Shown: piece by piece, positions 1 through 64,000 of the stretch
Position numbering within the stretch: the first letter of the stretch is position 1
How the letters are laid out: every line of letters begins with the position of its first letter
Source: Impatiens glandulifera
Taxonomy: Eukaryota; Streptophyta; Magnoliopsida; Ericales; Balsaminaceae
Reading direction: 5' to 3'
Assembly (NCBI RefSeq): GCF_907164915.1
Contig: NC_061862.1
Location: 35,651,522-35,715,521, forward strand
Length of the DNA: 64,000 bases
The notes under the pieces: model-generated
Database searches by the model: none
Told to the model about the DNA's origin: nothing
The model's input: the letters and a program-made list of their open reading frames with translations, nothing else
Program-made: the position numbers and the translations under genes

Positions 1-195
1 TTTTTACTTATATATTTTTTATATTAAGAATATAAATTATTTTTCTAAATATTATTTTAATGTTTATAAATAATTTTAAATTAAACTTATATTTATCACT
101 AATTCATAAACTAACTTGTATATTTTGTATATTTTGTATATTCTTATTAAATTTAAATTTTACATTACTATTAAATAAAAAAACCAATACTTGAG
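1..195. repeat. AT-rich satellite-like monomer, tail end
   Basis: This is the last part of an AT-rich block that leads into pseudogene copy A. It is nearly the same as the sequence starting near 4,150 and near 62,817, so the window opens inside an array unit. No coding potential is visible. Confidence 0.8.
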
Positions 196-2247
196 AAAAG
201 ACAGAATTCGAACACACTAATATTTAGTGCTTGATTATGCGAAAAATTTAAGACAACTAAAAGAAGATTTTTCGAAAATCTCTAAGAACATTGTGTAAGT
301 AGAGGTATGAGGAATTTTTGCAATACAATAATAGTGAAGGTCTCAAAATGCACATACCACGTACCGGGTGAAACTATTTAAATAAATTTATGAAAAGATA
401 ATATAGTTGGATCAATACTAAGGTGAAGTGTGTGACTCGGAATGTCTTGTTACGGTTACGAACTACTAAGGAAGATCAAGGTAAAGTTTGTTGTCTAAAA
501 TTTTGAGTAAAAATTTGAACATAAAGAGAAAAGAAAATATAACTTTTTTAATTTATAGGGTTTTTCCAAAGAGATTACAGTTGTCATAATGTCATCAAAG
601 AATGTATTGGATCGATCGATTGACAGATAAAATTATTGATTGATTATTTTTTCTATGAACTAATCAACTGTTATTTCTGATGGTAACTTCTACCAAGCCA
701 ATATTTGAATCGAAGTTTGGTCATCATCTTCTACCTACTAGTACCTATGTCTCATATTATCTTTTTTGTCTATAATCTTTTGTCAATAAATTTTTCTGAA
801 GTTATTTTTTGACATTTATGTATTTGATTATTAGGGATCAAAATTCTTTAGAGGGTTTTAGCTTTACTGATTATAATAAACTAGCATTCGACAACAAACA
901 TTCAAGTTATTGGCTATATATCGAATGTTAATGGACATTTGAAAACACAATTGAATGGTAAACTCTCCATATGAAGGCTTCGGTATTCTCAAGTTATTTT
1001 CAATAAGGTAAAGTAGACTTTTGTTTTCAAGTTTCTGATTTTGTTCGAATTTGATAATTTGTTTTGATACATTTCTCACAATATTGTTTTACACTTTTGA
1101 ATATTAGCGTGATGAAAAGGTGAGTTGTTTCTTTCTTGTTGTGTTTTCAGGACTGCCCCACTTCAAAGGGTTTTCAATTAATCTTCTATTTGCTATTAGC
1201 AGTGAGTACTTTTCATCATTTGCTTCTTCTAGTTTAGGCTTGGCACAAGGTGATAAACAACACATTATATGTGATCATGGCAACATGATTCATGGGCTAA
1301 ACATCAATCATGGGCTAGACACTTCTTTATCAATAAAATCAAAAAATTCATTAATGCACAGGTTGCGCTCAATATTCTTTATGAAATCTAAAACTTGAAA
1401 CTATTAATACATATCCTTTTAGTTTATACTTTTAGCATACAAGCATACTATAGTTCTATCTAGGTTTTATATTTATAATTTTTATGTATTTTAATTATTT
1501 GTAAATTCATATGTAGTAGGTTACTTGTCAGGTAATATTGATAGAGATGTCAAAGGGATATTGGAATAACTCTCAAATTATTTAAGGAGTTGGCCCTAAG
1601 GCAGCTAATGGTTGACCTGACAAATTTTTTCAACACAAAATAGATCATGGTAATTAAAATTCTTTGGTTGTCTTTGAATAGGCAATCTGGTGCTAGTGGT
1701 TGGACTTCTGGATTTGAGAGGGTAGAGCAATTTACTGAAATTGAATGATGTAAGCTTAACTTTGTTATGTGATGCTCTCTCTATATTTATAGAGTTTTAA
1801 TTATTTTAATTTTATCATTCTTTTAGAACTTGTTTCAAAAATACTAGAAATTCTTAATGCGAATAACGTATAAAATATGTAATGGAATGAACTAAACTGA
1901 TCGCTCTATTATTGCATGGACATGATTTTTTTATACTCACATTCTATTGAATTACAACTTGTTGTATTTATTTAGTTCTTCTTTATAATATATAACTATT
2001 CACCCCTTATATTTTATATGTTAAACAGGATTAATCTCAGATCATGAAGGTGAATCAAATGAGAGACATAAATATATCAAATATTGATGCCATAGAGTAG
2101 AGGCGCTTATCGGCCCATACATGTATAATAATTCTATTTATCTTTTTATTGTGTTTATTATATATAATTGTTTGATTAACACTATACATTATATTTTAAT
2201 TGCAGGATTCCTTCATTATATATCACCGTTTATGAGTTCAAGTAAGT
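196..2247 (+). pseudogene. PEX5: PEX5 N-terminal pseudogene, array copy A
   Basis: PEX5 is the cytosolic receptor that carries PTS1 proteins to the peroxisome; its N-terminal half docks on PEX14 through WxxxF/Y motifs. Here only that half is present, as scattered exon-like pieces. A piece at 558-629 follows an AG acceptor. A piece at 834-904 is a decayed GSEFLEGF..DQNRL segment. The piece at 1149-1389 follows a TTTTCAG acceptor and reads LGLAQGDKQH, then shifts frame to ARHFF-like and FINAQV. The piece at 1532-1748 has lost the RYPHLERFRE stretch by a short deletion but keeps a GYWNNSQ and a W.(S)GFERVEQ segment. The pieces at 2029-2119 (NQMRDINIS..AIE) and 2206-2244 (FLHYISPFMSS, then GTAAG) follow. 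Stops and frameshifts rule out a working protein. The block 196-545 is conserved between copies but not recognised as PEX5 coding sequence. Confidence 0.82.
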
Positions 2248-4344
2248 TATTTTTATCATACTTAAATTTATATTATCATATTTCTATTTTAGAGCATGAT
2301 AGGTTTGTTTTTGAAAGTAATTTTGTTTTATGCATTATAGATTTTAAAAATTATTAGAATTCGAATTAAAATAATCCATGTTTATTTGAAAATAAATAAA
2401 CATATATTACAAATGTTAAAAATATTAATGAATTTATTAAAATATTATTTTTTATATACATATAATTTCTTATTAAATTTAATTTTTTTATTAAATATAT
2501 TTTTATTAAATTTAAATTTGTATTCAACTCATACAAAAGGCATGTTTTTTATATAATTTACATTTAACTTACTTTTATGAAATTTTAAATTTATGTTTAA
2601 TATATTTTGTATTAAATTTTATTTCGTTTTATACTTATAAATTTCTTAAGGATATTATTCTTTTTTTAAATATTCTTATTATATTTATAAATAATTTTAA
2701 ATTTTGAATTAAACTTAATTTTATCATTAATTCATAAACAAAACTTTTATATCTTACATTAAATATATTTTTCATTAAATTTAAATTTGTATTAAACTTA
2801 TAAAAATAACATTTTTTTTAATTTAATATAATATAATATAATTTTGAATTAAACTTATTTTTTATTAAATTTAATTTTACATTAAACTTATTTAAAACAT
2901 ATTTTGCATTCAATTTTATTTAGTTTTTTTACTTATATATTTCTTTTAATAAAAAAATATTTATTTTTAAATTAATCTTATAATCGTTATAAATAATTTA
3001 AAATTTTGACTTAAATTTAAATTTATTGTTTATTCATAAATAAATTTTATATTTTGCATTAAATTTATTTAATTAAATTTATATATATTTATTAAAATTG
3101 CATGTTTTTTCTATAAATATAATATAATTTAAATTTAAATTTATATTAAGCTTTTTATAATTATATTTTTTTTTCTTTTTAATATAATATATATTAAATT
3201 TAATATTTGTATTAAACTTATTTAAAATAAATTTTACATTTTATTTAATTTAGTTTTTTACATATTTATTTCTTATATTAAAAATATTACTTGTTTTTTT
3301 AAATATTCTTATAATTTATAATGTTTATAAATAATTTTAAATTAATGTTTTAAAATTTTTTATAATTTTTATAAATAATTTTTAATTTTCAATTAAAGTT
3401 ATTTTAAATCATTAATTCATAAAAACACATTTATAATTTTATAAAATTAAATTTTCTTTTATTTAATTTATTAAAATTACATTTTTTTTATCAAATATAA
3501 TTTTAATTTAAATTAAATTTAAATTTTGTATTAAACTGATTTTCATTAAATTTGAATTTGTATTAAAGTTTTTTAAAATCATATTTTGAATTATATTTTG
3601 TTTAGTTTTTTACTTATATATTTATTAAATTATATAAGAATATTATTTGTTTTTAAAATATTCTTATAATATTTATAAATAAATTTTAATTTTTAATTAA
3701 ACTTATATTTAGTATTAATTCATAAACAAATTTTTATATTTTACATTATTATTAATCATATTAAAATTGCATTTGTTTTTCATTTAATCTAATATAATTT
3801 AAATTTTGTATTAAACTTACTTTAATAAAATTTAGATTAAACTTATTAAAAATATATTTTTTATTTAATTTTATTTAGATTTTTACATATATATTTCTTA
3901 TATTAAGAATATTATTTATTCTTAAATATTCTTATTTATTATGTTTATAAATAATTTTGAATTCTTCTTATATTTATCATTAATTCATAAATAAAATTTT
4001 CTATTTTGCATTAAATTATATAATTAAATTATATAAATATTGTATTATTTTTATTTATTCTAATATAATTTAAATTTTGAATGAAACCTATTTTCATTAA
4101 ATTTAAATTTGTATTAAATCTATTGAAAACGTATTTTTGTATCAAAGTTTTTAGTTTTTTACTTATATATTTTTTATATTAAGAATATAAATTATTTTTC
4201 TAAATACTATTTTAATGTTTATAAATAATTTTAAATTAAACTTATATTTATCACTAATTCATAAACTAACCTGTATATTTTGTATATTCTTATTAAATTT
4301 AAATTTTTCATTAGTATTAAATAAAAAATCAATATTTGAGAAAA
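2248..4344. repeat. AT-rich block of ~300-bp monomers (after copy A)
   Basis: About 2 kb of A+T-dominated sequence with no gene. The phrase TTTAGTTTTTTACTTATATA or a near variant recurs at about 2621, 2919, 3247, 3600, 3867 and 4148. A second phrase, ATTAATTCATAAA, recurs at about 2731, 3036, 3411, 3716, 3982 and 4255. The two run in the same order and spacing, so the block is about six diverged tandem monomers of roughly 270-350 bp. The block starts just after the exon-8-like piece and its GTAAG, so it could descend from a long PEX5 intron or be an unrelated satellite joined to the gene fragment. Confidence 0.75.
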
Positions 4345-6362
4345 GATCAGAATTTGAACACATTACCATTTACTGCTTGATTATGCGAAAATTCAAAACA
4401 ATTAAAAAAAGATTTTTCGGAAATCTCCAAGAACATTGTCTAAGTAGAGGTATGAGGAATTTTTGCATTACAATAATAGTGAAGGTCTTAGAATGCACAT
4501 ACCACGTACCGGGTGAAACTATTTAAATAAATTTATGAAACAATAATCTAGTTGGATCAATACTAAGGTGGTGTGGCTTAGAATGTCTGGTTACGGTTAC
4601 GAACTACTAATGAATATTAAGGTAAAGTTTGTTGTCTAAAATTTTGAGTAAAAATTTGAACATAAAAAAAAAAGAAAATATATTTTTTTTATTTACAGGG
4701 TTCTTTCAAAGAGATTACAGTTGTCATAATGTCATCAAAGAATGTATTGGATCGATTGACAAGTAAAAATTATTGATTGATTATTTTTTCTATGAACTAA
4801 TCAACCGTTACTTCTGATGGTAACTTCTATCAAGCCAATAATGATCCTCTAAATTTCTTATTTGAATCGAAGTTTTGTTATCATCTTCTACCTCCTAGTA
4901 CCTATGTCTCATCTTATCTTTTTTTGTTTATAATCTTTTGTCAATAGACTAGCAACCGACACCAAACATTCAAGTTATTGGCTATATATCGAATGTTAAT
5001 GGACCTTTGAAAACACAATTGAATGGTAAACTCTCCATATGAAGGCTTCTGCATTCGCTCAATTATTTTCTATAAGGTAAAATAGACCTAATTAAAATTT
5101 GAAATTTATTTTCCAGTTTTTGATTTTGTTTGAATTTGATAAATTGTTTTGATACATTTCTCACGATATTATTTTACACTTTTGAATATTAGTGTGATGA
5201 AAAAGTGAACTTTTTTCTTTCTTGTTGTGTTTCAGGACTTCCCACTTTCAAAGGATTTTTAGTTAATCTTCTACATCAATATCAATATGCTATTAGCAGT
5301 GTGTTCTTTTTCATCATTTGTCTCTTCTAGCAGTATACGTGATCATAGCAACATGAATCATGGGCTAGACACTTATTTATAAATAAAAACAAAGAATTCA
5401 TTAATGCACGGGTGCGCTCCATATTTTCTATGAAATCTAAAATTTGAAACTATTGATACATTTCCTTTTAGTTTCTAATTTTATAATACAAGCATAATGT
5501 GTCATGGTCCATCCAAACTATAGTTTTGTCTAGGTTTTATATTATACAATTTCTATTCATTTTTATTATATGTAGTATGTTGTTTGTCAGGTAATATTGA
5601 TGGATATGTGAAAGCTAGATACCCTGACTTTAAAAGATTCTGTGAATTGGAGGGATATTGAAATAACTCTCAAATTATTTAGAGAGTTGGCCCTAAGGAA
5701 GCTAATTGTTGGGTTGACAAATTTGTTCAACACAAAATAAATCATGGTAATCCAAATTCTTTGGAGAGGCAATTTGGTGCTAGTGGTTGGAATTCTGAAT
5801 TTTAGCGGGTAGATCAATTTACTAAAATTGAATGATGTAAGCTTAACTTGGTTTTGTGATACTCTCTATATATTTACAGAGTTTTAATTATTTTTATTTT
5901 ATCATTTTTTGAAAATTGTTTCAAAAGCACTAGATAATCTAAATGTGAAAAACGTGTAAAACATCTAGTGGAATGAATTAAACTATTATCTCTATTATTG
6001 CATTTACATGATTTTTTTATACTCACATTCTATTGAATGGTTGTAATTTGTTATATTTATTTAGTTCCTCTTTTTAATATAAAACTATTGACACCTTTAT
6101 GTTTTATATGTTAAACAGGATTAATCTCAAATCATGAAGGTGAATCAAATGAGAGATGTAAATATATCGGATATTGCTGTCATGGAGTAGAGGCGTAGAG
6201 GCGTAGAGGCGCATTAGTATCCATACATGTAAAATAATTCTATTTTTCTTTTTATTGTGTTTATTATATATAATTGTTTGATTAAATCTGTACAATATAT
6301 TTTAATTGCAGGATTCCTTCATTATATATCACCGTTTATGAGTTCGTTTATGAGTTCAAGTA
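4345..6362 (+). pseudogene. PEX5: PEX5 N-terminal pseudogene, array copy B
   Basis: Recognisable pieces lie at 4699-4763, 4813-4912, 4938-4980, 5235-5440, 5590-5835, 6118-6227 and 6311-6359. This copy has lost the end of one intron and the GSEFLEGF coding segment, so sequence near 4,945 jumps straight to ..RLATDTKHSS. It has also lost the GLSQGDKQH part of the 5235 piece. The 5590 piece keeps DVKARYP and the FCELEGYWNNSQ-like stretch, then a TAG, and the GWVDKF motif as G.LTNLF-like in a shifted reading. A three-fold GTAGAGGC slippage is visible at 6187-6209. Near 6340 the phrase GTTTATGAGTTC is duplicated. Confidence 0.8.
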
Positions 6363-8384
6363 AGTTATTTTATTGAACTACTTAAATTTATATTATCATA
6401 TTTCTATTTTAGAGCATGATAGGTTTGATTTTAAAAGTATTTTTTTTTATACATTATAGATTTTAAAAATTATTAGAATTCAAATTTAAATAATCTATGT
6501 TGATTTGGAAATAAATAAACATATATCATATGCTAAGTTTAACTTTGTAAATGTTAAAAATATTAATAAATTTATCAAAATATTATTTTTTATACAAATT
6601 TAATTTTTTTTATTAAATATATTTTTTTAAATTTAAATTTGTATTCAACTCATAAAAAAGGGATGTTTTCTATTTAATCTGCATTTAACTTACTTTTATT
6701 AAATTTTAAATTTACATTTAACATATTTTGTATTAAATTTTATTTGGTTTTATACTTATATATTTCTTAAGAATATTATTTTTTTTAAATATTCTTATTA
6801 TATTTATAAATAATTTTAAATTTTGAATTAAACTTATTTTTATTATTAATTCATAAACAAACTTTTATATCTTGCATTAAATATATTTTTATTAAATTTA
6901 AGCTAATATAATATAATTTTTTATAATTTAAGCTAATATAATATAATTTTGAATTAAACTTATTTTTTATTAAATTTAATTTTACATTAAACCTACTTAA
7001 AACATATTTTGCATTCAATTTTATTTAGTTTTTTTAATTACATATTTCTTTTATTAAATATAATATTTATTTTTAAATTAATCTTATTATCTTTATAAAT
7101 AATTTAAAAATTTGACTTAAATTTAAATTTATTATTAATTCATCAATAAATTTTATATTTTACATTAAACATAATTAATTAAATTTATATATGTATTAAA
7201 CATATTAAAATTGCATTTTTTCTATAAATATAATATAATATAATTTAAATTTAAATTTATATTAAGATTTTTATAATTATATTTTTTTCTTTTTAATATA
7301 ATATAATGAAATTTAATATTTATATTAAACTTATAAAAAATAAATTTTACATTTTATTTAATTTAGTTTTTTACTTATTTATTTCCTATATTAAATATTA
7401 AGAATATTACTTGTTTTTTAATAATTCTTATAATTTTTATAAATAGTTTTAAGTTTTAAATTAAAGTTTTTTTAAAAATATTTTATAATTTTTATAAATA
7501 ATTTTTAATTTTCAATAAAAGTTATTTTAAATCATTAATTATGAAAACACTTTTATATTTTTATAAAATTAATTTTTCTTTTATTAAATTTATTAAAAAA
7601 AATTCTCTATTTAATCAAATATTATTTTAATTTAAATTAAATATAAATTTTGTATTAAACTGATTTTCATTAAATTTGAATTTGTATTAATTTTTTTAAA
7701 AAACATATTTTGAATTAAATTTTGTTTAATTTTTTATTTATATATTTATTGTATTATATAAGAATATTATTTATTTTTAAAATATTGTTTATAAATAATT
7801 TTTATTTTTTATTAAACTTATAGTTATTATTAATTTATAAACAGATTTTTATATTTTGCATTATTATTAATTATATTAAAATTGTATTTTTTTTCCATTT
7901 ATTCTAATATAATTTAAATTTTGTATTAAACTTACTTTTATAAAATTTAAATTTAGATTAAGCTTATTAAAGATATATTTTGTATTAAATTTTATTTAAA
8001 TTTTTACATATATATTTCTTATATTAAGAATATTATTTATTCTTAAATATTCTTATTATATTTATAAATAATTTTGAATTCAACTTATATTTATCATTAA
8101 TTCATAAACAAAATTTTCTATTTTGCATTAAACTTATAAATATTGTATTATTTCTATTTATTCTGATATAATTTAAATTGAAAGTTGTATTAAACCTATT
8201 TTCATTAAATTGAAATTTGTATTAAATCTATTAAAAACGTATTTTTATATTAAACTTTTTTTAGTTTTTAAATTAAACTTATATTTATATCTAATTCATA
8301 AACTAATTTGTATATTTTGTATAATTTTTATTAAATTTAAAATTTTTATTAATATTAAATAAAAAACCAATATTTGAGAAAAGA
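6363..8384. repeat. AT-rich block of ~300-bp monomers (after copy B)
   Basis: Same organisation as the block after copy A, with the monomer phrases ATTAATTCATAAA and ATTTAG-TTTTTA-TTATATA recurring about every 300 bp. A 35-bp local duplication with the phrase AAGCTAATATAATATAATTTT lies at about 6,900-6,950. No gene is seen. Confidence 0.75.
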
Positions 8385-10512
8385 TCAGAATTCGAACAAA
8401 TTATCACCATTTTGTGCTTGATTATGCGAAAAATTCAAGACAACTAGAAAAAGATTTTTCGGAAATCTCCAAGAACATTGTGTAAGTAGAGGTATGAGGA
8501 ATTTTCGCATTACAATAATAGTGAAAGTTCGAGAATGCACATACCACGTACCGCATTAAACTATTTAATTAAATTCAAGAAATTATAATCTAGTTGGATC
8601 AATAGTAAGGTAAAGTGTGTTGCCCGAAATGTCTAGTTACGAACTACTAATGAAGATCAAGGAAAAGTTTGTTGTCTAAAATTTTGAACATAAAGAGAAA
8701 AGAAAATATATTTTTTTTAATTTACAGGTTCTTCTAAAGAGATTACAGTTGTGATAATGTTATCAAAGAATGTATTAGATCAATTGACAAGTAAAAGTTA
8801 TTGATTGATTGTTATTTCTATGAACTAATAGACCGTTACTTCTGATAGTAACTTCTACCAAGCCAATGATGGTCCTCTAAATTTTTTATTTGAATCTTGC
8901 ATGGTCATCATCTTCTACCTACTACTACCCATGTCTCATCTTATCTTTCTGTCTTTAATCTTTATTTCTTAACATTTATGTATTTGATTATCAGGGATCA
9001 AAATTCTTAGGAGGGTTTAAGCTCTACTGATTAGAATAGACTTGCAACTGACATCAAACATTCAAGTTATTGGCTATATATCGAATGTTAATGGACATTT
9101 GAAAACACAATTGAATGGTAAACTCTCCATATGAAGGCTTCTGTATTCTCAAGTTATTTTCTATAAGGTAAAGTAGACCTAATTAAAATTTTAAATTTGT
9201 TTTCATGTTTCTGATTTTGTTCGAATTTGATAATTTGTTTTGATACATTTCTCACAATATTGTTTTACACTTTTGAATATTAATGTGATGAAAAAGTGAG
9301 TTGTTTGTTTCTTGTTGTGTTTCAGGACTGTCCTCATTCAAAGGATTTTTAGTAAATCTTCTACATCATTTTTCTATTAGCACTGTGTTCCTTTTCATCA
9401 TTTTCCTCCTCTAGTTTTAGGCTTGACACAAGGTGACAAACAACACAGTATATGTGATCATAGCAACATGAATCATGGGCTAGACACTTTCTTTATCGAT
9501 AAAAGTAAAGAATTCATTAATGCACAGGTTGCGTTTCTTCTCTGTGAAATCTAAATTTTGAAACTATCGATACATTTTCTTTTAGTTTCTACTTTTAGAT
9601 ACAAGCATAATCTATCATGGTCTATCCTAACTATAGTTCTGTCTGGGTTTTATATTTTACAAATTCTATGCATTTTCATTATTTGCAAATTCACATTTAG
9701 TATGTTATTTGTTAGGTAATATTGATAGAGATGTCAAAGCTAAATACCCTCACCTTGAGAGATTCCGTGAATGGGAGGGATATTGGAATAACTCTCAAAT
9801 TATTTAGAGAGTTGGTCTTAAGGCATCTAATGATTGGGCTGACAAAGTTGTTCAACACAAAATAAAATAGATCATAGTAATCTGAATTCTTTGGTTGTGT
9901 TTGGAGGGGCAATCTGGTGCTTTTGGTTGGACTTCTGAATTTGAGCGGGTAGAGCAATTTACTAAAATCAAATGATGTTACATCTTAATTTGGTTATGTG
10001 ATGCTATTTATATATTTAGAGAGTTTTAATTATTTTAATTTTATTATTCTTTTGGAACTTGTTTCAAAATCACTAGAAAATTTAAATGCGAAAAACGTGT
10101 AAAATATCTAGTGGAATGAACTAAACTGATCTCTATTATTGCATTGACATGATTTTTTTATACTCACATTCTTTTTAATGGTTGTAACTTGATGTATTTA
10201 TTAAGTTCTTTTTTTAATATACATTATTGACACATTTATGTTTTGTATGTTAAACATGATTAATCTCAGATCACGAAGGTGAATCAAATGAGAGACGTAA
10301 ATATATCGGATATTGCTGCCATAGAGTAGAGGCGCTTGTTGGTCCATACATGTATAATAATTCTATTCATCTTTGTTGGTCCATACATGTATAATAATTA
10401 TAAATATCTTTTTATTGTGTTTATTATATATAATTGTTTGATTAACACTATACAATATATTTTAATTGCAGGATTCCTTCATTATATATCACCATTTATG
10501 AGTTCAAGTAAG
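8385..10512 (+). pseudogene. PEX5: PEX5 N-terminal pseudogene, array copy C
   Basis: Pieces lie at 8727-8790, 8838-8935, 8995-9070, 9325-9550, 9715-9975, 10257-10350 and 10471-10508. The 9715 piece reads ..DVKAKYPHLERFREWEGYWNNSQ before a TAG. The later part keeps the ..GWADK and FGWTSEFERVEQF segments in two different frames, which is the shared frameshift of the array. The 10257 piece reads NQMRDVNISDIAAIE. A 40-bp local duplication (TTGGTCCATACATGTATAATAATT twice, 10,340-10,400) is specific to this copy. Confidence 0.82.
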
Positions 10513-12587
10513 TTATTTTCATCCTACTTAAATTTATATTATCATATTTCTATTTTAGAGCATGATAGGTTTGTTTTTAAATTAATGAGTCATTTTTTTT
10601 ATGCATTATAAATTTTAAAAATTATTCGAATTCAAATTTAAATAATTTATATTTATTTAGAAATAAATCAACATATATCATATACTAAGTTTAACTTTGT
10701 AAATGTTAAAAATATTATTAGGTGTTTTAAAATATTATTTTTTGTATAAATATAATTTCTTATTTAATTTAAAACTTTCATAAAATTTAAATTTGTATTC
10801 ACCTCATACAAAAGGCACGTTTTCTATTTAATTTGCATTTAACATACTTTTATTAAATTTAAATTTACATTTAACATATTTTGTATTAAATTTTATTTCG
10901 TTTTATACTTATATATATCTTAAGAATAATTTTTATTTTTTAAATATTCTTATTATATTTATAAATAATTTTAAACTTTGAATTAAACTTATTTTTATCA
11001 TTAATTCATAAACAAACTTTCATATTTTGCATTAAAAATATTTTTCATTAAATTTAAATTTGTATTAAACTTATAAAAATGGCATCTTTTCAATTTAATC
11101 TAATATAATTTGAATTAAAATTATTTTTTATTAAATTTAATTTTACATTTAACCTATTTAAAACATATTTTGTATTCAATTTTATTTAATTTTTTATTTA
11201 TAAATTTTTTATATTAAAAATAATATTTTTATTTAAATCAATCTTATAATCGTTATAAATAATTTAAAATTTTGACTTAAATTTAAATTTATTATTAATT
11301 CATAAATAAATTTTCTATTTTACATTAAATATATTAATTAAATTTAAATTTGTATTAAACATATTAAAATTTCATTTTTCTATAAATATAATATAATTTA
11401 TATTTATATTTATATTAAGCTTTTTATAATTATATATTTATTTTAAATTTAATATTTATATTAAACTTATTAAAAATAAATTTTACATTTTATTTTATTT
11501 AGATTTTTACTTATATATTTCTTATATTAAGAATATTACTTATTTTTTAAATATTCAAATAATGTTTATAAATAATTTTAAATTTTAAATTAAAGTTTTT
11601 TTTATATATTTTATAATGTTTATAAATAATTTTAGTTTTCAATTAAATTTATATTAAATCACTAATTCATAAAAAAAAAAACTTTTATATTTTTATAAAA
11701 TTAATTTTTTTTTTATTAAATTTTATAAAATTAAATTTTTATTTATTTAATCAAATATAATTTTAATTTTAATTTTTTATTAAACTGATTTTCATTAAAT
11801 TTGAATTTATATTAAATTTTTAAAAAAATATATTTTGAATTATTTTTTATTTAATTTTTTTACTTAAATATTTATTATATTATATAAGAATATTATTTAT
11901 TTTTATAATATTTATAAATAATTTTTAATTTTTAATTAAACTTATATTTATTATTAATTCATAAACAAATTTTTATATTTTTCATTAGTATTAATTATAT
12001 TAAAATTGTATTTTTTTATTTAATCTAATATAATTTAAATTTTGTATTAAACATACTTTTATAAAATTTAAATTTAGATTAATCTAATTAAAAATATATT
12101 TTGTACTAAATTTTATTTATATTTTTACATATATATTTCTTATATTAAGAATATTATTTCTTCTTAAATATATTATATTTATAAATAATTTTGAATTCAA
12201 CTTATATTTATCATTAATTCATAAATAAAATTTTCTATTTTGAATTAAACTTATAAATATTGTATTATTTTTATTTATTATAATATAATTTAAATTTTGC
12301 ATGAAACCTGTTTTTGTGAAATTTAAATTTGTATTAAATCTATTGAAAAAGTTTTTTTTAGTTTTTTTTACTTATATAATTTTTATATTAAGAATATAAT
12401 TTATTTTTCTAAATATTATTATAATGTTTATAAATAATTTTAAGTTAAACTTATATTTATCACTAATTCATAAACTAACATGTATATTTTGTATATTTTT
12501 TTATTAAATTTAAATTTTTCATTAGTATTAAATAAAATACTAATTTTAAGTTAAACTTATATTTATCACTAATTCATAAACTAACAT
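10513..12587. repeat. AT-rich block of ~300-bp monomers (after copy C)
   Basis: Same monomer family as the other blocks. The part from 11,474 onward is the first copy of a 1,430-bp direct duplication. Near 12,540 the phrase TTTTAAGTTAAACTTATATT is repeated from 12,440, so the junction with the next gene fragment has been locally rearranged. Confidence 0.72.
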
Positions 12588-12903
12588 TGCCATTTTGTGC
12601 TTGATTATGGGAAAAATTCAAGACAACTTAAAGAAGATTTTTCAGAAATCTCCAAGAACATTGTGTAAGTAGAGGTATGAGGAATTTTCGCATTACAATA
12701 ATAGTGAAAGTCCGAGAATGAACATACCACGTACCGGGTGAAATTACTTAAATAAATTCAAGAAACGATAATCTAGTTGGATCAATACTAAGGTGAAGTG
12801 TGTTGTCTGGATTGTCTGGTTACTGGTTACGAACTACTAATGAAGATCAAGGTAAAGTTTGTTATCTAAAATTTTGAGTAAATATTTGAATAGAAAGTGA
12901 AAA
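12588..12903 (+). pseudogene. PEX5 array copy D, 5' fragment only
   Basis: Only the conserved 5' block is present (from TTGCCATTTTGTGCTTGATTA to ..TTTGAATAGAAAGTG). It then jumps into AT-rich monomers at 12,904. No PEX5 coding piece is left. It exists because of the 1,430-bp duplication, and its intact counterpart is the start of copy E. Confidence 0.75.
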
Positions 12904-14019
12904 AAATAAATTTTACATTTTATTTTATTTAGATTTTTACTTATATATTTCTTATATTAAGAATATTACTTATTTTTTAAATATTCAAATAATGTTTATA
13001 AATAATTTTAAATTTTAAATTAAAGTTTTTTTTATATATTTTATAATGTTTATAAATAATTTTAGTTTTCAATTAAATTTATATTAAATCGCTAATTCAT
13101 AAAAAAAAACTTTTATATTTTTATAAAATTAATTTTTTTTTATTAAATTTTATAAAATTAAATTTTTATTTATTTAATCAAATATAATTTAAATTTAAAT
13201 TTTTTATTAAACTGATTTTCATTAAATTTGAATTTATATTAAATTTAAAAAAAAATATATTTTGAATTATTTTTTATTTAATTTTTTTACTTAAATATTT
13301 ATTATATTATATAAGAATATTATTTATTTTTAAAATATTCTTATAATATTTATAAATAATTTTTAATTTTTAATTAAACTTATATTTATTATTAATTCAT
13401 AAACAAATTTTTATATTTTTCATTAGTATTAATTATATTAAAATTGTATTTTTTTTATTTAATCTAATATAATTTAAATTTTGTATTAAACATACTTTTA
13501 TAAAATTTAAATTTAGATTAATCTAATTAAAAATATATTTTGTACTAAATTTTATTTATATTTTTACATATATATTTCTTATATTAAGAATATTATTTCT
13601 TCTTAAATATATTATATTTATAAATAATTTTGAATTCAACTTATATTTATCATTAATTCATAAATAAAATTTTCTATTTTGAATTAAACTTATAAATATT
13701 GTATTACTTTTATTTATTCTAATATAATTCAAATTTTGCATGAAACCTGTTTTTGTGAAATTTAAATTTGTATTAAATCTATTAAAAAAGTTTTTTTTAG
13801 TTTTTTTACTTATATAATTTTTATATTAAGAATATAATTTATTTTTCTAAATATTATTATAATGTTTATAAATAATTTTAAGTTAAACTTATATTTATCA
13901 CTAATTCATAAACTAACATGTATATTTTGTATATTTTTTTATTAAATTTAAATTTTACATTAGTATTAAATAAAATACTAATTTTAAGTTAAACTTATAT
14001 TTATCACTAATTCATAAAC
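12904..14019. repeat. AT-rich block (second copy of the 1.43-kb duplication)
   Basis: Repeats 11,474-12,587 almost base for base. No gene is seen. Confidence 0.8.
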
Positions 14020-15981
14020 TAACATTGCCATTTTGTGCTTGATTATGGGAAAAATTCAAGACAACTAAAAGAAGATTTTTCAGAAATCTCCAAGAACATT
14101 GTGTAAGTAGAGGTATGAGGAATTTTCGCATTACAATAATAGTGAAAGTCCGAGAATGAACATACCACATACCGGGTGAAATTACTTAAATAAATTCAAG
14201 AAACGATAATCTAGTTGGATCAATACTAAGGTGAAGTGTGTTGTCTGGATTGTCTGGTTACGAACTACTAATGAAGATCAAGGTAAAGTTTGTTATCTAA
14301 AATTTTGAGTAAAAATTTGAACAGAAAGTGAAAAAAATAAATTTTTTAATTTTACGGAGTTCTTCCAAAGAGATTACAGTTGTGATAATGTCATCAAAGA
14401 ATGTATTGGATTGATTGACAGGTAAAAATTATTGATTGATTATTTTTTCTATGAACTAATCAACCGTTATTTCTAATGGTAACTTTAACAAGCCAATAAT
14501 GATTCTCTAAATTTCTTATTTGAATCGGAGCTGGTCATCATCTTCTAACTACTACTACCCATGTCTCATCTTATCTTTCTGTCTATAATCTTTTGTCAAT
14601 AAACTTTTCTGAAATTATTTCTTGATATTTATGCATTTGATTATTAGAGATTAGAATTCCTTGAAGGGTTTTAGTTCTACTGATTAGAATAGACTAAAAC
14701 CGACACTAAACATTCAAGTTATTGGCTATATATCGAATGTTAATGGACCTTTGAAAACACAATTGAATGGTAAACTCTCCATATGAAGGTTTCTGCATTC
14801 GCTCAAGTTATTTTCTATAAGGTAAAGTAGACCTAATTAAAATTTTAAATTTGTTTTCAAGTTTTTTATTTTGTTCGAATTTGATAAATTGTTTTGATAC
14901 ATTTTTCACGATATTGTTTTACACTTTTGAATATCAGTGCGATGAAAATGTGAGCTGTTTGTTTCTTGGTGTGTTTCAGGACTGCCTTCATATAAAAGGT
15001 TTTTTTTTAAATCTTCTACATCAATCTTTTAATTGCAATCAAGCTACTGTTCCATTTCATCCTTTGCCTCTTTTAGTTTTAGGCGTGTCAGAAGGTGACA
15101 AACAACACATTATACATGATTGTAGCGACATGAATCATGGGCTAAAGACTTAATGTGTCATGGTCCTACCAAACTATGGTTCTACCTAGGTTTTATATTT
15201 TATAATTTTTATGCATTTTCATTATTTTCAAATTCTTAAGTACTATGTTACTTGTTAAGTAAAATTGATGGAGATGTCAAAGCTAGATACCCTCACCTTG
15301 AGAGATTCCGTAAATTGTAAGGATATTGGAATAAGTCTCAAAATATTCAAATAGATGGTCCTGAGGAAGCTAATGGTTGGGTTGACAAATTTGTTCAACA
15401 CAAAATAGATCATGGTGATCCATTTTTTGTCTATCTTTGGAGAGGCAATCTGGTGCTAGTGCTAGTGGTTGTACTTCTGGATTAGAACGAGTTGAACAAT
15501 TTACTGAAAATGAATGATGTGATGCTCTATATATTTATATACTTTTAATTATTTTATGGAATGAACTTAAATGATCTCTCTATTATTATTATATTGACAT
15601 GATGTTTTTTCTATACTCACACTCTATTGAATGGTTGTATCTTTATGTATTTATTTAGTTTCTTTTTTAATTAGAATGAATGGTTGTATCTTTATGTATT
15701 TATTTAGTTTCTTTTTTTAATTGACACCTTTATGTTTTTTTACGTTAAACAGGATTAATTTCAGATTATGAATGTGAATCAAATTAGAGACGTAAATATA
15801 TCGGATATTGCTGCCATGGAGCGGAGCAGCTTGTTGTTTCATACATATATAATAATTCTATTTATCTTTTTAATGTGTTTACTATATATAATTGTTTGAA
15901 TAACACTATACAATAATTTTTAATTGCAGGATATTATTAGAATTCTTATTCATTATATATTAGCGTTTTTGTGTTCAAGTA
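14020..15981 (+). pseudogene. PEX5: PEX5 N-terminal pseudogene, array copy E (clearest coding match)
   Basis: Pieces lie at 14357-14420, 14470-14570, 14647-14710, 14981-15150, 15260-15518, 15752-15840 and 15928-15978. The 14981 piece follows a GTGTTTCAG acceptor and has the longest open PEX5-like stretch in the window: NLLHQSFNCNQATVPFHP, then LPLLVLGVSEGDKQH at about 15,060-15,107. Plant PEX5 has the closely similar order NFLHSFV..IPFRPAPLPVLGLS.SDKQ..RDRS (recalled, not searched). The piece then stops, and the ARHFFADK..FINAQV part is deleted. The 15260 piece reads DGDVKARYPHLERFRKL then GYWNKSQNIQ and NGWVDKFVQHKIDHGDP, with the WVDKF motif intact. The QNIQ codon is still CAA where most copies have TAG. 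A 40-bp duplication (GAATGGTTGTATCTTTATG twice) is at 15,630-15,720. Confidence 0.87.
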
Positions 15982-17934
15982 AGTTTTCTTTCCTATTTAA
16001 ATTTATATTATCATATTTTTATTTTAAATACATGTTATGTTTTTATGCATTATAGGTTTAGTTTTAGATGCATGATATAATTTTAATTTTTTTAGGCATT
16101 ATAGATTTTAAAAATTATATGAATTCAAATTTAATAATTCAATTTTTAGTTTGGTAATAAATAAACTTATATCTTATCCTTTGTTTTAATGTAAATGTTA
16201 AAAATATTATTATAATTTATATTAGATTTATTAAAATCTTATTTTGCATTTTTTCTAATTTAATTTTTAAATACATCATATTTAAATAAAAACTATTACT
16301 TTATTTAATTTTATTTTTAACATAATAATAATTATTTTTTTATATAAATTTAATTTCTCATTAAATTTAAATTTTATATTAAACATATTTTTATTAAATT
16401 TAAATTTTCATTTGACTTATAAAAAACAAAGATTTTCTATTTTATCTAATATTCTATAAATTTTACATTTAACTTATTTTTATTAAATATAAATTTGCAT
16501 TCAACAAATTTGGATTCAATTTTATTTAATTTTACTTATATATTTTTTAAGAATATATTTTTTTAAATATTCTTATAATTTATTATTTTTATAAATAATT
16601 TTAAATTTTGAATTAAACTTATTTTTATCATTAATTAATAAAAAGATTATAGTTTGAATTAAACATATTTTGTATTAAACTTATAAAAATTGTATTCTTT
16701 TCAATTTAATCTAATTAAACCTATTTAAAAAATAATTTGCATTTAATTTTTATTTAGATTTACTAATATATTTCTTATATTAAAAATAATTATTATTTTT
16801 GTGAACAATCTTATAATGTTTATAAATAATTTAAAATTTTGACTTAAATTGAAACTTATTATTAATTCATAAATAAATTTTATATTTTACATTAAATTTA
16901 AATTTGCATTAAAGTTATTAAAATTGGATTTTTTTATAAATATAATATAATTTAAATTTATTTTTCAAATAATATTTTATATTTTTATAATCTAATATAA
17001 TTTAAATTTAATTTTTTTTATTAAACTTATTAATTTTTTTCATTATATTATATTTAGTTTTTTACTTATATATTTCTTATATTAAGAATATTACTTGTTT
17101 TAAATATTCTTATAATGTTTATAAACAATTTTCAATTTTCATTTAAACTTATATTATATTATTAACTCATAAACATTTTAATATTTTTATAAAATTAAAT
17201 TTGTATTAAATTTATTAAATTTTTTTATTTAATCAAATGTAAATAAATTTTCATATAATAAATTTTTTAAATATTCATATAATAATTAGAAATCATTTTA
17301 AAATTTTAATTAAACTCATATTATCATTAATTCATAAACATATTTTCATATTTTGCACTAAATCTATTTTTATTAAATTTAAATTTCATTAAACTTATTA
17401 AAATTACATTTTTTATTTAATCTAATATAATTTAAATTTTATATGAAACTTACTTTCATTCAATTTAAATTTGAATCAAGCTTATTAAAATCATATTTTG
17501 TATTAAATTTTTATTTATATATTTCTTTTATTAAGAATATTTATTTATTTTTTAAATATTCTTACTATGTTTATAAATAATTTTAAATTTAACTTATATT
17601 TATCATTAAATCATAAACAAACTTTTATATTTTGCATTAAACTTATAAAAATTATATTATTTCTAATTAATATAATAAAATTTAATTTTTTTAATAAATA
17701 TATTTTTATTAAATTTAAATTTGTATTAAAATGTTTATTTACTTTTTTTACTTATATATTTGTTATATTATGAATATTATTTATTTTTTAAAATATTCTT
17801 ATTATGTTTATAAATAGTTTTCAATTAATCTTATATTTATCACAAATTCATAAACAAACTTTTATATTTGGTATATTTATGTTAAATTTAAATTTTGCAT
17901 TATTATTAAAAAACAAAAAATATTTGAGAAAAGA
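15982..17934. repeat. AT-rich block of ~300-bp monomers (after copy E)
   Basis: Same monomer phrases (CATTAATTCATAAA and TTTACTTATATATTTCTTATATTAAGAA variants) but more diverged from the blocks at the two window ends. Short open frames here come from the monomers themselves. No gene is seen. Confidence 0.72.
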
Positions 17935-19800
17935 CACTATAATTCGAACACGCTGTCGTTTTGTGCTTGATAATGCGAAAGATTCAAGACAACTAAAAGG
18001 AGATCTTTATTAAATCTCTTAGAACATTGTGTAAGTAGAGGTATGAGGATTTTTATATTACAATAATAGTGAAGGTACGAAAATGCACATACCACGTACA
18101 AAGTAAATCAATTTAAATAAATTCAAGAAACGATAATTTACTTGGATCAATACCAAAATGAATTGTGTTTCCCGGAATTAACTACTCATGAAGATCAATG
18201 TAAGGTTTATTGTCTAAAATTTTGAGTAAAAATTTGAACAGAAAGAGAAAATATAATTCTTAAATTTGCAGGGTTCTTCCAAATTTAGAGAGATTCAAGT
18301 TGTGGTAATGGCATCAAAGAATATATTTGATCAAATTGACAGGTAAAAAATATTGATTGATTGTTTTTTCTATGAACTAATCAACCGTTACAACTGAAGG
18401 TAATTCTACCAAGCCAATAATGATCCTCTAAATTCCTTATTTAAATCGGAGCTTGATCATCATCTTTTACCTACTACTACCCATGTTTCATTTAATCTTT
18501 TTGTCTATGATCTTTTGTCAATAAACTTTTCTGATGTTATTTCTTAACATCTATGCATTTGATTATCAGGGTATCAGAATTCCTTGAAGGGTAATAGCTC
18601 TACTAATCAGAATAGACTGCATTCCAGTTATTGGCTATATATCGAATGTTAATGGAACTTTGAAAATACAATTGGATGGTAAACTCACGCTTATGCATTC
18701 ACTCAACTTATTTTCTATAAGGTAAATAAAGTAGACCTAATTAAAATTTAAAATTTGTTTTCACGTTTCTGATTTTGTTTGAATTTGATAAATTATTTTG
18801 ATACATTTCTCACGATATTATTTTTTTATCATTCAAATAGTTTTTAGTAAATCTTCTACATATATTTGATAATATCAGTCAAGATTGTGTTCCATTTCTT
18901 GCCTCTTCTAGCTATAGGCTTGTCACCACAATAAATGTTCGTCGAAACATGAATCATGGGCTAGACACTACTTTGCCTATAAAAGCAAATAATTCAATAA
19001 TGCACAGGTTGCGCTCCATATTCTTTATGAAATCTAAATTTTTAAACTATTGATACATTTTCTTTTAGTTTCTAATTTTAGCATAATGTATCATGGTCCT
19101 TCCAAACTATTTTATGTTTAGATTTTTATTTTACAATTTCTATGCATGTTCAATATTTGCAAATTTATATGTACTATGTTACTTGTCAGGTAAAATTGAT
19201 GGAGATGTCAAAGCTAGATGCCCTCACCTTGAGAGATAGATTCCGTAAATTGTAGGGATATTGGAAAAACTCTCAAATTATTTAGAGAGTTGTTCCTAAG
19301 GCAACTAATGGTTGGGTTGACAAATTTGTTCAACACAAAATAGATCATGGTGATCCAAATTCTTTAGTTGTCTTTGGAGAGACAATCTGGTGCTAGTGGT
19401 AGTGGTTGGACTTTTGAGCGGGTAGAACAATTTACTAATATTGCAATATTGAATGATGGAAGCTTAACATGGTTTTGTGATGCTCTCTCTATTTACAGAG
19501 TTTTAATTATTTTAATTTATCATTCTTTTGGAAATTGTTTCAAAAGCAAGAAAAAATCTAAATGTGTAAAACGTTTAAAACATTTAGTGGAATGAACTAA
19601 AATAATCTCTCTATTGCCATGGAGCAGAGTCGATTTTTGGTCCTACATGTATAATAATTTTATTTATCTTTTTAATGTGTTTACTATATATATATTTATA
19701 TATATATTTGTTTGAATAACACTATACATTATATTTTAATTGCAGGATATTATTAAAATCCTCATCCATTATATATTAACGTTTATGAGGTCAATTAAGT
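17935..19800 (+). pseudogene. PEX5: PEX5 N-terminal pseudogene, array copy F
   Basis: Pieces lie at 18270-18340, 18393-18490, 18568-18630, 18838-19030, 19190-19460, 19616-19650 and 19744-19795. The first reads GSSKFREIQVVVMASKN after a TTTGCAG acceptor, comparable to the GSSSK..ERLKEIP start of plant PEX5. The 18568 piece keeps the ..QNSLKG and STNQNRL segments. The 18838 piece retains ARHYFAYKSK and then NNAQVALHIL. The 19190 piece has GDVKARCPHLER, GWVDKFVQHKIDHGDPNS and, one frame on, SLERQSGASGSGWTFERVEQF. An AATTGAAT-rich stretch and most of the NQMRDVN piece are deleted, leaving only AMEQSR (19,616). Confidence 0.83.
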
Positions 19801-20611
19801 TTTCTTTTCACCATACTTAAATTTGTATTATCATATTTTTATTTTAGATCCATGATGTGTTTTTATGCATTATATATTTATTTTAAGATGCATGAAATAA
19901 TTTTTATTTTTGTTATGCATTATAGATTTTAAAACTTATAAGAATTCAAATTTAAATAATCCAATTTTTAGTTTAGAAATAAATAAACCTGTATCTTATT
20001 ATTAGTTTTATTTTAAATTTGTAAAATGTTAAAAATATTATAAGAATTTCTATTAGATTTAATAAAATCTTATTTTATATTTTTTTAATTTAATTTTTAA
20101 ATACGTCAAATTTAAACCAAAATTATTATTTTATTTAATTTTATTTTTAACATAATAATAATAATTATTTTTTATATAAATTTGATTTATCATTAAATCT
20201 AAATTTTTTTCATTAAACATATTTTTATTAATTTAAACTTACATTTAAATTATAAAAAATTATATTTTTCTATTTAATCTAATACTATATAAATTTTACA
20301 TTTAACTTATTTTTATTAAATTTGAATTTGCATCTAACTTATATATTTCTTAAGAATTATTACTTATATAATTCTTAAGAATATTTTTGTTATTTAATTT
20401 TTTATAAATAATTTTAAATTTTGAATTAAACTTAATTTATCATTAATTCATAAACACATTTTTATATTTTGCATTAAACTTATAAAAATTATTTTTCAGT
20501 TTAATTTAATCTAATATAATTTAAATTTTATATTAAATTTATTTTCATTAAATTTAAATTTTCATTAAAAATATTTAAAACATATTTTATATAATATTTA
20601 TTTAGATTTAC

Positions 20612-20656
<45 letters not shown>

Positions 20657-21566
20657 TAAAAATAATAATCTTATAATGTTAATAAATAATTTAAATTTTT
20701 GACAAAATTTTAATTTATTATTAATTCATAAAATTTATATTTTATATTGAATATATTTAATTAAATTTAAATTTGCATTAAACTTATAAATTTTTTATAT
20801 TTTCTATAAATATAATATAATTTTAATTAATATTAATTTTTTATAATTATTTTTTAATAATCAAATATAATTTAAACTTTCATATAAATTTTTTTAAGTA
20901 TTCTTATAATATTTATAAATAATTTTAATTAAACTCATACTATCATTAATTCATAAACACATTTACATATTTTTGCACTAAATGTATTTTCATTAAATTT
21001 AAATTTATATTAAACTTATTAATATTGCATTTTTTATATTTAATCTAATATAATATAAATTTTGTATTAAACTTACTTTCATTAAATTTAATTTTGGATC
21101 AAGCTTATTATAAACATATTTTGTATTAAATTTTAAACTTTTACTTTTATATTTATTATGTTAAGAATATTATTTATTTTTTTAAATAGTCTTACTAATT
21201 TTATAAATAATTTTAAATTAAACTTATATTTATCATTAAATCATAAACAAACTTTTATATTTTTTATATATAACTTATAAAAATTGTATTAATTCTATTT
21301 AATCTAATATAATTTAAATTTTTTAATGAACCTATTTTTATTAAATTTAAATTTGTATTAAATCTATTAAACATATATTTTGCATTAATATTTATTTAGA
21401 TTTTTTTTTACTTATATATTTGTTATTTTATTTATTTTTATAAATATTCTTATTATAATTATAAATTAATCTTATATTTATCACAAATTCATAAACAAAC
21501 TTGTATATTTTTATTAAAATTAAATTTTATATTATTATTAAATAATAAACCAACATATGATAAAAA
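19801..21566. repeat. AT-rich block of monomers with a (TA)n tract (after copy F)
   Basis: Shorter than its sisters. Contains a (TA)n microsatellite of about 33 bases at 20,619-20,651. Otherwise the same monomer family, with no gene. Confidence 0.72.
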
Positions 21567-23694
21567 TAAACCATGATTCGAACACGCTACCGTTTTATGC
21601 TTCATGATGAAATATTCAAGACGGCTAAAAGGAGATGTTTAGGAAATGTCCTAGAACATTTTGTAAGTAGAGGTAGGAGGTATTTTCACATTACAATAAT
21701 AGTGAAGGTCCGAGAATGCACATACCACGTACCAGGTGAAACAATTTAAATAAATTCAAGAAATAATAATCTAGTTGGATCAATACCAAGATGAAGTGTG
21801 TTGCCCGGAATGTCCGGTTACAAACTACTCATGAAGATCAATGTAAGGTATGTTGTCTAAAATTTTGAGTAAAATTTTTTATAGAAAGAGTAAAAGAAAA
21901 TATAATTTTTTTTAATTTGAAATATTCTTCCAAATATAGAGAGATTCCAGTTGTGATAATGTCATCAAAGAAGGTATATGATCAAATTGACAGACACATA
22001 TTATTAATTGATTTTTTTTTATGAACTAAACAATCGTTACTTCTTATGGTAACTTCTATAAAGTCAGTCATTAATGATCCTCTAAATTCCTTATTTGGAT
22101 CGGAGCTTTGTCATCATCTTCTACCTACTAGTACCCATGCTCCATTTCATTTTTTGTCTATGATTTTTTTGTCAATAAATCTTTTTGAAGTTATTTCCTA
22201 ACATCTATGCATTTGATTATTAGGGATCAGAATTCCTTGGAGTGTTTTAACTCTACTAATTAGAATAGACTAGCAATCGACACTAAATATTCTAGTTAAC
22301 TATATATCGAATGTTAATGGACCTTTGAAAATACAATTGGATGGTAAACTCCACATATGAAGGTTTCTGTATTCGCTCAAGTTATTTTCTATAAGGTAAA
22401 ATAGACCTAATTAAAATTTGAAATTTATTTTCTAGTTTTTGATTTTGTTTGAATTTAATAAATTGTTGTGATACATTTCTCACGACATTGTTTCACAATT
22501 TTGAATATTAGTCTGATGAAAAAGTGAGTTGTTTGTTACTCGTTGGGTTTCATAAATGCCTTCATTCAAAGGATTTTATTAAATTTTCTACATCAATTTA
22601 TTAGTAGTAGTTAAGTTAGTATTCATTTTCATCCTTTACCTCTTTCAGTTTGGGGCATTAAACGTGATTGTAGCAACATGCATCATGGGTTAGACACTTC
22701 TTTGCCGATAAAAGAAAATAATTTATTAATGCACAGTTGCGCTCCATATTCTCTATGAAATCTAAATTTTAAAACTATTGATACATTTTAGTTTAGTTTC
22801 TACTTTTAGAATACAAGGTTAATGTGTCATGGTCCTTCCAAAATATAGTTCTGTCTAGGTTCTATATTTTAAAATTTCTATGTGTTTTCATTATTTACAA
22901 ATTCATATGTAGTATGTTACTTGTCAGGTAAAATTGATAGAGAAGTCAAAGCTAGAGTCCTCACCTTGAGAGATTCCGTGAATTGGAGGGATATTGGAAT
23001 AACTCTCAAATTATTCAAAGAGTTGGTCTTAATGTAGTTAATGGTTGGGCTGACAAATTTTTTCAACACATAATAAATCACGATGATCCAAATTCTTTAG
23101 ATGTCTTTAAAGAGGCAATATGGTGCTAGTGGTTGGACTTCTGAATTTGAGCGGGTAGAACAATTTACTAAAATTGAATGATGTAAGTTTAACTTGTTCT
23201 GTGATTCTCTCTACATATTTACAAAGTTTTAATGATTTTAATTTTATCATCCTTTTAGAACCTTTCTCAAAAGCACGAGAAAAAATAAATGCGGAAAACT
23301 TGTAAACATCTTGTGGAATGAATTAAAATGATCTCTCTATTATTCCATTGACATGATTTTTTTTATACTCACACTCTATTGAATGGTGTAACTTGATGTA
23401 TTTATTTAGTTCCTTTTTTTAATATACAACTATTGACACTTTTATGATTTGTATGTTAAATATGATTAATCTGAGTCCATGAAGGTGAATCAAATGAGAG
23501 ACGTACATATATAAGATATTGCTACCATGGAGCAGAACCGCTTGTTGGTCCATACATGTATAATAATTCTGTTTTATCTTTTTAATGATTTTTCTATATA
23601 TAATGGTTTAAATACAATGTATTTTTAATAACAAGATATTATTAGAATTCTCCTTCATTATATATGAGCGTTTAAAAATACCAGCAGGTAAGTT
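21567..23694 (+). pseudogene. PEX5: PEX5 N-terminal pseudogene, array copy G
   Basis: Pieces lie at 21927-21990, 22042-22140, 22223-22290, 22550-22770, 22929-23180, 23462-23560 and 23631-23690. The 22042 piece reads NSLFGSELCHHLLPTST, similar to SLPGSEL..PLLQP of plant PEX5. The next reads GSEFLGVF..STN. The 22550 piece has lost the GLSQGDKQH part but keeps ARHFFADKRK. The 22929 piece has a one-base loss near RVLTLERFRELEGYWNNSQIIQRVG, with CAA retained where copies B, C, F and H have TAG. The 23462 piece reads NQMRDVHI and ATMEQNRLLV. Confidence 0.82.
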
Positions 23695-25703
23695 TTCTTT
23701 TCGTCCTATTATAATTTATATTATCACATTTATATTTTATATGTATTATATATTTGTATGCATTGATTTATTTTGGATGCATGATATAATTTTTTTTTGT
23801 TATGTATTATAGATTTAAAAATTTATAAGAATTTAAATTTAAATAATTCAGGTTTAGTATAAAAAGAATAAACTTATATGATATCCTTAGTTTTAGTGTA
23901 ATTTGGTAAATATTAAAAATATTAATAGAATTTGTATTTGATTTATTAAAATCTTATTTAACATTTTCTATATTTAATCATATATAATTTAAATTTTAAA
24001 TAAATCAAATTTAAATCAAAACTATTACTTTATTTAATTTTATTTTTAACCTAAAATTATTATTTTTTATATAAATTTATATTCTCATTAAATTTTAATT
24101 TTGCATTAAACATATTTTTATAAAATTTAAATTTATTTTTAACTTATAAAATATACATGTTTACTATTTAATCTAATATAATAAAATTTTGAATTTTTTT
24201 ATTTAAATTTACATTTAACATATTTTGTATTAAATTTTATTTCGTTTTAAACTTATATATTTCTTATGAATATATTTTTTTAAATAATTTTAAATTTTGA
24301 ATTAAATTTATTTTTATCATTAATTCATAAACAAATTTTTTTATTATATATATATGTTTCATTAAACTTATAAAATTGTATTTTTTTTCAATTTAATCTA
24401 ATATAATTTAAATTTGTATTAAACTTATTTACATTAAATTTACTTATTTATTTCGTATCTTAAAAATAATATATATTTTTTTAAATAATCTTATAATGTT
24501 TATAAATAATTTAAAATTTTGACTTAAATTTGAATTTATTATTAATTCATTAATAAATTTTATATTTTACATTAAATGTATTTAATTAAATTTGCATTAA
24601 ACTTATTAAAATTGTATTTTTCTATTAAATATCATATAATTTAAATTTTTATTAAATTTTTATAATTTCTTTATAATCTAATATGATTTAAATTTAAAAT
24701 TAGTATTAAACTTATTAAAAACAAATTTTGTATTATATTTTATTTAGTTTTTTACTTATATATTTTTTATTTTAAGAATATTCCTTATATTTTAAAATAT
24801 TATTATAATGTTTATCAATAATTTTAAATTTTCAATTAAACTTATATTATATTATTAATTCATAAACACATTTTTATATTTTTATAAAATTAAAATTTGT
24901 AAAATTTTATTAAAATTATATTTTTTTATGTAATCAAATATAATTTAAATTTTCATTAAAATGAGTTTTATTAAATTTAAAATTGTATTAATTTTTTTAA
25001 AATATATTTTGAATTAAATTTTAATTTGTTTTTTATTTATATATTTTTATATTATGAATATTATTTATTTTTCAAAATATTTTTATGATATACATAAATT
25101 ATTTAAAATTTTTAATTAAACTATATTTATAATTAATTCATAAATTAAATGTATTTTCGTTAAATTTAAATTTGCATTAAACTTATTAAAATTTCATTTT
25201 TTTTCTATTTAATCTAATATAATTTAAATTTCGTATAAAACTAACTTTCATTCCATTTAAATTTGGATCAAGCTTATTAAAAAAATTGTATTAAATTTTA
25301 TTTAGATTTTTACTTATATATTCTTATATTAAGAATATTATTTATTTTTAATATTCTTACTATGTTTATAAATAATTTTAAATTATATTTATATTTATAA
25401 TTAAATCATAAACAAATTTTTATATTTTGCATTAAACTTATAAATATTGTATTATTTCTATTTCCATCTAATATAATTTAAATTTTTCAATAAACTTATT
25501 TTCACTAAATTTAAATTTGTATTAAATTTATTAAACACATATTTTGCATTAAAGTTTATTTTTTTTACTTATATATTTCATATATTATGAATATTGTTTA
25601 TTTTTTAAAATATTCGTATTATTTGAATTAAACTTATATTTATCACTAATTCATAAACAAACTTATATATTTTTGTATATATTTATTAAATATAAATTTT
25701 GCA
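23695..25703. repeat. AT-rich block of ~300-bp monomers (after copy G)
   Basis: Same family and order of monomer phrases as the other blocks. A short TATATATATATG tract lies near 24,345. No gene is seen. Confidence 0.72.
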
Positions 25704-27280
25704 TTCAGAATTGGAACACGTTGTCATTTTGTGCTTGATAATGCGAAAGATTGACGAACAACTAAAAGAAGATCTTTAAGAAATCTTTAAAAGCATTGTG
25801 TAAGTATAAGTAAGAAGAATTTTCGCATTACAATAATAGTGATGGTCTGAGAATGCACATACCACGTACTGGGTTGATTTAAATAATTTTAAGAAGCGAT
25901 ATTCTAGCTGGATCAATACAAGGTGAAGTGTGTTGTCCGGAATATCCGGTTACGAACTACTCATGAAGATCAATGTAAGGTTTGTATCTAAAAAAGTAAA
26001 AATTTGAATAGAAAGAGAAAAGGAAATTATAATTTTTTTAATTTGTAGGATTTTCCAAATTTAGAGAGATTCCAATTGTGATAATGTCATCAAAGAAAGT
26101 ATTATATTGAATTGACAGATAAAAATTATTGATTGATTATTTTTTCTATGAACTAATCAACCGTTACTTCTGATGGTAACTTTTACAAAGTCATTAATGA
26201 TCCTATAAATTCCTTATTTGGATCGGAGCTTGGTCAACATCTACTACCTACTAGTATTCATGCCCCATCTTATCTTTTTGTCTATAATCTTTTGTCAATA
26301 AAATTTTTTGAAGTTATTTCTAGACATACATGTATTTGATTATCAGGGATTAAAATTCTTTAGAGATTTTCGCTCTGCTGATCAGAATAGACTAGTAACC
26401 AGCACCAAACATTTCAGTTATGGGCTATATATCTCGAATGTTAATGGACATTTAAAACCATAATTGAATGGTAAACTCTCTATATTAAGGTTTCTGCATT
26501 CGCTCAAGTTATTTTCTATATGGTAAAGTAGACCTAATTATAATTTGAAATTTGTTTTCTAGTTTCTAATTTTGTTTGAATTTGATAAATTGTTTTGAAA
26601 CGTTTATCACGATATTGTTTCACACTATTGAATATTAGTGTGATGAAAAAATAAGCAGTTTGTTTCTCATTGTGTTTTAGGACTTCCCTCATTCAAAGGG
26701 CTTTTAGTAAATTTATACATCAGTTTGTTAATAGTAGTCAAGCTAGTGTTCCTTTTCATCTTTTCATTATTTGCCTCTTCTAGTTTTAGGTTGTCAATAG
26801 GTGATAAACAACACAATATACGTGATCGTAGAAACATGCATCATGGGCTAGACACTTATTTGTCGATAAAAGAAAAGAATTCATTAATGCATAGGTTACG
26901 CTCCATATTCTCTATAAAATCTAAATTTTAAAACTATTGATACATTTCATTTTAGTTTCTACTTTTAGCATACAAGGATAATGTGTAATGGTCAATCTAA
27001 ACTACGGTTCTTTCTAGGTTTTATATTTTACAATTAGTATGCATTTTTATTATTTGCAAATTCATATGTAGTATGTTATTTGTTAGGTAAAATTGATAGA
27101 GATGTCAGAGCTAGAGGCCCTCATCTTGAGAGATTCCCTGAATTTGAGGGATATTAGAATAACTCTCAAATTATTTAGAGAGTTGGTCATATGGCAGCTA
27201 TGTTTAGACAACACATAATCGATCCTGATAATCCCAATTCTTTGGATGTCTTTGGAGAGGCAATATGGTGCTAGTGGTTG

Positions 27281-28230
27281 GACTTCTGAATTTGAGCGGG
27301 TAGAACAATTTACTGAAATTGAATTATGTAAGTTTAACTTGGTTATGTAATGCTCTCTACATATTTACAAAGTCTTAATAATTTTAATTTTATCATCCTT
27401 TTGGAACTTGTTTCGAAAGTACGTGAAAAAATAAATGTAGAAAACTTGTAAAACATTTAGTGAATGAACTAAAATAATATATCTATTATTGCATTGACAT
27501 GATTTTTTTATACTCACACTCTATTGAATAGTTGTAACTTGATGTATTTATTTAGTTCATTTTTTTAATATACAACTATTGACACTTTTATGGTTTGTAT
27601 GTTAAATATGATTAATCTCAGATCATGAAGGTGAATCAAATGAGAGACGTAAATATATAGGATATTGCTGTCATGGAGCAAAATCGCTTGTTGGTCCATA
27701 CATGTATAATAATTCTTTTTTATCTTTTTAATGATTTTTCTATATATAATTGTTTGAATAACACTATACAATACACTTTTAATTACAGGATATTATTACA
27801 ATTCTCCTTCATTGACTTCTGAATTTGAGCGGGTAGAACAATTTACTAAAATTGAATGATGTAAGCTTAACTTGGTTCTGTGATTCTCTCTACATATTTA
27901 CAAAGTTTTGATTATTTTAATTTTATCATCGTTTTTTAACCTGTTTCGAAAGCACGAGAAAAACTAAATGCAGAAAACTTGTAAAACATCTAGTTAATGA
28001 ACTAAAATTATCTCTCTATTATTGCATTGCCATGACTTTTTTTATACTCACACTCCATTGAATGGTTGTAACTTGATGTATTTATTTAGTTCTTTTTTTT
28101 AATATACAACTATTGAAAGTTTTATGTTGGGTATGTTAAACATGATTAATCTTATATATGAAGGTGAATCAAATGAGAGACGTAAATATATTGGATATTG
28201 TTTCCATGGAGTAGAGTCACTCTCTCTATT
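27281..28230. repeat. Local duplications inside PEX5 copy H
   Basis: The segment beginning GACTTCTGAATTTGAGCGG at 27,281 starts again at 27,811, a 530-bp period, so the exon-8-like piece is cut at CTCCTTCATT and joined back to the WTSEFERVEQF segment. A further jump at about 28,217 returns from the AMEQ-like segment to the preceding intron (CTCTCTATTATTGCATTGACAT). Copy H therefore has three versions of the NQMRDVN piece: at 27,608, 28,143 and 41,644. Confidence 0.78.
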
Positions 28231-28238
28231 ATTGCATT

Positions 28239-28243
28239 GACAT
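28239..28243. repeat. Target site duplication of the LTR element, left (gacat)
   Basis: The five bases gacat precede the left LTR and recur at 41,535-41,539 straight after the right LTR. Uninterrupted copies of the array read GCATTGACATGATTTTTTTATACTC, so the empty site can be read from the sister units. Confidence 0.95.
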
Positions 28244-30623
28244 TGTGATCGATTTTTTTTAAAAAAAAACATTTTTTTGATTAACTAGTTTGAAAATTCT
28301 GGGACACTCTTTAAAAATTTTATTTTTTGAAAACGTGAGGGGAATTAATTTTAATGTCGAAAAAATTTAAGTTTTAAAAACGAGGCTTTATAGACAACTC
28401 CATATCTTACCTTCCCGTCGAATTTGGGAGAGATTGAGAATTTTTTAATGGGAAGTATGTCATAGGCCTTTTTTTTAACTTTTTTCAGTATTAATTAACC
28501 TCACGACTAGAGAGTCGCCACCTAATTTCAAAAATTAGGAATTTAAGAGATGTGAGTTCGGCGTTTGGTTACGTGTGGGAAAGGGTTTTTTAGACTCTAT
28601 GTCCCACAACGCCCCTAAGGTCTCTACTAATTAATTTTGTCCTTTCTTTAAAAAATTCTTACGCTTTACATTTTAGGATTTTCCATTTTAAACATTTAAT
28701 GGGTTTGCATAAGATAAACAAATAAGCAAAGATAAAAGAAAACGAGAGAAAATAATTCACACATAAAGTTATCCTAAAAATCAAAACTAGTCAAGTTATT
28801 AATCAAAAATTAATTGGCCTAAGTCTAAATTAACTTTTAAGAAACTTTAGTGAATTATTTAAATGTCTAAAATTTTACTATTTTGGGGTTTTTTATTTAA
28901 ATAAAAATAATAATGAAAATAATAAAAATAATAATAAAAATTAAATAAATAAATAAAAAAAATAAAATAAAAAAAAGTTCTATGTTAAAGAAAATTCTAA
29001 GTCTAAGTTTGGGCTAAGTTCAATTTTAGTTAGGGTTTAATTTTAATTTTTTCTAACCTAGGATCAAGCAAACCACAAACTCTTAACTAAGCAAAACAAA
29101 AAAATGTCAAACAAACAAACCCTAAGACTAAAGAAAACAGAAAATAAAATAATAAATAAATAAAAATATAAATAAACAAATAAGCTCGGTCCTCCATCCT
29201 CGGTCCTAGATCTTCTGATGCTCGGTCCTTGGTCCTCATTCCTCAGTCCTAAGTCATGGATCCTCGGTCTTGGGTCTGCTTCAGGTTTTCAACATGACCC
29301 TATTCTAAAATGGGGTTGCTTCTTTGCAAAGAGGAATGAAAATTCTAAACAAAAGGCTTATGATCCAACAAAACTAGTTGGAGCTCTTGTTTAGATTCTT
29401 GAAAGAAAGAGGGCAGATTTTTAGATAAAATGCAATAGAGAAGGTAGAAAGGAGAGGTAGAGAAGGTTGAAGGTCGAGCGTTCAAGTCCTCCTATGCTAG
29501 GGTGTTAAGAGGGGTATTTATAGGCAAAGCTATGAAACCCTAGGGCCCAAAGGCCCATTTAACAAACTTGACCGTTGGAAAGAAAACTATTTTAAACATT
29601 TACAAATGTTTAAAATAATGGAGCAATCTCCACTTGACATGTCACTAAATCAAGTTCTCAATCCAATGGAATTTAATCTTTATTTAATAATGATGTATTA
29701 CTTGGTCATTTTAATTTTATAATTAAAAAATAACCAAGTCTTCAATCTTTTCTTCTACACACGTTGAAACTTTCTCTTTTGCCACTTCCTCCTCTTTTTT
29801 AACAACTTCTTTTATTTTCTTTTGACCGCACATGATAGAATCGTCATTTCAAGATTTGTGGTTGTCACCATCAAGAAGATGACCGTTGCCTTCACCTAAC
29901 TCTTTTAACATTTGATTTCATGGGTCGAATCTTGGGCATGGGTCGGTTCATTAGTCGGGTGACCGGTCGGATACGTCAATTGGATCCTTTCCTTGGCCTT
30001 ACTTTGGGTTGATTTGCCTTTGATTTGGATCTTCCTATCTCTATTCACAAATCTGGTCTGGATCTTGCATGTGGATCTTGGATTGACCCATTTCCCTTTA
30101 TCCTACAAAAGAAATAAAATTAAAACAAACAATTAAAAAAAAAAAGCAATTGTATTATTATTAATTATTCTTATTTCTAAGGAACAATTATAATTATAAT
30201 AAAATACTAACTAACTTAATCAAATTGCAAAATCTAATCTAACTAATCTAACAAACTAATCTAATTAAAAGAAAACAAAATATATATATCTAACGAAATT
30301 TTATAAAAAAACGCTAATATATATTTTTTAAATAATTTTTTTAATTTTTATTTTTTATAAATACCCAAGGTAATTAATTAAATAAAACCTTGAATATTTT
30401 AAGTATAATAACTTCTCTAAGTGTTGTTACATAGACAAATTACTACCTTAACTTTATTAAGAATCCAAAATCAATTATTTTCAAAAACTCAATTGTTCTA
30501 AAAATAATCGTCTTTAATATAAATCGTGCAATGAGTCCGTGAATGAATTCGAGAAAATTTTATAGACTCAGATTTATGAAAAGTATAAACTATAAAATTA
30601 GGTGTGAAAAATGAGTGTCTACA
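28244..30623 (-). repeat. Left LTR (3' LTR of the element)
   Basis: Runs from TGTGATCGATTTTTTTT to GAGTGTCTACA, giving the TG..CA ends usual for LTRs. It matches 39,163-41,534 with, by eye, about 2 percent substitutions in the first 500 bases and several indels; I did not count formally. Inside are A-rich AAATAATAATA tracts near 28,905-28,975 and a run of about eight CGGTCCT-like repeats at 29,185-29,275. Confidence 0.95.
29515..29522 (-). promoter_or_regulatory. TATA box in the 3' LTR
   Basis: The minus strand reads GCCTATAAATACCCC. It matches in position the TATATAAATA of the other LTR, and could drive transcription outward into the array sequence to its left. Confidence 0.55.
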
Positions 30624-30640
30624 GAATGCCCCTCTTGGAC
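30624..30640 (-). promoter_or_regulatory. Polypurine tract next to the 3' LTR
   Basis: On the minus strand the bases before the LTR start read CCAAGAGGGGCATTC. A purine run AAGAGGGG directly upstream of the 3' LTR is the expected primer for plus-strand DNA synthesis. It sets the orientation together with the primer binding site at the other end. Confidence 0.7.
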
Positions 30641-30990
30641 AAAATTTGTAGAAAACACTCGGTTTAGAAAAATGCATGTCCAAGCTTGAAAATAGGCACT
30701 GCGTTTTGAAAACACCCAATTTATAGTTTATTTTTGGCTTCCTTGAATCAAAAGAGAACAAACCTGACGAGTCTCTCGGGAGACCCGTGTAATTTACCCT
30801 TCATTCTTCAAAGTCGGTTTATCATCCACTCATTGACGATTCACCTTTGTTTAGAATATGCATCGCTCCTGGTTTATCGATCGTGTAGATCGAGCCTGGT
30901 GGTTTCGACCATATTTCTACACACCTCGCCTAGTCTTTGGATTGTACATGAGTACACATCTTGACTTAGTTTGCTGATTGTATTTTTTTT

Positions 30991-31968
30991 AGCGAAATAC
31001 TATTTAATCACAATTCAAATTAGTGATTATATAGATTTAAGTGTCGCTGGTCAGTTTAGCGAAACACTTTTTAATCACAATTCTGCTTAGTGATTATATA
31101 GGTTTAAGTATCGCTGGTCAGTTTAGCGAAATACTATTTAATCACAACTCTACTTAGTGATTATTATAGATTTAGGTATGGTTGTTCAGTTTAGCGAAAT
31201 ACTATTTAATCACAATTCTTCTTAGTGATTATATAAATTTAAGTATCGCTGGTCAGTTTAGCGAAATACTATTTAATCACAATTCTGCTTAGTGATTATA
31301 TAGATTTAAGTGTCGCTGGTCAGTTTAGCGAAACACTTTTTAATCACAATTCTGCTTAGTGATTATATGGATTTGAGTATCGCTGGTCAATTTAGCGAAA
31401 TACTATTTAATCACAATTCTGCTTAGTGATTATATAGATTTAAGTATTGCTGGTCAGTTTAGCGAATACTATTTAATCACAATTCTGCTTAGTGATTATA
31501 TAGATTTAAGTGCCGCTAGTCAGTTTAGCGAAACACTTTTTAATCACAATTCTGCTTAGTGATTATATGGATTTGAGTATCGCTGGTCAGTTTAGCGAAA
31601 TACTATTTAATCACAATTATACTTAGTGATTATATAGATTTAAGTGTCGCTGGTCAGTTTAGCGAAACACTTTTTAATCACAATTCTTCTTAGTGATTAT
31701 ATGGATTTGAGTATCGCTGGTCAATTTAGCGAAATACTATTTAATCACAATTCTGCTTAGTGATTATATAGATTTAAGTATTGCTGGTCAGTTTAGCGAA
31801 TACTATTTAATCACAATTCTGCTTAGTGATTATATAGATTTAAGTGCCGCTGGTCAGTTTAGCGAAACACTTTTTAATCACAATTCTGCTTAGTGATTAT
31901 ATGGATTTGAGTATCGCTGGTCAGTTTAACGAAATATTTTTTAATCACAATTCTGATTAGTGATTAAG
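30991..31968. repeat. 68-bp tandem repeat array (~14 copies) in the 3' untranslated region
   Basis: The unit begins AGCGAAATACTATTTAATCA and contains CTTAGTGATTATATAGATTT and CGCTGGTCAGTTT. It repeats about every 67-68 bases from 30,991 to 31,968. Variants form a higher-order pattern: a one-base-short unit (AGCGAATACT) with TATTGCTGG recurs 342 bases apart (about 31,443 and 31,785), and GTGCCGCT recurs at about 31,510 and 31,850, so a block of five units has been duplicated. Tat/Ogre elements are known to carry such variable 3' tandem repeats. Confidence 0.93.
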
Positions 31969-33000
31969 TTCGAAGTTAGACTTCCTTAATTTTCAAAGCA
32001 CTAGCGTCTTCTTCAACGGTCTTGAAATACTTTCAAGAATCGGTTCCATACTTTCTTCCTTAGAGTGTGTCGAGAGGAAACCACATGTAATCGATGTTCT
32101 TCGAGATTCATGCTGTCACTTTTGGGGACTTGTCTTTCGCCGAGACGTTTTTCCCTGAGTTTTTCGAGGGATTTGTTCGCTCGAATGCTTAATCTTTCAA
32201 TCATGTGTCATGAGGTTGAGCCTCGCTTCTCGAATTCGGAGGTCAATGTGCTTAAGATTCTATGGCCTTGGGCTCTTTTATACTCAGGGTATATTTAATA
32301 GAATTGGTACATTCTTGTTCTTGCATTGGCAATTTAGACAAGAGTCTAGATGAACAACAAATGGTGATTTCAATATCTCAACCTCTACGAGTATTTTTCT
32401 ATTTTATTCGGCCTCTTTTCTTTATGACCGGGGTGTATCTGATAGATTCAAACACTTTGTTCTTGCTTAGCAATTAGATAGAATCTAAATGAACAACAGT
32501 ATTGTACTTCATATCTCAACCAACACAGTCTTTGTTTAATTGATTTTAATTTTCTTGAGGTCTTAGATCTTTGGCACTTGACCTTAAATTGAGATGAGAC
32601 ATCGCCTTTGTTGATGACATGGTTCCGAGTTTGGGCATTCATCTTTTATGAGCTCCCTCTTAAACATTAGTAGTTTAAGCTTTTGTCTAGGCTCGAGATA
32701 GATCTGTTTGCGAAGCACTTTACTCGGATTCCACTAGTTACATTAGTTCGTCAAGAGACATCCATCGGGGAGAAACGTATTTTCCCGCATCCCTACTTAT
32801 TTCTTGCATTCGCTCATCAGTTTGCTTGGCACTAGAAAAATTTAGGGGTCTATCTTGTTTTTATCTTCCACAAATGCCCCTAGTTTCGACATAAGAGGTT
32901 TGATTGTTTTGGATAGATTTGTGATCCCAATTTCTCATTGGCTTTAACTCTTTGGGTATGTATTTTGTCCTAGCTCAAGATTTGGCTTGTTGGGGATTTG
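31969..33000. other. Retroelement 3' untranslated region without a recognised gene
   Basis: Less AT-rich than the surrounding DNA. Small open frames occur on both strands (for example 32,013-32,204 minus and 32,065-32,298 plus) but none resembles a known protein. Two diverged copies of a roughly 140-bp segment lie at 32,289-32,385 and 32,430-32,522, sharing TTGTTCTTGC..TAGCAATT, CTA.ATGAACAACA and ATATCTCAACC. Confidence 0.6.
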
Positions 33001-34275
33001 GGGCCGTACTTGTGAAAAGTTGCATACGTATTCTCAAAAAAGGAGAAATCCGGTCCGAACGTAGTTCCGAAATTGTATCACGGATAGATCGTGATTCCGC
33101 ATTTCGTTGAGGAATTTTCTGAAGTTTCTGCTGGAGTTGCAATTGACTTAAGCTGAGGAAATTTTCTTAAGTATCTATCTGCTGGAGTGGCAATTGAATT
33201 AAGCTGAAAATCTTTTGAGATCATAAGTCGAAGAGAAAAAATACTTTAGCTTTGAGCGTTATATTTTCTCAAGTGGGACTCTGTGAGGATCTTGTGGTCA
33301 TTTTTATTTTAATAAAAATTCCCCTAGTATTGACTAGGAGTTTGGTTTTTGAAAATGTTTAGGACCGGACTTATACAAGCTGCCTACGTATCCCATAGCT
33401 AGCGGAATTCAGGTCCAACGTAGTTCCATGCACATGCTTGTGAAAATGTTTGTTTGAATTCTTGTGAAAACGTTGAAATCCTAAGTCGAAGAGAAAAATA
33501 CTTTAGCTTTGGGCGTTATATTTTCTCAAGTGGAACTCTGTGAGGATCTTATAGTCATTTTTATTTTAATAAAAATGCCCCTAGTATTGACTAAGAGTTT
33601 TTGGTTTAGGAGTCAACTCAGAGTGTGATTAACTCCCTTTTTAATGTATATGCAATGAATGTATGCAATGTGATGTGAAATGAAATGTCTATCAACTTCT
33701 TTCGATAATTGATAGTGGTGACCGCACCCTGGAAGGGTTGCCTACGTACTCTCGAGAGAGATCAGGTCTTACATAGTTCACAACTTGTGAAGTTATGAAC
33801 TTTGATGTATGTGTAATGAATGCATGTAATGCGAAATGTCTATCAATTTCTGTCGATAATTGATAGTGGTGACCGCACCCTGGATGGGTTGCCTACGTAC
33901 TCTCGAGAGAAATCAGGTCTGACGTAGTTCACAACTTATGAGGTTATGAACTTTGATGTATGTAATGAGCAATGAATGCATGTTATGTGAAATGAAATGT
34001 CTATCAACTTCTTTCGATAATTGATAGTGGTGACCGCACCCTAGATGGGTTGCCTACGTACTCTCGAGAGAGATCAGGTCTGACGTAGTTCACAACTTGT
34101 GAAGTTATGAACTTTGATGTATGTGTAATGAATGAATGTAATGCGAAATGTCTATCAATTTCTGTCGATAATTGATAGTGGTGACCGCACCCTAGATGGG
34201 TTGCCTACGTACTCTCGAGAGAGATCAGGTCTGACGTAGTTCACAACTTATGAAGTTATGAACTTTGATGTATGG
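33000..34275. repeat. Second tandem repeat family in the retroelement 3' region
   Basis: A core reading TTGCCTACGTACTCTCGAGA followed by ATCAGGTCTGACGTAGTTC occurs at about 33,740, 33,890, 34,048 and 34,200, a period of 152-160 bases; each copy also has GATAATTGATAGTGGTGACC. More diverged versions of the core lie at about 33,025 and 33,381. Separately, a 125-bp segment (AAGTCGAAGAGAAAAATACT.. to ..CCCCTAGTATTGACTA) is present at about 33,225-33,350 and 33,478-33,605. Confidence 0.9.
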
Positions 34276-34292
34276 GATTCAACACGCATACT

Positions 34293-35998
34293 TTAGATGA
34301 AGTATCTTTTGAGCATGTCGACATTGAAGGGTGCTGAGAGTTCTTCTCCATCCAAGGTGGTCAATCTCGTGGCGCCACCTGAAAAGACCTTCTTGACGAG
34401 GTAGGGTCCTTCCCATGGTGTTTAGAATTTCCCTACTAGGGTCTAGTATCCGTAAGTTCTTCTTTAGAACTAAATCGCCTTCTTGAATGTTCCTAGGTTT
34501 CACCTTCTTGTTGAAAGCTCTGGTCATTCTTCTTTGGTATGCTTGCGTGTGACATAATGCGTCTAACCTCTTGTCTTCCATAAGGGCTAGCTGATTGTAC
34601 CGTGACTTACACCAATCTTCCTCCACTACTTGTGTCTCGAGTAAAACTCTTAAAGTAGGAACTTCGATTTCGATAGGTTGCACTGCATCCATTCCGTAGA
34701 CCAATGCAAATGGCGTTTCTCCCGTTGACGTTCGAATGGTTGTTCTATATCCCCATAAGGCGTATGGAAGCTTCTCGTGCCAATCCTTGTATGTCTGAGT
34801 CATCTTCTTGATGATAGTGATGATGTTCTTGTTCGCTGCCTCTACTACGCCGTTCGTTTGAGGACGATAAGGTGAGGATTTGTGGTGTTCAATCATGTAT
34901 TCATCTAGTACTTTGAGTACTTCTCCCCGAAAGTGTCCACCATTGTCTGAGATCAAAGTATGAGGAACTCCATAACGTGCAATGATGTTGTTTCGTATGA
35001 ACTTGGCAACATGTGATGACTTGAGAACCTTATATGATTGAGCTTCGACCCACTTGGTGAAATAATCGATAGCTACCCGGATGAATTCGTGTCCGTTTGA
35101 AGCGTGAGGATAAATTTTCCCGATGATATCTATTCCCCATGTCGAGAATGGCCATGGTGAAGTCATGTTGTAAAGTAGAGATGCGGGGGTGTGCTTCAAG
35201 TTCGCGTAAACTTGACATTGATGACACTTCTTAACATATTCTACACATTCTTGTTCTATGTTCTGCCAGTAATAGCCAAAGCGAAGGATCTTCTTAGCGA
35301 GTGCTGATTCGTTCATGTGTGGGTCACATGTTCCTGCATGTACTTCCTCCATGATCTGTGATGCTTGAGGTTGGTCGATGCATAACATGTTCTGACCGTC
35401 AAAGGAGCGTCGATATAGCTTTCCTGCAAGTAGCACATAGTTGGTTGTGTATTGGCGTAGAGCTCTCCTCTCTTTCTTTTGGAAGTGTGAAGGATACTCT
35501 CCATGCTCAACGTACTTCTGTAGAGGTTCGAACCAAGGTTTAGGCGCCACTTCGGTGTTGGCAATCGTCCTCTTCTCGAAGTCTCGTTTCTGTTTCTGAC
35601 GAATCTTCAAAGGCTTGATTTTGATTCCTTCCGGGATTTGCGTCATGGCTACTAACATGGACAAAGCGTCTGTGAATCGATTTTGACTTCTCGGAGCATG
35701 TGTGAATGTTACATGTTCAAACTTTTCTATTAGAGTCGATAAGTGTTGATGGTAGGGTTTGAGGTTGTCTCCTTTGACTTGCCATTCACCATTAGCTTGT
35801 GAAATGACTAAGTTTGAGTCTCCTACTACTTCTAGACGTCTCGCTCCTTTTTCATGAGCAATCTTCAAGCCAGAGATACACGCTTCATACTCTGCCTCAT
35901 TGTTCATCACTTGATATTCGAGCTTGACTAAGATTGGGTTGTATGTTCCCATAGGATCAATGAGTAGTATTCCGATGCCATAACCTTGTTTTCATGAA
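34293..35998 (-). pseudogene. pol: Second RNase H and integrase part of pol
   Basis: The first segment is the extra RNase H of Tat/Ogre elements. WKLLFDGAS lies just upstream of an in-frame TGA near 35,993, and after it come NNEAEYEA, GDSNLVI and NRFTDALS with the acidic positions kept. Numbering residues from 35,952, an HHCC zinc finger follows (H205, H212, C243, C246), then an integrase core with D275 (WGID), D336 (ISDNGG) and E371 (VVEAAN), the DDE triad. The frame runs 557 codons to 34,279. The last ~50 codons are out of frame: a neighbouring frame encodes the expected WEGPYLVKKVF..LDGEEL ending at a TAA at 34,293-34,295, so a small indel lies near residue 505-512. Integrase would insert the cDNA into the genome; the triad is intact but the protein tail is not. 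Confidence 0.92.
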
Positions 35999-36138
35999 GC
36001 TCCATCGAATAATAGCTTCCAGGTTGTAGGGTTAATAGTCATCACTTCGTCGTCTGGGAATGCTAACTCCTCTTCGTCTTCAACTTCGATTGGTTGGTCT
36101 ATGAGAAAATCTACTACAACACTCCCCTTGATAGATTT

Positions 36139-36606
36139 CTAAATTGTGTACACGATGTCGTACTCTGATATCATCATCATCCACTTAGCTAACCTCGGAG
36201 ACAAAAGTGTTTTCTGGAATAAATGACGAATTGGATTGAGTCTTGATAATAACTTGACTGTGTGGGCTTGCATGTAATGCCTTAGCCTCTTAGTGACCCA
36301 AGCTAGGGCCCAACACACCTTTTCTACTGGCGAGTAATTAAGTTCGTAGCCTGTCATGCGCTTGCTTATGTAGTAGATTGCGACTTCCATCTTTTGCTCG
36401 TTTTCTTGGGCTAGTAGACTACCCATTGCGTTTTTCGTGACTATTAAGTATAGGATTAGCGGTACGCCTGGTCTTGGTGGCATCAAAATGGGAGGATTCT
36501 TGAGGTATCCCTTTATCTTCTCGAATGCGTTCTGACAAGCGTCATCCCAAACGAATCTTTCATTTTTCCTTAAAAGTTTAAACAAAGGATCACATGTCAT
36601 AGTCAA
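36139..36606 (-). pseudogene. pol: Ribonuclease H part of pol (first RNase H)
   Basis: Follows the RT in the same frame after a TGA at about 36,616-36,618. It starts with the connecting segment CDPLFKLLRKNERFVWDDAC and continues through PPILMPPRPGVPLILYL and YYISKRMTGYELNYSPVEK, the usual degenerate gypsy RNase H. It ends at a TAG after SEYDIVYTI. In a working element this would be continuous with the RT and degrade the RNA template. Confidence 0.88.
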
Positions 36607-36618
36607 CTTGTTTATGAA

Positions 36619-37600
36619 TCAACTTATATACTGGATCTTTCCTAGAAAGCCTCGCATTTCTTTCTCGCTTCGTGGAGGTGGCATTGCCGTGATCTCTTCT
36701 ATCTTGCTCGGATCAACCTCAATTTCTCTTTGCGTGATTAAGAAGCCTAACATCTTTCCTACTATCACTCCAAATGTGCCCTTCTTTGGGTTGAGCCTAA
36801 GTTGAAACTTCCTGACGCGTTGTAAGAATTTGTCAAGATTTTTGATGTGCCCTTCTCGATCTTTTGATTTGACAATCATATCATCGACATAGACTTCTAC
36901 CTCCTTGTGGATCATATCGTGAAGAATCATCGTGGCAGCTCGTTGATACGTTGCTCCTGCGTTCTTCAGCCCGAAAGGCATGACTCGATAACAAAATGTT
37001 CCGACTTTTATGATGAACGTTGTCTTCTCCTTGTCTTCAAGAGCCATCAGTACTTAGTTGTAGCCTGAGAATCCGTCCATGAATGATAAGAGTTGATGGC
37101 CTGCTGCATGATCCACTAGCACGTCGATGTGTGGTAGTGGAAAGATGTCTTTAGGGCTTGCTTTGTTGAGATCCCGATAGTCTACACACACTCGAATCTT
37201 TCCATCTTTCTTTGCGACTGGGACTACATTGGCGATCCATTCTGGGTAATCTACCACTTCGAGGAATCCTGCGTCGAGCTGTTTCTGAACTTCCTCTTTG
37301 ATCTTGTCCACGATGTCTGCTTTCATTCTTCGGAGCTTCTGCTTCACCGGTTTTGCGTCTTCATAAAGTGGTATGCGGTGTTGAATTATTTCTGGATCAA
37401 TGTATGACACATATTTATAAGACCATGCAAAAACGTCTTTGTTTGTTTTTAAAAGTTTAGTTAGATTTTCTCGTTCTAAATCATTTAAACTTTTTCCGAT
37501 TAAAACAATATGAGGATCTTCTTCTGTGTTAAGGTTTATTTCAATTATTTCTTCTGTAACAAGTTCCTTAAGGCCTTCAATAATGACATCATCAAACTGT
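36619..37600 (-). pseudogene. pol: Reverse transcriptase part of pol
   Basis: The frame is open from about 37,594 down to 37,054. It begins with a linker ending KTNKDVFAW and reads IPLYEDAKPVKQKLRR, then NVVPVAKKDGKIRVCVDYRD and LNKASPKDIFPLPHID. A TAA follows FSGYN, and the same frame resumes with KTTFIIKVGTFCYRVMPFGL, KNAGATYQRA and the catalytic YVDDMIVKS at about 36,880. It ends at a TGA after GKIQYIS. RT motifs are otherwise well preserved. Upstream of 37,594 the frame shifts by one base. Confidence 0.92.
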
Positions 37601-37951
37601 CAAATTTACTACGAGGTGGAGCAGTAGTGGCACTCCTTGCTTGTGAGGATTGTTGACTTTATTTAGAAGAAATGAGTTCTCTTGATGAGCATTTTGTCCT
37701 TGAGTTTGACGTGCTTGCATGACTCTTGTTTTGAATAGACCTTTATGCATCTTTCCAACCGTCCATTAATGCCCTTCTTACCCTTTCTCTTTCTTCTCGC
37801 AAGCTTTTCGGATTAAGGGTTCGATTGTCGCATAAGTTTTGACTTCTACTGTGACGTCTTCAAGTTGTTGCCCCAATTGTATAAGTATATCACGAAGATC
37901 GTCTAGCTTTAGATGAACTGATTAATTGAACCTTCTTGGTGGGTTAGTCAT
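37601..37951 (-). pseudogene. gag: Possible gag start joined to the pre-RT region
   Basis: An ATG at 37,951 (minus) opens MTNPPRRFN, then an in-frame TAA, then LDDLRDILIQLGQQLEDVTV, which looks like the coiled-coil-like start of a plant Tat gag. After about 50 codons it hits another stop, and other frames lead to PPRSKFD next to the RT linker. Only about 350 bases separate this start from the RT region, where over 1.5 kb of gag plus protease would be expected, so a large internal deletion is inferred. The gag identity is a weak call. Confidence 0.5.
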
Positions 37952-39137
37952 TGTAAATTATGGTGAATATGAGTATGTTGTGTTCAAGAGAACAAAGTCA
38001 GTTCGAACCCCTTTATCAAGTAAAACAAGCAACGCGTTGCTCGTATGCACATAATCCTTAACACGCAATAGACGCTCAATTTACCCATTCACAGTGTATA
38101 ACATGTAAAAAAGGATGAGTAAAATAAGAATGAGTTATTTTATTAAAATCCTAAGTGTCATGGATAAAATCACAAACTCAAGTCATAAAATAAAATAAGA
38201 AAAGAAAGCAAGCACCCCTCATCCTTTCGTTACAATGTCGCTCATGTATCTTCATAAGGAGATTTACATTTCAAGCATAAAGAAATCTAGTATAAGTCTT
38301 CTAACCTTTAAGTCTTTTCATCTTTCTTGATCGTCTTTGCGCCTCATGCGTCTCTCTTGATCGTCTTTGTGTCTGACGCGTCTTTCTTGCGCTTAGAATC
38401 TGAGTAGTAAAGACACAAAGAAAGAAAACTAGTTACATTAGATTCTTCTTTTAGCTTTTCTAGGTTTCCTCGATTTTACTCCTTTAAAACTATTAGGTTT
38501 AGCCTCAAAATTTTGAAATTGTTCACATGTTTCATGACATTTTAAAATTTTGAATGGATAAACTGAGCGCCTAGAAATATCTATATGCATACATGTATTT
38601 ATCATATATAGTAGTCAAGTAAAGGGCTTCGTGACGTGGCTTTGTTGCTCGACAAGACGAGACGAGGCAACGGCTTGGTAGAATTGGCTTTTTGGATTTT
38701 TGTTCTAAAGTTAGAAACGGCTTAAGAGAGAGTTGTTCCACCGACAAGGATACTATTCCAAAAGGGATCTCTCGATGTAAGGGGAGCTCTCAATTGGACA
38801 TCCCCCTCACCTCTATTTCAAAATCCCTCATTTTCAATAGTAGGGGATATTTGAAAAGAAGAGAGGGTTAATCCGGGTTTTTTCCTAGTGTTTTTCTCAA
38901 CTCTCAAATCACACAAAAGCCTTCAAGGCAAGGGATGAGGGTGTCATTCACATTGACTACCCTTAGCACATAAAATATAGATGTGCGAGCTTCATCCAAC
39001 GATGTATACCCACACACCTTCACATTGGAGCTCCAAGTCTCATGCAAATAATCAATTAATGTGAACATGGAGTATGAATTAAAGCGTAAGAAAGTTTAAA
39101 TACTTGGCCAAAATTACTTTCAAGTCAAACGTCGAAT
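37952..39137 (-). other. 5' leader of the retrotransposon
   Basis: About 1.2 kb between the primer binding site and the first ATG of the gag remnant. No long open frame is seen. A 34-bp imperfect repeat of TCTTGATCGTCTTTG..TGCGTCT lies at about 38,320-38,395, and a short inverted pair (GATCTCTCGATG..; AGGGGATATTTGAAA..) near 38,760-38,870 could fold. Long untranslated leaders are common in this lineage. Confidence 0.6.
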
Positions 39138-39156
39138 GTCCCCAGCAAAGTCGCCA
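39138..39156 (-). promoter_or_regulatory. Primer binding site
   Basis: On the minus strand, six bases after the 5' LTR end, the sequence reads TGGCGACTTTGCTGGGGAC. A site starting TGG complementary to a tRNA 3' end (CCA) is expected here. Which tRNA it pairs with cannot be decided without a tRNA set; Ogre-type elements use a similar TGGCGACTC..GGGG site. Confidence 0.8.
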
Positions 39157-39162
39157 GAAAAC

Positions 39163-41534
39163 TGTGATCGATTTTTTTAAAAAAAAAATATTTTTTTGAT
39201 CAACTAGTTTGAAAATTCTGGGACACTCTTTAAAAAATTTATTTTTTGAAAACGTGAGGGGAATTAATTTTAATGTTGAAAAAATTTAAGTTTTAAAAAC
39301 GAGGCTTTATAGACAACTCCATATCTTACCTTCCCGTCGAATCTGGGAGAGATTGGGAGTTTTTTAATGGGAAGTATGTCATAGACCTTTTTTTAACTTT
39401 TTTCAGTATTAATTAACCTCACGACTAGAGAGTCGCCACCTAATTTCAAAAATTAGTAATTTATTAGATGTGAGTTCGGCGTTTGGTTACGTGTGGGAAA
39501 GGGTTTTTTAGACGCTATGTCCCACAACGCCCTAAGGTCTCTACTAATTAATTTTGGCCTTTCTTTAAAAAATTCTTACGCTTTACATTTTAGGATTTTC
39601 CATTTTAAACATTTAATGGGTTTGCATGAGATAAACAAATAAGCAAAGATAAAAGAAAACGAGAGAAAATAATTCACACATAAAGTTATCCTAAAAATCA
39701 AAACTAGTCAAGTTATTAATCAAAAATTAATTGGCCTAAGTCTAAATTAATTTTTAAGAAATTTAAAGGTCTAAAATTTTACTATTTTGGGGTTTTTTAT
39801 TCAAATAAAAATAATAATGAAAATAATAAAAATAATAATAAAAATTAAATAAATAAATAAATAAAATAAAATAAAAAAAGTTCTATGTCTAAAGAAAATT
39901 CTAAGTCTAAGTCTAAGTTTGGGCTAAGTTCAATTTTAGTTAGGGTTTAATTTTAATTTTTTCTAACCTAGGATCAAGCAAGCCACAGCAAAACAAAAAA
40001 AATGTCAAACAAACAAACCCTAAGACTAAATAAAACAGAAAATAAAATAATAAATAAATAAAAATATAAATAAACAAATAAGCTCGGTCCTCCATCCTCG
40101 GTCCTAGATCTTCTGATGCTCGGTCCTTGGTCCTCATTCCTCAGTCCTAAGTCCTGGATCCTCGGTCTTGGGTCTGCTTCAGGTTTTCAACATGACCCTA
40201 TTCTAAAATGGGGTTGATTCTTTGCAAAGAGGAATGAAAATTCTAAACAAAAGGCTTATGACCCAACAAAACTAGTTGGAGCTCTTGTTTAGATTCTTGA
40301 AAGAATCTTGTTTAGATTCTTGAAAGAAAGAGGGCAGATTTTTAGATAAAATGCAATAGAGAAGGTAGAAAGGAGAGGTAGAGAAGGTTGAAGGTCAAGC
40401 GTTCAAGTCCTCCTTTGCTAAGGTGTTAAGAGGGGTATTTATATAGGCAAAGCTATGAAACCCTAGGGCCCAAAGGCCCATTTAACAAACTTGACCGTTG
40501 GAAAGAAAACTATTTTAAACATTTACAAATGTTTAAAATAATGGAGCAATCTCCACTTGACATGTCACTAAATCAAGTTCTCAATCCAATGGGATTTAAT
40601 CTTTATTTAATAATGATGTATTACTTGGTCATTTTAATTTTATAATTAAAAAATAACCAAGTCTTCAATCTTTTCTTCTACACACGTTGAAACTTTCTCT
40701 CTTGCCACTTCCTCCTCTTTTTTAGCAACTTCTTTTATTTTGTTTTGACCGCACATGATAGAATCGTCATTTCAAGATTTGTGGTTGTCACCATCAAGAA
40801 GATGACCGTTGCCTTCACCTAACTCTTTTAACATTTGATTTCATGGGTTGAATCTTGGGCATGGGTCGGTCCATTAGTCGGGTGACCGGTCGGATCTGTC
40901 AATTGAATCCTTTCCTTGGCGTTACTTTGGGTTGATTTGCCTTTGATTTGGATTTTCCTATCTCTATTCACAAATCTGATCTGGATCTTGCATGTGGATC
41001 TTGGATTAACCCATTTTATCCTACAAAAGAAATAAAATTAAAACAAACAATTAAAAAAAAAACAATTGTATTATTATTAATTATTCCTATTTCTAAGGAA
41101 CAATTATAATTATAATAAAATACTAACTAATTTAATCAAATTGCAAAATCTAATCTAACTAATCTAACAAACTAATCTAATTAAAAGAAAACAAAATATA
41201 CCTAAGGAAATTTTATAAAAAACGCTAATATATATTTTGTAAATAATTTTTTTAATTTTTATTTTTTATAAATACCCAAAGTAATTAATTAAATAAAACC
41301 TTGAATATTTTAAGTATAATAACTTCTCTAAATGTTGTAACATAGACAAATTACTACCTTAACTTTATTAAGAATCCAAAATCAATTATTTTCAAAAACT
41401 CAATTGTTCTAAAAATAATCGTCTTTAATATAAATCGTGCAATGAGTCCGTGAATGAATTCGAGAAAATTTTATAGACTTAGATTTATGAAAAGTATAAA
41501 CTATAAAATTAGGTGTGAAAAATGAGTGTCTACA
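39163..41534 (-). repeat. Right LTR (5' LTR of the element)
   Basis: TG..CA bounded and 2,372 bp long. Compared with the left LTR it lacks about 18 bases near 39,970 (the ..CTCTTAACTAAG.. segment) and has a 23-bp duplication of TCTTGTTTAGATTCTTGAAAG near 40,290-40,320. This LTR would hold the promoter used for the element's own RNA. Confidence 0.95.
40436..40445 (-). promoter_or_regulatory. TATA box of the 5' LTR promoter
   Basis: The minus strand reads CCTATATAAATACCCCTC. A TATA-type element in the middle of the LTR and facing the coding region is where the U3/R promoter is expected. It has two extra bases relative to the other LTR. Confidence 0.65.
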
Positions 41535-41539
41535 GACAT
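41535..41539. repeat. Target site duplication of the LTR element, right (gacat)
   Basis: Exact match to 28,239-28,243. The array sequence continues directly after it with GATTTTTTTTATACTCACAC. Confidence 0.95.
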
Positions 41540-41885
41540 GATTTTTTTTATACTCACACTCTATTGAATGGTTGTAACTTGATGTATTTATTTAGTTATT
41601 TTTTTCATATATAATTATTGAAACTTTTATGTTGGGTATGTTAAACATTATTAATCTCATGAAGGTGAATCAAATGAGAGACATAAATATATTGGATATT
41701 GTTGCCATGGAGCAGAGTCGTTGGTTGGTACATACATGTTTTATAATTCAATTTACTTTTTAATGTATTTACTATTGTTTGAATAACACCATACAATATA
41801 TTTTCCATATAATATATTTTAATTGCAAGATATTATTAGAATCCTCAATCATTATATATGAGCGTTTATGATTTAAATTAAGTTT
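41540..41885 (+). pseudogene. PEX5: PEX5 array copy H, part after the retrotransposon
   Basis: Continues the interrupted intron-like stretch, then an NQMRDINI..DIVAMEQSRWLV piece at about 41,644-41,740 and a decayed exon-8-like piece at 41,820-41,880 (..CTCAATCATTATATATGAGC). It is the third NQMRDVN piece of copy H. Confidence 0.78.
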
Positions 41886-43592
41886 TTTTTACATCTTATG
41901 TTTTTATGCATTATAATTTTATTTTTAGATGCATATTATAATTTTATTTTTATGCATCATAGATTAAAAAATTATAAGATTTCAAATTTAAAAAATCCAT
42001 GTTTAAATTATTAGCTATCTTTAGTTTTAGTTTAACTTTTGTTAAAGGTTAAAAGTATTAATAGAATTTTATTAAATTTATTAAAATCTTATTTTATATT
42101 TTTTTATATTTAATCATATATAATTTAAATTTTAAATAAATTAAATTTAAATAAAAACTATTATTTTATTTTGTTTTATTTTTAACATATAATTATTATT
42201 TTTTATATAAATTTATTTTCTCATTAAATTTTAATTTTGCATTAAATAATTTTTTATTAAATTTAAATTTACATTTAATTTATAAAAAATAAAATTTTTT
42301 AATTTAATCTAATATTATATAAATTTTGTATTTAACTTTTTTTATTAAATTTTCATTCAACATATTTTGTATTAAATTTTATTTTGTTTTATACTTATAT
42401 ATTACTTAAGAATATATTTTTTTAAATATTCTTATTGTTTTTATAAATAATTTTAAATTTTGCATTAAACATTTTTTCCATTAAACTTATAAAAATATTA
42501 TTTTTTTAATTTAAACTAATATAATTTAAATTTGCATTAAACTTATTTTTATGAAATTTAAATTATCATTAAACTTATTTAAAACATATTTTACATTACA
42601 TTTTATTTAAATTTACTTATATATTTCTTATATTAAAAATAATATTTAATTTTTAAATAATCTTATAATGTTTTTAATAATTTATAATTTTGACTTAAAT
42701 TTAAATTTATTATTATTAATTAATAAATAAAATTTATATTTTACTTTACATATTGAAATTGAATCTGCACTAAATGAAATTGAATTTTTTTTCTATAAAT
42801 ATAATACAATTTAAATTTAAATTAAATTTTTTATAATTTTTTTTATAATCTAATATAATTTAAATTTAAAATTTGTATTAAACTTATTAATAACAAATTT
42901 TATATTATATTTTATTTAGTTATTTATTTATATATTTCTTATATTAAAATACTAATTTTTTTTTTAAATATTCTTATAATTTTTTTTTTATCAAAAATGA
43001 AAAATTTTCTATTGAACTTATATTATATTATTAATTCATAAACAAATTTTTATATTTCTATAAAATTAAAATTTATATTAAATTTATTAAAATTATAAAT
43101 TATTTTATTTAATCAAATGTAATTTAAATTTTCATAAAATTTAAATTTTACATTAAAATGATTTTTTTTAATTGAAATTTATATTAATTTTTTTAAAACA
43201 TATTTTGTATTAAAATTAATTTAGATTTTTACTTATATATTTTTATATTAAGAATATTATTTTTAAATTTTGCTATAAAATTGTATTTTCATTAAATTTA
43301 TTAAAATTTAATTTTTTCTATTTATTCTAATATAATTTAAATTTTGTATTAAATTTTTAAATTTAAATTTGAATAAAACTTATTAAAAAATAAATAGTAT
43401 TAAATTTTATTTAAATTTTTAATTATTTCTTATATTATAAATATTATTTAATTTTTTAAATAATTTTATGTTTATAAATAATTTTAAATTAAACTTATAT
43501 TTATCACTAATTCATAAACGTGTATATTTTGATTATTTCTATTAAATTTAAATTTTGAATTAGTTTTAAATAACAAACCAATATTTGAGAGA
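41886..43592. repeat. AT-rich block of monomers (after copy H); left end of the array
   Basis: Same monomer family with several short deletions. The array ends at about 43,592 with CCAATATTTGAGAGAGTAG, which is the phrase that in other units leads into the 5' block of the next PEX5 copy. Beyond it the sequence is unrelated. Confidence 0.75.
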
Positions 43593-45145
43593 GTAGATTG
43601 AATTATTTATAACAATCATGATTTCTTTAAAATAATGATGTATTTTTTTTAAAATTGAAATTGTACCTAAATTATTTGTTTTTTTTTTACTATTTTAATT
43701 TAATTATTTAAATAACTCAAATTAATTAAATATAATTTTTTTTATTTATTAAAATATTTAATTTATTATATAAAATACTAAAATATTATATATTATATAT
43801 TTTAAATTATTATTTATTATTTTATTATTATATATTAATAACATTTAAGTCATTAAATATTATTTATTAAAATATTTAATTTATTATATAAAATACTAAA
43901 ATATTATATATTTTAAATTATTATTTATTATTTTATTATTTTATATTAATAACATTTAAGTCATTCTATAAAAAAAATGTCTTATCTCATCAAATTTTCA
44001 CTAATTTTTATTTTATTAATTTATAATATTTTTTAAGAAATATGATAAACATATAATATACTAATATTAAAAATAAAAAATAATAATAATTTAACCTAAA
44101 AATTCAATTAAGTTGGTAACATAAAAAGAGTCACTAATACAAAAACAAATAAAAAAAGTCACTCATTAATAATTATTTGGTGTTTTAAATTGAAAGTAAG
44201 GTGAATGTAACTTGTAACATTGAAATAATATATATAATAATATGATAAAATTAAATGATTTGGTCTCCCTATTAACACGCAATTTTTACCCATCCTTATA
44301 ACACTACAAATAAAAAAAAGTCTTTAAGGACTTGTTTGATCTTAGTTATTTTTTGGATTTTTATCGAGCTTAAAAAACTTGTTTAATAGAAAATATATTA
44401 TATAATAATTTTGTAGAATAAATTATCAAAATGTCCTTTTATATTAAAATTTAAATTTAAATTTAAATTAATATCAGTATAATAAACTTTTTAATATTTT
44501 AATTAATTAATTAAGTTATAATGGTTAAAATTATAATAACTTAATAAAAAATATACTTTTTAAATTAAAAAACCAAAAATACTCAAGATTAAATTATCTT
44601 GAAAGTGTGAGTTAGAGAAGATAAGAATAAAATTAGTAATACTAGATAAACTTCTATTATGAAAAAACTTTAAATGAATTCACTTTCTAAAAAATTATAT
44701 GTAATCAATTTTATTTTTATTTTTTGTTAAACTGTGATATTTGATCTCTTAAAAATCATTCTTATCGCTTAAATTATTTAAGACTTAATTAGTCAGTGAT
44801 AAAATACAAATTTTGTTAGTAAAATTACGAGTATAAGTATTTATATAAAATCAGGACTACGACTTCGACATTGATAGAAATGTGTAGCTAATGATTTTTA
44901 ACCAGTAATGATAAAAAGCTATAAAAGAACAATCCATAAAAAAAAATAAACTTAACCTCTTGGCAGTGTGAAGACCAAAACTTTTGTTTTATTTTTTTCT
45001 GTCACAAATATTTAAAATTTATAGGCTCTTTTACATAAAAATCAGTTTTTTTTTTATTTATTAAAATAATTATGGTATGAAAAGTTTGAACCCATAATTT
45101 TGCTGTCCAGAATACATTTTTTACTAAATTATTATTTGGGTTTAA
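43593..45145. other. AT-rich intergenic sequence, no gene seen
   Basis: Contains a direct duplication of about 120 bp (TTTATTAAAATATTTAATTT.. to ..AACATTTAAGTCATT) at about 43,734-43,855 and 43,860-43,965. No open frame or motif of interest is seen. The sub-segment from 44,510 has a diverged second copy in the island (see the dispersed repeat entry). Confidence 0.6.
44510..44990. repeat. Dispersed repeat, copy 1 (second copy at 49,975-50,440)
   Basis: The two segments share, in order, AAAATTATAATAA, AAAAATACTC.AGATTAAATTA, GTGAGTTAGAG, AAATGAATTC.CTTTCT and GTGATATTTGATCTC, ending with AGTGAAGAC.AAAACT. They are direct, about 5.4 kb apart and clearly diverged. No coding sequence; it could be an old non-autonomous element. 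Confidence 0.7.
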
Positions 45146-45149
45146 ATTT

Positions 45150-45935
45150 AAAGTATTTTATTAAATAAGGTTCGAACTTTAAGTTTAATCATTTAGAGCT
45201 CTAACAATTTGAAGTTTTCCTAAATAAATGTTCAATAGTATGTTTTAATTGACATGATTTTATTTTGTTTTCATTTAATTTCTACTTAACATATTACCTG
45301 AACCCTTAAAATATATTTTTTTTATGATCAACTCTTCCATATTTTCCATCAAGTTTCATCTAATCCTCGTCATACCCATTTTCATCTTCTTTTCTTCTTC
45401 AAAACACCACCCTTTCTACGGACCCCATTTTTGTCTAAGTCCTAAACACTATTTATATCATATTCAAATGTCAAAACCAAAATGATATATTTCCTTTTTC
45501 AAGCTTGATAGAATTAAAGGTCCAAAATAACAAGAGAAACCTATAAAAAGCAAGAAAAATCAAACTAGAAGATTTTATTTCTTCTAGTAATGGTTAAAGA
45601 CAAAATAAATACACATGTGAATGAATAGACTTGTACACAACTCAATACTTTAAAGAGAATACAGTCAAATACAAATTACATATAAAAAATTGGAAAAAGG
45701 GTGGTGCTTTGAAGAAAATGGGGTTTGATGGAGTAGAAAACGAAGGTCAATGCTCGGTAGAGAATGTGAAGGAGGAGAGTGTTTGATTTTAAAAAATTGT
45801 TATTTCAAGGGTCCAAATAATATACCAAGTGACAACAGAATGAATGTTCGTTTGAAGAAAAACATGAGATGGTTAAATGTTTAATAGTTTGAACCCTAAA
45901 CGACTCAACTTAGAGTTCGATTGTATATAGAAAAT
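45150..45935. repeat. Large imperfect inverted repeat
   Basis: The left arm (about 45,150-45,430) read in reverse complement matches the right arm (about 45,690-45,935): AGAAAGGGTGGTGTTTTGAAG with AAAAAGGGTGGTGCTTTGAAG, TTTTAAGGGTTCA..TAATAT with TTTCAAGGGTCCAAATAATAT, and AACTTAAAGTTCGA with AACTTAGAGTTCGA. The spacer is about 260 bases. The arms are diverged but colinear. It could be a foldback/MITE-type element or a hairpin RNA source; no protein is seen. Confidence 0.75.
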
Positions 45936-46420
45936 GGACCATTTTTTATATATATTCTAACACTAAACTATATGAGTTTAATTTTGTATTATTTGTTGTG
46001 ACGGTTTTCATACTCTTATATAGGCTTGTGGGAAATATGGTATTAATATATTTAATTATCATAGAATATATTTAATTATCATAGGTTAGAATTAGGTATT
46101 TAGGTCACCCTTATTTTCCTTAGAAAGGTCGGTCTGTATTACATGTATATGTTTTAAAAAATTGAAAGTTGAATCACGTACTTCTATCTTTATATAATAT
46201 ATAGGAGTATAGTATAGATGTATATTATAATTAGTGTGATATAGTCATAAATAACGTTAATTAATAAATTCTAAAAAGATATATGATAATATAAGCTATT
46301 GACTAGTTTTGTCATTGACCCTCATAATGGGCCTTATCTAAAAGATATAATCACAAATGTACCATGCCATATACCTTATCTAAACAATATATTTTTATAT
46401 TTTTTAAAGGATGAAATTAT
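45936..46420. other. Intergenic, nothing recognised
   Basis: AT-rich sequence with a short tandem ATATTTAATTATCATAG doublet at 46,045-46,085. No gene or element could be supported. Confidence 0.5.
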
Positions 46421-47550
46421 TTTATTAATATAATTAATCGATTAAATCACAACTAAATATTAAAAACCTATAAAAAAAATAATTCAGTTCAATTTAGACA
46501 TTATTTGTCATAAGACCAATTAAAAATATTTATCAGAAAAATCACTAATAAAAATAACAACTCAAAATAAGTTTGACACATAAGAGACTCAAAATACTGG
46601 TGAATCGAGTCATTGTTATGTATTTCACTCGCCGATTAAATAATTTTAGACATTTAAATTATTTTTTGTTATGTACTATATCATCGCTTCTTCACTAATA
46701 TCTACATCGATTTCAATTATTCAGCAAAATATCCAAAGAATATTGGTGTATATATATATATACATGTATTTCTACACGGTTAAAAAAACATTTAGAAAAG
46801 ATAATGGACTATTAATATTAAATCATTAACATTTTTAACCACTATAAATTTAATAGTTGGTTAAAAGGAATCAATCATGTATTCATGTCATATATGTATA
46901 TATATAATATAATATGGCATCCTATAAAAAAAATATATACTTGAAAATTCATTATCAAAACTTATAGTAATCATTTCAACTTCATTTTATTAATATAATT
47001 AATCGATTAAATCACAACTAAATATTAAAAACCTATACAAAAATAATTCAGTTCAATTTAGACATTATTTGTCATAAATAAGACCAATTAAAAATATTTA
47101 TCAGAAAAATCACTAATAAAAATAACAACTCAAAATAAGTTTGACAGATAAGAGACTCAAAATACTGGTCAATCGAGTCATTTTTATGTATTTCACTTGC
47201 TGATCAAATAATTTTAGACATTTAAATTATTTTTTGTTATGTACTATATCATCGCTTCTTCATTAATATCTACATCGTTTTCAATTATTCAGCAAAAATA
47301 TCTAAATAATATTGGTGTATTTATATATACATGTATTTCTACACTATTAAAAAAACATTTAGAAAAGATAATGGACTATTAATATTAAATCATTAACATT
47401 TTTAACCACTATAAATATAATAGTTGGTTAAAAGGAATCAATCATGTATTCATGTCATATAATATAATTTGGCATCCTATAAAAAAAATATACTTGAAAA
47501 TTCATTATCAAAACTTATAGTTATCCTTTCAACTTCATTCATTCTATAAC
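46421..47550. repeat. Direct tandem duplication, 565-bp period
   Basis: Two copies, 46,421-46,985 and 46,986-47,550, starting TTTATTAATATAATTAATCG. They differ by small indels (for example a TAAATAAGACC versus TAAGACC gap) and a shortened TATATATA run in the second. The copy ends share a CTTTCAACTTCATT phrase. Non-coding. Confidence 0.88.
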
Positions 47551-48060
47551 GACTTTTTCATAACAAATGTTAATGCAGTTTCTTTTTCTACAATTGTGGA
47601 ATTTTGTGTGTTTTAACCAATTTTACTTTTAAAAAAAGTTGTTATCATTATTTCAACAATTTAGCTATAACTTTAATTTTTGCCCATTAAAATAGTAGAT
47701 TATCGGCCCCATCATCCATGGAAGTTGTATTTGACCATTTCCTTTTTCTTTTACTTATTGTCCATACAATTTGTATTTTAAAAAAATAGTAAAGAATACT
47801 ATCAATTTCTGTCTATAATTAAACCGAACATATAATTTGTTAAAATAAAGAAAAGAAATATAATAAAAATGAAGTAAAATAATAAAATATAATGCAAGGG
47901 TAAGATATTTCTATAGAGTATTACTGGCTGGGCCAATACCATGGCGAGCTCTAGTTTGATCTAAGGTCCCCAACTGGACTAATATATGTTTGGTAGATGT
48001 TAGTATGAGTCCATTAAAAATATTATGGGCCCAAATTTGATAGCTCGAATTCCGAGCTGA
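47551..48060. other. Intergenic, nothing recognised
   Basis: Contains a less AT-rich patch (47,925-48,060; GGCTGGGCCAATACCATGGC) but no open frame or motif that can be assigned. Confidence 0.45.
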
Positions 48061-48540
48061 TTTTTGTTATTGTATTTATATTATTTATAAGAGGGTTAAG
48101 GAAGGCAACGACTGACACTAAGAGCGAAATAACAAATCCGACGACGACTGACACTAAGAGCGAAATAACAAATCTGACGTGGCATGTCACATCTCTATCA
48201 CGGTGGAGGAAAAAAATGAAAATGTGTTTCTCGCTAATCGAAAAAGAGTCTCTCTACTAGTCGTGTCTCCTTGCGTTTCTTCTTCTTCTTTTATTCTTAT
48301 TGCTATTCCTTTGCTCTCGCGTTCTTCTTCTTCACTTCCGGCTGGTGGATCTTCCATTGCTTGTGTTCTTCTTATTGCCTTTCGGTTGCTCTTTCGTTTG
48401 CTCTTTACTAGTCACGTCTCTTTGTTTGTGCAACCAAAATGACAAAAATAGGGTTTCCGAAGCTCAATTTCATTTAAGTTTTTCAAGCTTCAAATTTTAC
48501 GTTTTATTTTTATTTTTTTAAGCTTTAAATTTATCTCTAA
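48061..48540 (+). other. Promoter/leader-like segment with a 36-bp duplication
   Basis: A TATTTATAAG box at about 48,082-48,093 is followed by two copies of a 36-bp unit (CGACTGACACTAAGAGCGAA..) at 48,109-48,144 and 48,145-48,180, then a TGACGTGGCATGTCACA motif and a long pyrimidine-rich CTTCTTCTT tract. An open frame of 87 codons (48,179-48,442) begins with GTG, is low-complexity and resembles no known protein, so I do not call a gene. It could be the 5' end of a lost gene. Confidence 0.4.
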
Positions 48541-48734
48541 TTTGATTATCACGAATCACATAAAGATATCATATAATAGAAACATTCTTCAACTAATTTA
48601 GTAATTAAAATATTAAAATAGTATCAAAAATCAAAATTATGTTAAACGGATAAAAAACGTATAATAATGTCAAAGAAATATTAGACGGAGCAAAAAATAA
48701 ATTAAACGGACAAATTTTTTTTAATATTTCACAA

Positions 48735-49470
48735 GTATGTTAAACGGGCCAAAACGTGTTAAACATGTCAAAACGTATAAAACGTGTCAAAATATGTCAA
48801 AAGTTTCAAGACATGTTAAATGTATCGTTAAACATGTCAAAACATGTAAATTGTGCCAAAAATATGTTAAATTTGCTACAAATTTGTTAAAACTTTTCAA
48901 ATGTGTTAAACGTGCCAAAAACGTATTAAATGTGTCCAAACATGTTAAACGTGTTAAAATGTCAAAAACATGTTAAACATGCCAAAAATGTGAAAAATGT
49001 GCCAAAAACATGAAAAACGTGTTAAATGTGCCAAACGTGTTTAATGTGCTAAAAATATGTTAAACGTGCCAAAAATGTTATAAACTTGTCAAAATTTGTT
49101 AAACATGTCAAAAACGTGTTAAAGATGTTAAAAACATGTTAAACGTGCCAAAAATGTGTAAAAGTTGTGAAAAACGTGTTAAATATGCCAAAAACGTGTT
49201 AAACGTGCCAAAAACGTGAAAAACATGTTAAACGTGTGAAAACATGTTAAACATGTGAAAAACATGTTAAACGCGTGTTAAACGTGCCAAAAACATGAAA
49301 ACGTGTTAAACATGTCAAAATGTGTGAAAAACATGTTAAACGTATTAAATATGTCAAAAACGTGAAAAACATGTTAAACGTGTAAAAACGTGTTAAATAT
49401 GTCAAAATCATGAAAATGTGTTAAACGTGTAAAAACGTGTTAAACATGTCAAAAACGTGAAAACATATTT
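48735..49470. repeat. Minisatellite of ~20-24 bp ACGTG/CATG units
   Basis: Built from alternating TGTTAAACGTG and CCAAAAACGTG-like half-units with variants (ATGTCAAAA, ATGTTAAAC). More than 30 composite units by eye. The lysine- and valine-rich open frame at 48,737-48,976 is only a reading of this repeat. Confidence 0.9.
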
Positions 49471-49974
49471 ATGAAATTAACATTTTAACCGGTATTTTAT
49501 TTTTGAATTTAGGAAGTTAAAATGTCGAACCAATATTTTTTATTTTTAATATATTAAGTTAACATTTTGAATTGATATATTTTCAATGAAAATCGAAATT
49601 TAAAAAAATCCCTTTGACCTTGAGCTATCATAATTAGTTTTTGTCAAACTAATATTTTAATAAAATAAATAATATATATTAAAATTATTTTTATTATATT
49701 TTATTTTATAAACATAGAAATTGAGATTGAATTGTAATTCTATAATTTTTTCAAACATAGGAATTGGAATTTAATTAAAATTCTATAATTTTTTCAAACA
49801 TAAGAATTGAATTATAATTCAATGCCAATTCTCATGCAGTTTGAATTGAGATTCCAATGCCAATTCCACTAATCCAAACATACGGTGATGTTTCAAAAAT
49901 GAAAGATTACAACTAGTACAAGTTCACCTTAAATGCACTTGTGGATAGTGCTCTAAAGTGGCATGAAAATAATT
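49471..49974. other. Intergenic with a self-complementary AATT-rich stretch
   Basis: Between about 49,705 and 49,890 variants of ATAGGAATTGGAATTTAATTAAAATTCTATAA and CAATGCCAATTC alternate with their complements and end with AATCCAAACATAC. This is like the ends of small plant MITEs, but I could not define two termini or a target duplication. Confidence 0.4.
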
Positions 49975-50440
49975 AAGTGATGACGATTAAAATTATAATA
50001 ATGTAATAAAGAATATATTTTTTAAATCTAAGAAAAACAAAAATACTCTAGATTAAATTATCTCGAAAGGGTGAGTTAGAGCAAGTAACAATAATATCAG
50101 TAATACAAAATAAACTTCCTTATTAAACAACTTCAAATGAATTCCCTTTCTTAAAAATGATATAGAATCAATTTTTTATTTTTATTTTAAACCGTGATAT
50201 TTGATCTCATAAGTCTTAAGAACTATTCTTATCGCTTAAACTATTACAAATTTTGTTAAAATCACGAGTTTAAGTCTTTATATAAAAATGGGACAAAACT
50301 ACGACTTAGACATAAGATAGAAATTTGTACTTAATGATTTTTAATATAGTAATGAATAATGATGAACAAGCTATAAACGAACAAGCCATATGACCCTCTT
50401 GGTAGAGTGAAGACAAAAACTATTGTTTTGTTTTTTGTCT
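49975..50440. repeat. Dispersed repeat, copy 2
   Basis: Diverged direct copy of 44,510-44,990; see that entry for the shared phrases. Confidence 0.7.
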
Positions 50441-51600
50441 TACAAATATATCACTATATGAAATCTTCCGTAAAATGTTTGGACTTGCATAAAATTTATT
50501 AAAACTATGTTAAGATATTACATTTAGATAAATTAAACTAGATTTTTTTTAACAATCAAAATTTCTTCAATAGAGAGGCTAGCAAGACAAGCCATATCAG
50601 ATTCAAGTTTTCATCCTAAAGAAATCAATAATACCTCCTTTTTCGTGCCTCCAAAATAGTAAAAAACTATTATATATATATATATATATAAATTAAATTT
50701 AACAATAAGAATTGATCTAACGATTAAAATGTTTGTGGTATAACTTATAAGATTAAAATGATAAAGACTAAAATGACAATAGACAATGGTGGTATATATA
50801 TTATATATATATATGTATATATATATATAGGATTAAAAAAATGAATTGAGTTGAATTGTTAATAATGTATATTTCAAAAAGAATGTAACTAAATTGACAA
50901 TGTTATCATAACAAATATGCATAAAAATGTGAGAGAGTAAAAATGTGTTGAGATGAATTGTTAATAATGTATATTTCAAAGAGAATGTAACTAAATTGAC
51001 AAAATTGATAACAAATATGCGTAAAAATGTGAGAGAATGTATTGTTGCTTAAAAATCATTAAACAAAGAAGTATTTTGATTTAATTATGTTTATTTATAA
51101 AATAATATTTATTTAATTATATATATATATATATATTATGTTTAAATATTTTTCAAACATTTATCATATAATATATAATAATAAAACAATTTTAAATTTG
51201 ATACAACAAATTTTAAAAATATTTTAATTATATTTTTTTGTATTATTTTTTATTATATATAAAAATAAAATTATATATATATATTAAATTATTAATATTA
51301 TATAACTTAATTTAAAAAATTAAAAAATTAAAATTATAATAAAAACTCATATAATATTTTGTATTAATTTAATAAAATGTTAAGTTTTAAATTTTGAAAT
51401 TTGACTTGATGAGATTTAGGAAAGATATTTAAGAAAGATTCTCAATCAATCTCTTGGAACAGAAAATTCCTAAAAAAAAATCAAGACAATTAAAAGAAAA
51501 TTTTAACCAAAATTCCTAAAATTAAAAAAGTAAATCTTAAAAGAAACCCAAAAACCAAGAAAATTAAAACCTAAATTTTAAGGAAATCTAAAACCTATCT
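50441..51600. other. AT-rich intergenic with microsatellites
   Basis: (TA)n runs lie at about 50,670-50,690, 50,795-50,830 and 51,118-51,138. Two copies of a 102-bp segment (GAATTGTTAATAATGTATAT ..) lie at about 50,853 and 50,955. No gene is seen. Confidence 0.6.
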
Positions 51601-52080
51601 ATCTACCGTATATAGCCGTCTTCATTGGGCTCGCTTGAAGTTGCGCCTGGAAATCAAACGATGAACTCTCTCTTTCATGTCTATTCCTCTTCTCCATCGT
51701 CACTGCGTTAGGGTTGAAGCAGTCTTCCATGTCTATTCCTCTTCTCCATCATCATTGCGTTAGGGTTGAAGCAGGTCATTCGGTCAAACCAGTTAATGAT
51801 CTTCACGATCATATTAACAGAACTACTCTTCGGATTGGGTATCTGGTCTCGGCGGTCGCTTCGGTTGATGAATAGGACTCTTGGATTTGGTAGTATTATG
51901 GATCGCGGATCGCTTTCCCTCTACTGATTTTGGTTAGTTCTGCTCTTCTCTTTTCCGTTTGTATTGTTTTATAATCTTTTACTCATTAGTCTGTGTTTGA
52001 TTGTTTCAGTTTCTTTGTTTATTTATTTGTTGTAAGTTTGGCCAATGATATTCCTTGCATACCGTGTTCATCTGGAACCC
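51601..52080 (+). other. 5'-leader-like segment of a plant gene, source unknown
   Basis: Higher in GC than the flanks and rich in CT. A unit CATGTCTATTCCTCTTCTCC..GCGTTAGGGTTGAAGCAG occurs twice, 51 bases apart (51,677 and 51,728). A possible intron runs from TTTTGGTTAGTTCTG (about 51,933) to TTGTTTCAG (about 52,010). It looks like a transcribed leader with an intron, but which gene it came from cannot be told. It joins the GH17 fragment at about 52,080. Confidence 0.5.
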
Positions 52081-52084
52081 ATCT

Positions 52085-52552
52085 GGAACCCTGGAGAAGG
52101 CGGGTTTTGGGAAAACAGAGGTGATTGTTTCAGAAACAGGGTGGGCTTCTAAAGGTGATGCGAATGAAGTTGGGGCGAATGCTAGGACTTATAATAAAAA
52201 TCTACGAAAGAGATTGTTGAAGAAGAAGGGTACTCCTTATAGGCCGAAGAGAACTGTGAAGGGATATGTTTTCTCATTGTTTAATGAGAATCTGAAACCG
52301 GGTCCTACTTCTGAGAGGAATTTCGGATTGTTTAAGGCTGATGGAAGTACTGCTTATGATATTGGGTTTAGGGGTCTTGTACCCTCTTCGGGTTCGTCAT
52401 TTAAGATTAAGGTTAGTATTTATTGTTCTTTAATCATTAACTTGTCTTTTTTTCTATTATATACTTATCCAATGTAGAATTTCAGGTTCGACGGTTGGAC
52501 AAACATGGCGGCATGGGCTATGGCCACTCTGTTTCTCATTCATTTCAGTTAG
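52085..52552 (+). pseudogene. 3' fragment of a GH17 glucan endo-1,3-beta-glucosidase gene
   Basis: GH17 enzymes cut beta-1,3-glucans such as callose in the plant wall. The fragment reads GTLEKAGFGKTEVIVSETGW, where the E of VSETGW is the family's conserved catalytic-region glutamate, then ANARTYNKNLRKRL, KKGTPYRPKRTV, LFNENLKPGPTSERNFGLF and GSTAYDIGF. A GTTAGT donor at 52,412 and TAG acceptor at 52,477 bound a 66-bp intron, and the last exon (52,478-52,552) encodes FRFDGWTNMAAWAMATLFLI and a stop, a hydrophobic tail like the GPI signal of wall-anchored members. The N-terminal two-thirds of the usual ~340-aa domain is absent and no proper ATG is seen; relative to family members the segment near NEVGAN..ART is short by a few residues. 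So it is a truncated gene copy with an otherwise clean frame. Confidence 0.85.
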
Positions 52553-52718
52553 AATCAATAATACATTGTAATTTTTATTTGTTCATTTTAAATAAAGCTC
52601 TCAAACTCATTCATGAACAGAGAATCCTCTAATTTGTCTTTTTTTTTCATACACAAAATGTTAAAATATGTCATTCTAGTTCAAAATTTGACCATATGTA
52701 GAGGCTCTCACCCTGAGA
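52553..52718. other. Spacer between two gene fragments
   Basis: Includes an AATAAAGC polyadenylation-like signal at about 52,591-52,598, which fits the end of the GH17 transcript unit. Nothing else is recognised. Confidence 0.45.
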
Positions 52719-53797
52719 GATTCAAGAGTTTGTTACTGAGTCGGAACGAGGAGGATTCGCTGTCAAACTACAAGAAGAAGAGGATTGGCTGTATGAAGAT
52801 GGGGAGGATGAGACTAAAGGAGTATACGTTGATTAACTTGATGAACACAAGAAGGTACTATTTTCAATACTCTCCATCTTCTGAATTTGGAGGAATTTCT
52901 TTTAGCCTAACTTCAAAAACCTAATTTGTAGCAAGGTGATCCTATTGAAGAGCGCCACAAGGAACATACAAAGAAGGGTTCAGTGATAGACCAGCTTGTG
53001 TATTGCATCAATAGCTACAGAGAGGCTGCAAAATGTCAACTGATCCCAAGTTCGATCATATTGAATTATCGGAGAAAGAAAAGGTATTAAGAGTTTTTTT
53101 TTTTTTTTTTTCATATAATCTCTTTGTTTTACATATATTAGTAACACCTTGTTTGGAAGAAGACCTCTAAAACACCATTGTGTTATTTTAGTCTAATTTA
53201 TTTAAAATCTCCGATCAAAAGCCTGAATTTGTTTTCAAACAAGAAGTCAGATTAAGTTCTTAAATTTTCCAAAACAAGCCTAACTTAAAAAAGTCTTCTT
53301 TCTCATACGGTAATGTTTATCACTTAATATGCTGTTTATCACTTAATATGCTGTTTGTTATGCATTTTTTAAGTTTGGATAATGATCTATAAAAATCTAC
53401 ATTTGACTAAATTCACAATGATATTTATATCAAATGAAGCTAAAATTCATATTTTCATTCAGTTCTTGATTTAAAAATAATCATAACACCAAATCAAAAA
53501 AAAAATTACACTATAATCTCAATAGTGATCTAGAAAACAATCTGAATTATGATCCAGAAAATGATCTTACCAATTGACAATTTTTCAATGAATGAAAGAT
53601 TGCAACAACATACCTGTTTCTTCCAAATAGTCTGGAAAATTATATTTTAGGTTTAGTTATTAAAGTTTATATAAATTTACTTTCTTTCTTAAGTATTGTA
53701 GAATTAAAGTGGTCATATGCAGATTTCTTACTATTATATATTGTATTTTCAGGTACTGAATGAGTGTATGGAAGCTGGTTGGTTAAGAGAGAAAAAG
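52719..53797 (+). pseudogene. Internal fragment of an Hsp110-class chaperone gene (HSP70-14/15-like)
   Basis: Three exon pieces with introns. Exon 52,720-52,854 encodes IQEFVTESERGGFAVKLQEE, then DWLYEDGEDETKGVYVD, an in-frame TAA and LDEHKK before a GTACTA donor. Exon 52,932-53,083 follows a TTTGTAG acceptor: GDPIEERHKEH, GSVIDQLVYCINSYREAA, then a 2-base insertion and STDPKFDHIELSEKEK. Exon 53,753-53,797 follows TTTTCAG: VLNECMEAGWLREKK, with two residues fewer than usual. This order is characteristic of the C-terminal helical region of plant cytosolic Hsp110/HSP70-14/15, nucleotide-exchange partners of Hsp70 (family recalled, not searched). The ATPase domain is absent. Retained introns mean copying at DNA level. 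Confidence 0.87.
53147..53635. repeat. Possible MITE in the Hsp110 intron
   Basis: The intron has CTTGTTTGGAAGAAGACCT at about 53,150 and, near 53,612, ACCTGTTTCTTCCAAATAG, roughly its reverse complement. The phrase ATGCTGTTTATCACTTAAT is repeated at 53,325-53,355. Without a target duplication this remains tentative. Confidence 0.35.
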
Positions 53798-54174
53798 TAG
53801 CTGCATGATTCCTTCATTATGATTCCTTCATTATATATTAGTTAAAGTAAATTATTTTCATCATACTTAAATTTATATTAAAATATTTCTATTTTATAGC
53901 ATGGTAATAGTAGGTTTGTTTTTAAATGAATAAGTTATTTTTTTTATGATTTTAAAAATTATTAGAATTCGAATTTAAATAATCCATGTTTAATTGAAAA
54001 TAAATAAACATCTATACTACGTTTAACTTTGTAAATGTTAAAAATATTATTTGATTTATTAAAATATAATATTTTGTATAAATATAATTTCTTATTAATT
54101 TGAAATTTTCATTAAATATATTTTTATTAAATTTAAATTTGTATTTAACTCATACAAAAGGCATGTTTTCTATT
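53798..54174 (+). pseudogene. Array restart: exon-8-like piece and AT-rich fragment (copy I, first part)
   Basis: About eight bases after the last Hsp110 codon the sequence becomes GATTCCTTCATTATGATTCC, i.e. the start of the exon-8-like piece of the array, written twice, then TATATATTAG and the AT-rich block. That block lasts only to 54,172, where GGCATGTTTTCTATT jumps to GAAAACACAATTGAAAG of the exon-4-like region. A deletion inside one unit is the simplest reading. Confidence 0.75.
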
Positions 54175-55109
54175 GAAAACACAATTGAAAGATAAACTCT
54201 CCATATGAAATCTAAAATTTTGAAACTATTAATACATATCCTTTTAGTTTCTACTTTTAGCATACAAGCATAATGAGTCTTGGTTCATCCAAACTATAGT
54301 TCTATCTAGGTTTATATTTTACATATTTATGTATTTTCATTATTTGTAAATTCATATGTAGTATGTTACTTGTCAGGTAATATTGATAGAGATGTCAAAC
54401 CTAGATACCCTCACCTCGAAAGATTCCGTGAATTGGAGGGATATTGGAATAACTCTCAAATTATTTAGAGAGTTGACCCTAAGGCAGCTAATGGTTGACC
54501 TGACAAATTTTTTAACACAAAATAGATCATGGTAATCTAAATTCTTTGGTTGTCTTTGAAGAGGCAATCTAGTGCTAGTGCTAGTGCTAGTGGTTGGACT
54601 TCTGGATTTGAAAGGGTAGAACAATTTACTGAAATTGAATGATGTAAGCTGGTTATGTGATGCTCTCTATATTTATAAAGATTTAATTATTTTAATTTTA
54701 TCATTCTTTTGGAACTTGTTTCAAAAGTACTAGAAAATCTTAATGCGAATAACGTGTAAAATATGTAGTGGAATGAACTAAGCTGATCTCTCTATTATTG
54801 AATTGACATTATTTTTTTTATACTCACATTCTATTGAATAATTGTATTTATTTAGTTCCTCTTTTTAATATACAACTATTGACACCTTTATGTTTTAATC
54901 TCAGATCATGAAGGTGAATCAAATGAGAGACGTAAATACATCCGATATTGCTGCCATAGTGTAGAGGCGCTTATCGGCCCATACATGTATAATAATTCTA
55001 TTTATCTTTTTATTGTGTTTATTATATATAATTGTTTGATTAACACTATACAATATATTTTAATTGCAGGATTCCTTTATTATATATCACCGTTTATGAG
55101 TTCAAGTAA
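54175..55109 (+). pseudogene. PEX5: PEX5 N-terminal pseudogene, array copy I (3' part)
   Basis: Starts inside the exon-4-like piece (to 54,207), skips the GDKQH piece, and then keeps the exon-6-like piece at 54,378-54,645, reading DVKPRYPHLERFRELEGYWN then NSQII and TAG, and in the other frame LERQSSASASASGWTSGFER, with a GCTAGT triplet expanded to three (54,572-54,590). The 54,896 piece reads NQMRDVNTSDIAAIV, and the 55,068 piece reads FLYYISPFMSSSK. Confidence 0.82.
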
Positions 55110-57189
55110 GTTATTTTTATCCTACTTAAATTTATATTATCATATTTCTATTTTAGAGCAGGATAAGTTTGTTTTTGAAAGTCATTTTTTTTATGCATTA
55201 TAGATTTTAAAAATTATTAGAATTCAAATTTAAATAATTAATGTTTATTTGAAAATAAATAAACATATATCATATACTAAGTTTAACTTTGTAAATGTTA
55301 AAAATATTAATAAATTTATTAAAATATTATTTTTTATATAAATGTAATTTCTTATTAAATTAATTTTTTTTATTAAATATTTTTTTATTAAATTTAAATT
55401 TGTATTCCACTCATACAAAAGGCATGTCTTCTATTTAATTTGCATTTAACTTAATTTTATTAAATTTTAAATTTACATTTAACATATTTTGTATTAAATT
55501 TTATTTCGTTTTATACTTATAAATTTCTTAAGGATATTATTCCTTTTTAAAATATTATTATTATATTTATAAATAATTTTAAATTTTAAATTAAACATAA
55601 TTTTATCATTAACTCATAAAAAAAACTTTTATATCTTGCATTAAATATATTTTTCATTAAATTTAAATTTGTATTAAACTTATGAAAATTAAATTTTTTT
55701 AATTTAATTTAATTTAATTTAATCTAATCTAATAAAATTTTGAATTAAACTTATTTTTTATTAAAATTAATTTTAAATTGAACTTATTTAAAATGTATTT
55801 TGCATTCAATTTTATTTAGTTTTTTTACTTATATATTTCTTTTAATAAAAATAATATTTATTTTTAAATAAATTTTATAATCGTTATAAATAATTTAAAT
55901 ATTTGACTTAAATTTAAATTTATTATTAATTCATAAGTAAATTTTATATTTTACATTAAATATATTGAATTAAATTTATATATGTATTAAACATATTAAA
56001 ATTGCATTTTTTTTTTCTATAAGTATAATATAATTTAAATTTATATTTATATTAAGCTTTTTATAATTATATTTTTTCTTTTTAATATAATATATATTAA
56101 ATTTAATATTTGTATTAAAATTATTTAAAATAAATTTTACATTTTATTTAATTTAGTTTTTTACATATTTATTTCTTATATTAAGAATATTACTTGTTTT
56201 TAAATATTCTTATAATGTTTATAAATAATTTTAAATTTTAAATTAATTTTTTTAAAAATATTTTATAATTTTTATAAATAATTTTTACTTTTCAATTAAA
56301 GTTATTTTAAACCATTAATTCATAAAAACACATTTATATTTTTATAAAATTTAATTTTCTTTTATAAAATTTTTTAATATTACATTTTTTTCTATTTAAT
56401 CAAATATAATTTTAATTAAAATTAAATTCAAATTTTGTATTAAACTGATTTTCATTAAATTTGAATTTGTATTAAATTTTTTTAAAATCATATTTTGAAT
56501 TATATTTTGTTTAGTTTTTTACCTATATATTTATTAAATTATATAAGAATATTATTTATTTTTAAAATATTCTTATAATATTTATAAATAATTTTTAATT
56601 AAACTTACATTTATTATTAATTCATAAATAATTTTTTATATTTTACATTATTGTTAATCATATTAAAATTTCATTTTTTTCATTTAATCTAATATAATTT
56701 AAATTTTGTATTAAGCTTACTTTTATAAAATTTAGATTAAACTTATTAAAAATATATTTTGTATTAAATTTTATTTAGATTTTTACATATATATTTCTTA
56801 TATTAAGAATATTATTTATTCTTAAATATTCTTATTTATTATGTTTATAAATAATTTTGAATTCATTTTATATTTATCATTAATTCATAAACAAAATTTT
56901 CTATTTTGCATTAAACTATATAATTAAATTATATTAATATTGTATTATTTCTATTTATTCTAATATAATTTAAATTTTGCATGAAATGTATTTTTATTAA
57001 ATTTATATTTGTATTAAATCTATTCAAAACGTATTTTTGTATTAAATTATTTTCCTAAATATTATTTTAATGTTTATAAATAATTTTAAATTAAACTTAT
57101 ATTATTACTAATTCATAAACTAACTTGTATATATTTTATTAAATTTAAATTTGCATTACTATTAAATAAAAAATTAATATTTGAGAAAA
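55110..57189. repeat. AT-rich block of ~300-bp monomers (after copy I)
   Basis: Close to the blocks after copies A and J in monomer order. A short TTTAATTTAATTTAATTTAA run lies near 55,700. No gene is seen. Confidence 0.75.
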
Positions 57190-57287
57190 GATCAGAATTC
57201 GAACACACTACCATTTAGTGCTTGATTATGCGAAAAATTAAAACAACTAAAAGAAGATTTTTCGGAAATCTCCAAGAACATTGTGTA

Positions 57288-57295
57288 AGTAGAGG
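57288..57295. repeat. 8-bp target duplication of the hAT element, left (agtagagg)
   Basis: agtagagg precedes the element and is repeated at 58,929-58,936. Sister units read GTAAGTAGAGGTATGAGG without interruption. Confidence 0.95.
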
Positions 57296-58928
57296 CAGTG
57301 GCGGACCTACAAGGGGGGCCTTGGGGGGCCCGGGCCTCCCCCAACCTTACAATAATTTGTTTATATATATATATATTTAACAAATAACTCTTAGTCTAGT
57401 TGGTTTTGTAGCTCAACCGTGAACCTAATTCATAATTATTTTAATTTTATATAAATAAAGTATAAAAAATATATATATAATAATATTATTTATTTTGAAA
57501 TTATATTTATATAATAATTATACATTATTTTTTATTTATTTCAATATAATAATACAAATTACTTATATTTTGAAATTATATTTATATAACAATTATACAT
57601 TATTTTTTATTTATTTCAATATAATAATACAAATTACTTATGAGGGTAAAATATAAAAATTAAAATAATAATAGTTTTTTATATTTCTTAATTTTAAACT
57701 ATTTTAAAAATTTATAAGAAAATATAAATTAATATTAATAAACAAGTTAAAATATTTACATTATTTTTGTATTTTTATTTTTATTAATATTTTTTATTTT
57801 TTTTTATATTCTCATAAAATTAGGCTGAAACATATTAAATTAGATTTTCATATTTTTTATATAGTTAGTTTTTTATGAATTTTTTTTTGTGTTATATTTG
57901 ATGAAAAATTTATTGGGAATTACAAGTGAGTTATCACTTTGCCTACAAAGAGGAGATCAAAATATAGTTCAAGCCATGTCATTGATTGCGAGTTCGAAAA
58001 ATCAATTACAAAAATTTAGAGAAGATGGATGGCATGATATTTTGGACCAAGTTAACAGTTTTTGTCAATTACAATCGATCTCAATACTTGATATGAATGA
58101 GCATATGATAATTGATAGCAATGGTAGGCGAAGAGGAAAAGGAGAACTCATCACTAATCTTCATCATTATCGTGTGGAAATCATTTGTCAGGTATAATAA
58201 ATATTATTTCTTATCTATTAATAGTTATTATATATTATCTATTAATAGTTATTATTTATTATTTAATGCTAGGTTGTTGACTTGATTATGCAAGAAATAA
58301 ATAATCGTTTTTCAGAAGTTAATACAGAATTACTTGATTGCATATCATGTCTTCATCCCAGAAATTCATTCTCCAAATTTGATATTCGTAAACTCATTCG
58401 TCTTGCCAAACTTTATTCTGGAGATTTCATAGGCAGTGATTATTTATTTTTGGAACAACAACTTCGGGCTTACTTATTTAATTTGCGAGATGATCCTCAA
58501 TTTTCTTCAATTGAAGACTTGGAAATTTTTGCTCAGAAATTGGTTATAACAGAAAAAACATATAGTTTTTCCATTGATTTATCGATTGATGGAGTTGGTT
58601 TTAGTTTTACTAGTTGCAACTGTATCCGTTGAAAGAGTTTTTTCTGCAATGAAGACCGTGAAAACTAATTTGCGTAATCGAATGGAAGATGAATGGATGA
58701 ATGATAGTTTAGTTGTATATGTTGAGAAAGATATTTTCTCAACAATTGAAAATGAGCCAATATTGCAATATTTTCAACAAATGGAATCTCGTAGAATAAA
58801 TTTGTCTAGTATTTTATATAATTATCAAGTAAAATTTTAATTAAAAATGCATTTATTTGATCGCCAAAAAAATGCTACGTTACTATGTATTCGGCCCCCC
58901 CGAGAAAAGATTTCTGGGTCCGCCACTG
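57296..58928 (+). mobile_element. hAT-superfamily DNA transposon, 1.63 kb, internally deleted
   Basis: Ends are CAGTGGCGGACC on the left and its reverse complement GGTCCGCCACTG on the right, flanked by an exact 8-bp target duplication, the length typical of hAT. Subterminal sequence is GGGGGGCC-rich (GGGGGGCCCGGGCC and GGCCCCCCCG), unlike the AT-rich target. The body holds the C-terminal part of a transposase. About 550 AT-rich bases on the left include a 72-bp direct duplication at about 57,497-57,640. It lies within the 5' block of PEX5 copy J and so is younger than that unit. Confidence 0.93.
57889..58840 (+). pseudogene. hAT transposase, C-terminal part (TTF/DUF4371-type family)
   Basis: Two segments in one frame (57,889-58,197 and 58,282-58,632) and a third shifted by one base (58,574-58,840). 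They read LLGITSELSLCLQRGDQNIV, KFREDGWHDILDQV, then across a short intron-like gap (CAG/GTATAA at 58,191 to TGCTAG at 58,272) VVDLIMQEINNRFSE, SELLDC-like, KLIRLAKLYSGDF and FAQKLVITEKTYSF. The dimerisation motif follows: VATVSVERVFSAMK, KTNLRNRMEDEWMNDSLVVY. A one-base insertion near 58,567 breaks the frame just before it. The N-terminal zinc finger and the first catalytic acidic residues are absent, so no active enzyme is made. Confidence 0.88.
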
Positions 58929-58936
58929 AGTAGAGG
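58929..58936. repeat. 8-bp target duplication of the hAT element, right (agtagagg)
   Basis: Exact copy of 57,288-57,295; followed by TATGAGGAATTTTTG of the array. Confidence 0.95.
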
Positions 58937-60944
58937 TATGAGGAATTTTTGTATTACAATAATAGTGAAGGTCTCAGAATGCTAAGGTGGAACTATTTAA
59001 ATAAATTTATGAAACGTTAATCTAGTTGGATCAATACTAAGGTGAAGTGTGTGGCTCGGAATGTCTGGTTACGGTTACAAACTACTAATGAAGATCAAGG
59101 TAAAGTTTGTTGTCTAAACTTTTGAGTAAAAATTTGAACATAAAGAAAAAAGAATATAATTTTTTTAATTTACAGAGTTCTTCCAAAGAGATTACATTTG
59201 TCATAATGTCATCAAAGAATGTATTAGATCGATTGACAGGTAAAAACTATTGATTGATTATTTTTTCTATGAACTAATCAACCGTTATTTCTGATGGTAA
59301 CTTCTATCAAGCCATTAATGATCCACTAAATTTCTTATTTGAATCGAAGTTTGGTCATCATCTTCTACCTACTAGTAACTATGTCTCATCTTATCTTTTT
59401 GTCTATAATATTTTGTCAATAAATTTTTCTGAAGTTATTTTTTGACATTTATGCATTTGATTATCAGGGATCAGAATTCTTGAGAGGATTTTCGCTCTAC
59501 TGATTAGAATAGACTAGCAACCGACAATAAACATTCAAGTTATTGGCTATATATCGAATGTTAATGAACATTTGAAAACACAATTGAATGGTAAACTCTC
59601 CATATAAAGGCTTCTGTATTCTCAAGTTATTTTCTATAAGGTAAAAGTAGACCTAATTAAAATTTTAAATTTGTTTTCTTTCTGATTTTGTTCGAATTTG
59701 ATAATTTGTTTTGATACATTTCTCACAATATAGTTTTTCACTTTTGAATATTAATGTGATGAAAATGTGAGTTGTTTCTTTCTTGTTGTGTTTCAGAACT
59801 GTCCTACTTCAAAGGGTTTTCAATAAATCTTCTATTTGCTATTTGCAGTGAGTTACTTTTCATCATTTGCCTCTTCTAGTTTTAGGCTTGGCACAAGGTG
59901 ATAAAAAACACAGTATACGTGATCATAGCAACATGAATCATGGGCTAGACACTTCTTTATCAATAAAAGCAAAAAATTCATTAATGCACAGGTTGCGCTC
60001 AATATTCTTTATGAAATCTAAATTTTGAAAATATTAATACATATCCTTTTAGTTTTTACTTTTAGCATACAAGCATTATGTGTCATGGTTCATCCAAACT
60101 ATAGTTCTATCTAGATTTTATATTTTACAATTTTTATGTATTTTCATTATTTGTAAATTCATATGTAGTATGTTACTTGTCAAGTAATATTGATAGAGAT
60201 GTCAAAGCTAGATACCCTCACCTTCAGAGATTCCGTGAATTGAAGGGATATTGGAATAACTCTCAAATTATTTAGGGAGTTGGCCCTAAGGCAACTAATG
60301 GTTGACCTGACAATTTTTTTCAACACAAAATAGATCATGGTAATCCAATTTTTTTTGGTTGTATTTGAAGAGGCAATCTGGTGCTAGTGCTAGTGGTTGG
60401 ACTTCTGGATTTTAGAGGGTAGAGCAATTACTGAAATTGAATGATGTAAGTTTAACTTGGTTATGTGATTTTCTCTCTATATTTATAGAGTTTTAATTAT
60501 TTTAATTTTATCATTCTTTTGGAACTTGTTTCAAAAGTACTAGAAAATCTTAATGCGAATAACGTATAAAATATGTAGTGGAATGAACTAAACTGATCTC
60601 TCTATTATTGCATTGACATGATTTTTTTATACTCACATTCTATTGAATTGTTGTAACTTGTTATATTTATTTAGTTCCTCTTTTTAATATACAACTATTG
60701 ACTCCTTTATGTTTTATATGTTAAACAAGATTAATCTCAGATAATGAAGGTGATCATGAAGGTGAATCAAATTAGAGACGTAAATATATCGGATATTGCT
60801 GCCATAGTGTAGAGGAGCTTATCTGCCCATACATGTATAATAATTCTATTTATCTTTTTATTGTATTTATTATATATAATTGTTTGATTAACACTATACT
60901 TGCAGGATTCCTTCATTATATATCACCTTTATGAGTTCAAGTAA

Positions 60945-63002
60945 GTTATTTTTATCCTACTTAAATTTATATTATCATATTTTTATTTTAGAGCATGATA
61001 GGTTTGTTTCTGAAAGTCATTTTTTTTAAGCATTATAGATTTTAAAAATTATTAGAATTCGAATTAAAATAATCCATGTTTATTTGAAAATAAATAAACA
61101 TATATTACAAATGTTAAAAATATTAATAAATTTATTAAAATATTATTTTTTATATAAATATAATTTCTTATTAAATTTAAATTTTTTATTAAATATATTT
61201 TTATTAAATTTAAATTTGTATTCAACTCATACAAAAGACATACTTTTTATTTAATTTGCATTTAACTTATTTTTATTAAATTTTAAATTTACATTTAATA
61301 TATTTTGTATTAAATTTTATTTCATTTTATACTTATAAATTTCTTAAGGATATTATTCTTTTTTTAAATATTCTTATTATATTTATAAATAATTTTAAAT
61401 TTTGAATTAAACTTAATTTTATCATTAATTTATAAACAAAACTTTTATATCTTACATTAAATATATTTTTCATTAAATTTAAATTTGTATTAAACTTATA
61501 AAAATAATATTTTTTTAATTTAATCTAATATAATATAATTTTGAATTAAACTTATTTTTTTATTAAATTTAATTTTACATTAAACTTATTTAAAACATAT
61601 TTTGCATTCAATTTTATTTAGTTTTTTTACTGATATATTTCTTTTAATAAAAATAATATTTATTTTTAAATTAATCTTATAATCGTTATAAATAATTTAA
61701 AATTTTGACTTAAATTTAATTTTATTATTAATTCATAAATAAATTTTATATTTTACATTAAATATATTTATTAAATTTATATATATGTATTAAACATATT
61801 AAAATTGCATTTTTTTCTATAAATATAATATATTTTAAATTTAAATTTATATTAAGCTTTTTATAATTATATTTTTTTCTTTTTAATATAATATATATTA
61901 AATTTAATATTTGTATTACACTTATTTAAAATAAATTTTACATTTTATTTAATTTAGTTTTTTACATATTTATTTCTTATATTAAAAATATTACTTGTTT
62001 TTTAAATATTCTTATAATGTTTATAAATAATTTTAAATAATTTTTTTTAAATATTTTATAATTTTTATAAATAATTTTTAATTTTCAATTAAAGTTATTT
62101 TAAATCATTAATTCATAAAAACACATTTAAATTTTTATAAAATTAATTTTTTTTATTTAATTTATTAAAATTACATTTTTTTATCAAATATAATTTTAAT
62201 TTAAATTAAATTTAAATTTAAATTTTGTATTAAACTGATTTTCATTAAATTTGAATTTGTATTAAATTTTTTAAAATCATATTTTGAATTATATTTTGTT
62301 TACTTTTTAACTTATATATTTATTAAATTATATAAGAATATTTGTTTTTTAAATATTCTTATAATATTTATAAATAAATTTTAATTTTTAATTAAACTTA
62401 TATTTAGTATTAATTCATAAACAAATTTTTATATTTTACATTATTATTAATCATATTAAAATTGCATTTTTTTCATTTAATCTAATATAATTTAAATTTT
62501 GTATTAAACTTACTTTTATAAAATTTTAGATTAAACTTATTAAAAATACATTTTTTATTAAATTTTATTTAGATTTTTACATATATATTTCTTATATTAA
62601 GAATATTATTTATTCTTAAATATTCTTAATTATAATGTTTATAAATAATTTTGAATTCATCTTATATTTATCATTAATTCATAATTGTTTTTTTCTATTT
62701 TACATTAAACCATATAATTAAATTATATAAATATTGTGTTATTTCTATATATTCTAATATTATTTAAATTTGTATTAAATCTATTCAAAACGTATTTTTG
62801 TATTAATGTTTTTAGTTTTTTACTTATATATTTTTTATATTAAGAATATAAATTGTTTTTCTAAATATTATTTTAATGTTTATAAATAATTTTAAATTAA
62901 ACTTATATTTATCACTAATTCATAAACTAACTTGTATATTTTGTATATTCTTATTAAATTTAAATTTTGCATTACTGTTAAAAAAAACCAATATTTGAGA
63001 AA
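60945..63002. repeat. AT-rich block of ~300-bp monomers (after copy J)
   Basis: Very like 2,248-4,344 along its whole length, including the TATATTAAATTTAATATTTGTATTA segment. About six monomers by the recurring TTTAGTTTTTTAC phrase. No gene is seen. Confidence 0.75.
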
Positions 63003-64000
63003 AGAACAGAATTCGAACACACTAACATTTAGTGCTTGATTATGCGAAAAATTCAAGACAAATAAAAGAAGATTTTTCGGAAATCTCCAAGAACATTGTG
63101 TAAGTAGAGGTATGAGGAATATTTGCATTACATAATAGTGAAGGTCTCAGAATGCACATACCACGGGTGAAACTATTTAAATAAATTTATGAAACAATAA
63201 TCTAGTTGGATCAATACTAAGGTGAAGTGTGTGGCTCAGAATGTCTGGTTACGATTACGAACTACTAATGAAGATCAAGGTAAAGTTTGTTGTCTAAAAT
63301 TTTGAGTAAAAATTTGAACATAAAGAAAAAAGAAAATATAATTTTTTTTAATTTACAGGGTTCTTCCAAAGAGATTACAGTTGTCATAATGTCATCAAAG
63401 AATGTATTGGATCGATTGACAGGTAAAAATTATTGATTGATTATTTTTTCTACGAACTAATCAACCGTTATTTCTAATGGTAACTTTTATCAAGCCAATA
63501 ATGATCCTCTAAATTTCTTATTTGAATCAAAGTTTGGTCATCATCTTCTACATACTAGTACCTATGTCTCATCTTATCTTTTTTGTCTATAATCTTTTGT
63601 CAATAAATTTTTCTAAAGTTATTTTTTGACATTTATGCAGTTGATTATCAGGGATCAGAATTCTTTAGAGGGTTTTAGCTCTACTGATTAGAATAGACTA
63701 GCAACCGACAACAAACATTCAAGTTATTGGCTATATATCGAATGTTAATGGACATTTGAAAACACAATTGAATGGTAAACTCTCCATATGAAGGCTTCTA
63801 TATTCTCAAGTTATTTTCAATAAGGTAAAGTAGACCTAATTAAAATTTTAAATTTGTTTTCAAGTTTCTGATTTTGTTCGAATTTGATAATTTGTTTTTG
63901 ATACATTTCTCACAATATTGTTTTACACTTTTGAATATTAGTGTGATGAAAAGGTGAGTTGTTTTTTCTTGTTGTGTTTCAAGACTGCCCTACTTCAAAG
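63003..64000 (+). pseudogene. PEX5: PEX5 N-terminal pseudogene, array copy K, cut by the window end
   Basis: 5' block from 63,003; pieces at 63,359-63,422, 63,474-63,570 and 63,651-63,720 (GSEFFRGF.LY, then STD.NRLATDNKHSS), and the start of the GDKQH-type piece at 63,982. Shares with copy A small details absent from C-H, such as TTCTCAAGTTATTTTCAATAAGG, so A and K are close relatives although 60 kb apart. The remainder lies beyond the window. Confidence 0.82.

Follow-up and report, generated by a model that had tools for sequence, protein, structure and literature searches.

The birth of satellite DNA is an open question. Macrosatellites, i.e., tandem DNA with a multi-kilobase unit, can be derived from genes, as in human D4Z4 (DUX4) and RS447 (USP17), in which the units hold open reading frames and the copies are nearly alike. 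Ribosomal spacers are a frequent starting point of those plant satellites whose origin has been traced. Retrotransposons are another, according to the outline in PMC7004042, where Lathyrus satellites are derived from such elements. B chromosomes carry gene-derived sequences, e.g., the grasshopper CAP-G pseudogene outlined in PMC5732253. No description of a PEX5-derived satellite was found in the titles and abstract openings consulted, and queries naming PEX5 came back empty.

Here we analyze a 64,000-nt stretch of the Impatiens glandulifera genome (the window), located on a chromosome-sized contig of 162 Mb (C1). We conclude, with a probability of roughly 0.78, that its array is a PEX5-derived macrosatellite and not a group of genes.

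Identity and Organization of the Repeat Unit

The preliminary description of the window had proposed that PEX5 pieces occur there in the order of the protein. For tblastn, an Arabidopsis PEX5 sequence was used as a query; it gave plus-strand matches in the expected order with a best E of 6e-12, and the decoy control, the same protein reversed, gave two matches only, both with E 7.5. With I. glandulifera PEX5 (P0067) the best E was 2e-25. Two I. glandulifera proteins, P0067 and P0118, ranked 1 and 2 as best matches among the 120 plant PEX5s compared.

The units clearly match PEX5 residues 51-310, the match being weak at both ends, and their exon-like pieces cover the protein from about residue 36 to 330, introns included. 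The end pieces (the first exon-like piece and FLHYIS) are weak alone, with alignment scores of 13-26, and their assignment rests on position. The proposed truncation to the N-terminal half was confirmed, as no window match was found beyond P0067 residue 310 at E 0.01; the TPR (PTS1-binding) half, located at about 474-712 of P0067, is absent from the window units. The region kept is the one that in PEX5 holds the PEX7-binding part together with WxxxF motifs. Non-PEX5 sequence with GT/AG borders lies between the pieces, in agreement with the introns described earlier, and this rules out a processed pseudogene.

As shown in Table 1, units of ~4.1 kb are repeated head-to-tail within the window, each composed of ~2.1 kb of intron-bearing PEX5 DNA and ~2 kb of AT-rich DNA with sub-repeats. 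The AT-rich parts have 8.0-9.8% GC and align with one another in many registers, and the PEX5 parts of the window copies are 83-95% identical (5-17% difference). The same-direction repeat of ~4 kb and the copy count given previously were thus borne out, with eight near-complete copies (A-G and J) and further partial ones. The view that positions 196-64000 are all array had to be abandoned: an LTR retrotransposon, an unrelated block and a hAT element are included, and about 39 kb of array DNA is left once these are subtracted. Upstream of the window, the right half of the unrelated block has been duplicated along with array DNA. Peptides beside its GH17 fragment, which we take to be HSP70-like, gave nothing from Pfam (two pieces) or PDB (one piece). 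Rfam searches at gathering thresholds gave zero matches within the window.

Table 1. Features of the window (positions in nt; identities are residues identical to P0067).
Feature	Position	Strand	Details
Unit A, PEX5 part	180-2260	+	101/170 identical; 5 stops, 4 frameshifts; AT-rich partner 2300-4320
Unit B, PEX5 part	4325-6362	+	117/185 identical; 4 stops, 1 frameshift; AT-rich partner 6400-8360
Unit C, PEX5 part	8363-10526	+	133/216 identical; 2 stops, 5 frameshifts; AT-rich partner 10570-12560
1.43-kb tandem duplication	11472-14345	+	copies 11472-12914 and 12902-14345; 97.5% identity, 14 mismatches; spans AT-rich part and start of next unit
Unit D, PEX5 part	14030-15991	+	117/183 identical; 1 stop, 4 frameshifts; AT-rich partner 16020-17900
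Unit E, PEX5 part	17919-19807	+	115/183 identical; 3 stops, 5 frameshifts; AT-rich partner 19840-21560
Unit F, PEX5 part	21550-23700	+	140/234 identical; 3 stops, 5 frameshifts; AT-rich partner 23700-25690
Unit G, PEX5 part and duplicate	25690-28216	+	PEX5 part to 27815; 146/215 identical; 3 stops, 6 frameshifts
0.4-kb duplicate of exons 6-7 after unit G	27814-28216	+	90% identical to 27281-27678
Ty3/gypsy-type LTR retrotransposon, 13.3 kb, inside array	28244-41534	-	RT, RNase H, integrase domains
LTRs of the Ty3/gypsy-type element	28244-30623, 39163-41534	-	target-site duplication GACAT at 28239-28243 and 41535-41539
Remainder of unit interrupted by the retrotransposon	41535-43570	+	exon 7 region 41535-41891; AT-rich part 41900-43570
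Unrelated block, ~10.2 kb	43590-53800	.	borders approximate; GH17 fragment at 52049-52474
Unit fragments	53802-57160	+	unit end 53802-54173; unit I 54204-55124; unit I AT-rich part 55170-57160
Unit J, PEX5 part, split by hAT	57170-60959	+	132/210 identical; 4 stops, 4 frameshifts; AT-rich partner 60990-62975
hAT element, 1.6 kb, within unit J	57296-58928		duplication AGTAGAGG
Unit K, cut by window end	62984-64000	+	continues in tile L010

Coding Decay of the Units

Each of the eight near-complete copies in the window carries stops and frameshifts. Divergence is not lower in exons than in introns (0.139 vs. 0.120; 44/45 unit pairs), and codon position 3 is the slowest-diverging one in two of the three segments. 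One exon-7 stop is common to every readable copy (31/31; 38 units sampled from five clusters), so that the founder was probably already dead. C-to-T changes are raised in CG and CHG contexts, at most an indirect hint of a heterochromatic or centromeric location. The units are fragments of a gene, not truncated genes, and had probably lost function before they were amplified. Of the truncated PEX5 genes claimed earlier, the PEX5 fragments stand; as to genes, these are pseudogenes.

It is very improbable in the face of these defects, the shared stop and the lack of slower exon divergence that the copies work, or worked until recently, as truncated PEX5 genes, e.g., for a TPR-less form serving PEX7 or PEX14 only, even though the region of the PEX7-binding part and WxxxF motifs is retained and splice-site-like borders survive in the unit consensus. 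Among 90 short PEX5 proteins listed, many of them unnamed entries, none was named as Impatiens.

Distribution in the Genome

The I. glandulifera genome (654 Mb) was searched with two queries, and the best 40 of 214 and the best 40 of 272 candidates were scored. Among these best 40 per query, 79 of 80 matches fell on C1 and one on contig C5, and since scoring was restricted in this way, the extent to which the repeat has reached other contigs is underestimated. Units continue in the flanking 10 kb at both window ends, consistent with the earlier proposal that the array extends beyond both ends. Scored matches around the window span 733 kb of C1, and an unbroken array across that span was not seen. 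Further match sites lie elsewhere on C1, in several separate places and in both orientations, and isolated matches were found at 44.70 and 69.36 Mb of C1 as well as on C5. Units were present in 20/20 fetched tiles, three of which had been placed away from known matches, and 65 unit pieces were counted in about 264 kb sampled. The ~4.1-kb spacing and the same AT-rich partner recur in the sampled clusters.

The separate sites, both orientations and isolated matches could suggest that the unit was spread by a PEX5-capturing transposon (Helitron or Pack-type element). We consider this quite improbable, as head-to-tail arrays and multi-unit blocks with unrelated DNA are unusual for such elements. 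An assembly artefact, to be kept in mind because tandem arrays are error-prone and runs of N (assembly gaps) occur in tiles L012, L015, L016, and L018, has a next to negligible probability: the window copies differ from one another in their PEX5 part, and there are private insertions with target-site duplications, of which the Ty3/gypsy-type one has its empty sister site in tile L025.

Growth of the Array

In all, 38 units from 10-kb tiles were compared. Thirty of them had their nearest relative within their own cluster at a distance of 40-352 kb, and only two had it next door, with some close neighbours unseen due to the sampling in tiles of this size. These distances indicate that the array grew mostly through large blocks and was little homogenised. 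Duplicated blocks were observed at distances of 56-288 kb, and the matching multi-unit blocks include unrelated DNA; shifts between similar blocks or units were about 56, 63, 174, 222, 241, and 288 kb, with no fixed higher-order period seen. Mean divergence between units was 0.102 within vs. 0.112 between clusters.

Homogenisation (concerted evolution), common in satellites, is low in the array, and we treated homogenised copies as usual, not required, for macrosatellites. The boundary between an old tandem duplication and a satellite is partly a matter of wording. As for the satellite-like repeat described before, the tandem multi-kilobase units hold, while the homogenisation of a young satellite does not, given the identity between copies and growth by multi-unit blocks.

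Window units A-G form a ladder tree in physical order (Mantel r 0.46; 110/5040 orderings at least as high), which together with the small tandem duplications indicates that unit-level growth also acts. Unit-by-unit growth alone, as suggested by this tree, was overturned by units sampled elsewhere on C1. The ladder and the low homogenisation would also fit a reading without any satellite, in which a gene fragment underwent ordinary tandem duplication long ago and transposons are present. Yet this is unlikely, as matches extend across 733 kb at a single site and recur in further clusters, the spacing with the same AT-rich partner is recurrent, and blocks have been duplicated.

For the macrosatellite, we propose that the founder arose when a duplicated, already dead genomic PEX5 piece became linked to an AT-rich tract made up of sub-repeats. 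Such tracts, matching in many registers, may let non-allelic copies misalign, and the resulting unequal exchange would duplicate single units or, more often, many-unit blocks. Rolling-circle reinsertion instead of unequal exchange is possible. Other clusters might have been seeded via transfer or inversion inside the chromosome. The array would have no coding function and decay neutrally, probably in methylated heterochromatin. It is doubtful that PEX5-fragment DNA, expanding in blocks that measure tens to hundreds of kilobases, has become a dominant satellite, (peri)centromeric or knob-type, on one large chromosome in this lineage and taken over a structural role.

Comparison with Known Systems

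In the PEX5 array, a fragment of a gene has clearly become satellite-like DNA. The gene it came from, the probable death of the founder, the AT-rich partner, the expansion in blocks and the subsequent transposon insertions are all legible in the sequence, and from these stages one can work out and date how a macrosatellite arose and expanded. A FISH probe for the chromosome carrying the array follows directly from the same sequence.

Like the grasshopper CAP-G case, as outlined in PMC5732253, the array represents a host-gene pseudogene away from its home locus, but no B chromosome is implied. It shares with the Lathyrus satellites, as far as PMC7004042 outlines them, the conversion of non-satellite sequence into tandem DNA in a plant; here, in contrast, the starting material was a piece of a host gene. 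The N-terminal sequence, piece order and introns are like those of plant PEX5, the peroxisomal PTS1 receptor (P0067 and P0118 in I. glandulifera), whereas the units are without the TPR half, have broken frames and stand in tandem with AT-rich DNA. As in D4Z4 and RS447, multi-kilobase units that include gene sequence are arranged head to tail; unlike in these, no tested copy is intact, introns have been retained, and differences between copies reach 17%.

Identity of the array sequence

In a TBLASTN comparison with Arabidopsis PEX5, the window gave plus-strand matches in order with a best E value of 6e-12, in agreement with the preliminary description of the array as built from truncated PEX5 genes. 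The reversed-sequence control yielded two matches only, both with E 7.5. The plant PEX5 comparison set comprised the best 120 of the 496 proteins passing the protein search, several of them unnamed; ordered by likeness to Arabidopsis, it may miss other Ericales. Within this set the I. glandulifera PEX5 protein P0067 reached 1960 summed bits against the window and its paralogue P0118 reached 1310, followed by the best non-Impatiens plant protein, Actinidia P0043, with 1138. The PEX5 identity of the array is thus secure.

Structure of the repeat unit

The claimed head-to-tail tandem arrangement also held: units A-G and J are near-complete, partial copies are present, and unit K stands at the window end. 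Within the array, GC content switches every 2 kb between about 26-29% and about 11-14%. Each full unit contains ~2.1 kb of PEX5 DNA that clearly matches residues 51-310 of P0067, flanked by pieces that match only weakly (starting at ~36 and ending at ~330), and in the consensus of copies the PEX5 pieces are interrupted by sequence with GT/AG borders. No match beyond residue 310 was found in the window at E 0.01; since the TPR half of P0067 starts near residue 474, this half is missing from the array. As read from the sequence, the AT-rich part begins shortly 3′ of the last exon's donor-like GTAAGT and fills the remaining ~2 kb of the unit; across the nine such parts measured, GC content was 8.0-9.8%. 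Internal repeats were seen in the three blocks tested, with the best self-match at a 268-bp shift in blocks A and J (about 71% identity) and at 193 bp in block F (70%).

Decay of the copies

Exon segments scoring at least 20 in the eight near-complete copies retain 59-68% residue identity to P0067 and carry 1-5 stops and 1-6 frameshifts per copy. Mean divergence was 0.139 in exons vs. 0.120 in introns (44/45 unit pairs, one pair being without overlap), and, of three exon segments tested, two had codon position 3 as the slowest and one had it as the fastest. C-to-T and G-to-A changes occurred at a higher rate in CG (60/454) and CHG (84/574) contexts than in CHH (375/4511), an excess that fits DNA methylation but does not prove it.

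The survey of stops covered five clusters and 38 units, each 1.45 kb or longer. Every one of the 31 units with a readable site carries the exon-7 stop (7 of the 38 gave no reading), while the stops in exon 6 (TAG or TAA in 29/38) and exon 4 (TAG in 27/38, 5 unread) are not universal; thus, the founder was probably already dead, and further decay came later.

Insertions and the GH17-bearing block

Features of the window and array locations in the genome
Feature	Position	Strand	Details
Window	C1:35651522-35715521
Ty3/gypsy-type element	in copy after G; 13.3 kb	minus	RT, RNase H and integrase domains; target-site duplication GACAT
Tandem repeat in retrotransposon	window 30988-31966		67 bp x 14.6 copies
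Tandem repeat in retrotransposon	window 33658-34274		~151 bp x 3.9 copies
GH17-bearing block	window ~43590-53800; also tile L009 2500-7589		C-terminal GH17 glucanase part (PF00332, E 8.9e-25)
Direct repeat in GH17-bearing block	window 46419-46986 and 46984-47539		~570 bp, 93% identical, back to back
hAT element	window 57296-58928; 1.6 kb; splits unit J		TIRs CAGTGGCGGACC/GGTCCGCCACTG; 8-bp duplication AGTAGAGG
C1 array places (matches scored)	27.30-27.31, 35.37-36.10, 44.70, 61.85-61.89, 64.95-65.08, 69.36, 71.53-71.71, 72.73 Mb	both
Sole off-C1 match among those scored	C5:21175870-21176101		88% to unit F exon 6

The LTR pair of the Ty3/gypsy-type element differs at 49 sites of a 2415-column alignment (94.9% identity including gaps), a divergence of about 2.1% at ungapped sites. 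At plant substitution rates of 1.3e-8 to 7e-9 per site per year, the insertion would be roughly 0.8-1.5 million years old. At the same rates, the 15-17% difference between the most divergent units in the window would put their split at roughly 6 to 13 million years. The hAT element gave a Dimer_Tnp_hAT match with E 6.3e-9.

The GH17-bearing block is unrelated to the array units. Its right half is repeated upstream of the window at 94.7%, so it was duplicated together with the array. Peptides in the block that we take to be HSP70-like gave no HSP70 match in Pfam, to which two pieces were compared.

Distribution in the genome

In the 654-Mb assembly (1110 contigs), all 40 scored matches of the exon-5 query (best 40 of 214 candidates) fell on C1, as did 39 of 40 for the unit F exon-6 query (best 40 of 272), with some units matched by both queries. 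The single C5 match could be a transferred copy or lie near the founder. PEX5 units occurred in each of the 20 fetched 10-kb tiles, 17 placed at or beside matches or the window and three (35.50, 35.60 and 35.80 Mb) clear of any previously known match; four tiles contained runs of N, including one of 5000. Altogether, 65 unit pieces were delimited over about 264 kb sampled. The scored matches around the window extend over 733 kb on C1, a span across which the array may not be continuous.

Growth of the array

Similar blocks were found 222 kb (8.4 kb, 97.2%), 288 kb (6.1 kb, 95.0%) and 56 kb apart (7.7 kb, 92.3%, including about half of the GH17-bearing block), as well as 174 kb apart (5.3 kb, 96.9%), where the sister block in tile L025 has the empty site of the Ty3/gypsy-type element. 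The nearest relative of 38 units was adjacent in 2 cases, 40-352 kb off in the same cluster in 30 and in another cluster in 6, as counted from 10-kb tiles with some neighbours unsampled. Both the 61.8-Mb and the 65.0-Mb cluster contain units from a younger-type and an older-type branch of the tree, as if whole blocks had moved rather than single units. Growth purely by blocks is argued against by the ladder of units A-G, which follows physical order (Mantel r 0.46, a value equalled or exceeded in 110 of 5040 orderings), and by small tandem duplications (1.43 kb at 97.5%; 0.4 kb at 90%). Homogenisation of the copies is low, with a mean divergence of 0.102 within clusters (298 pairs) and 0.112 between them (404 pairs); of the 703 pairs, one was left out because its overlap was short. 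Rolling-circle reinsertion or break-induced copying is a possible route of growth; unequal exchange via the AT-rich tracts would, we infer, be the likeliest mechanism (probability about 0.6).

Relation to known systems

No PEX5-derived satellite was found in full-text searches of a collection with few subscription papers, judged by title and start of abstract, and the word 'satellite' is absent from the main text of the Impatiens noli-tangere genome paper (PMC12598466). PEX5 pieces occur in five Vicia faba protein models (P0157, P0162, P0170, P0174 and P0203), with the exon 5-6 stretch in four of the five. These models lie on contigs of three lengths and may reflect a PEX5 fragment that dispersed independently. 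In the lettuce-relative (Lactuca) protein models P0204, P0207 and P0209, a PEX5 N-terminal piece is joined to other domains, e.g., prolyl endopeptidase or kinase; these may be annotation fusions. As a kind, gene-derived macrosatellites and pseudogene arrays are already known.
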